Of a stretch of 64,000 bases of DNA, positions 1 to 64,000 are shown piece by piece. The notes below the pieces were generated by a model. The model was not told the origin of the DNA. It was given only the letters and a program-made list of their open reading frames with translations, and did not search any database. The position numbers and the translations under genes were made by a program. The DNA comes from Amyloporia xantha. Its lineage: Eukaryota; Basidiomycota; Agaricomycetes; Polyporales; Adustoporiaceae. Position 1 is the stretch's first letter, and the number at the start of each line of letters is the position of its first letter. The stretch covers positions 1-64,000 of the forward strand of contig JAYKKR010000009.1 of the NCBI GenBank assembly GCA_036971615.1, written 5' to 3'.

Positions 1-840
1 TGGATGTGGATGCGGAAGGCCTTCCGCTGATTCCAGTGCCAAAAGGCAGATGAAGGCCGCGAGAAGCTGGGCGACTTGACAGCCATGCTCCGCGAGTTCC
101 TGAACATTCATTTTCGTGAGCTCGTATTTCCGCTCGCACACGCGGTCTCTAACGTTTTGGCAGAGGCCGCGACCGGCAGCGCAAAAGCCCGCGCGCAGTG
201 GACCCATATCACGCAGAATCCGTCGCTTTATTTCGAAGACGAAATGACGCCGGACGGGATGGGTCTGCCCAGCGATCCCTTCGCACATGTGGATGTGACC
301 CCTCAGGGTGAGCTTGCTACAATACTGGCGTGACCGACAAGGCCAACAGCAGCCACTCTCCCTTCCAGTTCAAGGCGTATCATCGGTCAAGCGCGATGAT
401 GCCCGAGCGATGCGATAATGGCGCGGAGCGAATACAGCGAGGCCCTACTATCGAGGAGCGGAAGAAGCCCGCCGCGAAAGCATAAAAAGAACAAAGTGAA
501 GGCGAGCAAAGAAGGGCGCGAGGAAAGCGCCCTGCCCGCGCAGTCCCCGGACGCGGTCGTGATGATGACTCTGAAGATGATGAGGTTGATCGCGACTTTG
601 GAGACGCAGAGCGACGATGCCTCTGGTGATGAGAATGACCCCCTACTCATTTGCGATGAAGCCAACAAACTGGGCTTTGAAATCGCGGACACGTCGAAAG
701 ACAAGTTCCTTATGGCAATTGGAATGAGGCGAGGTCTATTTTGAAGTGGTTCACAATTTGCAGAACTTTATGGTGAGTGGCGCCGCGGTCTCATATCATA
801 CCGCGACTAACCCTGAATCTGCAGCGCGGCACTAAACCTG
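1..840 (+). pseudogene. Decayed fragment of element gene f (HMG-like/coiled-coil family)
   Basis: This stretch is nearly identical at the nucleotide level to about 22952-23769 inside gene f of element A. It carries several small indels that break the frame, for example an extra A in the A-run near position 43 and an insertion near 269. Similarity ends abruptly near 840, in the second exon after the conserved first intron. The left side is cut by the window edge. It shows that a further A-type element, or a piece of one, lies or lay next to this locus. No terminal repeat or target duplication is visible at the breakpoint. It is not expected to encode a working protein. Confidence 0.85.
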
Positions 841-1225
841 GTCACGTTGCGAGGGACGCTGCATGCTGCCTAATCGGGCTGCATCAAGAGTGCTGGCGGA
901 CTGGCCCAAGGATGACCGGGCAGCAAACGGGCGCCAAGCAATGGGACACGTGACTAAATGCTGCTAGATATAGGCTTGTAGCAGCGGTAATGTATGACGC
1001 AGCTGTGGCATTTATGTATAAACAGCAACGGCTGTAATTACAGTGAGTTATACATCACCATTCTGCGCTTGCTACAGGCTATTTATGTATGAATATGGCA
1101 CATACGCCTCGAGTGGAGCTGCCAAAGTTCCAAGTCTGCACTAGACATCATCCCCTCGATTATATTTGCGCTTGACAGTCACTGCTTTTTTTGTCATCCG
1201 AAACTCACCTTCAAATCAAATCACT
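841..1225. other. Intergenic, probable upstream region of next gene
   Basis: There is no open frame with recognisable content. The segment follows the breakpoint of the f fragment and precedes the start codon at 1226. It contains a TATA-like stretch (tagatatagg) near 965 and pyrimidine-rich sequence before the ATG, consistent with a promoter. Nothing else is seen. Confidence 0.4.
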
Positions 1226-3253
1226 ATGGCCTATGGTACGCGTTCCACAAACCCGGCTAATCATGATGTGCAGCGGAATTACCGTGTGCTTGCGGGTGTC
1301 GAAGAGGAAGGACGCAAGCCGCGTCGTACACCTGCACAAGTAGATGCCGATCGTGAGCGAGAGAGAGTGCGCGAGGAAGACGTCGCGGCAACACAATCCG
1401 CACTTGCCAAACGCATTGCGGAGCTGGAGGCTGAACTTCACCAGAAGGACATTGAAGAGGTATGTACAGTACTTCACTTGGCTGCTAGATGATCTTCGTT
1501 GACGGTGACTGCAGGCTTCCGTGGCGGTTGTTGACAACCCCAGCGACTTTGAAGAAGCGAGGATGAAGAAGACAATGTTGACGAGCCTGAAGTCAAGAAA
1601 CGCGTCCGTCGTCCTAAGACGAAAAAGCTGTCGCGCGCTGACATCGTTAAGCTGCACGTAGCAAGATCAGTGAGGCGCCGACGCCCGACACTGTGCCCAG
1701 AAAGGCAGACGTGCGCTCACGTGTGCGCGCCAATCCGAGTGCACCTTTGCCCAGCGACACTCAGTCTGTCGGTACTAGCGGCAAAGGTACCAAGCGCAAA
1801 GTGCCAACGGTTGACAGCGCGAGCATGGAGGTATCCACGAGCTCACGGTATGTGCCAACCCTTTCTGACAATTGATGTTCCATACTTATGATTCTCTTTA
1901 GTTCCAAAAAGGCGAAGTCAGTGCCCGAACCCGCCCGCTCTTCTGGTCTGCGCAAGGGTTGGATAGCTCCGCCACTTAGGACCAGGCCCACTCTTCCCCA
2001 GCCCTCTGTTCAAACTCCCGGCGCAGAAGTTGTCGCGGACGTGAACCCAGTCCAGCAGACTGATGAGTCATCAAGTCAGACAAATCAGATCACAGAGGGT
2101 CAAGCGGATGTGCGGCACACGGCACAGGTTAGTTGCATCTCATTATCCGAGAGATTTCTTCACCGAACTGTGAGGCAACAGGGCGTCGTTCAGATCGTCA
2201 AGAGCACACCCACCCAAGGAGCAGCCGATGAACCGGAGAGCCCTCCGGGAGGCGATAATAGTACCGCGGGCGCAGGGGGCCGGCGCCCATGTCACCGATT
2301 CACGAATGCAGACTTGCCTATTCCGCGTGAGTTAATTGGCCGCTGGCGGTTCAGATATATCCCTCGTGTCTTGAAATTCCTCGGCGATCTTACACACCAC
2401 CTGTGGTCCCTTTACGGCATCAATCTCCTTGGCCTGATGCGCAAATCTTTCAAAGAAGTCTTCCCCGAGCTTGACGTCGTCATTGAACCGCGCGAGGCGA
2501 TACACGAGCTGGTAAGTCAATTGGGATATCTCTCCCCTGATACTCATCCCTACCTTACCCTTCGCAGACTCTTCAAAAGATATATGAATGGCGAGCTGGC
2601 TTCGGCAAAGCAGCAATTGATGCGGTTTCGTCATTCCTGGATGATGATGAGGTGTTCCGTGACTCACAGCGAAAGGCCGAGTGGGTCGAATACCACTTGG
2701 GGCCCGGGCTTCCTTTTTCGGTATGCTGGGGCCAAGCAGACCAAGAACGGTTCGGTACATAGTATTAATTGCTGTCGTGAATTCCACTGATCACATTGAA
2801 TACAGTCCAAGCATATTGGTGTCTTTCAAGCAGACTACATTACTCGCACACTGATACCACTTCGCGGTGACCGCACGCTCAGCCCATGAGAACGACTACC
2901 CATATGCCGCACTGGCATTCTCCCTCGCAGCGGTAAGTAGTTATCAGAATAAGCTCGTCATACTCTCCTTACATTTCACTCTATACGCAGGTTGAACGAG
3001 CAATCAGGATGTATTCAACGGGCAAATTCAAGAAAGGTGATGACAGGTTCTCGCAGGACAACCACGGGGATGCTGCCAACCGCTACCTCAACTCGACGCT
3101 GGATCTGAAGGAGGCAAAGTGGACCAAGATCCTCGAAACCGCGGAATGGTACGCTGACTCACAGAGCCAGCTTGCCCCGGGGAAGTTGGTGACGGAGAAG
3201 CTGCTGAGGACGATAGGGAGTTCATTGAGGACTCAGACGACGCTGAAGCCTAA
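1226..3253 (+). CDS. Uncharacterised basidiomycete-expanded protein family, multi-exon, frame-broken
   Basis: This gene has at least five short introns (for example about 1460-1514 and 2107-2150). The N-terminus is charged and coiled-coil prone (rich in E, R and K, about residues 30-80), followed by a low-complexity Ser/Pro/Lys linker. The globular part starts with FTNADLPIPREL (about 2299) and continues with an EWRAGFG-type segment, an HIGVFQADYI segment and YAALAFSLAAVERAIRMYSTGKF (about 2915-3035). From memory this pattern matches a large uncharacterised family repeated many times in mushroom genomes; no function is known. The C-terminus is acidic (EDDREFIEDSDDAEA, stop at 3251-3253). Reading through needs several single-base frame changes (near 1560, 1660 and 3180), so it is either a young pseudogene or affected by consensus errors. 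Confidence 0.55.
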
Positions 3254-4305
3254 AAGGTATTTTCATATCAGTTGTTGCGCTCTTCCGTGCTCACTGGATC
3301 AGGCTCCAACGTCGCCAGTGCTCTCGACAACTCGAACATCCCATCGCGTCGCCTTTGCTACTGCTTCAAGTTCCGGTGTCACCCGCACGCAATATACCAT
3401 CGTTCGTCCTGTTCGGTTTCTGGTGGATCTCGTTGGCATCATATGCGTGTCTTATTACCGATAGTGGTGTAATACGACTTTAATGTATATAATATTCTTA
3501 CAGACTGAGCTCTATACTACATTCTTTTATACCCTTATCTGCACCTGAAGCATGTCTGCGAGTGATCTTAATCCCGCCTGTGTGGGCCTGTCCACTGTCT
3601 TATTTCGCCTTTATACAGCCTGACAGCATCTGAAATAAGTACCCGAAATCTTATATCAGCAGGTCCCATCTAGGTAAGACGAGCCATACTTATGCCTGTG
3701 TGTCTGAAACGGTCTGACCCAGACGCCTCAGACCGTTCAGACGACTCGACGTTTTGCTGATGTATCACAGACTACATGACATGCTTCATCCGCAACGGTT
3801 GCGGCATGCTTTAAGGCTGGTCTCAAGTCTACGGGCGGTATACCCGAGGTGGGAGAGATATGCAGAGCAAACACATGAAACCGTCTGTGAGGATTTAGAC
3901 ATTATGCAAATAATTCGCTGCACTTTGGGCAAGTAATTCAGCACAGGTTCATTTAACCTGATTCAAAGCTAACATGAGGTGTACATGTGGTCTCACGGCG
4001 TCGATCGCTGACAGTCGAGTCGTGCATAAATGTGCTTGCCCTGCAAATATTTGCCCAGTGTACTAGAGTGAACCTTGCCCTCCGTCACCCCTGTTTCTCT
4101 AGATCAGCACATTTTCGGGTTGGTGATCGTCCCCTGGTCCTACAGCTCGAGAGGAAGGGACGGCACAGTGACATGGGCAGCAATCGGTTTCGTTTGCGCT
4201 GACGACAAGCCCGAATCCTCCTTGTGTCTGCTCGACTTCGTCACGCAGCTCATCTTGGCAGTGCTCGAGAGAGCACAAGCTAGGCAGGACGGGCAACTCT
4301 CCGTT
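3254..4305. other. Non-coding stretch with a short inverted repeat
   Basis: No ORF here has recognisable content or a partner elsewhere in the window. A near-perfect inverted repeat lies at 3702-3733 (arms gtctgaaacggtctga and tcagaccgttcagac, with one bulged A). The right edge is the GTAAT target duplication of the Copia insertion that follows. Confidence 0.5.
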
Positions 4306-4310
4306 GTAAT

Positions 4311-4522
4311 TGTCAGCAGAATAGAAGGAAGATGAGATCTGAGAGAGCCCAGAGATGAGAAGCGAGAGATCACGAGAGGGCACAGACACCGACACCGACA
4401 CCTAAGGCTCACAAGAAGTTGCGGAAGCAAGCGATGTATACGAAGGAGGCCGTCGCAGATCGCGCTGGCCGTGTATGTACATGTTTGTACTACGGTGCTT
4501 AGCGCGAGCGTCTACTCTAACA
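4311..4522 (-). repeat. LTR of outer gag-only Copia element (3' LTR)
   Basis: Starts TGTCAGCAG and ends CTCTAACA. It matches 34951-35164 with a handful of differences, such as gttgcggaag versus gtcgcgaaag and a CG dinucleotide indel near the end. Just inside, the purine run AGTGGGAG on the minus strand is the likely polypurine tract. Confidence 0.9.
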
Positions 4523-4575
4523 CTCCCACTACGTGAGCACACTAAAAGCTCCCACTGAACCAAATAAGTAAAGTA

Positions 4576-5635
4576 TCAAATCAGTTGGACAAAATCAATG
4601 GGACTGATATCATAAGCATCGGGGAAGATGTGCGAGATCGAGAATGTGGAAGACGAGAAGCCTTTAGGATAACGTGGAGAAGCAGGAGGTGAGTCCAAAG
4701 ATTCAACAACAACATGATGAGCAGAAGCAGAAGCATACGTAACACTGGGATCCAGACCGTCCTGTGCCAACCGAGCACGCTCACCAGAATTCCAACCCAT
4801 CGCCCAATCCTTCACGTGTTGAGGCATGTCATACATGCAGCGAGCAGCGATATGACCAGGTCCACCACAGCGATGACATGTACCATCATTGTTTGTGTCG
4901 CACCAATGATAGCCTTTTTCATCAACCGGAAAGTTTGAGGAACTCCGCTGACCTGATCCACTTCTCCCCCTTGTTCCACGGAACCCCCTTCCACCATCTC
5001 GAGCAGCAAGAGCAGTGTCGAAATCGGACTCGGACTTGATATGCATGCCAACGTCATGGCTGACAGCGATCGCAGATCCAGCGAGGACAGACTTGATCGT
5101 AGCGAGATCGGGTTCAGTAGACTGAGAGAGGAGAGTACGCACGAATGACATGGTAGGAAGGATGAAGGTTCATCAAAATGATGTCCTTGATCTCGGTGTC
5201 CTCGACGGTGTGGCCGATAGCTTTGAGCTGTGCCGCAGCGATCATGACAGCCTGGATGTAGACATCCATGGGCTTGCTGGGATCATGGACAGCACCGTAA
5301 AGTGCCTTCCGCAACTCCACACGACGAGCCATAGTGGAGCTCTCGAACTTCTTCTTTAGCGCCAAACGCAGTCGAACCCGAATTCTCCCCCTCAACAAGA
5401 TGCTGCAAATCCTTGCTCACCAAGGCCCAGATTATAGGCAGAGCTCCTTCATTCTTCTTCACCCACTCCTCATCCTTAGACGCATGAGCCTCGACTCTGT
5501 CCCATCAACAATCCCATGACTCCCACTCACTCGAAAGACCATCATGATCTGGCTTCTCCATTGATGCCAGTTCTTGTCGGTCAGAGGATCGACCTTAGCC
5601 ATGAGGAGGCTAATAGTGCCAGATGAAGTCGACAT
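4576..5635 (-). pseudogene. Copia-type gag of the outer element, frame-broken
   Basis: The minus-strand start at 5635 gives MSTSSGTISLLMAKVDPL, typical of a UBN2/Copia gag N-terminus. A middle part (about 5400-5160, ALKKKFESSTMARRVELRKAL) and a CCHC zinc knuckle (C-X2-C-X4-H-X4-C, about 4857) follow in shifted frames. The protein would package the RNA into particles supplied in trans by an autonomous Copia. At least two frame changes separate the pieces, so it is probably inactive. The gag ends at 4576, 53 bp from the 3' LTR, which leaves no room for pol. Confidence 0.75.
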
Positions 5636-5697
5636 GGTGGATGGATGGGTTGTTGATCGCAGTAGATAGAAATGGAAAAGATTGTCTCAGATCAGAG

Positions 5698-6001
5698 TGT
5701 TGAGCGCAGACTATAGAGGAGAGGAGGCTAATCCGTCTTGTATTCTAGTGGGCTGTAAGGCCCGGCTTATATACATGCATGAAAGGCTCCTTAGTAATCG
5801 TATCTAGAAACCTATAGAATATCTGAGTAAGATATGAAGTCATAATGAAATCATAGTGGAGATTTCTTAGTAAGAAAGTGGAGCCTATGAAGTAAGACAA
5901 GAGCATACTATGGAACGTCATAGAACATCATAGAAATGAGTAAGTACTGACTACCAAGTATGGAAGTGCGACTACTATAGTTGGTAACTGATCGTTCAAC
6001 A
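5698..6001 (-). repeat. 3' LTR of inner Copia element
   Basis: 304 bp with TGTTGA...TCAACA ends, identical by eye to 34623-34926. The minus-strand sequence next to it (6002-6020) carries the purine tract GAGTGGGAG. Confidence 0.95.
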
Positions 6002-6027
6002 CTCCCACTCAACTAGATAGTCGCTAA

Positions 6028-8283
6028 CTATTCTAGTCCAAGACTATGTACAAATTTCTCATGAATAGAGAAAGATAAATTCTTAGTGAGGATATCGGCC
6101 CTTTGCTCAGCAGTAGGTACAAAGAAAAGATCGACATGACCGTTTTCAATGAACTCTCTGCAAAAGTGGTACCGAATATCAATGTGCTTGGTTCTTCTGT
6201 CATGAGCTGGATTAACCGCAAGAAAAATGCTACCATTATTATCAATGCATAAAGGTGTGGCATTTTGCGGCTTAAAACCAATCTCAGACTGAAGAGTCCG
6301 AAGCCAGGCTAATTGTCGACAAGAGTCGGACAACGCCATGTACTCTGCTTCTGTTGAAGACAGAGCGACAGTCTTTTGTTGCCGCGAGACCCATGAAATA
6401 GCAGCATCTGCCATAAAGAAGACAAAGCCACTAGTTGAATGCCTATCGTCCTTGTTCTCAGCCCAATCAGAGTCAGAATAACCTATGAGTCCAGATAATC
6501 CGCTGCCTTTGTAGCAAAGCCGAAGTAAACGTGAACCGTTCAAATAACGAAGAATATATTGTGCGGCTTTATAATGTTGCATTGTAGGCTTAGCAGAATA
6601 TTGGGAAAGGCGATTAACTGCATAGGCTATATCTGGACGAGTGCCTAAGGCGATCCACAAAAGTGAACCAATGAGCTGCTGGTACTTTGAACGAAGGGCG
6701 GCATCAACTTCATATGAAGGATCTGCTTTGACAAGGTGTACACCAAATGGAAGGGGAGTTCGTGTGGGTGCTGCATCTAGCATTTGGAATCGCTCGAGTG
6801 TCTCTTCAATGTATTTAGACTGATCAAGCCAAATGTTTCTGGATGATCTATCTCGAGTAATCCGCATGCCTAGAAAAGATTCTACAGGCCCAAGATCACG
6901 AACATTAAATCGCTTCTGAAGACAACCTTTGAGCCATGCAATCTGACGCCGATCAGACCCAATTGGCAATAGATCGTCAACATATACGACAAGTATTAAA
7001 TCCCCCCCATGATGACGATACACATAAATACCCGCATCAGAATATGTACGTGTGAACCCTAATTCCAACAACGCATTGTGGAGTTTTTTATTCCACTGTC
7101 TGCCAGCCTGTTTAAGACCATAAATAGCCTTCAAAAGACGACAGACTTTGTGTTCCTGACCAGGGACTTTGAATCCTTCTGGTTGCTCCATATATATCTC
7201 CTCGTCTAATTCGCCATATAAGAATGCTGTCTTTACATCCATAGCCTCTACCTCCCAATCATTAAGAGCAGCATGGGCGAGTAAGAATCTTATAGATTCA
7301 AAACGAGCGACAGGGGAGAATATTTCATCATAATCGATGCCTTTGACCTGTTTAAAGCCCTTGGCTACAAGCCGAGCTTTGTATCTTCCACCAGGTTTAA
7401 TAGTGTAAACCCAACGACAAGGTACCGCCTTACGTCCAGGAGGTAAGTTGACTAACTCCCATGTACCATTCTCCATTTGAGAGTCTATCTCTTCCTGCAT
7501 AGCGGCCTCCCACTGAGTCCTATCAGGGCGAGAGATTGCTTCCTGATAAGATTGTGGAAAAGGTCCGTACTGAGGATTGGCGTTGAGAATAAACTCTACT
7601 GGAAGATCTGAGATGAGATTCTCCATGACATCAGGTAAACCACCTCCTTGATCAATGTCACGCTGTATAGCTGCAGGGTGACGATCACCATACGCATTGT
7701 CAGGCCGTGGTGGAGGTCTACCAGCGGTTGACCGAGTAGAGCGTCTAGGTACAAATGGAGGAGGTTGTGGTACTGGAGGCTCATCTGGAGAAGGTGGACG
7801 AGGTGGAGGAGATGGGTTTCTAGGCGGTTCTGGTGGTGGTCCCGGATGTGGAGGCAAGTCAGCATCCGGTTCAGGCCTATTAGCACCATCATCACCAAGC
7901 GGCAGGGCCGGCTGTGGTGCTGGAGCTACAGAAACGGGCGGCTCATGCGGTTGTTGGGCAGCGGGAATAGGATTCGCACTTTTGTTCGGAAAGGATCTCT
8001 CATTGAATACCGCATCGCGCGATAAAACAATGGAGCGGCTATCTTTATCCCAGAATCGATACCCCTTTGATCCAGGTTCATAGCCAACGAACACCATAGG
8101 TTTAGCTCGAGCCGTGAGCTTATCCTGGTGTCGCTCCTTCTGAACATGTACATAGGCTAGGCATCCAAAGACTCTAAAGTACGACACATCTGGAACAGCA
8201 CCATTCCATAATTCAATGGGAGTACGCCAGTGTGCTCTGCGGAATGGCTGACGATTGTAAATATGAACGGCAGTTTCAACAGC
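6028..8283 (-). CDS. Copia polyprotein, C-terminal part: integrase end, reverse transcriptase, RNase H
   Basis: The open frame continues from the insertion point at 8283 to a stop at 6028. It starts in the integrase C-terminal region (ETAVHIYNRQPFRRAHWRTP) and goes through a Pro-rich linker (about 7700-7900). The reverse transcriptase follows with its typical segments: WVYTIKPGGRYKARLVAKGF, AIYGLKQAGRQW and the catalytic YVDD at about 6970. RNase H comes last, with STEAEYMAL (about 6340) and HIDIRYHF. No stop or frameshift is seen. The first residues of the longest open frame upstream of 8283 belong to element A, not to Copia. Together with 31720-33716 it forms one reading frame once element A and one 8-bp repeat are discounted, so the Copia was probably intact when it was hit. 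Confidence 0.95.
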   Translation of the reverse strand, partial: AVETAVHIYNRQPFRRAHWRTPIELWNGAVPDVSYFRVFGCLAYVHVQKERHQDKLTARAKPMVFVGYEPGSKGYRFWDKDSRSIVLSRDAVFNERSFPNKSANPIPAAQQPHEPPVSVAPAPQPALPLGDDGANRPEPDADLPPHPGPPPEPPRNPSPPPRPPSPDEPPVPQPPPFVPRRSTRSTAGRPPPRPDNAYGDRHPAAIQRDIDQGGGLPDVMENLISDLPVEFILNANPQYGPFPQSYQEAISRPDRTQWEAAMQEEIDSQMENGTWELVNLPPGRKAVPCRWVYTIKPGGRYKARLVAKGFKQVKGIDYDEIFSPVARFESIRFLLAHAALNDWEVEAMDVKTAFLYGELDEEIYMEQPEGFKVPGQEHKVCRLLKAIYGLKQAGRQWNKKLHNALLELGFTRTYSDAGIYVYRHHGGDLILVVYVDDLLPIGSDRRQIAWLKGCLQKRFNVRDLGPVESFLGMRITRDRSSRNIWLDQSKYIEETLERFQMLDAAPTRTPLPFGVHLVKADPSYEVDAALRSKYQQLIGSLLWIALGTRPDIAYAVNRLSQYSAKPTMQHYKAAQYILRYLNGSRLLRLCYKGSGLSGLIGYSDSDWAENKDDRHSTSGFVFFMADAAISWVSRQQKTVALSSTEAEYMALSDSCRQLAWLRTLQSEIGFKPQNATPLCIDNNGSIFLAVNPAHDRRTKHIDIRYHFCREFIENGHVDLFFVPTAEQRADILTKNLSFSIHEKFVHSLGLE
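8276..8283. repeat. 8-bp target site duplication of element A, left copy
   Basis: TCAACAGC here is repeated exactly at 31720-31727. It lies inside the Copia codons for an AVE stretch of the integrase region. Confidence 0.95.
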
Positions 8284-8900
8284 ACACCTTTCAGTCACTG
8301 TACCCCTGACTCCTAGGACATATATGCCTGACAATGTAGCCTGACCCTAGTGGCGCCGGACGCCGGCCGACGCCCCCGCTGTGACCTACGAGACAGCATC
8401 GCCCGACGCGCGCTGCATTCCCCACAGGTATAGCGCGGCCGAGGTGTACCACTATCACATAGAGCTAGGCCCGGCCGATAAGATATTTTATTGACTGTCC
8501 TTACTCTAAGCGCGGCCGCTCGTAATATGTTTCCCTATGGTGCAAGACCGCGCGAGACCACCGCGACCGACCCGTCTCGCGCCGTGGGCCATACTGCAGG
8601 CTCGCGCGATGCCATTTCCGCATCTTGGAAGTAAGATCGGCCGATAAGATATTTTATCGACTGTCCTTACTCTAAGCGCGGCCGTAATATGCTTCCCTAC
8701 GGTGCAAGACCGCGCGCGAACGCGACCGGTCAATCTCGTGCCATGGTGCTTGGAGACCTTTTTAAAATATTAGGTATCATATTTACCGATCCTGTTGCAA
8801 GATGCGGAAATTGGCACCAAGCGGGTTTTCAGCATGTCGTGAGTGCACGCGCGCGTGAGGAAGCCCCTTAATTTACAACACAATAACCAGACCAATCCGC
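8284..8900. repeat. Left terminal region of element A
   Basis: Contains the CAGTCA-type end, the box CGCCGGCCGACG at 8361-8372 (one mismatch from the palindrome) and several GGCCG boxes. A direct repeat of about 166 bp starts at 8473 and 8639 (ggccgataagatatttta). The rest, to 9077, shows no gene. Confidence 0.8.
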
Positions 8901-9077
8901 ACTTAGGCACGGTCGGGATGTAGTCCTATATGGTGTGCATACTATAGGGCGCAATGTAGCTATTATACACTGCAAAATCAAGTACTGTTATGGTTTGCCT
9001 TAGCATACATGCACAGCGCGGTGGAGGCGAAGTTCACATTGAGATTACAGTGAAAATGAATAGGGCTAAATTGAGGT

Positions 9078-10303
9078 CTACTTTGGACCACCATCCTCGT
9101 CCTCATCCGGTGAGGGACACCCATCCACCCACAGCCTTCTCTCTACTTCGGAAATCGTCCTTGCTGTCCTCCTTGTTCTCAGTAGCTGCTGAATCCCCCG
9201 CACCAGAAAGAGGATGTCCTCGAGCGCCTCAATGTCGCGGTTGACCGCGATCAACTGCTCGCGAGAGTGTCTGCGCACATCGCGAACGTAAGTGGCCTCC
9301 CTCACAGAAGGAAACCCTATGTGAAGATAAATAGCCTGTTAGGATAAACTGCAAGATTACACACCTTGTCCAACAGTCTCCTTTATGTAGCTATATCGAG
9401 CGGGGTCAGAAACAGAAGGTGGCGGGCGCGCAACAGCGTCGTCACGCGGCAAGGGTCTCCGAGCCTCAGTCGCGGGTGCAACATTGGATTCCTCTTCGTT
9501 ATGTGTGATTTCAATCGAGCTTTGTTCTTTGAGAGTGTTCCAATCTTTCTTACCTTTGCATTTTCCTTTCGCGTCTGCGTTGGCACGCGCAATATCATCC
9601 AGCGCGTCATTCGAATCGACATTAACGACATCGTTCAGGTTGATCGGAGAACGCTCGAGCATGCTCCTCTGCATTATATGAGTGGTAGTACTTGTAGTAC
9701 TTGTGCCATAGCTGTTATTTCAGACGTACCTCCATTACTGAGGTCACCGCTATCCTGATTGAACATGTCTGCCAGGTCCACCGGTGATCGGTCACGAAGA
9801 ACGGCTCCTACATGAAGCAAGTTAAAACAAGCTGGGCAAACAATTCCCTCACTCACTATTGTGAGCTACATAGTCGCCAGCGGGAGGAATGTCAGTATCC
9901 TGATCGAGGATGTCGAGCTCAATGGGGCTCCGAGAGCGTTCGGAGACTTCGCGCGGATGTTAGATGAGATCACAACATCGAGCGACCCGAAACATTACCT
10001 GGCTCGAGATCAAATATTTCCACATCAATCGGGGACCGCGCGCGGGTGTTCATGTTGTTGTCTTGGAGCGCCGAATCGACGCCTTTGAGATTTAGGTGAA
10101 ATGGACGAAAGAAGCTCCCGAAATGGGGCTGGAAATGGCTCTACTTACCAGTGTTCGATTCCAGGTCGCTAGATTCCGACATGAATGCGTCGAGGGTCAC
10201 CGGAGATCGTTCTCGATCAAACACAGCTACAAAACATCAGTATCAGTCATGCGCGAGACGCGTACTCACAGTTATCTATGTCAGAGTCCATCGCCCGCGC
10301 CAT
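9078..10303 (-). CDS. Gene a (element A, left): exon-modular 'SPI-repeat' protein
   Basis: Seven exons read on the minus strand from MARAMDSDIDN (10303). Exons 2 to 6 each encode one copy of a short motif: RERSPVTLD, RARSPIDVE, RSRSPIELD, RDRSPVDLA and LERSPINLN. Each motif is followed by an acidic tail, and the exons are separated by introns of about 45-70 nt. Exon 6 adds a charged, disordered stretch. Exon 7 (9078-9312) is a predicted coiled coil (REQLIAVNRDIEALEDILFL) with an acidic tail. The same plan occurs at 29274-30642 and, in diverged form, at 39444-41151. No known domain is recognised. The repeats look like short linear docking or phosphorylation (SP) motifs, so a scaffold role is a guess. 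It is head-to-head with gene b. All frames close cleanly with the introns proposed. Confidence 0.7.
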
Positions 10304-10554
10304 TTGTCCGCGCGAGATGAGGTCGGTTGGGAAGACGAGACACTGAGTGGAATACGACAGTCGCAATCAATGCAGATTGCTCACGATCGCCGCGAAACGT
10401 GACGAGTTGATCGAGCGCTGCTGACATAACCCGTAACGCATTCAGTTCCTCGAAGGTCGCGCGCATCAAAGTCAGTTCTAACCTCCATCTCCTCCATAAC
10501 CAGCTATTCGCCTGATTCACTATCTCCGTTTCATCTTCAGTCCTCTCCCACAGC
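10304..10554. promoter_or_regulatory. Shared divergent promoter a|b (element A, left)
   Basis: 251 bp separate the two start codons. The same head-to-head arrangement recurs at 28921-29273 and 41152-41394, so co-regulation of a and b is likely. No specific site was identified. Confidence 0.5.
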
Positions 10555-13251
10555 ATGTCTGACACCACCATCCGCCAATTGACCATTGATACCGCGACCG
10601 CGCGTCTGGGTGCCGCGCTTGCCTGCGCTCCCCTCCCTGAAGCACCGGAGTACATGCGTTATGAGCAAATGGTCTACACCGAGTTTGTGAGTACAACGAT
10701 GAGCTCGCTGTCAAACAACTAATATGTTCATCCACATTAGAAAAAGGGCTGGCACGCCTTCCGCGACGCGCCCAAAGATGTGAAAAGGTCGCTTCGCGTC
10801 CCAGCATTGTTGTTCAGTGCGGTGCTGGAGTACGTGGCGTCTAGGAACGGCGCCGACCTTCGCCGCATTCGGGTCGATGACCCGCGGATTTCTGCCGAGC
10901 GGAAGAAGGAATTTGTTGTGCCTGCCCCTACTCGGGAGGTCGAGCTGGGGAAGGACCAGTGGTGGACTGTAAGAGGTAAGCAACATTTTTGTCATTTGTC
11001 TAGGGAACTGACTGAGACTTTGTATTTACCAGCGGAAGCTCCTGTTCCTGCCGCTGCATCTGGCGGACCAACATCGCCGAGCGCGCAACCTGAAGCGTCA
11101 AAGTCCCGCGCGAGTGGCCAAAAGCGGAAGTCGTCCGCTGATCAGGACATGGAGCCCGCCCCCACCAAAACTGCGAAGCCATCCCGTCAGGCCGACGCCG
11201 CGACCGAATCCCGCCCGTCCCAGCAGCGCGCGGTATCCCAGTCTGCGGCGAGCACGTCCTCACAGCCACCCCCATTGGCAGGCAAGGGCACTGTTTGCGT
11301 CGCGCAGCCATCGCAAGCAAAGCCCAGCCATCAGTCACTCAAGAACATAGGCAAGCATGACTCCCGCGAAAATCGCACCCACATTCCCTACGTCAGCGTG
11401 CCCCGTATGGCTGCCCAATCGAGCAGAACCACTGTAGCTCCTGTCGACAAGTCCGGGGCCACGGGGGCAAGGAAGCGGTCACGGCAGGAAGCAGAGGATG
11501 CGGATGAGGAGGATACGGACGATACGGACGATGAGGGGGTCATGACAAGGATGATGGTCCCGACGAGAATGACGAGGAGGTGGATGACGACAGTGAGGAG
11601 GAAGCATCCCCGTCGCAAAGGAAAGGCAAGAAAATGGCAGGAAAGGGCATTCCTCGGAGGTCGACGCGGGGAAAGGAGGGAACCGACAAGGAGGAGACCG
11701 AGAAGGAGAAGGAGATCCGCGCCAAAGCCGCTGCCGAGGTCGCGAAGATTGAGGATGCAGCCAAGGACGCGACTGTATCAGTAAGTACTGTCATCGCGTC
11801 ACCTTCACGCTACTCACCCATCTTTTTGCTAGCTGGTACCGTGCACGCTGTGCATCGCGAATAAGCAGCCTTGCAAGGTCGCGCCATCATCTTTCGCGCG
11901 CTGCATCCGCTGCGCGCGGAGCAAAGGCAAATGCTCTTTGGCCCCTCGGACACCCACCGGCAAGGCAATCAGCGGCCGCAAGAATGTCACGGAAACCGCG
12001 ACAGCATTCCAGGAGTACGCCCGGCAATGCATCAAGGATGGCATCAAGCCACCGACCAACACGGTCTACTCGCGCGATGCAGGCTTTTTGCATCAAGATG
12101 AAAAGGGCCACAATGTCCTTCCCGATGGGCAGTTGTACGAGGTGTACAAGGTGAACTTGACGAAGGCGCCCGGACCTAAGACGTCCGCGACTACGACCAC
12201 ACCCAAAGTCGTGCAAGCGCTGCCGAAGAGCAAGAGGGCAAAGCGCGACCCGAGGTTGAAACCCACCCCACCCCCCATTGACGTGGAGCGAGAAGGGTTG
12301 ACAGCCCCGGCGAATCCAGGACCCAGTCGGGCGCCCGTCGCGAAGACACCGGGCGTTGGGCAACCCCCTTCGCGCAACGCGAGCTCGTCGCGGAAATCTC
12401 AGGTCACCTTCAGCAAACTGAACGCTAATGAGCCTGACGAAGAGCAGGAAGAGGAAGTCGACGAGCTCGAGAACGACACTCACGGCAGTGTTCACCCCAG
12501 CGATCGCGACATGGAGTGGGATGCCGAGCCGCGAGAACTAGCCGCGAAGGAACGAAAGTTAGCAGCCAAGGAGCGAGAGTTGGCCGCGAAGGAGCGCCTC
12601 CAGGCCCGGCAGCTCCAGAAAGCGGTTCGTGCTCTCGAGGCCAAGTTTGCTTCACTGGACGATGAGCTCGACCACGAGCTGCCGTCATTGGCTTCGAGGG
12701 TGGAGATCCGCAGCGTGTTGGAAGACGCATCCGTGAAGCTGCAGGAATATTCCAAAGACCACATCAAGGATGCAGTGGCTCCCGTGAACTCGAAGATCTC
12801 GTCTCTTTCCAAGCGGCTTTCCGAGGTCGAGATTGCGACAGGAGGTAATCTGCAGGCACGGATCAAGCAGCTCGAGGAGCGCCATAATGGCATGGACAAG
12901 TACGTGAGGACGCTGGGCAGCAACTACAACACGCTGGGAACGATTGTGGAGTCCTCGAGCCAGCGCATTAAAGTGCTCGCGGACACCCTCAACGCCGTCG
13001 AGCCTGCAGAGCTTCGCGACTCTGTTGTCAACCTTCGCGAGGAGGTGAAGAAGATGCAGCAGAGCCTGGATGCGTTTTCAGTCGAAGCATCCCTGAGCGC
13101 CATTTCCGCGCAGATCAACGGATATGCAGGTGAGATGGAGGAGATGCGCAGGCAGCTCAATGATGTGGCTAGGACGCACGCCTTCAGGCCCGGGCCCCTG
13201 TTCCCCGTACATACCCCCACCGCGGCCCCCTTTCACGCCTACTCAAAGTAG
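10555..13251 (+). CDS. Gene b (element A, left): Zn2Cys6 cluster and coiled-coil protein
   Basis: MSDTTIRQLTIDTATARL starts at 10555. The N-terminal helical domain (with KKGWHAFRDAPKDV, about 10741) spans two exons and includes a conserved VDDPRI segment. A long disordered Ser/Pro and acidic linker follows. A cysteine cluster C-X2-C-X6-C-X9-C-X2-C-X6-C lies at about 11842-11934, which is the spacing of fungal GAL4-type binuclear zinc clusters. After a conserved KAISG...AFQEYARQCIKDGIKPP segment comes a second linker and a long heptad-rich coiled coil (about 12520-13180). The likely role is a dimeric nuclear DNA-binding protein of the element. One frame change is needed at the G-run 11531-11535 (five Gs; six would restore the frame). 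Paralogues: 26136-28920 and 41395-44167. Confidence 0.75.
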
Positions 13252-14187
13252 TGCATCTGGGAGCTCGCAAGACAGCAGCGCGGGCGCACGCGCTTGCGGA
13301 AATGCCTTCGGCTCGACCCTCAACAAGGGCGCAGGAGGACCACAGTGAGGAGCGAAGCCGCGGAGGGTATCAGGGTGTCGCGGACTGTCCGTAGAGTAGC
13401 CGCTGTAGTTTTAGCATATACGTATCGCCCAGCCGCGACAGAATGGGACTTCAACAGTCCCACATGAAATATATTAGCTAACTCAATCTTTACAAGTCGT
13501 GTGATTGTAAACGACGCAACTCCATAGGTGAGGAATCCACCGCGACACGTCCGAAATCCACCGCGACACTTCAGAAATCCACCGCGAACTTGCATCCGCG
13601 ACCGAATCCTCCAAGGCACTAGAAAGCTGCTCTCTGAAGGTCATGACAGCAGCACGGAACCTACTTGCTTCTGCCCGCGACAATGTTTGCCGTTCACTCG
13701 CGACAATTGCTCGCGGGGTGCCTGCCTCAGCCACTGGGCTCCTATCCACTTTCAAGTCGACCCGTGCAATTTCGCTGTTGACACCCTCCGGCTTCCCGCG
13801 TCGCCGCGACACTTGCTTTCAGAATTGGCTGATATCCTTACATTCCCTGTGCGGGAGATTCGCATTATATGCCCCTAGCTATTGACTGGGAGAAACACTC
13901 AAAATACCTCAGTTAATAAAGGCTCACAAAGGCTATTTTTGCAAACACATCCCGCCCGACACCTTTGTCGCGACGATTGGACACAAACTCGGACAGCCTT
14001 CGCGCGTTACAGTAGTGCACCTCTTGAGGGAAAATGCGCCCACGACAGGCTTACGCCTGACGCTCCCGTACGTCAATGTTGTAACTATCTCGCGACCATC
14101 ACAATACGTATATATTTGCATTTCTACACATGAGGGAGACTACGCGACCAATGGCGGAATATCCGCGGGAGTGAACGAAGCAGCAAA
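13252..14187. other. Intergenic between convergent b and c1
   Basis: No gene is seen. The sequence keeps the element's CGCGA-rich character, with a short tandem-like run of ccgcgacacttcagaaatccac variants near 13537-13600. It probably holds the 3' ends of the two flanking genes. Confidence 0.5.
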
Positions 14188-14936
14188 TCAGGGAACCTCC
14201 TCCCGAATTGCATACAGCACGCGCGTGCCCCTTGGATTGCCTCCCTCCTGCAGCGCGAGCATTCTGGCCGCAATGTATTGGCCGCCTTCGGAGTGGTCAA
14301 TCGTGATTTTGACTTGATCCGCCTCTGCGGTCTCCCTGTCGATGAGCTCCTGAAAATTGCAATGTCAGAACAACGAGGACAATGTGATATTTGAAACACA
14401 TGAACCTACCAATGTAGGTGAATCCCACCACTCCGGATTGTCGTCGTCGCAGTCGGGCCACTCCCACCAGATTGTGTCGAGGTGGTGCTCCGAGGATAGG
14501 ATTTCCTCAGGAGGCGGCGCCACTTTATACGCAATTGGTACCGCGGCCAGCTTGTGAATGTCGAGGTCCCACTCGACATCGAACCGCGTGTGCGCGACCG
14601 CGGCGTGGATAATCTGCGGCAACCTCACCTCCTTCCCCCCGCGGGCGAGCACAATCTCGCCAAGGTTCGCAAGACTGTCGCGCTGTGTGTGGTTAATCAG
14701 CGCGATGAGCTCAACTTGTCAATGATAGTGACTAACGAGTTCTTTGATAAGGGCGACCTTCCAGCGATCATACTGGAGGTCCGTCCGGGGAGATCACCGG
14801 ATGCAATCCGTTCATTGAGCCTCCGTATGGCCTGCTCCATCCGCCACGCGCGGTAGCGGAACATGCGGGTCGCGGTCTTCTCGAGTTGATGGGCGGATGC
14901 TTGGGCAGACATTTGAGCCGGGAGGACAGAAGACAT
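14188..14936 (-). CDS. Gene c1 (element A): small Trp-rich accessory protein
   Basis: The start at 14936 gives MSSVLPAQMSAQASAHQL. The first exon encodes an amphipathic helix pair (RMFRYRAWRMEQAIRRLNERI). The second encodes a compact domain with LPQIIHAAVAHTRFDVEWDLDIHKL and the signature WWEWPDCDDDNPEWWDSP (about 14425-14470). The last exon gives a helix ending REEVP with stop at 14188-14190. Introns lie near 14360-14415 and 14660-14720. It is paralogous to c2 and to the single c gene of element B (57551-58305), which keeps the W-W-x-W-P...W-W signature. No known domain is recognised. It lies upstream of c2, both on the minus strand next to KDZ. Confidence 0.65.
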
Positions 14937-15674
14937 TGCGAAATGGGAAGAGGGTGAAATGAAGATGGAGCCCTGCCCCCGCACACCTCGCCGAATATTT
15001 AGCATCTCCCACCTGGTCACCTCGTGGCCAAAGTGGTTCCCATACACGTGTCAACCGCGCGTTCGCGAAGCAGGGAGGAAGAGCGGTGATGCGCATGAGA
15101 AGCAGCAACATGTCACAAAGGCCTTGGGCTTGGGCAGATGACCTGCCTGCAGGCTTCGCTGCAACTGTCCCAACTCGGTAATAAGATTACTTTGGCGCGG
15201 ATGGTTCGCGGCAATCCAAAAGGGTAAAAGCCCGCGCCGCGAGGTCTTGAGGATGTATTCGATAAGAGTTGCCATGATGCGCGCACTCCCCGCCGATTAT
15301 CGCAGAAGCGACCGCGCCAAATGCGCGTTGAGTCGTGAGTGCGACTTATGGATCTGATAATCATTGCGAAGCTCGGCGTATGAATGTGCGTCATGTCAGG
15401 CACTTCATGAACATTCTCTGATGTCCATGAACATGCTCGGCAAATGCTGTGCATGCTATTGTCCCCGATGTGTACGGAATTTGCTATAGGCTCGGCAAAA
15501 CGCGGTCGTCCATCGCTCTGACCGCGACCAATGGCCGCGAGCTCACCGCTGATGTGAGAGTTGGGACGTACTGCCCGCCTTCGTGCTATGCATTCCAACG
15601 ATCCTCAATCTCATGGACACCGGGTGATCTTGCAACAACATTGTATTGAGACGCGAGAAAATACAACAGACGTG
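14937..15674. promoter_or_regulatory. Upstream region of c1 with duplicated promoter block
   Basis: Positions about 14990-15060 (gaatatttagcat ... cacctcgtggccaaagt ... cacgtgt) are closely repeated upstream of c2 at about 16494-16562. This indicates that c1 and c2 arose by duplication together with their promoter. The rest (15130-15674) has no recognisable gene and includes the 3' end of c2. Confidence 0.6.
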
Positions 15675-16437
15675 CTACAATAAAGTCGACCCTCCAGCCG
15701 CGGTGGCAGGCGCGTCCTCCTTGACAGCACCGAGCACGCGGAGAATTCCCTGCTTATCGCGCGTCCTCATCGCGAGCATCCTCTCCGTGATGGTTGAAAG
15801 GTGCCTCGCAAGCTCCTCCGCCTGACGCAGGCAGTCGACGTCGAAGTTCTCCGTGACGACGTAGTCCTACAGTGTGAAGAATGAGACTGAATAACTTACG
15901 GAGGAATATTGAAAGAACTCACCCCAGTTGGTGAGCGCCACCATTCAGGTTTCGAGTCATCTCGGTCGGCCCACTCCCACCAGATGCTGGACAGATGATC
16001 CTCCGAAGTCACCATGTCCTCCGGGGAGGCGCGATAGGGAGCGCAATAGGGATCGCGGCGAGCGCGCGGATGTCGATCGTCCACTTGACGCCGAACATTG
16101 TCTGGTCGATCATGGCCTGAATGACTTGGGGCAAATCGATTGCCTTTCCGCGCCGCGCGAGGACCAACTCTGCCAGGCACTGTCGAGTTTCTCGCTGTGC
16201 ACGAGGTGGTCAGCAGCGTCATCATGTAACCAGATGGTGGTGACTCACAAATTCAAATGTGAGTGCCTCTCGCCACCGAATGTACTGTAAGTCATTGCGC
16301 GGGAGATCCCCAGAGTCGAGACGCTCATTCAACCTGAGCAGTGCTTCCTGGATGCGCCAAGTGCGATAGCGGAACATCCGCATCGCGATGCGTTCCATGT
16401 GCTGGGCAGACGCCGCGGAAGATGTTGCGGCCGGCAT
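15675..16437 (-). CDS. Gene c2 (element A): paralogue of c1, frame change in the middle
   Basis: The start at 16437 gives MPAATSSAASAQHMERIAM, followed by the conserved RMFRYRTWRIQEALLRLNERL helix. The middle exon matches c1 (LPQVIQAMIDQTMFGVKWTIDIRAL, then SIWWEWADRDDSKPEWWRSP). One base is missing between the two halves, near 16040. The last exon ends in GGSTLL with stop at 15675-15677. Head-to-head with KDZ across 258 bp, as in element B. Function unknown; the constant pairing with the transposase suggests a role in transposition or its control. Confidence 0.65.
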
Positions 16438-16695
16438 GGCAGGGAACAAAGATGAGAGCGATTGAACTGGGGCGCTGCCTCCACACACTTTGTCGAATAT
16501 TTAGCATATCGCACCTAGTCACCTCGTGGCCAAAGTTATTCCCACCCACGTGTGTACCGCGAGGTCGCGAAGCACGGTGGATAGAGCGGTGATAAACATG
16601 ATAAGCCGCGCGTCTCGGTAACGATTGCTTTATCTTGAGCAGAATGACTATGGACCGGGGCTTGAGCCATCCGTCCTGCCTCGTTCATTGCAGCT
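16438..16695. promoter_or_regulatory. Shared divergent promoter c2|KDZ
   Basis: 258 bp between start codons. It holds the block gaatatttagcat ... cacctcgtggccaaagt ... cacgtgt (about 16494-16562) that is duplicated upstream of c1. The CACGTG core is a candidate E-box. Confidence 0.55.
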
Positions 16696-19600
16696 ATGAA
16701 ACCGCGACCTCGCGGGACAATCATCACGGTAGGGCGCGGTGTTCGCTACGGTACAAGACTCGAGAAGCATACGACGCGGGGAGTTGAGTATGTATTCAGG
16801 GACAATCGCGAAGGGGAGCGAACTCCTAGCCGATCACCCTCGAAATCTCCAAGAAAACGCCAACTCGAGCGAACACCGCGATGCCGTCACCGGATGATAT
16901 CCGCGAAGATCCGCCCATTGAAATGCCCCCACTGCGGCATAAGGTAAAACTGCTTTGAATGGTTGTCGAGCGGGATTGCTGATGGTGAGATGTGTCACAG
17001 GGCCAGAATGACTTTATGCGAGACTGGCTTCCCCACCGCGAGGCTTATCTCGCCTGCCTGTTGGAGCGAGAAGCACCGCCACTGAACAGACAATGTACTA
17101 GATGCCATTCCGCGGAAGGTGATTGGCGCTGCCTTGAGTGCTACGGATGCCCCGTGACATGTCAAGAGTGCTGTCAGATCTCGCACAGTACGATGCCACT
17201 CCACCGTGTCGAAAAGTGGAGCGGCGATTTCTTCTCGCCCGCATGGCTGAATGACGCGGGCGTGCGTATCTGGTTGGGCCATCAGGGCAAGCAATGCGCG
17301 CAGGCTGCGGAAACAGAGTCGCGCGAGCACGCGAGTCCTGAGCTTGAAGTCCGCGACCGGCCTGAGTCCCCTGTCGCGCCGCGACCCGTATTTACACCTG
17401 CATTCGCGCGCGACGGAAATCGTGGTTGTTGTGGATGTCACCGGCGTGCACGAGATCGGAGTCGGGTGGTGCTCTTGTCCGAATGCAACTAGCCCGGACA
17501 AACAACTGCTCGCAATGGGCCTTTACCCGGGGAGTACATTGCGCCCAAGAACCGCGTTCACGTTCAGAGTCCTGGACGACTTCCTGCTAACCAACAAAGA
17601 GTGCAAGACCTCCGCGATGAGCTACTATAGTAAACTCACGCGCGTAACGAACAATGCATTTCCGGATAGGGTACCGGTCGGTCCTTTGTCCTCTCGCACA
17701 TCCATTCGCACTGATGTTCTTGAATAGGACCGCTACCACGAGCTACTGCGACTTTCGCGACAATGGCGGAACCTCAAGTATCGTAAATGGCACGGATATG
17801 GCCATTCAGTGACAGCGCCCATACCACCAGGCGGGCTGGCCATCTTCTGCCCAACCTGTCCCCAACCGCGTGTCAACATACCAGATAACTATCGCGAGGA
17901 CCCAGAGCAGTGAGTTTTCTGTTCCTCAACCGGATTCGGGACATAAACACCTCTTTGTCCAGGTGGAAGTACATGCGCTCTGTCGTCATGGATGGCAACT
18001 TCAGCGCGGAGCATTTGCGCATGAGAAACCCGAACGACGATGTGGCACTCAGCGATGGCCAAGGGTTCATGGTAGGCGAAAGGCTATACAAGGAGCACCT
18101 AAAGGTGGCCTTGGAGTTCAAAGAGGTCCGTCACAGACCTTGTCGCGGTGGAGATACGCTCACATTACGCGCGGCTGATGGCTATAGAAGTCCGATTGTC
18201 ACGACCATCGCGCGGTCAATCAGGCCAACGCAGACCGGCATAATCTGGAGGCTACAGGGATTGGCGCGGCGGCCTGCGCTCGCCATGGGTGCTTTGTTCC
18301 ACATGCCGTGGTAGATTTTCAGAAAGGCGAACGGTAAGCACCGTCGCGACGGCTGCGCGACCGCGACTGATCATATTCAACTCACAGTCAAATGAATATG
18401 GACTATGCGCTGAACAGCGTCCTCGCGAGCCTCGGGGGATCAAAACACTCCTGGTAATGTACGACATTATGTGCCAGTACAGCAAGAGACTGCACATCCG
18501 ATTCAGTGGAAATCCATACCTAAAAATGCCCCCGGGGCTGACAATACGGAGCGGCATTGGACTGTTCCACGTTCATGGCCATCAAGATAGTTGCTTCCCT
18601 CGATACTCTCCCAACTTCATTGAGGGCGCGGGGCAAATAGATGGCGAGGTAATTGAAACCTTATGGGCACCCCTCAACAACATATCAGGAAGCACCCGCG
18701 GGATGTCCACGGCGCATAGGAAGGAGGTCATTGACGACCATATGAACGACTCCAACTGGAAGAAGTTGACGGGCATGGGTGCGTATTTTGTCGAGAAGGG
18801 TGTCGCGGCGGTGACATTATAGTGCACTCCTAGGGAACTCACTTGTCCGAAAGTGGAAGAAGGCCGCGGCCGGACGACAGGAGAGCGCCGAGGTGCTGGC
18901 ACAGATGGAGGCAACCGCGAGCGATGAGCAGCTTGAATCCTGGACCGCGCAGGAGACCCGCGCCATGGGGAACCGCGACCGCGACGTGAAAGAGATGGAT
19001 GTGTATGACGTCCAGTTGAAGAAGGGCAAGTGCCATCACGTTTTGCTGCTTCCTCGACCACTAGTAATATTCCTCACAGCGCCAGGGAAAGTCGCGATCC
19101 AATTAGATCTCACCCGCGAGGAGACCAATGCCGGCCGCCGTCAAGGAGTGGCCCAATGGCTCGCGAATGGAATGAAGATCCAGGAGACACAGTAGGTCAT
19201 ATGCATTGAACGCCGGACAACACGTTGATGCTTCACAAAACAGACTCAACATACGTGCCTTGAAGAAGAAGTTGGGGCGTCATCCATTACTCGCAGATCA
19301 GCTGCAACTTGAAGAGAAGAGACAAAGGCTACAAAAGCGAATCGACACCTTTCAGGCATTGACATCGACATTTCTGCCTGGCCTGGACGATGAAGACGCC
19401 GATTGTCTTCGTGCACCGTATGATGGTGCAGAGTGGGTGGACCTTGAAGAGGAGATAAATCCCCTGGACGAGATGGGTGAAGTCGAGAACGAGGCACGAT
19501 TTGAACCTGAGGAGGCCGCGCTCTGGCTGCCGTCTGAGTTAGGTAACGATGTGATGCATTGCCATGATCTCGGTGAGGTCGCGGAGGAGGAGCTGCGTCT

Positions 19601-20264
19601 CCGCGAAGGCCAAGCAAATGATGCGCTCCACCTGATTCGTCTCACGATTGGCTTCCGCTCTGTACTCTACCGTACTGGAGTGAGAGCCGCGACGAGCCAA
19701 CGTCTGAAGTTGCGCTCTTGGGATGATGTCGCGGTGGTGAACAAAACAGTGAATGAGAACGCGCGGATATACACCCAGGCGCGGCGCGCGATGGAAGGTC
19801 TTGGAGCAAGTCCCGCGACACTGCAGAAGTATCAGCGCTTGGTCCGCGAAAATCTCAGATCCATCACAGCACTCATGGATAATTCCATTCGCGGAACCCG
19901 CAACACTGGTCTCTCCTGGATTTGGACAGTAGACTTGCATGGAGATGGTGCACACTCAAATTGGATGGCAGAGTGTAAGTCTGACATTTAATTCCGATGA
20001 CTCTTGCTAACCTCACAATCAGTGCACCGAGTGAATTGGCTGAGAGCACGCGCGCGCCGCGACAGATGGCAAGAGGACTACACCATTCTGGTCGCGGAGA
20101 TGGGGTGGACAGAAGTCAGCTTCCGTAAACGCGCGCATGCATGGTGGTCGCACGGAAACGTCCCGTACATTGGCCCGGGCCACAAGTGCTATGCCCTGCG
20201 ACAAGCCGCGATGTACAATTCCTTGGGAGACGCGCTCAGTGCGCTTTGTGCGACATGTAAATAG
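16696..20264 (+). CDS. KDZ transposase with CxC2-type cysteine clusters (element A)
   Basis: This multi-exon gene encodes a Kyakuja-Dileera-Zisupton transposase. The N-terminal exon is basic with SPSKSP repeats. Next come a cysteine/histidine cluster (C-X2-C, C-X2-C, C-X2-C with two His, about 17094-17210) and the CxC2 segment with MGLYPGSTLRPRTAFTF and LDDFLLTNKECKTSAM (about 17515-17625). The KDZ core follows: MDGNFSAEHLRMRN, DHRAVNQANADRHNLEATG, HGCFVPHAVVDFQKGER, MYDIMCQY, HVHGHQDSCFPRYSPNF and IDGEVIETLWAPLN (18184-18684). A long helical C-terminus ends at 20264. Introns recur at the same places in element B. Apparent single-base frame changes are needed near 16850, 17410 and 18435 (two in homopolymers, one in a CG run), so the gene is either inactive or misassembled. 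The family acts in the nucleus as a cut-and-paste DDE-type enzyme. Confidence 0.9.
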
Positions 20265-20344
20265 TAATGTATCACGCTGGTTTTATTCCCGAAGTAAGAG
20301 TTTACATTGGCACTGTGACATCCCCTAACGGCCCAATTTATACT

Positions 20345-21600
20345 CTATTTGTAGTACGATGTTTCCATCCAATGAGGTGCAGCCACTCCCATTGCGGTGT
20401 GGATAGCGTCTCGCATGAAATATGCATAACATACGCGATCCCCTTGACACGGCGGAACAGCATGCCGCAGCACCTTGCCACATAGCGCAATCACAGATCC
20501 CGGTGGGTAATGGACTGTCAGTCCAGGTCCGTCCATCTCGAAATGGAGGTCGCGGTAGGAGCCGAATGTCGCGAGGAGGTCATACTACGGCTTCCTCGAG
20601 TTGCTGTCGCGGTGGTGCGGTGTCTCGCGGTTGGATATTATCTGGACAGCGTTGAACGGTGTCGCCCATCCCTGCATGCTGTCCCTCAACGATGGGTCCT
20701 GCATCAATCTACGCATGGTTTCGCGACCCGCCGCGTATAATGCGGGATGAACTACTGCAAGGACCGCAGATAGGATAGCGGAAGTCTCCGCGATCGCAGC
20801 CATCCATTGCCACCCGCTCACCAAGTTGGCGCCTTGCAGACTCGCGGATGCATTGAGCGCATGTGGAGGCCCCTGCAAATAATGTTTATTCCATTATTTC
20901 CTCCTGGCAGACATCATCAACTCACTACATGACCCTGCTGATACCATGCCGGGGATATATTCACACATCCTGGTGGTATTGAACATGTGGCTGGGTCGCG
21001 GAAAAGACTTCCCATCTGACGCCAACCCTTGCCATTTGCTCGCGGCCCACTATGCCTGAGCTGCTGAGTTAGAACTCCTGTCGCGATGTCCATTTCACTC
21101 TGACCTCGATGTGTCAGTTCAGTGTATCCACACAAGAGGTCTACCAAGTGAATACCTGACGTTGCGGTGATAATAAACCGGGAAGGAACCAACCGATGAT
21201 GCGGTCATGCGCGTCGGTCAGAATCGACGGCTGGTTAATACACATAACCTTGTCTGGAAGTATGCGCGCCCACTTTGCTTTCAACGCGTCTTCCAGCTTG
21301 GCGTTCTGGCCGTTCGCTTGCAACCCTAAAGCATCCGAGTATCTGTCAACATCCCAAGGGATGCGAACTGGCCAGACATGAGCAAAGATTTACACTCCGA
21401 AGCAGAATTGTTACGAAACCACGATGAAGGAATGCACGCGCCAGTTGGTCGGCAATCGCGCTGCATTCGCCGACAAGATACGTGCTAATATTCAACGCCA
21501 CAGGAGGTGGCGGTGCCACACCGACATCGTGTCTCAGCAGGTGCAGTCTTCTACGGAACATGACTTGCATGAAAGCCGCAAGCTCGTCCGTCAAATCCAT
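20345..21600 (-). CDS. TET/JBP-family 2OG-Fe(II) dioxygenase (element A), internal stop
   Basis: Four exons from MDLTDELAAFMQVMF (21600). The double-stranded beta-helix core is in the last exon. It has ISNRETPHHRD with the iron-binding H-x-D (His codon 20612-20614, Asp codon 20606-20608), the distal His in KVLRHAV, and the 2-oxoglutarate Arg region DRVCYAYFMRDAIH. Fungal family members oxidise 5-methylcytosine. Compared with element B, a Trp codon (TGG) is TAG here at 20585-20587, seven codons after the metal-binding Asp and before the distal His. The frame is otherwise open to 20345. It is tail-to-tail with KDZ (80 bp apart) and head-to-head with f. Readthrough, RNA editing or inactivation are all possible. 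Confidence 0.85.
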
Positions 21601-22049
21601 GTTTGCTAACTGTAAACTGCTCGCGGACCTTCAGGACACCGGTCGCGGTTGTGTCTCGATGCTCACCCAAATTCCTTCCGTGCGTGATATCGCGCGCAAG
21701 CTTTGTAGCGTCCCGCCCAAGTTCGCAGAACAACTAGGACATCGGGACCACGCGGTTCCAGCATGTATGTCCTCATGACGACCACATCCCTGTTTAGATC
21801 TCATATTGGACCCGGCGCGGATGTCCGGAACTCAGCGATTCGGTGACCAATCATAGCGCAATGATATTAGGCCCCGCAGTTGGATGTGAGTGTCGCGGTC
21901 AGTCGACATGAAACTGCAATCCGCTTTGGGACTGGTCGCGGTTCGTGAGTTGAGGAGCGCCTGGCAAAGCGCGTCCAATTCCACAACAGGAACTTGTCAC
22001 TAAATTCCAACACTCATCTGCTCACGCGACAAACCATAAAACGAACAGT
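21601..22049. promoter_or_regulatory. Shared divergent promoter TET|f (element A)
   Basis: 449 bp between the start codons; the matching interval in element B is 450 bp (51932-52381). No ORF of interest. An unannotated upstream exon of the dioxygenase cannot be excluded. Confidence 0.5.
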
Positions 22050-25000
22050 ATGAGTCTTAAAGGCATCCACACCAGCTCTTTAGGTGATGAGCTCGAGCTT
22101 TTCAAGCCTGCGGACAGGAACGCGCGCAAAAACATCATCGACACGACCTTGATAAAATTACAGGGAGAGCATGCGACTCTTGCAAAGCAGGACAAAGGTG
22201 GCTTACGACGTGTATGTTGGCTGCAATTCTCTGCGCAACGAAGGCTGACAATAGGGTAGCAACTCTCGGCATGGTTTCGCAACGGTGCTCGAGGCAGCGG
22301 GCGAAAGAAGCCAATGAGATGGGGCGGAAAAGATCAGGCCCTGAGCAATTCGGGCTTGAGAACAGAGAACTCGTTAAGGCGGCTTCGAAGGAGATCACGA
22401 ATGGAGACGGTATAGGCAACAAGAATATTGGCGCGTGGCCAGCCGCGCAAGCTCGGCTTTGGAAGGCACTCAGCGCGGATGAGCAAGCTGGATATATCGC
22501 GAGGGCGAATGCCCCGTCTGAGGCCAAGCGGCCTGCAAGCTTGCCGTCGCGGAAGTATGTGCCTCTCCGTTTCGGTCGCGCGCGTCGAGCTAAAAGTTGT
22601 ATAGAGTCATTCAAAGGAAACTGGTGCAGCGCCTCAAAGCATTTACGACTCAAATCTATTGTGACTACGGTGTACGAATGGTCGCGTTTTCCGCGGTTCA
22701 AGTGGGACCTGAGGAAATCTTGGTGGATACGTGAGGTTGTACTTTGGCGCGACAATTTAATACTGACATGCATAACAGGCACGATTACAATAAAGATTTA
22801 GAAGGGGCACCCCCATTCACAGACATGCCTAACTGGGATGAAGACACACAAACCCAATTCGGATTATACAGTCGCAATGTGTTCCTGGATGGAGTGGTAG
22901 CAGATCAGTCACAAAGTGCAGCCATGAGGAAGGTGCGAATAAGGGAAGCCATGGATGTGGATGCGGAAGGCCTTCCGCTGATTCCAGTGCCAAAGGCAGA
23001 TGAAGGCCGCGAGAAGCTGGACGACTTGAAAGCCATGCTCCGCGAGTTCCTGAACATTCATTTTCGTGAGCTCGTATTTCCGCTCGCACACGCGGTCTCT
23101 AACGTTTTGGCAGAGGCCGCGACCGGCAGCGCAAAAGCCCGCGCGCCGTGGACCCATATCACGCAGAATCCGTCGCTTTATTTCGAAGACGAAATGACGC
23201 CGGACGGGATGGGTCTGCGCGATCCTTCGCACATGACGGATGGACCCCTCAGGAGCTTGCTACAATACTGGCGCGACCGACAAGTAACCAACGGCGGCCA
23301 CTCTCCCTTCCGGTTCAAGGCGTATATGGTCAAGCGCGATGATGCCGGCGATGCGATAATGGCGCGGGCCGAATACAGCGAGGCCTATATCGAGGAGCGG
23401 AAGAAGCCCGCGCGAAAGCATAAAAAGAACAAAGGGAAGGCGAGCAAGAAGGCGCGAGGAAAGCGCCCTGCCCGCGCAGTCCCCGGACGCGGTCGTGATG
23501 ATGACTCTGAAGATGATGAGGTTGATCGCGACTTTGGAGACGAGAGCGACGATGCCTCTGGTGATGAGAATGACCCCCTACTCATTTGCGAGAAGCCAAC
23601 AAACTGGGCTTTGAAATCGCGGACACGTCGAGACAAGTTCCTTATGGCAATTGGAATGGGCGAGGTCTATTTTGAAGTGGTTCACAATTTGCAGAACTTT
23701 ATGGTGAGTGGCGCGCGGTCTCATATCATACCGCGACTAACCCTGAATCTGCAGCGCGGCACTAAACCTGTTCCCCGGCCACTGTGCCAACAGGGCTGGA
23801 CGTCTTGGGAGTATACGGAAAGATACCTCCCGCCGCATGTGCACAGTGATCCGAATGGGCTCGACGAGATCCTCCAATGGATGGATGATGCACCTTATCT
23901 GGATGAAGAAGGTAACCTCCCGCGTGATAGCGCCGGGTACAGCGCGATCATTGAGCAGTTCATTCTCATCGCGGGACTAATCACGCGCGAGTTTGAGGTT
24001 GTTCAATTTGGGTGGGAGGAAGAGGAGGACGCCGCACAGTCAGGCATTCCTGCACATGTCGTCGGCACACAGATCGACTTTATGGACGTGGTCAATCGAA
24101 TCGACCCAATGCTGAGGCTCCTCTGTGACGTAATGAGGGAGTCGGAGGCGCAGGCAGCTGCCCTGCCCGCGGCACACACGCTCACCACTGGTGGAGAATC
24201 ATCGCGGTCCAATACGGTGCAACCGCCATCACCTAACATTTCGAGCGGTGACAAAGGTGGCAAATCTCAGGACGCAAGGTTCACAGATTCAGGAGCTACT
24301 GAAGAGCCTACCGCGGGATCCTCCACACAGCGCGAGCACCTTCACAATGAAGGAAAGTTGGGTCGCGAGGACGCGCGACAGTCCTGGAGACCGCGATCAA
24401 GGGGAAGGCAGCCTCGAAGATGCCGATGACGATTCCAAGTTGAGACAGCTCAATGAACACCTAGCAGCGACACAGAGGGCGCTAGATGCTATGAAGAAGT
24501 CGAAAGAGACGGCCAAGGCTGCCGTTCGAGCAAAACCTCCACCTGTTGCGAAGAAACAGCTCGCGCGTGTAGATCCGGACAACGCGCAAGGGATTCAGGA
24601 GGCCCGTGCCTCGAATAAAAAGGACAACCAGAGCGGGACAGAGCGGGAGGAAGTGGCTATAATGAAAGAGAAGGAAAGGTTACAGAGGGAGGCCGAAGAC
24701 GACCGGGCATGGGCGGAGGGATTAGCGCGAGAGGCGGCCAAAAAGGAGCGCGCTGCTGCACACCAGAAGAAGGTCGCGTCCCGCGCGTTGAAAGAGCAAG
24801 AGATGGATAAGCAAACAAAACAAAAGGCTGTCGACCACATCGCGCGGATCAATTTGGATCGTCAAGCCATGAAGGAGAAAGCCATTGAGGACAAGCGGGC
24901 GCGCGTGGCCCTCGCGCAGGCGGGCCCTTCGCGACCCCCTCAAGAAGCAGCGGTGCCAGGGGCAGGTGGGCAACTGAATGCCGACTCCAATGCCATGGTT

Positions 25001-25744
25001 CCGACCAAGCGGACCGCAGCTCAGGGCCCTGGAGAAGCGCGGCTCGCCTTGCTTAACAAAGTGCGAGACCGTCTTGGGAGCCAGCCGCCTGTCACGGCAA
25101 CCATAAAGCCCACCACCCAAACTGCACCGCCCGCGCTGGGAGGAATGGAGTGGCGTACAGCTGTCGCGGGGCCAAGTGTGGCGCGGCCCACGCGTCCTCA
25201 GCCGCGACCGCGATATCAAGGGGCCAGCCACGAGAATACTGCTGGCCCGTCATCCATGTATGTTGATAGAACTCCCGGTTCAAGCGACAAGGACAGTACC
25301 AAATCCGACGAGGATGGGTCACCTTCGCGACCTGCTCCCGGCGCATGGACGAGGGCCAAGGCGCAGAAAGAAAAGCAGGCCATGCTTCAAGCGCCTACAG
25401 GAGGATCCGTGTCAGATGCGATAGGACAGCCACGAGCGACACGCGCAACGACGCGGAAACAGGATAAGACTGGGAAAGGTGATGCAAGGCCAGATAGCCA
25501 AGACGGTCAGGTGAAATCCAATGCAAGTCCTGCCAAGCGCGTGCCCGCGCAAGCACGCGCGCGTGCTACGGTTCGCGCCACCGGCCGCGCGAGAGGTCGC
25601 GGTCGCGGTGCCGGGGGCAGAACGCCTGCTTTGCCCGCTCTCGAGGAGGAGGATGAGGAGGACGAGGAGAAAGATTCAGAGGAAGATGATAATCCTCGTC
25701 CTAGGAAAGTGGCCAAACGTGGCCATGGACAAAGAAGAAGATGA
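22050..25744 (+). CDS. Gene f (element A): HMG-like, coiled-coil, acidic protein
   Basis: Exon 1 starts MSLKGIHTSSLGDELELF. The next exon resembles an HMG box (AWPAAQARLWKALSADEQAGY with flanking basic residues, about 22430-22500). A conserved globular part follows (LDDLKAMLREFLNIHFRELVF, then FRFKAYMVKRDDAGD, about 23010-23350), then a Lys/Arg-rich and acidic stretch. An intron at about 23704-23750 is next. A second helical domain (LDEILQWMDDAPYL ... IDPMLRLLCDVMRESEAQ) and a long charged coiled coil (about 24440-24930) follow. The C-terminus is RG-rich and then acidic (GRARGRGRGAGG, EEEDEEDEEKDSEEDD), ending at 25744. A frame change occurs near 24380 in a CG run. It looks like a nuclear architectural or chromatin factor; the HMG call is tentative. 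Confidence 0.65.
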
Positions 25745-26135
25745 GGCCTGTGATACCCATGCAAGGCGCGGCGCGTCACGCAGTCGCGGTTGTCCAGTGT
25801 CAGTTGCTGAGTCGCGGTTATTTAGTGGCGATTGTTGAGTCGCGGGACGAGTTTTGACCAGATATCTTAGAAGGCACCCGATAAGTATTGCCTGTGGCGT
25901 CTGCTGTCTTATTTGTGATGTTCCACCTAATGGGCAATCTAATGCATTGTAATTCCAGACCTGTACAGACTTGTGTTAATCAGAGACTATTGCTCCACTC
26001 TTTCACAACTTGAGTCGCGCGCATAAATTGGACTGGAATTATAATCATTTATATAGTAGTTTTTGGGACTGTTGAAGTCCCATGCGCTCGCGAGACTATG
26101 GTATGTACATCTAAATATTCGTCGTAAAAAGAAAT
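25745..26135. other. Intergenic between convergent f and b'
   Basis: 391 bp with no gene. It contains repeated 'gtcgcggttgtccagtg / gtcgcggttatttagtgg' variants near 25783-25845 and AT-rich 3' flank sequence. Confidence 0.5.
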
Positions 26136-28920
26136 CTATGCGGACGATGTGCCGCGCTGTGAGTCCTCCCCCTGCTGTTCTCCACCAGTCGCAATTTTGT
26201 GAACATCCGCAGCCTGGATTGAAACTCGCGTCGCCGCGGTCGTGCTTGGATCCCGTGTTTGAACACTGTCCTGGCTGATGTTGCTCGCGAGGGCGGCGGT
26301 AGAAGTCGCGCGCGAAGCCGCGCCTTGGAACATGGGCTCTGGCACATAGGCCCGTCGAGCGCTGAGGTCCAGGACTTGTTTGCGGATGCCCTCCATCTGC
26401 CCCACGTACCCGTCAATCTGCGCAGAGATGCTGTCGAGCGAGGCTTGCACGCTCGATGCGTTGAGGGACTGCTGCACCTTCTTGAACTCCTCGCGAAGGT
26501 TGATGATTGATGCTTGGAGGTGCTCGGGCTCGATGGAGGCGACCGCGTTGTTCAGTGCGTTGACCTGCGCACTTACCGTCTCGACGCGCGTGTCGAGATT
26601 CTCCATGGACTCTTCCATGTTCTCCTGTTGCTCCTCCACCTGCAAGACACGCGCCTCGATAGCGCTCCCAGCAACCTCGACCGCACCCATGCGCTCGGTC
26701 AAGCTCTCGAGCAGGACACGCGCCTCGCCCGTGCCCCCCGCAACCTCCACTGCCGCCAAGCGCTCCGTCAAGCTCACGACATCCTCCTCATAGTCTCCAA
26801 ACGATGTTTGGACCTTCTCCATGAGGAAGTCCCTGAGCTGCACGGCAACTTCGGTGGCCGTGTCTTCCATCTTCTCCAGGGGCACTATGGCCGCCTCATG
26901 CCTCCTCGCGATGTCCTCGAGCATGGCGACCTTTTCTTGCAAGGCCGCGAGCGTCTCCTTCAGCTGCGCGGTCTCTGTTTGGTCCTTGGCGAGCTGCTCG
27001 TGGGAGGCCTCGGAGTGTGTCTCGCGCGCGCGATGGGCCTCCTGGTTGGTCTCCGCAAGACCACGGTCCTCCTCTTCGCGCGCAATGGGACTTTGCTGCG
27101 GCTCGTCGAACCTTTCGAGTTGGTGATGCTCCCACTGGTTCTCCTGGTCCTTGAGGTAGACGTAGGCGGGCGGTGTGGGGTCACGGCGAGATGGCGCGGT
27201 CTTGGGCTTCTTCGCGCGGCTGGGCCCTGCAACTGGCTCTACTGGGTCCTCGGCGTCGATGTCGAGCGGCGGTGAGGTGCGCTCAAGGCGACTGTCTCGT
27301 TTTGGCCGTGTCTTCTTCACCGCACCGCGAGTTGGTTTGCCGGCGGTTTTCTTCGCCTGAGCCAACTCGGCCTCATACTCCTCGAATAGCTGGCCGTTGG
27401 GGAGTATGTTCTTGTTGTCACTGTTCTGGTGCAAGAAGCCCAGGTCTTTCACCCAGACGGTCCATGCCGGCGGCGCAACCTTGTCGCGGATGCATTTCTG
27501 CGCGTATTCTTGAAACGCTTTGCGGTGTCCGTCGCGGTCTGGTGGCCAGTGATTGCCTTGCCGTTGGGTCGCCGAGGAACCAGAGAGCACTTGCCCTTGT
27601 TGCGCGCGCAGTACATGCAGCGCCCGAAGTGTGATGTCGCGACCATGCACACCTTTTTGGCCTGCGCGCATACACCACAGCTGACGACCTACAGACCAGG
27701 AGGTGAGCGTAAAACGGTCGCGACGAGGCAAGGACTTACAGATTTGACTGCTACTGCAGACGCCTCTTCGATCCTTGCAGCCTCTGCAGCGGCCCTTGTG
27801 GTGTGCTCAGGCTGCTTCTCCTTGGTGCGTGTAGACCGGCGCGGCGCATTCTTGCCTGCGGTCGTCTTCTCGCCGTTGCGCGGAGGCGGCGCGTCCTCCT
27901 CGTCCTCGTCGTCGTCCTCCTCCTCGTCCTCCTTGTCCCCATTCTCATCGTCCTCCTCTTCTTCCTTGTCGCGTCCACCCACCACTTCCACCTCCACCTC
28001 TTCCTCACGTGCCCGCTTCTTGCCTTTTGCATTTGACGGCTTCTTTTTTTCAGGTAGCGGCGGCACCCTCACACAATCCAGAACGATTGGACTGTCGTCC
28101 GAGTCGACGAGCGGCCTCTTCAGGGATGGCCGGACAACCGGGCGCTTCATGCGAGGGGGCGCGTTTACTGGGGGCAGCGCGAACCGCGGTTTTGTCCTCT
28201 TGGGCTGCTGTGTCGTCTCCAAAGACGCCGCGGTGGGCTGCGCTGTGGGTGCCGCCGGTGGGGGTGGGCGCGATTGGGTGGCAGCGTCTGCCTGAGCGGA
28301 GGGCTTTGCTGCCTTGCTCTTCGCGGTCTCGCTGTCCTGGTGCGCATCCGACTTCCGTTTCTGGACAGGGACGCGCGACGTCGATGCTTCCGGCGTCGGA
28401 GCTTGCGCAAGCGTCTCGCGCGCCGCTGGAGGAGCTCCTGCTGTGAAAGATGTTAGCATTTGTCAGTGGCCTCGACAACTGACATGCGCTGTGCTTACCT
28501 CTCTTGGCCCACCACTGATCGTTCCCCAGCTCCACCTCCTGAGTTGGCCCAGGGATGACGAAGTTCTTCATGCCGCTCGAGTAGATGCGAGGATCGTCGA
28601 CTCTGATGTTGCGGAGGTCGGCGCCGTTGCGAGAGTCGGTGTACTCCCTGAGTGCGCTGCATAGCAACATAGGCACGCGCAGAGACCCACGCACATCCCG
28701 GGGAGCGTCGCGGAACGCGTGCCAGCCCTTTTTCTAGAAATGAAAAAGATGTTAGCTGTTCTCATATGAGTGGCTGCTATGTACTCACAAACTCGGAGTA
28801 GAAGGACTCCTCGTAGAGCACGTAGCCTTGTGTGCCCGGGGCGGGCGCGCAAGCGAGCGCGGCCGCCATACGCGCGGTCGCGGTGTCGATGGTGAGCTGG
28901 CGGATGACGGCGTCGGACAT
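26136..28920 (-). CDS. Gene b' (element A, right): Zn2Cys6 cluster and coiled-coil protein
   Basis: MSDAVIRQLTIDTATARM starts at 28920 and matches gene b closely over the first two exons (KKGWHAFRDAPRDV and VDDPRIY). An unstructured Pro/Ser linker and a very acidic run (27880-27990) come next. The cluster C-X2-C-X6-C-X9-C-X2-C-X6-C at about 27585-27677 has spacing identical to the other two copies. The segment KAFQEYAQKCIRD, a linker and a long coiled coil (about 26350-27060) complete it. One base appears missing at the A-run near 27517, just after the cluster. Two divergent copies of b in one element would allow heterodimers. Head-to-head with a'. Confidence 0.75.
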
Positions 28921-29273
28921 TTTCAGTGAGAAGCGAGGTTAGAAAAGCGAGAGAGGCTGGAGTGGCGGTGATGGTAAGAGGAAGACAGAATGAACTTGGA
29001 CGCGCGCGACCTTCAAGTGCTGAACGGGTTGCAGGTTATGTCAGCAACGCGTCAACGCGCGCTCAGGTGATCGCCGATTTTCGATCGTCTTGTCACGTGG
29101 GCGCCTGAATCAATCGCGACCTCCTATCCCAAGTCAACTGCTACGCGTCTTTGTACTCTCATCCAGTCTTTCCGCTGCAAGTAGGTGCTAATACAAATTC
29201 CTGTGCAATGTTCATAAGCTCATGAAAACAACTTAGCATTCCCACCTCGTCGCGACCACAAACACCGCGATCG
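28921..29273. promoter_or_regulatory. Shared divergent promoter b'|a' (element A, right)
   Basis: 353 bp between start codons, with a CACGTG motif near 29093. It is the mirror of 10304-10554. Confidence 0.45.
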
Positions 29274-30642
29274 ATGAACATGGACATGGAGAACCGTGAG
29301 GACCTCGTCCACAGCTGTGATGAGTACTGACAACCCATAGGCAAATCCAATCGAAGGCGCGCACAGATCTCCCCCGACGTGCTCATGTCTGAGGCCCGCG
29401 GAACTCTTATGACTAGAGGTGAGTACAGTGATCGCGATCTCCACTTTGTGGCTGATGTTAATACGACTGATTTCCGATCTTGAAGACCGCGATTCAGTGC
29501 CCCGAGACGAGAACTCGGGTGGCCGCGCACGCACCCCGATTGATTTGGATTTTTTGATTTGGATCCAGGTATGTCCTCATATCCACATGGAATGGGCACT
29601 TATCTAGCATTGGCGTGAAGATTTGAACCGCGCGCGAACCCCAATCGACCTCGACCGCGACCTCGACCTCCACCGCGACCTCGACCTCCACCGCGACCTC
29701 GACCGCGACCTCGACCTGGACCGCGACCTCCGCGACCTCCGCGACTTCGACCGCGACCTCGACCTCGACGTGCCCGACGCGGCCGCGGGAATTGTTCCAA
29801 CTCACAACAATATTGTCCATCAGAGTGTGTGAGGAAGTTCCTCTTTTGGATTGAACTGATATTGATTGTAGCATTCTACCGTGACCGCTCACCTGTCGGC
29901 CTAAAAGCGTGTTGAAGGAGGCTATGGAGGTTATGGAACGCCATGGGAGTGAAGGCAAGTGTGTTCCATTTGATATAATAACATAGGGCGAACCTCTGAT
30001 ATACAGGAACAGAGCGCAGTCGCGAACGGTCGCCCATCCTTCTTGACGATCTTAGCGATGACTTCGATGAAGAACCTCAAGTAGTCGCCCGCATCAGCGC
30101 TGAGGCCAGAACCAAGAGGCAGGGTGGGGAGCGTCACGAAAACTTCAATACCCACAGCACAATTGAACGCATTGTGGACGAAGGCCATTCCAGAAGTGCT
30201 CCTCAAGTCGAGACGAGAAATACAGATTCTGCCCCTGACGTCCATGACGCTCCGCGCGCGATGATGTCGCGGCAGGTCATCTCGGGGAAGTAGCACCTTT
30301 GCCACCTACTTCTCTTGCCGCGCGCTACGTGCATATCAAGGATAAAATTAGCAATGGTGGGCAAATGTTTCATGTTTTTGATTCAACCATTCATCCAGCA
30401 TAGGATTTCCTATCGCGACCGAGGCCACATATCTCCGCGACATGCGGCGACACGCTCGCGACCAATTGATCGCGGTCGACCATGACATCGACGCGCTCAA
30501 CGACATCCTCTTGTTGGAGCGGGGAATTCGGCAGCACCTGAGCACAACGAGCATAAAAAGTAGGACCTCCAAGGTGGAGACGAAGTTGTGGGTGCATGGG
30601 TCTCCGTCCTGGGACGAGCACGAGGACGGTCCTCCCGAGTAG
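29274..30642 (+). CDS. Gene a' (element A, right): exon-modular 'SPI-repeat' protein
   Basis: Starts MNMDMEN at 29274. It has the same seven-exon plan as 9078-10303. Motifs are ISPDVLMSEA (exon 2), RARTPIDLDF (exon 3), RARTPIDLDRD (exon 4), RDRSPVGLK (exon 5) and RERSPILLDDL (exon 6). The terminal coiled-coil exon has RDQLIAVDHDIDALNDILLL and ends at 30642. Exon 4 has expanded into a run of RDLDL units encoded by a near-hexameric repeat (29645-29775). Frame changes are needed near 29910 (A-run) and 30260 (CG run). Function unknown. Confidence 0.65.
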
Positions 30643-31221
30643 ACACGACTTTAGCCATGTACTTTTTCCTGCAAATTTACCATGAAGTTCACCTCCTGTA
30701 TGCTTGGTATGTACCCTAGTTTGAGTTATGAAATTAGTCACTTCGGCAGTATACACATAACGGGGCCTTTCGCTACAAGTGGCCATGGTCGCGACAGCCT
30801 GAGTGGAGTTGTCGTGCTCGCGCGCGCGACTTCGCGATGGACTTTCCCAAACTCGCGGTGGCCCTCTTGCACCGTTTATCCATTGATGTTTAATGGTGCT
30901 TATGGTCGCGAGCCACTTGACGAACTGGCAGAGTTTAGTATGGGTTGTATTCCCGGGGTGAATATGCTCTCGCGAGGTCTCTATGGTGAACTCTGCCAGT
31001 CGCGATCTTCACTATTGTTTTGCGCGAGAGCCGCGAGTATTGGCAACTAATTGTCCGCGGTGCAGGCAGATGATGGCATGTACATGAGTAAAACATGGGC
31101 AAGACTCACTTGCAATTTGATAGTCCCCACAGCGTGAAGCTGTCCGCCTGCAAGCGATTTTGGTGGGAGGACAGGGGCAGCCAGTGGGCAATTGTCGCCG
31201 AGGAAAATGTCACATGGCGCG
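30643..31221. other. Non-coding subterminal region of element A with a hairpin
   Basis: No gene is seen. A 12-bp perfect inverted repeat (actggcagagtt at 30924-30935 and aactctgccagt at 30989-31000) flanks a shorter imperfect stem, giving a hairpin of about 77 nt. Confidence 0.6.
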
Positions 31222-31719
31222 AGCCTGCCAGACAGAGGACAGCAGCACCTCGGCCGAGCCAGGGAGACAGGGAGGAATTGTCGCGGGAAAACAGAGCACA
31301 TCGCGCGAGGCTACAGGACAGGGAACAGCTCTGCCTCGGCCGAGCCAGGGAGACAGGGAGGAATTGTCGCGGACAAGCAGAGTATATCGCGCGAGGCTAC
31401 AGGACAGGGAACAGCAGCACCTCGGCCGAGCCAGGGAGACAGGGAGGAATTGTCGCGGGAAAACAGAGCACATCGCGCGAGGCTACAGGACAGGGAACAG
31501 CAGTGCCTCGGCCGAGCCAGGGAGACAGGGAGGAATTGTCGCGGACAAGCAGAGTATATCGCGCGAGCCTGTAAGCCTATATAGTGGTGAGAGCAACCGG
31601 CCGAGCCTGAATCTCAAGGCCCTGCTGCAGCGTCGGCCGACGTCCGGCGTCCCTTGGGTCAGGGCACATTGTCAACCATATATATCCTATGAGTCAGGTG
31701 AATATGACTGAACGGGCTC
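31222..31719. repeat. Right terminal region of element A: 86-bp tandem units
   Basis: Four units have the shared core cctcggccgagccaggg starting at 31248, 31334, 31420 and 31506, exactly 86 bp apart. They are followed by the perfect palindrome CGTCGGCCGACG at 31631-31642 and the end TGACTGAACGGGCTC. The long ORFs across this array are artefacts of the repeat. Confidence 0.9.
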
Positions 31720-33716
31720 TCAACAGCAAGTTTCCAGAAGCCTGTGGATAAACCAGCATGATGACGCATAGCTTCTGCTTTTTCTACAATAGTTTGCTGC
31801 CAACGTTCTGCACGTCCATTCTGTTGTGGACTTTGTGGCATAGACGCCTCGTGCTCAATACCATTTTCATGTAAATATTGTGTGAACTCTTCACCCATAA
31901 ATTCTCCTCCTCTATCAGAGCGGAAACGCTTAAGTCGCGTAGAAAGCTGAGTTTCCCCCCATGCTCGATAACTTTTAAAGCAGGTGAGAGCATCAGATTT
32001 CCGCTTAAGGTAATACATGACACCGAATGAGGAGAAGTCATCGAGAAATGTGACGCAATATTTGAAACCATCAACGGACAGAGATGGCATCTCGACGAGG
32101 TCTGAGTGAATAAGTTCCAATGGTTTAGAAGCGCGAGTAGAAGAGAGTGGGAACGGTTGTCTGTGGGACTTGCCAAGTGCACAACCAGCACAAGGATCAG
32201 ACTTTGGTGCTGAAGAAAGACTATCTGGTGCGCCATTAACATGATTAGGCAATTGACGAATTGTGTTACGTCCCACATGACCAAACCGTTGATGCCACAA
32301 GTCATAGTCAGCTTCCACAGATTGCAGAGTCTGAGGCCGGGTGTTTGGATGAAACACCTTGGTTTCAAGCCAATAGAAACCTGAACCATCATGGCTTGAT
32401 CGCGCAGTGAGGATTAGGTTCTCACCCGGTTTGGAGCCTGCCCAAAAATTCATAGTGTCCCCATGGGCACTATAGCAGCCTCCTTGGTCAATAATGGTAC
32501 GTGGAGCAAAGAAACGATGAGACGCTTCAGGAATATAAAGGACAGATTTAAGAGTCAGGTTGACAATGATTCCGTCACTATTCTGATGTCGCAGAAGAAC
32601 TATTCCAACACCTTTGATATCTATGTTTTTATCTGCGCCGGCTAAGTGCGCATGACCAGGTACTGGAAATTCATGATAGTGATCAAAATCTTCAAAGACG
32701 TTTGTGACATGTGAAGTACAACCTGAGTCAACCATCCATCTTGCGATCTCATCTCCCACATGGTACAGGGAAAGGTCAATTGATTTGGACGAAGAAGATG
32801 CTACCGTTACATCTGGTACAGATTCTATAAGAAGATTATTGACTTTTGCACCAGAATTCTGTCCCTGTCCTTGTGAAGCTCCATTATTACCACTATTTTG
32901 ACCGTGATTCTGTCCACTTCCCTTATTTCCACCTTGATTACCGCCTTGCTTGCCCTTGCCTTTGCCCTGCTTATTCCCCTTTTGAGGTGGCTTTCCATCA
33001 GGCCAATGGTTCTCAGTCGAATGATTAGTCTTCCCACAGGTATTACATTTCTTTGGGAGACGAGTAGTCGATGAGACGCGAGAGACATTAGCATTTTTAG
33101 AGGCCTGAGGTCTAGCTTCTTCCTCAATAATTTTGGGGATGACATCTGCTGGTTTTAGTGTAGAAAGGTCTGTAACTGTAGCCAGCAGAGTCGAAGCAAT
33201 GGTCTGATAAGAATTGGGCAAGGCGTTGACAATAATGAGGGCAGCAAATTGATCTGAGATGGCAATCCCAGCATCAACGGTACGACTACGAATTTCCTCA
33301 AGTGCTGTTATCTGAGGGCGAAGAGGTTGTGCATCGTCAAAGCGAGTATTGAATAATTGTTGAAAGTAGACGAATGCACCAACAGCACCAGGTTTGGCAT
33401 ACTGATCTTTAATTGCTTTCCACGCTGCAGCAGCAGTGGTAGTATTGCCAATGAGGAATTGTAGCGAGGAGGAAATATAGATGGTCATCAAACCAAGTGC
33501 CTTGTCATTTTTCTCATCCCAAGCAGCCTGGATTGTAGGGAGGTCTTCTCCAGCAGCTGCAGCAGTAGGACGAGGAAGAGGTGTGCCTGAATTCCCTTCA
33601 ACAATGTTCCAGGAACCAGACCATCTAAAAACACCTCGCATGGCGTTAGACCAGGCAATATAGTTTGTACCATCAAAAATGGGAATGGTGGAGGTAGGAA
33701 TTTTGGAGGGATCCAT
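31720..33716 (-). CDS. Copia polyprotein, N-terminal part: gag, protease, integrase
   Basis: MDPSKIPTSTIPIFDGTNY starts at 33716. The gag domain is followed by a zinc-knuckle-like segment (CNTCGKTNHSTENHW) and a Gly/Gln-rich linker. The aspartic protease has the DSG motif (RWMVDSGCTSHV, about 32740). The integrase has an HHCC zinc domain (WHQRFGHVG, CAGCALGKSH) and the D, D, E core (HSDLVEMPSL; FLDDFSSFG; QNGRAERWQQT). The frame reaches the element A duplication at 31727. The residues read beyond it, ending at 31659, come from element A and do not belong to Copia. Confidence 0.95.
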
Positions 33717-33721
33717 GGCAA

Positions 33722-34165
33722 TCAGAATAAAATGTCAGGGCGAGTGTCAGACTGAAGGAGATAGGCAATGGAAGGTGATCGAGGAATTGATGGAATTGAT
33801 TGAGGAATTGATGGAGGCGATCGATCTGGTTTAACCTCTTTAACTTCTTGATCAAAAGGATCGGATCGAAGAAGTGTAGCCCAAAATGTAATGGAGAGGT
33901 TTGGAAAGTACTCTTCACTGTCAGTGTGACTAAGAGAGTTACTTTCAATATTGTATGGAAAATAACCAAGATCGTCGCTTGTAAGACCACCAATATAATC
34001 GCCTGCGTAAGGGAATTTCCAGCTATAATCTGTTGGGTAGACAGATATAAGCTGTACTGGCTCTGGCTGTGAAGATCCCTCTGAGTCGCCTGACTGAGAT
34101 TGATCTGCCACTGGATCAGCTGCTTCTGATGAAGAAGTCAACGTCTCTAGCTCAAAGATGGACAC
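33722..34165 (-). CDS. Small ORF upstream of Copia gag-pol
   Basis: An open frame of 147 codons (MSIFELETLTSSSEAADPV, ending RPDILF) has its stop at 33722-33724. That leaves five bases before the gag-pol ATG at 33716. It is acidic and Ser/Pro-rich with no domain I recognise. A separate ORF before gag is unusual for Copia. It could be a small regulatory protein or simply a leader with an open frame; translation of gag-pol would then need reinitiation or splicing. The remaining leader to the primer site (34166-34605) shows no gene. Confidence 0.4.
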   Translation of the reverse strand: MSIFELETLTSSSEAADPVADQSQSGDSEGSSQPEPVQLISVYPTDYSWKFPYAGDYIGGLTSDDLGYFPYNIESNSLSHTDSEEYFPNLSITFWATLLRSDPFDQEVKEVKPDRSPPSIPQSIPSIPRSPSIAYLLQSDTRPDILF

Positions 34166-34605
34166 TTATTGAAGTGAACCTTTGTCCCAGCTAGCCGAAA
34201 TAGCCAAGACGCAGGGTAGAGTCGAGGGAAGTGAGCGATCGAGACGAGACTATGCCGCAGAGGGTATTGCCCAAGGCCTAGCTAGCTACTGTATAGTACT
34301 TCTATCTACAGCTACCTATGGAGCCGCAGAGTTTTGCTTCGCAGTTGCCTGAGGGCCCTGTTACGCCTTTGACTATTTCGCGTAAGGTGCCTTATTCCCA
34401 GGAGAGAATTTGGACCTCTAAGAGCCGCCCACTGAAGTGCAGACTCCCAAGAGTTCGTCACAAAACTAAGGACTGTGTACTTACGTAGTCTACTAAGGGG
34501 CCTTATAAGAAGAAGGCAATAGAAGGGGTAAATGCGCAAAGAGAAAGTGAAAGCGCAAATAGAAGAGTGAAGACAGATGACTGCACAGTAGTCAGACAGA
34601 TTAGA

Positions 34606-34622
34606 GCGCGGGGCTCATAACC
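34606..34622 (-). promoter_or_regulatory. Primer binding site of inner Copia (initiator tRNA-Met half-molecule)
   Basis: Sequence gcgcggggctcataacc directly abuts the 5' LTR. It matches the anticodon stem-loop of initiator tRNA-Met (CAU anticodon within ctcataa). This fits priming by the cleaved 5' half of the tRNA, as in Drosophila copia and other Copia elements. Confidence 0.75.
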
Positions 34623-34926
34623 TGTTGAGCGCAGACTATAGAGGAGAGGAGGCTAATCCGTCTTGTATTCTAGTGGGCTGTAAGGCCCGGCTTATATACA
34701 TGCATGAAAGGCTCCTTAGTAATCGTATCTAGAAACCTATAGAATATCTGAGTAAGATATGAAGTCATAATGAAATCATAGTGGAGATTTCTTAGTAAGA
34801 AAGTGGAGCCTATGAAGTAAGACAAGAGCATACTATGGAACGTCATAGAACATCATAGAAATGAGTAAGTACTGACTACCAAGTATGGAAGTGCGACTAC
34901 TATAGTTGGTAACTGATCGTTCAACA
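34623..34926 (-). repeat. 5' LTR of inner Copia element
   Basis: 304 bp, identical by eye to 5698-6001; bounded outside by the CAGAG duplication at 34927-34931. Confidence 0.95.
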
Positions 34927-34933
34927 CAGAGGA

Positions 34934-34950
34934 GCGCGGGGCTCATAACC
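34934..34950 (-). promoter_or_regulatory. Primer binding site of outer gag-only Copia
   Basis: The same 17 bases gcgcggggctcataacc abut the LTR at 34951, so both Copia elements use the same initiator tRNA half-molecule. Confidence 0.75.
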
Positions 34951-35164
34951 TGTCAGCAGAATAGAAGGAAGATGAGATCTGAGAGAGCCCAGAGATGAGA
35001 AGCGAGAGATCACGAGAGGGCACAGACACCGACACCGACACCTAAGGCTCACAAGAAGTCGCGAAAGCAAGCGATGTATACGAAGGAGGCCGTCGCAGAT
35101 CGCGCTGGCCGTGTATGTACATGTTTGTACTACGGTGCTTAGCGCGCGAGCGTCTACTCTAACA
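34951..35164 (-). repeat. LTR of outer gag-only Copia element (5' LTR)
   Basis: 214 bp TGTCAGCAG...CTCTAACA, followed by the GTAAT duplication at 35165-35169. Confidence 0.9.
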
Positions 35165-37058
35165 GTAATCACATTCAAGATCTCGTCGCGAAGTGCGGTC
35201 GTAGAATAGATACACCGAAGGACAGTGATCATTGACACATTAGACAGGTAGTGATCCGTTGCCTCCAGTTGAATATTTGAAGTCCGCATGCCACTGCACA
35301 AGCCTTCTCATACAGCCAATCTGGGAAAGACTACATCTTCATGGCATATCAACGCCCTAGTTATATGTGAACTTCTCGCCGAACATTTTCCAATACTCTT
35401 TCAGGTTGTACATCTGCACATAGTATGTGTTAGGCGAGCACCCAATGCCGTCAATCGTCACGAGATCATCTCGCATTAGAATCCCTCACAACGTATCACT
35501 CACTGTATGTTTTCATTTGACCCTCTGACGCAGACAGCGTGCAGCCTTGGGTCTATCTAGATCCTTACGAGGGCCTTCACAAGTGTCATGCTGCTTACAG
35601 ACTGCACTCGCCATCTTGTCCATTTTCTCGGACCCCTTCTGCCTTTACTCGTCCTAACTCATCCGGTTACTATCTCAAAGACTACTCTCACGTCGTTATA
35701 TGAATCTCGAACACGGCTCGAGGAACTGTCACGCGTACCACTGTGGGCCACTGGGCCCGTAGTCGTGGTGCCGTCTGTCTGCTCTTCGTTTACTGGAGCT
35801 TGCCATGGCTATTTTCTGTGAGGCACTCCGATATCGCAATACAAACGCGCTGGTATCAGGAACCTGAGTGGAAGGCATACTGCGATAGATTAGGCAATGG
35901 ATCTAGAACCGACAGGATGACGGGGAAAGGACTCGATCGGGTGGCATGTCTTCTGCTGTAGGAGTCAGTAGCCAATATTGTCAGCTCTAATGGTACCAGT
36001 CAGGTGGGATGAGACGTTCGTGCATTATGCGTAATTCGTGAATATGACGAGATATATGGAAACGGAATGCTGGGAATTGGCCGAATACTTTAATGCTACG
36101 TATATATATATCTCCTTGCCACGCATCGACGAGAGCCTGTTGATTGCCCCATACATCCTCGGCCCATTCATCGAACGATTTTGAATCCACCGCTGGCTGG
36201 CCACTGGATCCGCCGCCATTCTGCCCTGCCTACGCAGGTGAGTGGGACGTAGTCACGTTTTGTGGCTGTTTTCCCGACATGGCTCGTACGGGAGGGCCCA
36301 AATAATGAATATGTCGACGGGCCTGTATGTATCACAGGCCAGACATGTGGTCTGGGTCATTGACCGCTTGGAGGGGACAGTGAGGAGCGCGTGCGGGGCT
36401 CAGGAAGCGGCAAAAGTGACGCTGACAAGTGTTCCTTCAATTAAACCTTGGAAACAACGCGGATGACACGCACCACTGCTCACGCCAACTAATCAAATGT
36501 CCTCCATCGCCGGATTGCATGGACGAGCGCCTCAGAGGGCCCCTTTTTCACGGGTGGAGGCGTAAATGGACTGGTGACAGAGATAGCCAAGTTATGGAAG
36601 GCATGCTTGCCCACTTCTCGAGGTTCGATTCATACTGTCACAGGGGACCACGTCAGACACAGGTGCCGAAACTGCGTCCCTGAGAGCTGTGGAGTCCGTC
36701 CTTCTCGCCGTTATTCTCGCCGTTAATCGTAGCAAACAATATGAATGTAGCGATACGGACCATGCCTCGTGGAAAATAAATAGACATGAACAGAATCCGG
36801 CTCAGAAGAGAAGAGAACTGCAGGCATTTGCAGAGCGACTTGTCGTGCATTCCGAGATGGTAATATAACATAAATGCATGCGGATGCATCAGGAAAAACA
36901 CTTTTGCTCTAGGTTCACCTGGGTCACTCTGGCAAACCTGAGAATTATCAGGTCGTCTCACTGGTATCCCAGGTCAACCTGAGTTGCTTTGAGCTTCTCT
37001 GACGTATCACTAGCTTACTTGCATTGTATAATTTTGTACTTTGAATTATACCATAATA
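35165..37058. other. Gene-poor stretch between Copia nest and Plavaka gene
   Basis: No ORF here has a recognisable domain or a counterpart elsewhere in the window. The right part (36900-37058) is AT-rich 3' flank of the Plavaka gene. Short inverted repeats around ggttcacctgggtca and ccaggtcaacctgag (36911-36980) could be the end of a Plavaka element, but I could not match them to the other side. Confidence 0.4.
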
Positions 37059-38596
37059 TTACCAGACGGTTTGATACGTATACAAATCTGTCCAACTATT
37101 TACAGCAAATGTAGTAGTTTTGTCAAGAACATTATTAGATGCTAAGCCGTCCATGGCTGTTGCTCCATGAATTGGAATCAACATACAGCTTTGTCGGATG
37201 CTAGAGAGTGGTATAACAGCACCAGCAATGGATCCGTCAGAGCGTAACAGCTGCTTCACAGTGTACATGTTGTGAGCAGGCTCAGCAGTAGGCTTCAGAG
37301 TTGTATACCATTCGACATAAGCCAGAGGATCTTTTGGCCAGCATGACGGAGTTGGTGTATGATCTAAACTTTCTGGTAGTTTAAATATCACCCGTACTCA
37401 CGCAATGCGTGTTCCTATATCATCAAGTTGAAAATAAACTATCCAATAAACTATTAAATTACGCACCTTCTAGACCAGTAGCTTCAGCATTTTCCCCATG
37501 TAATACCACCACAGTATCGAATCGACCTCCATGACGTGTCCGAGATGATATTGCCTTGACCACATCACACTCCTCCTCTCCGTCATCAAGGCTAGCAGGA
37601 TGAAACTTGAGAATATGATAGACATCCAGACGATCAAAAGGAAGATGATGCAAAACAGCATTGCGGTTGGACGCTGGATGTGGCAGCAGGGCATTCAAAA
37701 ACTCTTTGAGATGCGCAGAGAATTCTGGTGCACAATGTTCTTCTTGAATATGTGCGATGCGTTTGCGGGCCTGGGTTGGAAATTTGGGTAAAGATAGTAG
37801 CTTTCCTGTCGCCTTGGCACGCAAAGCCTTGTCTGCATTTGGGGACCGGTTTTGCTTTGTTTCCTTCCACGCAATGTAGTTCTGAAATGAGGACATCTTT
37901 TCTTGTCGCGACAACCAGCAAGTCATCTGGGGAAACGCATCACGGTGATTGGAGGCGCGCCATCCTTCCTTTGCAAAATCAATGTGAAGTCGCTCAAACA
38001 TCTCTGTATTATAGTTGTCTGTGGTACCCAGATGGCGAATGGATTGGGCGTAGTGGAGCAAAGAATGGAATTTTGGAATGTTAAAGTCGTCACGCACGCC
38101 CGTGTCAATGAAATAAGACTTGTTTTTATGGAACAATTTCAGGGTGTCTTCAAGATATCCCAGAGTGATGTCGTCATGAGTGCTGTACTGAGCCAGGTAA
38201 ATGAAGTCCAATAAGGCGCGACAGGCCGTAAGAGCCTTCTTGGGAAAGATGCCAACCAAACAGCCCAGAAGGATTTTCGCCATATTTTTGCGCTCTGTGC
38301 CCGAGATTTGTGACAACGCAGATATGCCATTTTTGAAATGTCGTACACCATAGGTTGGAGGAAGTGAGCGTATCCTGTAGTCGAGTTCTTCTGCGCTCAT
38401 AATGCGCGTGCACCAATGGACAAGATGTTTAAAGACACCCTGATATAACTGGTGAAGAACGTCGGGAGTGATGGCAGTGTGAATGTCGGTATAGGGAAGA
38501 CCATTCCAGAATGGTTGGTAGACGCTCCCAGAGACCTCCTGCTCCATGCATAGTTTGTGGAACTCTCCCGTTGTATCAGCCATGCGCTTGGCCTCC
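37059..38596 (-). CDS. Plavaka transposase, C-terminal part (split by element B)
   Basis: Minus-strand exon 37459-38596 plus a final exon 37059 to about 37391 separated by a short intron. It contains segments typical of the Plavaka family: [44 protein letters not shown] and [16 protein letters not shown], then [19 protein letters not shown]. No stop or frame change is seen. It continues directly from the N-terminal part at 61030-62581; the two meet at the duplicated TGGCCTCC inside a ...EEAKRMADT... stretch. The gene is therefore interrupted, not decayed. Confidence 0.9.
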
Positions 38597-39243
38597 ACAC
38601 CATACAGTCACTATAGCCTACTCTATAGGGAGAGATATGGGTGAAATTTTTATTACTTAGTAAGGAGAGCGGACGTCGGCCGACGCCATCGCTATAGCCT
38701 GCAGTGCAGGGTCGGCCGAGACGGTATAATATAGCCTGTAGATACGGCGCGGCCGAGTGCGCCATATTTCCGTAGTATATTCTCGCCTTCAAGTAGCGTC
38801 GGCCGAGAGGGTATAATATAGCCTGTAGATACGGCGCGGCCGAGTGCGCCATATTTCCGTGGTATATTATCGCCTGCAAGTAGTGTCGGCCGAGAGGGTA
38901 TAATATAGCCTTTAGACACGGCGCGGCCGAGTGCGCCATATTTCCGTGGTATATTATCGCCTTCAAGTAGTGTCGGCCGAGAGGGTATAATATAGCCTGT
39001 AGATACGGCGCGGCCGAGTGCGCCATATTTCCGTGGTATATTATCGCCTGCAAGTAGTGTCGGCCGAGAGGGTATAATATAGCCTTTAGACACGGCGCGG
39101 CCGAGTGCGCCATATTTCCGTGGTATATTATCGCCTTCCAGTAGCGTCGGCCGAGGGCTATAATATAGCCTTTAGACACGGCGCGGCCGAGTGCGCCATA
39201 TTTCCGTGGTATATTATCGCCTTCAAGTAGCGTCGGCCGATGG
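38597..39243. repeat. Left terminal inverted array of element B
   Basis: Six units with ggccgagtgcgccatatttcc starting near 38751, 38838, 38925, 39012, 39099 and 39185, mostly 87 bp apart. Each unit has two GGCCGA boxes. It is inverted relative to 60310-61029. The 260-residue repetitive ORF across it is an artefact. Confidence 0.92.
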
Positions 39244-39443
39244 TGGATGCAGTGGTATTCATATCGCGCATCATGGCGCGCCGCGCTTATGGGCCTGGTA
39301 TGCCCACTGGGATGGTATTTTCATGGCGCGGTATCGGCGCCGCCAGGTCATGTGTTCGCGTATATTGGTAAAGCAACTCAATATTCTGTGACTACATTTT
39401 GTCCTTGATGCCAACGACATCGGAGTATATACTGTATAACGAA

Positions 39444-41151
39444 TTATATCTCGCCATTCCACATCATGGCTTCAACCCCAGTGGTCCCGTCCTGCGGTGG
39501 CTTGGCTGTGAGCAAGGATTTGATGGGCTGGTGCAGCTTCAAGATTGCGTTGGCGACGTCGATGTCCTCTTCTATACGTCGTAACCTCTCGCTCAGGGAT
39601 TGCGCTTGAAGGAACATCAAGTTTTCTTCGCCTGCGAGGAAAACCTTCTATTGTTTTCTTTAGCGAATGGCAAATTGCGAGCGCAGTGTCATACCGAATT
39701 TAATCTCGATGGCGTTCATGGCGCTATTGGGGGAGTGGCCTCTGCCATCATCAAAGTATGGATTCTCCAATTCTTTGCATATTTAAGTATGGTGAAAGGG
39801 TGAATTTCGCTGTACTTACTTGAGTCAATGATGTCCTCGTCGTGATCCAGAATGGGAGCGAGGGCGAAGGTACGAGGGAGATCCTGGCCACGGTCTCTGA
39901 GCCGCTGACGGTGTGCCTCCAAGTCCTGGAGTGGTATCAGCATGACGATGAAGGCGATGGAGGGCTTTCACTTACCAGAGGACCGCGGGGTATGTTGTGC
40001 TCGTCCAACACCTCATTTATAATGTCAAGGTACTGTCTATGAGTATTCAAACACAAAGGCAAGAGAAAGCGAGGCAAAATACCTGGCGATTGAGTTGGAT
40101 GAGGCGCTCATCCGCCATGTCAACATCGCCATCTTGGCTATGCGCAAGGTCGTGATCAAGTGCGCCGTCCATCCCGCCGTCCACGCCGCCGTCCACGCCG
40201 CCATCCACGACGCCATCCATAGGCGCGCCTCTATCTTCAATAGTAGAGGAATGGAGTGTCAGTAGGAAATAGGTTTAAAAACATGAGTGTGGACATACCT
40301 GGGGATGGAGTGGCCGGGAGATCCAGCTGATCGCGGAGCTGGAGGACTGGAGACAGCGATGGCGACAAGTCGAGGTGTGCACGATGAGGGACAGGCGACT
40401 CGAAGGTAGGCTGGGCGCTGTGCACTCGCTCTGGAGATGCCTCCAGGTCAAGCTGTGGACGGTGCAACGGGGTGTTTACCTGCGATGGCGAAAGGTCCAG
40501 GGCGGATCTAAAAGGTGAGGTCTGCATTCGCGATTGCGAGGTGAAATCCAACGGTTGTCTTGATAGCGAGGTATTCGGCGGTGAGGGCGAAATGTTGAGC
40601 GATGGACGGAAGAGATCTATATCTTGGGAAGATGCCGATTGCATTGTGGGCCTACGTAGTTGAGGGGACGTTAATTGGGGGAAGACGAGGTCCACACGTC
40701 TTTTTGAAGTAGGCGCGGACGGCGGTGGCGGCATATCGAGAGGAGTGCTACGTTGTGCAGATCCCCCTGAACGTTGGCAAGGTCAGGCGTTGGCGACATA
40801 GCAAAGCGAAAGTTGAGCGGCGGCGGGGATTGCGATGGCGATGCGGACAAATCGCCAAGCGTACGCGCTGGTGGCAGAGTGCGTGAAGGCAAAGGCGAAG
40901 GCGAAGACACCACATCCAGAATTGGGCGAGAAACATCCCCTCTGATGGGCGAGGAGTCGAAGTCCAGAGTTGGGCGAGGGACATCCCCTCTGATGGGCGA
41001 GGACTCGAAGTCCAGGGTAGGGCGAGGGGCATCACCTCTGATGGGCGAGGAGTCGAAGTCTAGTATTTGGCGGGCTGAGGGGAGTGAGCGCAGGTTGGCG
41101 TGAGGATATCTACATGATGTGCTCACCTAGCTCGTCTGCGTGTTCCGACAT
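39444..41151 (-). CDS. Gene a (element B): SPI-repeat protein
   Basis: MSEHADEL starts at 41151. Exon 2 has near-identical tandem repeats LDFDSSPIRGD.PRPT (about 40915-41070, at least four). Exon 3 (about 40300-40734) has looser repeats of the type LDLSPS....RPQ. A DG-rich acidic exon (MDGVVDGGVDGGVDGG, about 40145-40210) and short exons follow. The last exon is a coiled coil (LSERLRRIEEDIDVANAILKL) matching the end of gene a in element A, with stop at 39444-39446. Repeats here are packed in one exon instead of one per exon. Head-to-head with b. Function unknown; the SP-containing repeats and acidic runs suggest a scaffold or activator. Confidence 0.6.
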
Positions 41152-41394
41152 GGTTGAAAGCAAGGCGGAAGGAATGCGGAAACGTGCCAAGTTCGTCTAG
41201 AGGCATCTAATATACCCATGAGCGCAACACGTGCGGTGCCGATCGAACGGGCACGGATCTTTCCGCCAGGCGCCCGCCATCAACCAACGCGATGCACCGC
41301 GTGGGTCTGACTTCGTCTCTTCTTCTACCACCACCACCACCACCACCGCCATCACCACAGCTGTCAAATCCCATCTCGCTTTGCTTCTACCACC
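41152..41394. promoter_or_regulatory. Shared divergent promoter a|b (element B)
   Basis: 243 bp between start codons, with a CACGTG motif near 41229 and a CAC trinucleotide microsatellite at about 41331-41349. Confidence 0.5.
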
Positions 41395-44167
41395 ATGTCC
41401 GCCTCCAGCATCAACAGCGACATCATCATCGCCGCAGTGCGCCTGGAAGAGGCGCTGAAGTTTCTGCCCGGGAAGCGCGACGCGAAGTACAAGGTGTTTG
41501 AGAGCAACTTCTGGGAGGAAGTGGTAAGTGATTGTAACACAATCAGGGTGAGCACTGTGGCGCTGAGTCTGTATAATGGCGCCTCTAGCAATCGATCTTC
41601 GCGAAGATCAAGGCGCTGGGAAAACACCGCGAGGGATTACAAGTGCCGCCGCTGTTGGTCAGCGCCATGGCGCAATACACGGTGGCGTCGCACAAGAAGC
41701 GCGGAGTGGACTTGACTGCCATCAAGGTTGACGACCCCGCCATTCAAAGCCATGGCCTCTCCAAATACGTGTGGCATGGCGATTACATTGCCGAAGACCT
41801 CGGGGCAACCTTTGGTGGAAAGGTGAGTGCACTGCGAAACCATACGCCACGTCATCACTAACGGCTCAGCAGCGCTGTTGCGCAAGCGTACGAGCGAGGT
41901 TGCGCTGGGTGGGGATGGAGTTGCGGGGCCAAGTGGGGTGACGGAGGAGGCAGAGGCAGGCGGGAGTCGAGGGAAAGTGGCGAAGAAGGGGGCGGATGAC
42001 GACGCAGGGCGGCTTCTAGAAGGTCAAAGGGAACGACGCCAGCGACGGACGGCGATGAGGGCGTCGTCATCGCGGCACCAGTAACGAAGAAGCCACGGCG
42101 CGGAGGGGCTGCAACGACGAAGCCGGGAACTAAGGCGGCATCCAAGGGCGGAGTCAAGACCACCACTGCGAAAGCGGCAGGAGAGGAAACGACGGCCGCC
42201 CAGTCTGAGCCGCGGACGAAGACGAAGGCGGGGCCATCGACGTCGAAGACGAACGAGAAGGCTTCATCACGCAAGTCTCCTGCGGGAAAGGATGATGACG
42301 CCAGGCAGACGCGGTCGAAGGCGAAGGCGGGATCGTTGACGGGGAAGGGAAAGGGAAAGGCGAAGGCGTCGCCGGCGCCCGAAGATGACGACATGGACGA
42401 GGACGCTCAAGGCGAGAGTGAGGAGATGGAGGAGACGGAGACATTTGTCTCGGTGAGTACGTTTACCAGATGCGCGGCAAGCGATGCTGACTGACATGCC
42501 TTCAGGCGATGCCTTGCGGAAATTGCGCCAAGGCCAAAGCTGAATGCAGGCTTGCTGTCGTGGACGGTCGGCGTTGCATGCGCTGCCTGAAGCGCAAGAT
42601 AGGCTGCTCGATCGTGCCACACAACCTGAGCGGCAATCCGATCAGGGGCCCCTACGGTGCAGTCCTGGCAAGCAAGTATCAGGACGTCATCAAGAACAGC
42701 CTCGCCGATGGCATCAAGCCTCCTCCACCGCGCTGGGATGAGGAGAGGAAGGAGTTTGTGGAGGATAGAGGCAAGCGGGGCAAAGCGGCGGCGAAGGGTT
42801 CGGAATCGAAGGCGAGCGATGAGATGGATGTGGATGAAGAAGAAGGGGAAAAGGTCGATGGCAAGGCGGGTAGCGCGGATGTCGATGCGAAGGACGACGC
42901 GGAGGTGGACAGCCAGCTGCGGGTGGCGTCAGCGACTAGCGATGCGGCTGCGTCCCGCCCAATAGCGCCGCTCCCGAAGACGTCGCTCAGCTCGATGAAG
43001 GCGTGGGTTGGGAAGCCACCTCCAGCGGTGGCTAAAGGGAAGGGCAAGGAGCGCGCGGACCGTCCTCTCCAGGAGGCAGAGGCCAGCAGCTCGAGCGATC
43101 GCTCGGCGCGGCTTGGGCTCAGGCCTGGCGAGGTAAAATGTAAGTCGGCTTCACTCTTTCTGGACGGCGCGATCAACTGACCAAGTCAATGTGTGGCTGC
43201 CAGACCACCATGGCGAGTACCACCACTACGTAGGATTCTCCAAGGACCCCACCGCCATGGATGAAGGGCGCTACGCGCAGGACCAGGAGCTGTCTCATTT
43301 CCAGCCATTTACGGCGTACCTCACTGAGCAAGGCCACCGACTCGAGAAGAACATCAACATAATGACCGCGTGGCAAGACCGCTTCGGTAGCATGGTCGAC
43401 AACTTCCAGCAGACACTGCTCGCCATCAACAGGCAGCAGGTCAACATGACCGAGCGCATTGATAACGCCGAGGGCAGATTGGCGGCCTACTGGCAAGAGT
43501 GGAAGGCGCGGAGCAGACTCTGCAAGATGTGCGCTCTGAGGACTCCGTCGCTCGCATCGCTGCGCTCGAGGAGATGGTCACGGTTCTGCAGGACGATCTG
43601 CGCGCAGCCAAGGAGAACATGGCGATGGATCGCCTTGGTGCCCAAGTCGCGAACATGGAGGTGCGCGTGGACACCTTGATGGACAACGTGCGCGATGAGA
43701 GCAAGAGGACGCGGCAGGCGATGGCGGGCATTGAGGCAGGTGAGGCGAGATTACAGGGGCTCATCGCGCAGTTTGAGTCAGTGCGCCGTGACGTCGCTCG
43801 CCACAACGACGCGGAGGCCGAGACGCTATTGGACAAGGCGCATCTGTCGGTGGAGCTCGTGCAGAAGGCGGAACAGGACGCGCAACGACGGCGCAAGGCG
43901 AGGGCGATCATGGACAGCGCTCACGAGGGAGCCACTCCCATTTCGTGGTCTACCTCAGAGCGTGGCTCTGTAGGAGATCAATCGGACTTCACGAATGAAG
44001 CTCTGTCGACGCCCGCCGGTGGCTCCACACCTTCAATCAGGCGTTTCTCCTTGGAGATCGACGACGACGAGATGGCGAGCGTGGCCGCGGAGGAGCGAGA
44101 GCCTGATGCCGCAACATCACCCGTCGCTGTCGAGGACGCCGAGATGCCTCCCCTTCGCCTTAGATAA
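41395..44167 (+). CDS. Gene b (element B): Zn2Cys6 cluster and coiled-coil protein
   Basis: MSASSINSDIIIAAVRLEEAL starts at 41395; the first two exons match gene b of element A (AKIKALGKHREGLQVPPLL, VDDPAIQSHGLSKYV). A Lys/Ala/Thr-rich linker follows (41880-42440), with one frame change near 42030. The cluster C-X2-C-X6-C-X9-C-X2-C-X6-C is at about 42515-42607. The conserved SLADGIKPPPPRWDEERKEF segment, another linker and a coiled coil (about 43290-43900) end at 44167. Exon boundaries are shared with element A although nucleotide composition differs strongly. Likely a dimeric DNA-binding protein of the element. Confidence 0.75.
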
Positions 44168-45063
44168 TTCTTTTTGTAACTTCGCTGTACTTTCAAACGA
44201 ATGCATTGTGTACACTCTCCAGCGACCAGTAAGATTGAGAGTGCGATGACGGCAACACCCTCGGCATCACAGTGAGCCACGGGGGCTTGCACAGGGAGCG
44301 GCACGCCATCGCCATCCTTCGCAGCGCTGAGTTCAATCATCGCCATTGAATTTAAATGCGAGGTAGTGTACATGAGAAATAGTATTCTAACGGCGACCAC
44401 GCGCTTTAGTGGGTCGGGGCTGAGCTCCCCTACCTGTCTTGCGCGATGACCTACGAATGGCGGGGGCAGGCTCGCCTGCTCTTCCTCGCCATCGCTATAA
44501 GTCTCCGCCAGAGCCCGCTTTGAGCGACCCGCCTTTTTTCGCTTTTCACGAGGTTGGGGTGGTTTCTCTGCTTCCTCCTCCTCTTCCTCCTCTTCGCTCA
44601 CACGGTGACTTCGCTTTTTCAACTTTTCCTCCTTAGCTTTTGTCTTCTGACGAGTGTGGGTGGCGACCTTCATGTCGTTGAGAGCACCCGTGATCGAGGA
44701 CCCGCCTGCCGTTGGCAGTGCCTGAATATTGATCTCCTTTGCCTGCCGAGCTGTTTGGCGTGTCTTGCGCTTTGGCACAGGAAGTGAGGGAGAAGGACCA
44801 CGATTGGCCTCGCCATCGCTCTCGTCTTCACTGTCATGATTTTCATGGTCGGAGAAATGAACCTGTAGGCCCCTCATATCTCGAACGGGTGAGAGCTGAT
44901 TCATCGCAATAGGTGGAGAGGAGGAGAAATCCATACTCCCGCGGCGGACAGTTGCGTCATTGAGCGCGATGGGGGAGGATGGTGGTGCGCGCCCTGGCGC
45001 CATTGGCGAGGAAGGCGGTGCGCCGTCAATTGATGGCGGTCTCTCTTCTAGTTGTGGACGCGG
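43978..45063 (-). CDS. Gene f (element B), C-terminal part, cut by the Gypsy insert
   Basis: The frame enters from the insertion point at 45063 (PRPQLEERPPSIDGAPPSSP). It has APGRAPPSSPIALND and SSPPIAMNQLSP repeats, acidic DSEDESDGEA, a Lys/Arg-rich part and a run of Glu (about 44575), then RSKRALAETYSDGEEEQASL. The open frame runs to 43978, overlapping the end of b on the other strand by about 190 bp. An intron before that (GT at about 44425) may end it earlier, so the stop is unresolved. It rejoins the N-terminal part at 49327 in frame once the insert and its 4-bp duplication are discounted. Confidence 0.6.
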   Translation of the reverse strand, partial: PRPQLEERPPSIDGAPPSSPMAPGRAPPSSPIALNDATVRRGSMDFSSSPPIAMNQLSPVRDMRGLQVHFSDHENHDSEDESDGEANRGPSPSLPVPKRKTRQTARQAKEINIQALPTAGGSSITGALNDMKVATHTRQKTKAKEEKLKKRSHRVSEEEEEEEEAEKPPQPREKRKKAGRSKRALAETYSDGEEEQASLPPPFVGHRARQVGELSPDPLKRVVAVRILFLMYTTSHLNSMAMIELSAAKDGDGVPLPVQAPVAHCDAEGVAVIALSILLVAGECTQCIRLKVQRSYKKNYLRRRGGISASSTATGDVAASGSRSSAATLAISSSSISKEKRLIEGVEPPAGVDRASFVKSD

Positions 45064-45968
45064 TGATACGACCTACGAAACCCTAACCCCTGCACAAGGT
45101 GCGAACAAAAGGGCAATGGAATCGTAATAGGAATGGTCTAGGTGTGAGGGAGTTAGCAGCAAGGTGTCCTGCGTTTCGGCGAATGCGAAGCAACGTCTCG
45201 AAGGCGTACGGAGAATACTCGAAGGACTCGAAGTATGTCGAAGGAAGGTCGAAAGGTCTCGAAGGATCGTGGTGTCGGAGCGCAGTCGGAATATCGAAGA
45301 ATCGAAGCAAATCGGAGTAAATATCGAAGCAAGTCGTAGAAGAATCGAAGAGTGTCGTGATAGAGTCGGAGGATCGTCGTAGGGAATCGAAGCGAAGCGT
45401 AGGCGTAGTCGTAGTAGAATCGAAGCGTAGTAGAACGATCGAGCGTAATCGAGGCTCTAGAGAGGAATTGAGACGAACTCGACTTAAGAGCTCTGTACTG
45501 AGGGGAAACTGGGTGGAATATGACGTCTTGAAAGAGATAGCTAAGACAGGATTTTATACTACTACTCAGAATGATCTACTACTAATTGGGAGTGGCACAC
45601 TAGTACGAGTGGCTTGCATTATCTAATGACGTCACTGATTTCCATATTAGGCTTGAAGATCGAATGGCCGAGGGACTCGGAGTGGCACGAAGTGATACAT
45701 GCGTTCTCCTGCTGCTCTATTGTTCGCTCGAAATGGCTAGTCTTCTTCGAAGGAATGTAGAAACGTCGAAGCATCGGAGCATCGTGTCGAAGCATCGTAG
45801 GAACATCGAAGGTATCGGGGATGATCGAAGCTGATCGAAGCTGATCGAAGCTGATCGGAGTATGATCGGAGAGCGTCGAAGATGATCGAGTGAGTCGAGT
45901 GTCGAATCGAAGAGGTAGAGCTGGCGTAGTGAGCCGTTTCTGAGCACAGAAGGATCAAGTACCTATCA
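45064..45968 (-). repeat. 3' LTR of Gypsy-type gag-only element
   Basis: 905 bp; offset from the other LTR is exactly 3358 bp. The adjacent 45969-45977 reads tccccccac, a polypurine tract on the minus strand. Confidence 0.93.
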
Positions 45969-46322
45969 TCCCCCCACAAACTTAAATTTGGACCGTCCTC
46001 GGTCCTCACATGACTGGACCTAGAGCAAAGACGAAAAACTTTGAAGAACTTCAAAATGTCGAGTGATAGGGGAGGGAAGTCGAAGCATATCGTCGACAGT
46101 AGCGTTGTGGAAGTGACGTCGAAGTCGAAGCTAGGAATGGAATGCATGATTATGTTGATAGTGGAAGGCATGGTGGAGTGCATATGGGCCAGGTAAAGAT
46201 TGGATTCTCTGGTGGCATCTGAAAAAGCTATGAAAAAAGTAAATAGACAGAAATGCTCCTAGAACGCCAGGGAATGCTGTAAAATCGATTCTGAAAAAAT
46301 CCAGAAAAAGTTGCTAAGGTCT

Positions 46323-48139
46323 TCAGGTCGAAGGTATGTCAGCCGCAACCGAAGATTTCGAAGCTGCATCAGAGTGCTTTTCTTGAAGCGCAGGCGAGAT
46401 CGACAGGAGCTCTTCGCGAGAAATCGAAATGATAGGGGATTTCATCGAACGAACGAAGACTTCTTCCGCAAGACGAGGCTGATAAACCGGAGTGACCGTC
46501 TTGTACGTCGAACCTTTTCCTTTTTCATATGAAGGCTTCGAAGCGAAATTGCGAACAGCGGGCGGAGCGTAGGGAACCTTGGTAGACTGAATGAAGGACG
46601 GAAGCGGCGTGGGCTGACTGTTCGAAGCGTAGCTCGAAGGCGAGTGGACTGTGTACGAGGTCGGCGAAGAACGAACGAGGTAGGGAGACGAAATCGAAGG
46701 GAAAATCGAAGCGCGGGTTGTAGTCGTAGTCGTAGTTCTCGAGGTCGTAGGGACGGTTGCGGGCGAAGTCGAAGAGTTGAAGCGGAATATCGAAGGTGAA
46801 GGCGTGGGTACTCGAGCTGTCGAAGCGATATTCGGATGTGTCGAAGGCATCGAAGGCACAATCGAAGTCGTAGGCATGTTAGATTTGCGCTGTAGTAGCT
46901 CGACTCGATGTGGGGCCTGCTGAATCTTTCGAAGCTGATGCAATTCTCGTTCGAGGGCGTCGATGCGTGCAGCGGTGTTGAGCTTGTAATTCGAAGGATT
47001 GTCGTACAATCGCTGTGCTGGAGTCTGCGTCAAAGAATGCTGTCTGTGCCATTCGAGGGTGCGATCGCGAATTGTAAAGCCCGGGGTCGATCGAGGGACG
47101 AAGCTGCCTGTCGGAAGTACTATCTTGCTGTCACTGTTGCGCTTGCATAATCCTGCTGCGATGTCTGCTGTGACCTGTGAACAAATACTAATCCAACAAT
47201 TCTCTTTTCCACAATAATGGCAAAACTGCTTTGGCTGTACTGGTTCGATGCTCGTAGTGTAGATCGAAGCTGTCGAAGGCGCTGGGAGAGTCGTAGAACT
47301 CTTCGAAGGGTCTTGCGCCATAGATGCAATTATCGAAGGATTCGTCGAAGGGAGCGCACTGCCTGTCGAAGTATTCGTCGAAGGAGTCGAAGGAAGCGCA
47401 GGGACTGTCGAATGATTCGAAGCCGTAGGTGCTGTAATCGAGGCGGAGGGCGTAATTGAAGTACCATGTAGAAGGAATTTCGCTGCATCGAAGATTGCGT
47501 CGAAGGTGTATGGCTCATCGGGCAAGTGATCGGGATGCTTGATTTCGAGACGAGAGCGGATTCGAGCGAGGAATGCGGACTGGAAACCTTTGACGAAGAT
47601 GTGGGACTGCTCGATAGACGATAGACGGCCTTTGTAACGAGGGACTTCGAAACGACGATGAACTTGCGATAGTAGCTGGCTAGGTCTGCGAGGTTGTGAA
47701 CTCCAATGCGAGCCCGTTCTCCAACGAGCTGCTCGAGATCTGCTAGAGACCAGTGGCTGGATTCGGAACCGGGGTAGAGCGACCGGACGTCCTTTTCGAA
47801 ATCGTCAAACGAAATCGAGGCATTGTCGAAGCTATCGAGGATCTCCCATAACTCGGAGACATCAAGGGACGTATAACGAACTGCCCATTTCTTCTTGTCT
47901 GCATCGCGGGTGACTTGACAGCGTACGAAGAGCGTCTCGAGGTCCTGAAAATAACGTCGAAGGGAACGAACGTCCGTAGGATTGAAAGTCGGCGCTGTTC
48001 TATGTCCTCGAAGTGGCATAAACTCTGGTGTAGCGAGAGCTGAGCGTACTGGACTTTGCAAAGGATGTGAACTCGAAGAACGTCGAGTGGAATTAGCTGG
48101 ACTGGGGATCTGGGATGGCTGAATCGAAGCGTGGCTCAT
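46323..48139 (-). CDS. Gypsy-type gag with C-terminal cysteine motif
   Basis: MSHASIQPSQIPSPANSTR starts at 48139. The gag core (DVRSLRRYFQDLETLF, SELWEILDSF, YPGSESSHWSLADLEQLVGE, about 47620-47960) is typical of basidiomycete Gypsy elements. One frame change near 47645 (T-run) leads into GRLSSIEQSHIFVKGF, PDEPYTFDAIFDAAKFLLHG and then FCHYCGKENCWISIC (about 47200), a variant zinc motif. A coiled coil (IDALERELHQLRKIQ, about 46930) and a Ser/Pro tail end at 46323. No pol follows. The gene would make capsids only if the frame is restored, or be carried by a partner element. Confidence 0.75.
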
Positions 48140-48397
48140 GTCGAAAACTTCGAAGGGAATCGTAGTGGGTGTCGAAGGCTATCGTCAAATCGAAGGGCAG
48201 TCGAAGGGAAGGGCCTATAGTCGAAGCAAAGTCGAAGGGAATGACGTAGAATCGAAGGTACTTCGAAGGGAAAGCCGTAGTGCTGCTTGAGATCGAAGGC
48301 GACACTGTAGATGTGGATGTCGCAATATAGAGCGCAGTGTATGCCGACTGTTGGCAGACGTGTTCGGGAACCCAAAAGCAGCGAATTCTTGCCTGTA

Positions 48398-48417
48398 ACC
48401 CCTCGCGGTGGGCTCCA
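48398..48417 (-). promoter_or_regulatory. Primer binding site of the Gypsy-type element
   Basis: The minus strand reads TGGAGCCCACCGCGAGGGG four bases inside the 5' LTR, complementary to a tRNA 3' end finishing ...GGUGGGCUCCA. The cognate tRNA was not identified. Confidence 0.6.
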
Positions 48418-48421
48418 GAAA

Positions 48422-49326
48422 TGATACGACCTACGAAACCCTAACCCCTGCACAAGGTGCGAACAAAAGGGCAATGGAATCGTAATAGGAATGGTCTAGG
48501 TGTGAGGGAGTTAGCAGCAAGGTGTCCTGCGTTTCGGCGAATGCGAAGCAACGTCTCGAAGGCGTACGGAGAATACTCGAAGGACTCGAAGTATGTCGAA
48601 GGAAGGTCGAAAGGTCTCGAAGGATCGTGGTGTCGGAGCGCAGTCGGAATATCGAAGAATCGAAGCAAATCGGAGTAAATATCGAAGCAAGTCGTAGAAG
48701 AATCGAAGAGTGTCGTGATAGAGTCGGAGGATCGTCGTAGGGAATCGAAGCGAAGCGTAGGCGTAGTCGTAGTAGAATCGAAGCGTAGTAGAACGATCGA
48801 GCGTAATCGAGGCTCTAGAGAGGAATTGAGACGAACTCGACTTAAGAGCTCTGTACTGAGGGGAAACTGGGTGGAATATGACGTCTTGAAAGAGATAGCT
48901 AAGACAGGATTTTATACTACTACTCAGAATGATCTACTACTAATTGGGAGTGGCACACTAGTACGAGTGGCTTGCATTATCTAATGACGTCACTGATTTC
49001 CATATTAGGCTTGAAGATCGAATGGCCGAGGGACTCGGAGTGGCACGAAGTGATACATGCGTTCTCCTGCTGCTCTATTGTTCGCTCGAAATGGCTAGTC
49101 TTCTTCGAAGGAATGTAGAAACGTCGAAGCATCGGAGCATCGTGTCGAAGCATCGTAGGAACATCGAAGGTATCGGGGATGATCGAAGCTGATCGAAGCT
49201 GATCGAAGCTGATCGGAGTATGATCGGAGAGCGTCGAAGATGATCGAGTGAGTCGAGTGTCGAATCGAAGAGGTAGAGCTGGCGTAGTGAGCCGTTTCTG
49301 AGCACAGAAGGATCAAGTACCTATCA
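48422..49326 (-). repeat. 5' LTR of Gypsy-type gag-only element
   Basis: 905 bp; identical by eye to 45064-45968, so insertion is recent. Confidence 0.93.
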
Positions 49327-51931
49327 GCGGTCTCATACCCAAGGCGCGCTTAGGTATGGATGGAAAGACCGATCTTCCCGTGGTCATTAGCGGCCTTGCT
49401 GGAGGCGGTTTTCCTGTGACTGGAAACGGAAGCGAATGTTTTTGCGTGCCTCGCAGAGGTTCCGGCAACGGCGAGCTGGATTGCTGAGCTACTTGGCCAT
49501 TATGCGCGTCTCGCGATCGCCTTATCTTAGGGGATGTGAGGATTGGCGCGGCTTCCCTCGCCAATGCCGCTGGCGGGTCCGGCGTACGACGCTCCTGTTC
49601 CGCCCGCAGGGTTTGCAAATGGCGAGGCTTCGGGCGGAGTGGGGGAGGTGGACCCTTGTCGAGATTCCCAGTGGGCATCATGGGAGGGCGAGGTGATGGC
49701 TTCCCCTGTCTGGGAACGTGGGGCGGTGGTGGACCATATTTCAACACCGGTGGTGGGGCCTCCAAAGGTGTTGGCTGCGCCGCGGCCGCAGTGCTACTCC
49801 GGGTGACAGAGCTACCTTCCATGGATGGCGCGTCGCCTTGCACAGATTGTGCCTGCTTCACCAGCGCGCACAACGATGATACATGCGGGTCGAGCCTCTG
49901 GGCAATCACGGCGAAGGGTATGGCGCTCTCGCTGACATGGCGTGGAATGTCCGAAGGCGGGGCGTCGGGATCCTGGAAGGCGAACTGTGCCGCCGTCAGA
50001 TCGCGGCTTATCATGGCGATCACGAGGAGCACTTGTTCAATCATGCCGACGTCCCCTGTCAGCCTGCCGGACTTGTTCAAATAAGGCTTCGAGTCGAGCC
50101 ACTTCAGCACTGGATCGAGCCCATGGGCGTGGCGATGAACCATATAGGACAAGTGTCGATGCGGGTTGTGCCAGGTCGCCCAGTCGGCGCCTTCCGGTGC
50201 CCGCTTTGTCGTCTTCAGCCCACTCTATCACTCGCAAGGTAAGCCTTAGTTTACGGAGAAAAATGAAGTTACTACCATCATGCGAGGCAGCGCGTCCACG
50301 ATCACGCGAAATTCTGGCGATGGCGATGGCGCCTCCAGCCATTGCTGACGCCGTCTACGTGAAAGCAGCGCCCAATTGGGGCGGCGCCTTTGCATCTTCG
50401 CTGTCATCATCTTCGTCGGAAGTTGACCCGACGTCGATGTCCAGATTGAAAGTCTCGTGCTCGGTGTCGTCGTCCACGGCGCTATCGTCATCGGTGCTGA
50501 GACGTTGCACGCCTTTGCCCTTGCCGCTTTTCACCGCCTTCTTTTTCTTCTTTTTGGGGCCCGCCTTGCCTTTAGCGCCTTTGGGTGCTCTCGCCGCCTC
50601 ATACACAGCAGGGATTAGCTCCGAATCCTCGTCCCCCCTGCTCTTCAGGTATGCCTTGAAGCGGAACGCGCACTGCCCCTTGTTTGCCTCTTGCGCCGCT
50701 CTCCAATGATGCAGGACCGCGATGATGTCCTTCCTGACCATATGCGACGGATCGTCGAATTGGAAGCCGTCTGGCACCATTCCTGCTTCTATAAATTCAG
50801 CCCCACGCACTTTGAGCGCGCGCCAAGGGCACTTCTCTTTGGCGCTTCCTGCAGCCCGTTCTATGGCGCCATCAGCGTCTTTGTGAGCGCCGTGTGGATC
50901 AAGACTTACGGTAGTGAGTAGACAGAAAGTCTCTGATCATGGATTTCATCACAGGCAGGGATGGCGCATCCTCGCCATCCATTGGCGGTATCAACGGGAG
51001 ACCGCCATCGTCGACCAGCAGCTCTCGCCGTGTGCCGCGAGACGTTCCCTCTCCGTTGTCAACGCTCGCCTCGCGATTGCTATCAAATGCCTCTGTGCTG
51101 TACTTGGCCCATTTGACCATCGTATCTGCGTGCCAATCGTCCACCTTGGAAAAGGCTTTTCCATTCTCCATCTCATCGTTGAAGTCGTGTCTGTGAAAAG
51201 CGGTCAGAGCGGTGAGAGGCGATACAAATTGCCTGCTCACTCCTGAATGACGACTCTCCCATCAGGAGATTTGTAGCTACTCAACGTAAAGATCCTGACA
51301 CCATGGCGTCGGTATGCCTCTCGAGCGTATTTCCTCAGAAACGGAATGAGCTCCTTGTCCGCTTTCCTGCGTCGCCATCAGCTGCCGTTAACTTAGCACA
51401 AAGGTCGCGCTCCCACTCACGCCGAAGATCCAGCCTTGACCTCTTTGGCGTCATTGTTGAACGCATCCGCCTTCATCTGGTAGTCCGCCTTTGCGTCCTC
51501 ATCCAGTTTGCCCCAATACTCGCTCACTACCTTGGTGTATGCGCCTATCTCCTGGTGGGCCAGACCTCGTCCTCCCGTCCTTTCGTTGGCCACCCTTAGC
51601 AGCTCTGTTTTGTGCTCCTCTTGATACATATCCCTCGCTGACCGTTTTTCGTTCCAGGGATGGGCACCTGGGGTTCTACGATTCGGTAGTGGTTGCTGAA
51701 ATAGGTCCCCAGGGACTATAGAAATGTGTGAATGACGAAGATGACAATGCCATGAACTGTTGGTTTGACCTTTTTCAGGCCATTTTTATCTGTCAGCTCT
51801 GCAAATTGTTCCATGAGGATATTGACAGCCTCATCGACAATGGGTGCCCTCGCAGTGCCTTTGGTGTTGCGCCATCGCTCTATTTGCTCTGGGATCTTGT
51901 CTAGATATGCCTGCAGGATAGCTATTCCCAT
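49327..51931 (-). CDS. Gene f (element B), N-terminal part
   Basis: MGIAILQAYLDKIPEQIERW starts at 51931; the first exon ends NGLKKVK, as in element A (KGGLRRV). The second exon carries the HMG-like segment (EYWGKLDEDAKADYQMKAD, about 51430-51520). Next come DDGGLPLIPPMDGEDAPSLP and MIRDFLSTHYR, an apparent 61-nt intron or lesion near 50905-50845, then AFRFKAYLKSRGDEDSEL, a Lys-run and an acidic stretch. The conserved helical domain WATWHNPHRHLSYMVHRHAH ... LKWLDSKPYLNKSG (about 50040-50190) and a Pro-rich region reach the Gypsy insertion at 49327. Head-to-head with the dioxygenase. Confidence 0.65.
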
Positions 51932-52381
51932 GGCGAGGACAACAAGCAGACCGAGATGCTCTCAGGATGACAGACACTTGGGCACTCCCAACTGAACATT
52001 TGCCCAGACGTGTCTGACCTCCGGTGATACTTTCGTCCTGTTCTAACCCCGCTGATCTCTCTTACACTGCAAGCGTCCATGTCGGGGCAGACCCGACCGG
52101 CATCCCTCCGGCGGAGCGCGGCATCTCACAGGCCGAGGCCCCGGCGTAATGGCGCCGTGGTCGAGAATCGCGGTCCACATGCCAATGACGCGCCTCGATC
52201 ACCGGATCACGCCTTGCCGATCGGCTGGGCCTGATCTTGCCGGCGCTTGCTCAACGATGTGATCGACCAAACAAGTGTGCAAAGCTAATGGACATGCTGT
52301 TGCAGCATGGTCAGTAGATGGCAGATTGAGCAATAATGCGAGATGGGGCGTGTATCTCCATCCATCTCTTGTCTGTAAGCC
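51932..52381. promoter_or_regulatory. Shared divergent promoter f|TET (element B)
   Basis: 450 bp, matching the 449-bp interval in element A. No specific site identified. Confidence 0.5.
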
Positions 52382-53647
52382 ATGATAGCGGGCAGCGGCT
52401 TGGAGCTCAGCGACACATTGGCAGCTTGCATGCGCGATATGTTTCAGTTTTGGCTACACAAGCTTCGGAATGCAGCCGGACAACCGAGAAACCCACAGCC
52501 TCCCACACATATCCGCGCCGATATCGTCGTCGAATGCAGCCAGATCGCGCACCAGCTCGCAAAGGCATATATCAAACCTGGTGTGTACTCTTGGATGCTG
52601 TGGGCATCTACTCATTCTGCGCTGACCGGGAAGTAGTGCGCTTATCCTGGGACATTGACCGCTATTCTGATGCTATAGGCGTGGGCAACACCGGACAGAA
52701 CGTGAATCTGGAGGCGCAGCTCAAGACTAAATGGCCGCCTCTCCTCCCAGACACCACCGTGGTTCTAGATGAACCCTGCGTGCTCCTCGACCAGCACTCG
52801 CGCATCCTAGCATGGGTGCTTCCGGGCGTCCTTCATGTGAATCGCCAGGTGGGCGCATTCATCTTCCGCCATGCACCGCGCTCACTACGCTGTGTCGGCA
52901 GAGAGAGATACAATTGGCGACGGCCCACCTATCAACACAACTGATGCGTAAAGCCCCGGGGGTCAGTTGGCGAAACCATGAAGCATATTTCCGCGATCGA
53001 TCAACCTGCACCACACCTCCGGGGACTGTCAATCTGTCTCCAGGATGGCACGCGCTGGGTCACACGGTACGCTGACGATCCCTTAACTCTGATGACTGGC
53101 GAATGACGGCGCATACATCCAGGGCCCATTGGACCCAATGCTGCCTTCGGCGAGCTTACGCGATAAAGATGGCCAGAGTGGATGGCGATGGTTGACCGCC
53201 ATCCGTGAATCAGCCGCCATCCTATCCGCCATGATGTCCATCATGCATCCCGACCTGTATGCTGCGGGACATACATGCATGGAGTCGCTTCTTGGCGAAG
53301 TGGAGTATCCCGCAATAGTAAGCGCTTGGTCTTCGATCTTCAATGGCGTTCAGGTCATCAGCAATCGCGAGACGCCGCTACACCGCGATAAAAACTTGCG
53401 CAAGCAGTGGTTCGACCTTCTCACCACGGTAGGGAGCTACGGCGCATTGGAAATGCAGCTGGATGGTCCAAATATCGCTATAGACTACAAGGCGGGTAGC
53501 GTAGTTGCGCTTTGCGGAAAGCTTCTGCGCCATGGCGTTCAGAGATGCGATGGAGAGCGCATATGCTACGCTTATTTTATGAGGGACTCAGTGCATGCCG
53601 CGATGAATGTCAAGGCACCGCACTGGATGGAGTGGACTTATGGTTGA
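52382..53647 (+). CDS. TET/JBP-family 2OG-Fe(II) dioxygenase (element B), intact
   Basis: Four exons from MIAGSGLELSDTLAACMRDMF. Exon 2 has VRLSWDIDRYSDAIGV and WVLPGVLHVNRQ. Exon 3 has AYFRDRSTCTTPPGTVNLSPGWH. Exon 4 contains the catalytic core: WRWLTAIRESAAILSAMM, then QVISNRETPLHRDKN with the iron-binding His (53381) and Asp (53387), a Trp two residues after KNLRKQ, the distal His in LLRHGVQ (53531), and ERICYAYFMRDSVHAAM with the 2-oxoglutarate Arg. No stop interrupts it. The family oxidises methylated cytosine in DNA; members next to KDZ transposases are established in mushroom genomes. Here it may protect the CpG-rich element from silencing. Tail-to-tail with KDZ, 67 bp apart. Confidence 0.92.
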
Positions 53648-53714
53648 ATACACAGATCTGTATTTGTGTCAAGTCTATGTTTGTGTATCTAGTAGGGTCG
53701 TGAATGGCAAACCA

Positions 53715-56700
53715 TCACACACATGTATTAAAGCGAGAAGCGGCATGCTCTGCCATGCGCGTCCACAGCGAGGCCTGACGGCGCGCATAGCATACATGAC
53801 CTGGAGGCCCATAGAGGCGGGAGCGCCATAGGTTCGCCTTGTTATGGAAGCTCGCCTGCGTCCACGCCATCTCTGCCGTGACCATGACAAACTCCTCCGC
53901 CCACCTATCCTTACGTGATTTTGCACGGAACCAGTTGACGCGATGCACTGCCGCGCTGCAGTCAGCATTGCGGGCATTGGACGGACCACAAGCGCACTCA
54001 CACTCCGTCAACCAGTTGGACTGCGTTGAATCGCCCTCGATGTCTACGGTCCATATCCAGGACAACTTGTCCTGCCGTGTTCCTCGGATGGAGTTGTCGA
54101 GCAGCGCGGTGATCGCCTTGAGGTCATCATGTTGAATGGCACGGAAGCGCGCTTTGATGGCGTCAGTCGGATTCAGAGCGAGGATGGCGTGGCGGCTTTG
54201 ACTGTAAATGCGCACGTTCTCTAGCACCGCCCTCTGCGTGGAGATGACCTCGTCCCAGGACCGGAGCTTTTGGCGCTGGCTCTTTGCATGACGAACCGCC
54301 GTACGAAACAGCACTGACTTGTAACCAATGGCGAGGCGAATCTGATGAAGGGCGTCATTGGCCTGCCCAATGCGCAAACTCAACTCCTCCGAAGCGATGT
54401 CCTCTAAACCGCTGGCCACGACAACATCGTAGCCAAGCTGCGATGGAAGTGAAATGATGGCGCTCTCAGGCTGGATTCCAGAATCGATCTCACCGGTGTA
54501 AATCTCATCAAGAGGATTGACATCTTCCTCCAGTGCATCCCATTCAGACCCGTCATAAGCCTCTGAGGCGCCATCCCCATCGGGCTCGGCCACAAGTGGA
54601 ATGTACGAAGCGGCTTTGGACTCGAATGTCACTATACGCTTCTGAAGGCGCTGACGGCGCTCCTCCAGTGCAAGGCGGTCCGCCACCAGCGGATGCCGGC
54701 CCATCTTCCGTTTCAGTTGGCTAATGACCAACCTAAGACCTGTTGTGAGCTTGGCACCCGATGTTCAATGACGCTACCTACTGCAATTCCTGAATCTTCA
54801 TGCCCGTGGCTATCCATGCAGCTACGCCCTGATGGCGATGTTGCGATGTTTCCGTTTGCGTTAGTTGAAGTTGGATCTGCATCCGGGTGGGTGCTGCGCC
54901 ACATCATTAATCATGGCCGTACCCTCTAGTGTGCACTCTCACCCTTTCTCATCTGCACGTCAAAGACATCCATCGCGCTGATTTTAGCGTCACGCATGGC
55001 GAGCGCCTCGCCCTCAGCGGCTCGCCACTCTCCTAGCTGCTCCTCCGTGCTCGATCTCTCAATGAACTCCAACACATCCCCGCTCTCCGTGGCGCCGGCT
55101 TTGGCCTTTCGCCATTTCCTAACAAGGGTGTTCGCTGTTGAAGCCACAGTCAATCAACCTCTCCACCAATGTCAAGGTTGGCCCACCCATCCCGGTCAAC
55201 TTCTTCCAATTGGAATCATTCATGTGATCGTCAATGACTTCCTTTCTATGTGCTGTGGTCATGCCGCGTGTGCTACCCGAAATGAGATTCAACGGCGCCC
55301 AAAGGGTTTCAATCACTTCGCCATCAATCTGACCAGCACCGGGAATGAAGTTGGGTGAGTAGCGAGGAAAGCATGTGTCTTGATGGCCGTGGACATGAAA
55401 CAGGCCTATTCCGCGCCGTATCTCCACGTTCGGCGGCATGTGCAAATACTCACTCTCCCCAAACCGCTTCATGAGATTGATGCCGTATTGACACATGATG
55501 TCGTACATCACCAGCAGCACCTGGATACCCGCCATGGTGGCGAGCACCTCGCTCAGCGCGTAATCCATGTTCATCTGTCTGATGGCGGGTGTAAGTGAAC
55601 AAAGGAAATAGCAAACCACTTACCTCTCGCCTTTCTGGAAATCAACCACCGCATGCGGCATGAAAAACCCATGGCGCGCACAGGCCGCGGCGCCAATCCC
55701 CGTGGCTTCAAGGTTATGGCGATCTGCATTCGCCTGGTTGACGCGCGATGATCGTGACAGAAGGATTTCTACATAGGCTATGAGCGTCCAACGGTTCATC
55801 CACTAGGAGTCGATCACGGACCTCTTTATGCTCGATGGCGACCGCGAGATGCTTCTTGTAGGTGTCATCGCCCACCATGAAAGTCGCCATCGCTGAGAAT
55901 GACGTCGTCCTCTGGGCGACGCATCTTGAGATGCTCCGCGCTAAAGTTGCCGTCCATTACGATGCTCCTCATGTACTTCCATCTGCTATCGCGTTACACA
56001 TGCCGCCCAAAACGTCTTACATGGCTCACTGTACGGGGTCATCACGCCATCCGGAAGCGAGATTCACGCCAGGCTTGGGACATGCCGGGCACCCCAAAGC
56101 GAGGCCACCAGCTGGTATCGCGTTGGAGGCGCCATGACCATATCCATGCCATTTGCGGTATTTGAGGTTTCGCCATTGGCGGGACACCCGCAGAAGCTCT
56201 CTGTAACGGTTCTAGCCCCTTCTCAACGGCGAAAACAGCTTCATATGCACATAGCGGCTTACCTGCACTGAATGCGGGAACGCGGAGTTTGTGACACGTC
56301 GAAGCTTGCTGTAGTAATTCATCCCCGAGGTTTTGCACTCCTTGTTGGTAAGCAAAAAATCATCCAACACCCGAAATGTGAACGCAGTGCGTGGCCGCTT
56401 GGTGCTCCCAGGATAGAGGCCCATGTCCAATAGTTGCAGGTCTCGAGTGAGCCTGTTATCGCACCGACACCACACAACGTCCAGGCTATGCATCCCCGTA
56501 ACATCTACAATGGTCAAAGTGTCAAATGCGTAGTGACTTCGCGGCGCCGTCGAGTCCGCTTTGATTGGCTCTTCATCCTCTTCATTGTCCCCGGCGTCAC
56601 TCACGTCGTCGTCTTCGCCATCGCTATCAGCATCCCCATCCAGCGGCGTGATCGGGGACTCCGCATCCACACATGGTTCGCCATCATGCCCGAGATGCAT

Positions 56701-57275
56701 CCGCACCCCAACCTCCCGAAGTCACGCCGGTTCGAAGAACCCATCCGCCCACTTCTCCACCCGATGCAGCGGCATGCGGCGATGCGTCAACTGCAGGCAG
56801 TCCTCGCAATACACGGGGCGCCCAAAGCATTCCAAGCAGCGCCAATCGCCATGCGCATCAGCGCATTTGCTGCATCGTCTCTCACCTGGTGGAGCTTCTA
56901 GCTCGATGATGTGGCTTAGATACACATCGCGAAGTGGAAGCCATTCGCGCATAAAGTCGTTCTGCGACTGCCCCGCCTTCGGCGTTGACATTGAGCGACC
57001 CAAATAAGGCGACGGTACTCACCTTGTGCAGACTCTTCATCGGCATCACATCGTCAAACACCACATGCTCCTGCATCGGGTTCGGAATATGCGTCATGAG
57101 ACGCGGCTTTAGAGGGGGATTTCGACGGCGATCTTGATGCGCTTGTCGGCACATGCGCACGCGGTAGCGGTGCTTCCTTGGGAACGTATGTGACGGTGCC
57201 TCTTGCAGTTCGCCGTTCTTCGCGACGCACGAACACCGCATCGCCACTGACATGTTGCTTCTTCGTGCGGGCCAT
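53715..57275 (-). CDS. KDZ transposase with CxC2-type cysteine clusters (element B), one internal stop
   Basis: MARTKKQHVSGDAVFVRREE starts at 57275. A basic SPSKSPSK region is followed by the Cys/His cluster (CSKCADAHGDWRCLECFG..., about 56740-56880). A TGA at 56722-56724 stands where element A has the Trp codon of SPAWLND. Beyond it the frame stays open: MGLYPGSTKRPRTAFTF, LDDFLLTNKECKTSGM, DHRAVNQANADRHNLEATG, HGFFMPHAVVDFQKGER, LLVMYDIMCQYGINLM, HVHGHQDTCFPRYSPNF and IDGEVIETLWAPLNLIS. The helical C-terminus ends at 53715. Introns match element A. Apart from the TGA I see no break in the core, so this copy is close to intact. Confidence 0.9.
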
Positions 57276-57550
57276 GGCCGTATCACTGCGGACAGATGAC
57301 AATTGGCTTATTGTGATCCATGACAGCTTCCTTTTCATACTGAATGGCGATCTCTCACGCCCCTGCCTCCTGATCCCTTATCAACAACGGATCATATCCA
57401 CGCGATCACCTTCAGATACTTGGCCGATGCTTATCTCCGACGGATCTTCGCCATGACCTTCCCTCGAGGCGATCACCCGATCCACCATCGACTCCTCAAA
57501 TTCGCCTTGCATTTTGCCTTGGCCTACCAACCCATTCACCCCACGGCGCA
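57276..57550. promoter_or_regulatory. Shared divergent promoter KDZ|c (element B)
   Basis: 275 bp between start codons, the counterpart of 16438-16695 in element A. Confidence 0.5.
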
Positions 57551-58305
57551 ATGGCTCTCGCCTTGAAGAATCGCGAACAGTCCCTCTCCAGCCTCATCGC
57601 TATCAACCGCCGACTGATCTCATACTATGCCTGGCGCTGCGAGCAGGCGCTAGCGACCATCATGTCTGTCGCCGCCGGTAGAGACAAGGTGGCTGGCTTC
57701 GACATCACCTTGGCGCGGTGGGAGATTGGCCTCCGCATGGAAATGGTAAGCTTCGCCTTCCCCAACGTGTCTGCTCTGACGCTCAGCAGGAAGCCCTTCG
57801 CGACTGCCTTGGCCGCCTCGCCCTCGTCGGCGTCACCGACGTCGAGCTCCCCGACGTCGTCCGCAAGATCAGCGACGCCACCGTCTTTGGGGCCGTCCCA
57901 CGGATCCACGTCCTCGAGATACAGCCGTTCACGCCGCTCGCCTCGCCGCCATCCTTGCAGCTACAGAAGCTGCGCACAGAAACCGAGCCCGCGTGGTGGA
58001 CTTGGCCAGACGACCCTCCCAGTCACCTTCCAGCATGGTGGAAGTATCCACTGCATGACAGAGTAAGTCGCCACCCCGCTCCCACCTTTTCAACACATTC
58101 ATTCACATAAATTGCATCGATTGCCGCATAGCGTCGCGGCGACACCTATCAAGTCAACTACCGCGATATGAGAGCGGTCAGCCATCGATTGGATGACGTC
58201 GAACGCCTGGTCACCCGCTTCGCCGAGAGCCGCCATCGCGATGCCGGCGACCTCACAAGGATGTTGGACGCCTTCAAAGAGGTGCTGTTGCCAGATGAGG
58301 AGTGA
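57551..58305 (+). CDS. Gene c (element B): small Trp-rich accessory protein, intact
   Basis: Three exons. Exon 1 (MALALKNREQSLSSLIAINR) contains ISYYAWRCEQAL, matching the FRYRAWRMEQAI helix of c1. Exon 2 has VELPDVVRKISDATVFGAVP, IHVLEIQPFTPL and WWTWPDDPPSHLPAWWKYP, the diagnostic Trp-rich signature. Exon 3 is a predicted coiled coil (RAVSHRLDDVERLVTRFAESR) ending EVLLPDEE at 58305. All frames close with introns at about 57746-57789 and 58063-58131. The domain matches nothing I know. Conservation of this gene beside KDZ in both elements, despite strong nucleotide divergence, suggests selection for an element function. Confidence 0.7.
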
Positions 58306-60300
58306 GACCGGGTCTCTGCGCGCCATGTCGTAGGTGGATCTCGCCGTCGTCTGTATGTATTTCTTGTCGCTGCCTTTATGAGCACGAGTGCATGACGTCC
58401 CCAGCGTCTCCCATTTGTTCAATGGACCTTGTCTTTAAGCGGCTGAATCACATTACCATCCAATCATGTGGATGGCGATGCGATTCAGACGCTTAACTTC
58501 GGGGTAGCATTGACGAATGGCCGAGCTCGAGGACGCCAGCAAATCATGCTCTTTGGACATCGCGCCATGTCAAAGGTGGGTGTTTTCAGGTGGCGTATGT
58601 ATCCGTTTCGTCTGCGCGGTGAGTGCATAAATGCATGACGTCCTTCTGCGCCAGCCAATTCTTCAATGGCCTTGGTATTCAAGCAGCTGAATCGGATGGC
58701 CATCCAACAATGGTTGGATGGCGATTCGATTCAGATGCTTTGATCCAGGGTAGCATTGAAGAATCATGCAGGTCGAGAACGCCAGCACATCACGCCGGCT
58801 GCGCACCATGTGCCTCGCCTGCGCGCGCCATGCACGGCGCCATCGGATGGCGCATATTGCCGCTGAACGAGGCGGCTTCATCTATGACCTTCGGAGCCAC
58901 AGGTATGCGGCTCTGAAGAGCATAGATGAAGGCGCCCTGTCTGGCGAGCCATAGCGCCATCTCCCAACAGTGAGCATGAGCGCGCCATGCACGGCGCCAT
59001 CGGATGGCGCATATAGCCGCTAACGAGGCGGCTTCGTCTATGACCTTCGGAGCCACAGGTATGCGGCTCTGAAGAGCATAGATGAAGGCGCCCTGTCTGG
59101 CGAGCCATAGCGCCATCTCACGGTGAGCATGAGCGCGCCATGCATGGCGCCATCGGATGGCGCTCATCGCTGCCGGACAGCGCAACTTCCATCTGTGGCC
59201 CTCCGAGCCGCAGGTATGCTGCTCCGAGTGACACAGAGGAAGGCGCCCTGTCTGGCGAGCGATAGCTCCATCTCCCAACAGCGAGCATCAGCGCGCATGC
59301 ACTTCGCCATCGGATGGCGCCCGTTTCCGCCGGACAAGGCCCATTTGACTTATGTCCTTCTGAGCCACAGGTATGCGGCTCGGAGGAACATAAGTCAGGT
59401 CTTCCTGTCTGGAGTCTGACTCTCTAACGTGAGTTTCAAATTTATGGTCTGCATGGATGCGGGATTCATGCAAGGCGCTGTTGGATAAAGCCATTAACTC
59501 CTTGCTCTCTACGTTCACCAGTGGAATCGAGTTGCCCTCTGCGCCATGAGTACTCCGGATGCAGCTGAATTGTCCATCAGCATCAGGGGTACTCTCAAAA
59601 CGTGGACGGTGATTCGATTCCTCTGGGTGACCCAGGGTAGCAAGGATGAAATGGCCCCGTCCAACAGCGCCAGCACATCATAACACCTGCGTGCCATACG
59701 CCTCACAATGTGGCAGGCAAGGTACGTGGCGCATGGTTGCATAGTGCGTCTGGACATGGTGGCGCCATGATTCCATAGCGCATGCTGCCGCTGGAGATGG
59801 CCATTGGATCTGTGTCCCGCAGAGGGTCCAGACAGCTGGATCCTTTGAAGGACACATATCAGATGGCCCAGTCTCTGCGCGTGTCTTGGGTTGGGCGAGA
59901 ATATGTATTAGATGCTGGTAGGTGGGTAGATCCAGTTCAAATGACCTTAGCGTACATGAAATATGTGTAGCGGTAGAATATAGCACGATGCTGCCGCTTG
60001 AGATGGCCATTGGATCTGTGTCCCACAAAGGGTCCACACAGCTGGATCCTTTGAAGGACACATGTAAGATGGCCCTGTCTCTGCGCGTGTCTTGGGTGGG
60101 GTGTATGGAGCCGTCGGAAATGGCCAATCAGTCCTTGCGCTTTGAATTGTAGTCACACCACTGACCTGACCACACACGAAACGTCGTGATGAATGACAGA
60201 TTGCAAAGCCTAATGGATGGCGAGGCATTATTATTATTATACATACAGCATGAGATTTATTGAAATGCATATAATTAAAGCGTAGAAAAGGAAACAATAG
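58306..60300. repeat. Array of long imperfect hairpins (element B)
   Basis: No coding gene. At least eight units fold back on themselves, in three families: 58411-58520, 58655-58764 and about 59550-59670; four units of about 150 bp between 58822 and 59420; and 59790-59870 with 60000-60080. In the second family the stem sequences change on both arms together while the loop acaggtatgc is conserved. A short ATT microsatellite lies at about 60227-60240. The four-unit block also contains gccatcggatggc palindromes. It may encode structured or small RNA, or act as DNA cruciforms. Confidence 0.8.
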
Positions 60301-60309
60301 GGCGGAATA

Positions 60310-61029
60310 TACTACTTCAAGGCGAGAATATACCACGATAATATGGCGCAGTCGGCCGCGCCGTGTCTACAGGCTATATTATAGCCCTCGGCCGACACTA
60401 CTTGCAGGCGAGAATATACCACGATAATATGGCGCAGTCGGCCGCGCCGTGTCTACAGGCTATATTATAGCCCTCGGCCGACACTACTTGCAGGCGAGAA
60501 TATACCACAGAAATATGGCGCAGTCGGCCGCGCCGTATCTAAAGGCTATATTATAGCCCTCGGCCGACACTACTTCAAGGCGAGAATATACCACGATAAT
60601 ATGGCGCAGTCGGCCGCGCCGTGTCTACAGGCTATATTATAGCCCTCGGCCGACACTACTTGCAGGCGAGAATATACCACAGAAATATGGCGCAGTCGGC
60701 CGCGCCGTATCTAAAGGCTATATTATAGCCCTCGGCCGACACTACTTGAAGGCGAGAATATACCGCAGAAATATGGCGCAGTCGGCCGCGCCGTATCTAA
60801 AGGCTATATTATACCCTCTCGGCCGACGCTACTTGAAGGCGAGAATATACCAGGGAAATATGGCGCACTCGGCCGCGCCGTATCTACAGGCTATATTATA
60901 CCGTCTCGGCCGACCCTGCACTGCAGGCTATAGCGATGGCGTCGGCCGACGTCCGCTCTCCTTACTAAGTAATAAAAATTTCACCCATATCTCTCCCTAT
61001 AGAGTAGGCTATAATGACTGAATGGGCTC
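60310..61029. repeat. Right terminal inverted array of element B
   Basis: Seven units with gtcggccgcgccgt (the last one ctcggccgcg) starting at 60351, 60437, 60523, 60609, 60695, 60781 and 60868, 86-87 bp apart. They are the reverse complement of the left array. The palindrome at 60940-60951 and the end TGACTGAATGGGCTC follow. Confidence 0.92.
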
Positions 61030-62581
61030 TGGCCTCCTCCACAACACTAGTCGTCCAAGTCTGAGTGCGTAATGGTGAAGGCTTTGGATCTTCAAGCCTG
61101 TCGGCTGGACAGCGACATTTTGGACATGTACCATACTTGGAGCAAGTCACAAGACATTGCTCGGGATAGTCGGCCACATATGCAGCCAAGATTGGATAGA
61201 CTCGCCGAATGGCACCATCTCCGCCTGTCATCTCAACCCCCTGCTTGCCGGCCTTCAATAACGGAGAAAGAATATGGCGCATTGACTCGTGAAAGAGTCG
61301 CTGATTGCGTGCACGCTGCTCTTGCTGTGTCAGCTTGCTTCGCGAGATTTTGTCCACCGAAAGATAGCCCAGCAAGACACAGGCATGCTGAGACGGCTTG
61401 CGACGAATGGATTTAGGCAGGTTGCCAAGAGTGAGATAGATGGGATATGCGGATTTGCCTCCCGTGAATTGTGTCAGCTGTGTCTTGTCTGTCGCTATAA
61501 TCAAAGGCGCCAGTGTGGCACCAGGCGGAAGACAACTCTGAATTTCTCGGTCAATACGTAATGATTCACATATCAAAAGGAATACTCACTTGTACAGCGT
61601 GCCACCATGAGCCTGTCCACATCTCATTGTAAATCCTGTTGGTCCGACTTGCATCAGAGAATATCTTCTTCGGCTTGTAGACCATGTGTTTCGCTAGCCC
61701 AGGATCTCCCCATAGACATCGCACAGCTTCCACAATGTCTCTGTGACGAATGACATGAATTTCCTGAGGACGGTCTTTGAAGGCCAAGTGCTTCACATGC
61801 CACTTCCCCGCACGATCAGGTATACTGTCGACAATCTGATTGAGGGCCCGAGTGTTCTCGTAGGAGAGACCCAGCTTTTCCTTAACCTGTCTCCCCATGT
61901 GTTACATCTTTGCCACAAAGAATAGAGGGAAAGGAGACGTACACCAGGGATAGCCAACAAGCAATTGAAGGCATTGTGGCCGGGGTTGTCCTTGATCATC
62001 CAATTTGCAATACGCCAGTCCATCTCCGAGTTGAATGGATAGAAGAAGCCCCTGTCTTTCTCTCCGGAATCTGAGTCGGTGTCTTCATCAACATCCATTC
62101 TATCCTCCTCTGCATCTTGCCCGAAAGACTTCCGCCATCTCTCATGAAGATTGTCATTCATGCGAATGACCTTGGCTGCCCCAGAGTAGACATCCTCCAC
62201 TCGAGAATCCTCATCATCATCCAGAACACGGGTTTGGGCAGCACGAGAGCCATGAGCGAGAGTGGATGGACCAGGGCCTGCCTGTCCGATAGCAGGGTTC
62301 TCCAAAGGGATGAAATGGAATAGATCATTCTCTTCAGATATCTCCTCCATGACATCCGCAACGTCTTCATCTTCATCGGTCTGTGCTTGTCCAACATCCA
62401 CATCTGCCACCAATTCCATGGGTCCCCCCTCCCCTTCCAAGTCCAGTGGGCCGAGGTCCGCAAGCTTTCCACGACGATACCAAGAACATGAGCGGGAACT
62501 GGTGAGATGCGAATTGCAACCTTTTCTAGTAGAGAAATACCGGCCACAAGCAGGACAAATGCAGTTGTCCAGGATATCCAT
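61030..62581 (-). CDS. Plavaka transposase, N-terminal part (split by element B)
   Basis: MDILDNCICPACGRYFSTRKG starts at 62581 with a C2HC-like zinc finger, then a long acidic linker (about 62450-62040). Introns lie near 61895-61940 and 61567-61595. Family segments follow: EKLGLSYENTRALNQIVDS, EAVRCLWGDPGLAKHM, DKTQLTQFTGGKSAYPIYLT, IRRKPSQHACVLLGYLS, GDGAIRRVYPILAAYVADYP and CLVTCSKYGTCPKCRCP. The frame meets element B at the TGGCCTCC duplication. The open frame upstream of 61576 that seems to run into 60965 includes element B sequence. With 37059-38596 it makes a complete-looking Plavaka transposase gene. Confidence 0.9.
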
Positions 62582-62799
62582 AGAGGAATGATGTCGAGGG
62601 GTTTCGGAAGAGGCTCAGTCATCAGGTTCACACTGATTAGAATAGAGATAACATTGATCGCGATTTTCTCTCCCGTAGCTTGATAAGCAACTAGTATAAT
62701 TGTATTAGATCCATTCCTATCATTTCGTAGTCGTAACACTACACCTACACAACAAGAAAAATGCATTCTAGGGCCTCATCTTCTACTCTTCTATACCAC

Positions 62800-64000
62800 A
62801 CTCACACCTTCCCTTCCCTTCCCTGGATGCCAGCGGGCCGAAATGAACGTGAACGTCTGGGTAGACAGTCAATAAAGGACCAACAGGCCAGCAGGTCGTA
62901 AGGAACAGCGGGGTGGAGAGAGGCAGGGTAGACGGCCGGCGGGGCAGAGAGATGAGCGTCCGGGCGCAGCGACGAGCGTTGGCGTGCAGGGACGACCCAT
63001 GGGGTGGAGAGACGGACGTCAGCGTGCAGAGACGACCGGCATGCTGGAGAGATGACCAGCAGGGGAGGGGGGGTAGAATCAAGTGGCAGGGGTGGAATTG
63101 AGATGCAGGGGCCCGAATCGAGGTGCAGGGGCTCGGATTGAGCGGCAGGGAGTTGGCACCAACGACGGGGGTCTGAATCGACCAGCGGGGGCTCGATTCG
63201 AGCAGCAGGAGCTTGAGGCAAGGGGCTGGGGCTTGATTCGAATAGCGGGGGCTTGAGTCGAGTGGCGGGGCGTCGAATCGACCGGCGGGGACTCGATTCG
63301 AGCAGCGAGGGCTTATATTGAGCGGCAGGGGCTCGATTCGAATAGCGGGGGCTTGAGTCGAGCAGCGGGTGCTCGACTCGAGCGGCAGGGGCGCGATTCG
63401 AGTCGCGGGGCGTCGAATCGAATTCGAGTTGCGGGGCGTAGGTACCGACGGCGGGTATAGTCGTGTGGCGGGGCACATCGACGAGTGTTGGTGGCCTGAG
63501 TCATGGAATCGAGCGGCGGGGGGTAGGCACCGATGGGTGGCCCTCGAATCGAGCGGCGTAGGCTTGGGGCGAGAGGCAGGCGCTCGTCAACATTGAGCCT
63601 GAGCTGGTGTACTTACCTGAGCTCCCTTCCAAATCATGCCACTTCCAATCTCTCACTCTGTCCCTGCTCCCTCGAGTAGCAACGAGCGGTGAGGTGCACA
63701 AACTACCGTGGGGTGGACGAACAAGCGTCGAGGTGCAAAACGAGCATTGGGGTGCGAGACGAGCGTCGGGCAGCAGCAACGGACGGCGGAGTGGAGAGAC
63801 GAGCGTCGGGGTGGAGCGACAGACGGCGGGGTTCCCGAACGACCAGCAGGGTGGAGAGACGAGTTGGGGAGGGTCAGGATCGATGGTGAGGGCTCGGGAA
63901 CAGTCACAAGAGCGGACACCCAGCGAGGCGATGCTGGAAGGGCGGAGCGACGGCTGATGGGCGGGAGTTGGACCGCGAATCGATGCGCGGCGGCTCGAAT
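62800..64000. repeat. GC-rich degenerate minisatellite
   Basis: Positions 63060-63600 are built from units of about 30 bp of the form gcgggggcttgagtcgagtg / gcaggggctcgattcgag. Positions 62900-63060 and 63690-63900 use units such as gagagacgagcgtcggggtg. Long ORFs in all frames follow from the repetition and are not reported as genes. The block is cut by the window end. Confidence 0.75.

What the first reader, a model, noticed from the sequence alone, without database searches (positions are those of the whole stretch)
8276..61037. Two complete giant KDZ transposons with exact ends and 8-bp target duplications
Element A (8284-31719, 23,436 bp) and element B (38597-61029, 22,433 bp) share the same termini (ACACC.T.CAGTCAC at the left, TGACTGAAYGGGCTC at the right). 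Each is flanked by a perfect 8-bp duplication (TCAACAGC; TGGCCTCC). Each interrupts another transposable element whose reading frame continues across the site, which independently fixes the borders. The KDZ-TET/JBP pairing is known; complete multi-gene elements with mapped borders are the new part.
Basis: partly seen in the sequence, partly recalled or inferred. Interest (0 to 1): 0.92.

Follow-up and report, generated by a model that had tools for sequence, protein, structure and literature searches.

The report
Large TET-carrying fungal jumping genes
The two elements are real, complete 22-23 kb jumping genes that belong to a large family in this genome; complete elements of this broad kind were published in 2025, but here the ends carry precisely spaced repeats and a companion DNA-binding-type gene that suggest a testable way to escape silencing.

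Summary
Elements A (8283-31719) and B (38596-61029) are complete KDZ transposons, but the target duplication is 7 bp, not 8: the element starts CACACC, and in both window copies the next host base happens to be C. The assembly holds 126 right and 128 left ends; 83 of 122 analysed left ends pair with a right end carrying the same 7-mer (shuffled mean 4.3). Of 46 such elements of 16-26 kb, 44 carry both transposase and TET/JBP hits. Copia and Plavaka copies without the insert give exact empty sites. Complete TET-bearing Kyakuja elements with 7-bp duplications were published in December 2025, so mapped borders are not new. Not found in print in my searches: CGGCCG arrays at a fixed register in both ends (first site 81-82 bp from the tip in 71 of 78 ends); a gene with a six-cysteine zinc-cluster pattern inward of the left end in 46 of 46 full-size elements; one family with its gene core inverted; and TET-less short relatives. 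I propose a cut-and-paste element with self-targeted anti-silencing; the targeting step is inference only.

The parts
8276..8282 (.). 7-bp target duplication TCAACAG, left of A
   Evidence: sequence; 7-bp length from genome-wide ends
8283..31719 (+). Element A, TTT/C family, 23,437 bp, CACACC...GGGCTC
   Evidence: 98.6-98.8% identical to three further copies over more than 23 kb each
31720..31726 (.). 7-bp target duplication TCAACAG, right of A
8364..8684 (.). A left subterminal CGGCCG sites (82, 154, 190, 231, 356, 397 bp from tip)
31251..31639 (.). A right subterminal CGGCCG sites (81, 117, 206, 292, 378, 464 bp from tip)
   Evidence: two more lie 1.9 and 2.9 kb in
10741..13206 (+). A g1 left copy: six-cysteine zinc-cluster pattern (approximate model)
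   Evidence: exon 11833-12336 holds the cysteines
13985..16675 (-). A gX, unknown, two related blocks (approximate model)
   Evidence: no Pfam match for a frame in A or for the D copy
16696..20406 (+). A KDZ transposase gene, about 12 exons, with CxC2 cysteine cluster (ends approximate)
   Evidence: KDZ 6e-42, CxC2 6e-17
20345..21609 (-). A TET/JBP gene; one in-frame TAG in the catalytic domain
21990..25570 (+). A g5, large gene; counterpart of an HMG-like exon in B (approximate model)
26478..28896 (-). A g1 right copy, inverted paralogue of the left copy (approximate model)
38589..38595 (.). 7-bp target duplication TGGCCTC, left of B
38596..61029 (+). Element B, ATA/T family, 22,434 bp including the nested LTR element
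61030..61036 (.). 7-bp target duplication TGGCCTC, right of B
38677..39239 (.). B left CGGCCG array, 14 sites
60353..60948 (.). B right CGGCCG array, 15 sites, near mirror of the left one
   Evidence: left and right ends 93% inverted repeat from position 5 to 648
42491..43177 (+). B g1 exon frame with six-cysteine zinc-cluster pattern
45065..49326 (.). LTR retrotransposon nested in B, two identical 905-bp LTRs, 5-bp duplication GCGGT; absent from neighbouring copy C60:68750-86909
49847..51704 (-). B g5 counterpart, HMG_box_2-like exon 51420-51677 (E 0.0046, under the cut-off)
52394..53641 (+). B TET/JBP gene, catalytic exon without stop
   Evidence: its close relative in copy C matches CcTet
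53721..56970 (-). B KDZ transposase gene
57769..58050 (+). B gX counterpart (27% over 97 aa, E 2e-5)
6031..8282 (-). Host Copia element, 3' half (RVT_2), interrupted by A
31727..33734 (-). Host Copia element, 5' half (gag, rve)
37462..38595 (-). Host Plavaka transposase gene, 3' part, interrupted by B
61037..61585 (-). Host Plavaka transposase gene, 5' part

Best explanation
A and B are members of Kyakuja-like KDZ cut-and-paste transposon families of about 18 kb (ATA/T and TTT/T) and 23.5 kb (TTT/C). Shown by sequence: the borders, the 7-bp target duplication, and a shared gene set of KDZ transposase with CxC2 cluster, AG-like TET/JBP oxygenase, a zinc-cluster-like protein g1, a large protein g5 and a small protein gX. 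Inferred: the transposase makes cuts staggered by 7 bp and joins the asymmetric CACACC / GGGCTC tips. Both ends carry palindromic CGGCCG sites at a fixed register, which I read as binding sites for the transposase or for g1. The most likely role of TET is oxidation of 5mC on the element's own CpG-dense ends and promoters, keeping it expressed and mobile. Most speculative step: g1 binds the arrays and directs that action. TET-less 4.6-6.2 kb ATT/T elements with the same tips would be moved in trans. The confidence below is for the transposon identity and anatomy; I put the TET role at about 0.5 and the g1 step at about 0.25.
For: 83 of 122 left ends pair with identical 7-mers, 75 distinct, mean 4.3 by shuffling. 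KDZ and TET both in 44 of 46 full-size elements, g1 in 46 of 46. Paralogous empty sites. Copies 98.6-99.3% identical. Low dN/dS in conserved blocks between copies A and D: 0.06 KDZ, 0.08 TET, 0.11 g5, 0.20 gX, 0.21 g1. First CGGCCG at 81-82 bp in 71 of 78 ends and at 117-118 in the other 7, steps mostly 50, 36 and 37; the 8-mer TCGGCCGA is absent from the six full-size cores examined, while tip-aligned identity between families over positions 31-260 is only 0.27-0.57. Six cysteines invariant in 5 g1 copies (two of them nearly identical) with zinc-cluster spacing. CpG transitions exceed other C/G-site transitions 5.3- and 7.7-fold between recent copies, consistent with CpG methylation in this genome.
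Against: No expression, methylation or mobility data. The elevated CpG transition rate in TET-bearing copies (higher fold than Copia's 3.3) shows that TET does not fully protect them. The 6-mer CGGCCG, unlike the 8-mer, also occurs in cores at 0.12-0.33 per kb. Array length varies, down to one site per end. g1 stays below Pfam's Zn_clus cut-off (best 15.6 bits, E 0.018, cut-off 21) and its model is of low confidence (mean pLDDT 57). A's own TET has an in-frame stop, so A may depend on other copies. Many KDZ and TET hits (87 of 150, 52 of 114) lie outside the TSD-bounded elements. The kinship 'Kyakuja' rests on duplication length, CxC2 and TET type, not on a tree. dS is near saturation, blocks were chosen by identity, and A's TET in that test is a model.
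Confidence: 0.85

Rival explanations
1. The arrays are bound by the KDZ transposase itself (for example through its CxC2 cluster) to build the synaptic complex; TET and g1 are unrelated to end recognition.
For: Arrays are on both ends of the three short ATT/T elements read, and none of the 9 ATT/T elements has a KDZ, TET or g1 hit, as expected for sites used by a transposase acting in trans.
Against: Array length varies (from one site to ten or more per end), which is loose for a synaptic site; g1 is present in 46 of 46 full-size elements.
Confidence: 0.4
2. TET/JBP and the other genes are passengers; the element works with the transposase alone.
For: The short ATT/T elements without TET or g1 hits bear the same tips and 7-bp duplications; A has a stop in its TET.
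Against: 44 of 46 full-size elements keep KDZ, TET and g1 and dN/dS is low for all five genes tested.
Confidence: 0.12
3. The elements are Zisupton or Dileera with 8-bp duplications, as the first reader's 8 bp would suggest.
For: The two window copies alone are compatible with 8 bp.
Against: The eighth base matches in 16 of 74 non-array elements, as chance gives.
Confidence: 0.05
4. Copy number and mixed duplications partly reflect assembly errors at 18-24 kb repeats of about 99% identity.
For: Several left and right ends with the same 7-mer lie on opposite strands or on different contigs.
Against: 76 of 122 left ends match their nearest right end and the 83 pairs show 75 different 7-mers; the main result does not depend on the mixed pairs.
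Confidence: 0.2

Closest known systems
TET+ Kyakuja transposons (Kojima 2025, PMC12730594; parts 1-4 of 7 and search passages seen)
   Same: KDZ transposase, AG-type TET/JBP, 7-bp target duplication, 5' CA start
   Different: That paper reports 5'-CA..TG-3' termini and no inverted repeats for the two Laccaria families; here tips are CACACC...GGGCTC, and B's ends form a 93% inverted repeat from base 5, with phased CGGCCG arrays. I saw no account there of g1, arrays or an inverted core; its figures, tables and supplements were not seen.
KDZ1-KDZ3 of Cryptococcus neoformans (PMC12810828, passages seen)
   Same: KDZ transposase, inverted repeats, target duplications, shown to move
   Different: 9.2-11 kb, CxC1 rather than CxC2, 4-8 bp duplications; the passages seen mention no TET in them
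Giant KDZ of Ectocarpus (up to 30.3 kb) and Chlamydomonas (31.7 kb, active) (PMC12477816, passages seen)
   Same: Giant size, additional genes, nested insertions, copies apparently moved in trans
   Different: Other lineages; no TET or phased arrays mentioned in the passages seen
VANDAL/VANC anti-silencing in Arabidopsis (PMC10398659, abstract seen)
   Same: Element-coded protein acting on tandem repeats in the element's own non-coding DNA to relieve silencing (as a model)
   Different: Plant elements; TET not mentioned in the abstract; binding is reported there and only inferred here

Membership tests
KDZ superfamily | KDZ transposase domain PF18758 over cut-off | tested here: met
   144.2 bits against 26.6 for the A model; in situ hits in A and B
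Kyakuja, TET+ | 7-bp target duplication | tested here: met
Kyakuja, TET+ | AG-type TET (HxD, and Asp at the CcTet 337 position) | tested here: met
   copy C (relative of B) aligned to CcTet has HRD and the Asp, Ser at the 331 position (residue meaning from PMC12730594)
Kyakuja, TET+ | 5'-CA..TG-3' termini, no inverted repeats (reported for two L. bicolor families) | tested here: not met
   CA...CTC tips in 39 of 39 elements read; 93% inverted ends in B. Unknown whether this defines all Kyakuja; hence only 'Kyakuja-like'
Kyakuja, TET+ | Transposase inside the Kyakuja clade | not tested
   no named KDZ reference sequences on hand; the transposase itself was not sent to the protein database (only g5 was; one unnamed hit)
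Zisupton / Dileera | 8-bp target duplication | tested here: not met
Fungal Zn2Cys6 proteins (g1) | C-x2-C-x6-C-x(5-12)-C-x2-C-x(6-8)-C | tested here: met
   six cysteines invariant in 5 of 5 aligned copies, two nearly identical; pattern recalled
Fungal Zn2Cys6 proteins (g1) | PF00172 above cut-off | tested here: not met
   best 15.6 bits, E 0.018, cut-off 21; so only zinc-cluster-like
HMG-box proteins (g5) | HMG Pfam model above cut-off | tested here: not met
   18 bits in B, cut-off 22.4; none in A
Sequence-specific anti-silencing (VANC-like) | Protein binds the element's own repeats and lowers methylation | not testable with these tools
   needs binding and methylation assays

The most novel reading that the evidence does not exclude
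A fungal DNA transposon carries a self-targeted demethylation module: an element-coded zinc-cluster protein reads phased TCGGCCGA arrays at the element's ends and brings the element's own TET/JBP oxygenase to them, a fungal counterpart of plant VANC anti-silencing with a built-in eraser.
Probability: 0.25. Interest if true: 0.85.

Novelty: new variant of a known kind. Interest (0 to 1): 0.52.

Why it matters
Why transposons carry TET genes is an open question. This genome offers what is needed to test it: many near-identical complete TET+ elements, TET-less relatives with the same tips, and paralogous empty sites. The phased CpG-rich palindromes give a concrete DNA target, and g1 a concrete candidate reader. 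If the arrays only serve the transposase, the families are still a clean system for KDZ end recognition, whose binding sites I did not find described in the passages read.

Tried and rejected
Eight-bp duplication: rejected. B as a longer gene set than its neighbour: rejected, the extra length is a nested LTR element. HMG and Zn2Cys6 family names for g5 and g1: not claimed, scores lie under the cut-offs. TET as full protection against CpG decay: not supported, CpG transitions are high in recent TET+ copies; the low CpG observed/expected of the three short ATT/T cores (0.33-0.40 against 1.02-1.10 in the seven full-size cores) may reflect a different origin of that DNA and lacks a host-gene baseline. 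Structure of the zinc-cluster exon: low confidence; its fold search never started, and the second structure job was not used. Protein search with g5: one unnamed 59% hit. The species was not identified; 'fungal' is inferred from introns, CxC2-KDZ, Plavaka and AG-like TET. Whether subterminal arrays in Kyakuja are in print: the search Kyakuja + subterminal found 0 papers, KDZ with zinc cluster and HMG found 2, in whose passages seen I found nothing on this; subscription papers, including Iyer 2014 (recalled, not read), and supplements were not seen.
Full report
1. Observation. The termini were read at both elements. Searches of the assembly that holds the window (46.8 Mb, 60 contigs, unnamed) show 126 right ends TGACTGAAYGGGCTC (reversed-pattern control 0) and 128 left ends CACACC(A/T)T(A/T)CAGTCAC (20 plus 108). 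All 126 right ends were listed; of the left ends 120 were listed and the two window ones added, so 122 were analysed and 6 were not. In one search the base before ACACC was left free (100 rows listed of 138), and each listed row with an exact core has C there. The element therefore starts CACACC, and the duplication is 7 bp. The base after the 7-mer on the right is unbiased, is C in 16 of 74 elements outside one repeated array, and in 6 of 30 separately fetched elements. In both window copies that host base is C by chance.

2. Genome-wide family. 83 of 122 left ends have a same-strand right end within 80 kb with the identical 7-mer; for 76 it is the nearest right end; 5 more differ by one base. 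Shuffling the right 7-mers gave a mean of 4.3 and at most 12 in 1000 trials. The 83 have 75 distinct 7-mers; 9 share CGACTGC and lie in tandem arrays, so they are not independent insertions. Together the 83 span 1.63 Mb, nested DNA included. By end type: ATA/T and TTT/T with a mode near 18 kb, TTT/C near 23.5 kb, ATT/T 4.6-6.2 kb; ten ATA/T pairs are 3.5-12 kb. Of 46 elements of 16-26 kb, 45 have a KDZ hit, 45 a TET hit, 44 both; of 19 below 13 kb, 1 has KDZ and 0 TET; of 18 above 26 kb, 16 have each. The KDZ list was cut at 150 of 174 hits, so KDZ misses may be overcounted. Only 63 of the 150 KDZ and 62 of the 114 TET hits lie inside a TSD-bounded element: many other KDZ and TET copies exist elsewhere in this genome.

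3. Empty sites. Flanks of A joined at the duplication match 40 of 40 scored Copia copies without interruption, one at 100% (61 first-look candidates). Flanks of B match 5 Plavaka copies without interruption at 99-100%, among 27 matches of which 2 are the window's own halves. Pfam confirms Copia (gag, rve, RVT_2) and Plavaka on the flanking frames; joined stop-to-stop frames of 1,420 and 561 codons cross the junctions. These two sites cannot by themselves tell 7 from 8 bp.

4. Gene content. A and B share, in the same relative order, gX, KDZ transposase, TET/JBP and g5. KDZ of A has CxC2 and KDZ domains. TET of the B-like copy C matches CcTet in the PDB at 1e-31, keeps HRD and the later Asp. g1 has six cysteines invariant in 5 aligned copies, two of them nearly identical, C-x2-C-x6-C-x(8-9)-C-x2-C-x6-C, below the Pfam cut-off. 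g5 has an HMG-like exon in B (E 0.0046, below the cut-off). Gene models come from a similarity-guided script and are approximate, above all at their ends. dN/dS in conserved blocks between the A and D copies is 0.06-0.21, with dS near saturation. A's TET carries an in-frame TAG; B's catalytic exon does not.

5. Core inversion. Of the 46 full-size elements, KDZ runs against the left-to-right direction in all 39 ATA/T and TTT/T elements with a KDZ hit and with it in all 6 TTT/C. The A copy's block from gX to g5 is inverted relative to D while the left part with g1 is collinear, and A carries a second, inverted g1 on the right. A g1 hit lies 3.1-4.4 kb from the left end, pointing inward, in 45 of 46 and at 6.1 kb in the other; one TTT/T element has a second hit at 7.4 kb; all 6 TTT/C also have the inverted right copy (hits merged). 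A single past inversion between inverted g1 copies would explain this; that is inference.

6. End architecture. In 39 elements (30 fetched plus 9 held) all tips are CACACC / GAGCCC (right end reverse-complemented). The first CGGCCG is 81-82 bp from the tip in 71 of 78 ends and 117-118 bp in 7; steps are mostly 50, 36 and 37 bp. In ten elements the two terminal 1.5-kb stretches hold 11-29 sites against shuffled means of 0.3-1.4. TCGGCCGA is absent from the six full-size cores counted (B, C, A, two A relatives, D), though the 6-mer CGGCCG occurs there at 0.12-0.33 per kb. Families keep the register although tip-aligned identity between families over positions 31-260 is 0.27-0.57 (seven ends compared). 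In B the two ends are a 93% inverted repeat from base 5 to 648, except for the asymmetric first bases; in A no such repeat was found at the tips.

7. CpG. Seven full-size elements have CpG observed/expected 1.03-1.10, three ATT/T elements 0.59-0.66 (cores 0.33-0.40), Copia flank 0.68, Plavaka flank 0.83. Transitions at CpG against other C/G sites: 5.3-fold (A relatives), 7.7-fold (B against C), 3.3-fold (eight Copia copies). So CpG decay acts here, also on TET-bearing copies. No host-gene baseline was available.

8. Prior work. Kojima 2025 reports complete TET+ Kyakuja elements with 7-bp duplications, CA..TG termini and no inverted repeats in Laccaria (parts 1-4 of 7 read, passages). KDZ delimited by target duplications or inverted repeats is also reported in the passages seen of PMC8290104, PMC12510652 and PMC12810828, and giant KDZ in PMC12477816. 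A Pleurotus paper links intact KDZ to CxC2, and an Agaricus paper counts Kyakuja and Zisupton families. So the finding is a well documented new member, with end architecture and g1 as the parts I did not find described.

9. Mechanism. Shown: exact ends, 7-bp duplication, gene set, phased arrays. From family knowledge: KDZ enzymes are taken as DDE/D-type transposases (recalled) and TET/JBP oxidises 5mC. Inferred: arrays as binding sites, g1 as reader, TET as eraser for the element. VANC proteins of Arabidopsis act on tandem repeats in their own elements (abstract); that is an analogy, not kinship.

Noticed in passing
C60:68750-86909, just right of the window: A third complete element (ATA/T, 18,160 bp, duplication ATGCAGA), about 99% identical to B without B's nested insertion.
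   Followed up: yes
window 45065-49326: LTR retrotransposon nested in B with two identical 905-bp LTRs and GCGGT duplication: very recent.
   Followed up: partly
C34:2221200-2284297; C25:79301-102706 with C41:163563 and C4:18376; C12, C21, C6: Left and right ends with the same 7-mer on opposite strands or different contigs, as if elements had recombined and inverted or exchanged the DNA between them; misassembly at 99% repeats is not excluded.
   Followed up: partly
C16:348958-457720, C24, C39: Tandem arrays in which the same duplication CGACTGC recurs with spacers of about 3.7 kb: an inserted element seemingly amplified together with its target.
   Followed up: partly
C23:349396-374268: Five right ends 6.2 kb apart, all followed by GAGAACG, a second tandem array derived from an element end.
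   Followed up: partly
C17:624207 and C17:647122: Two further left ends with A's own duplication TCAACAG, and two TET hits there each with one TAG: possibly a duplication of A's locus.
   Followed up: no
C30:188316-189065 and C58:127078-127842: The two best KDZ hits of the genome are uninterrupted and lie on contigs without any listed end of these families, pointing to further KDZ lineages.
   Followed up: no
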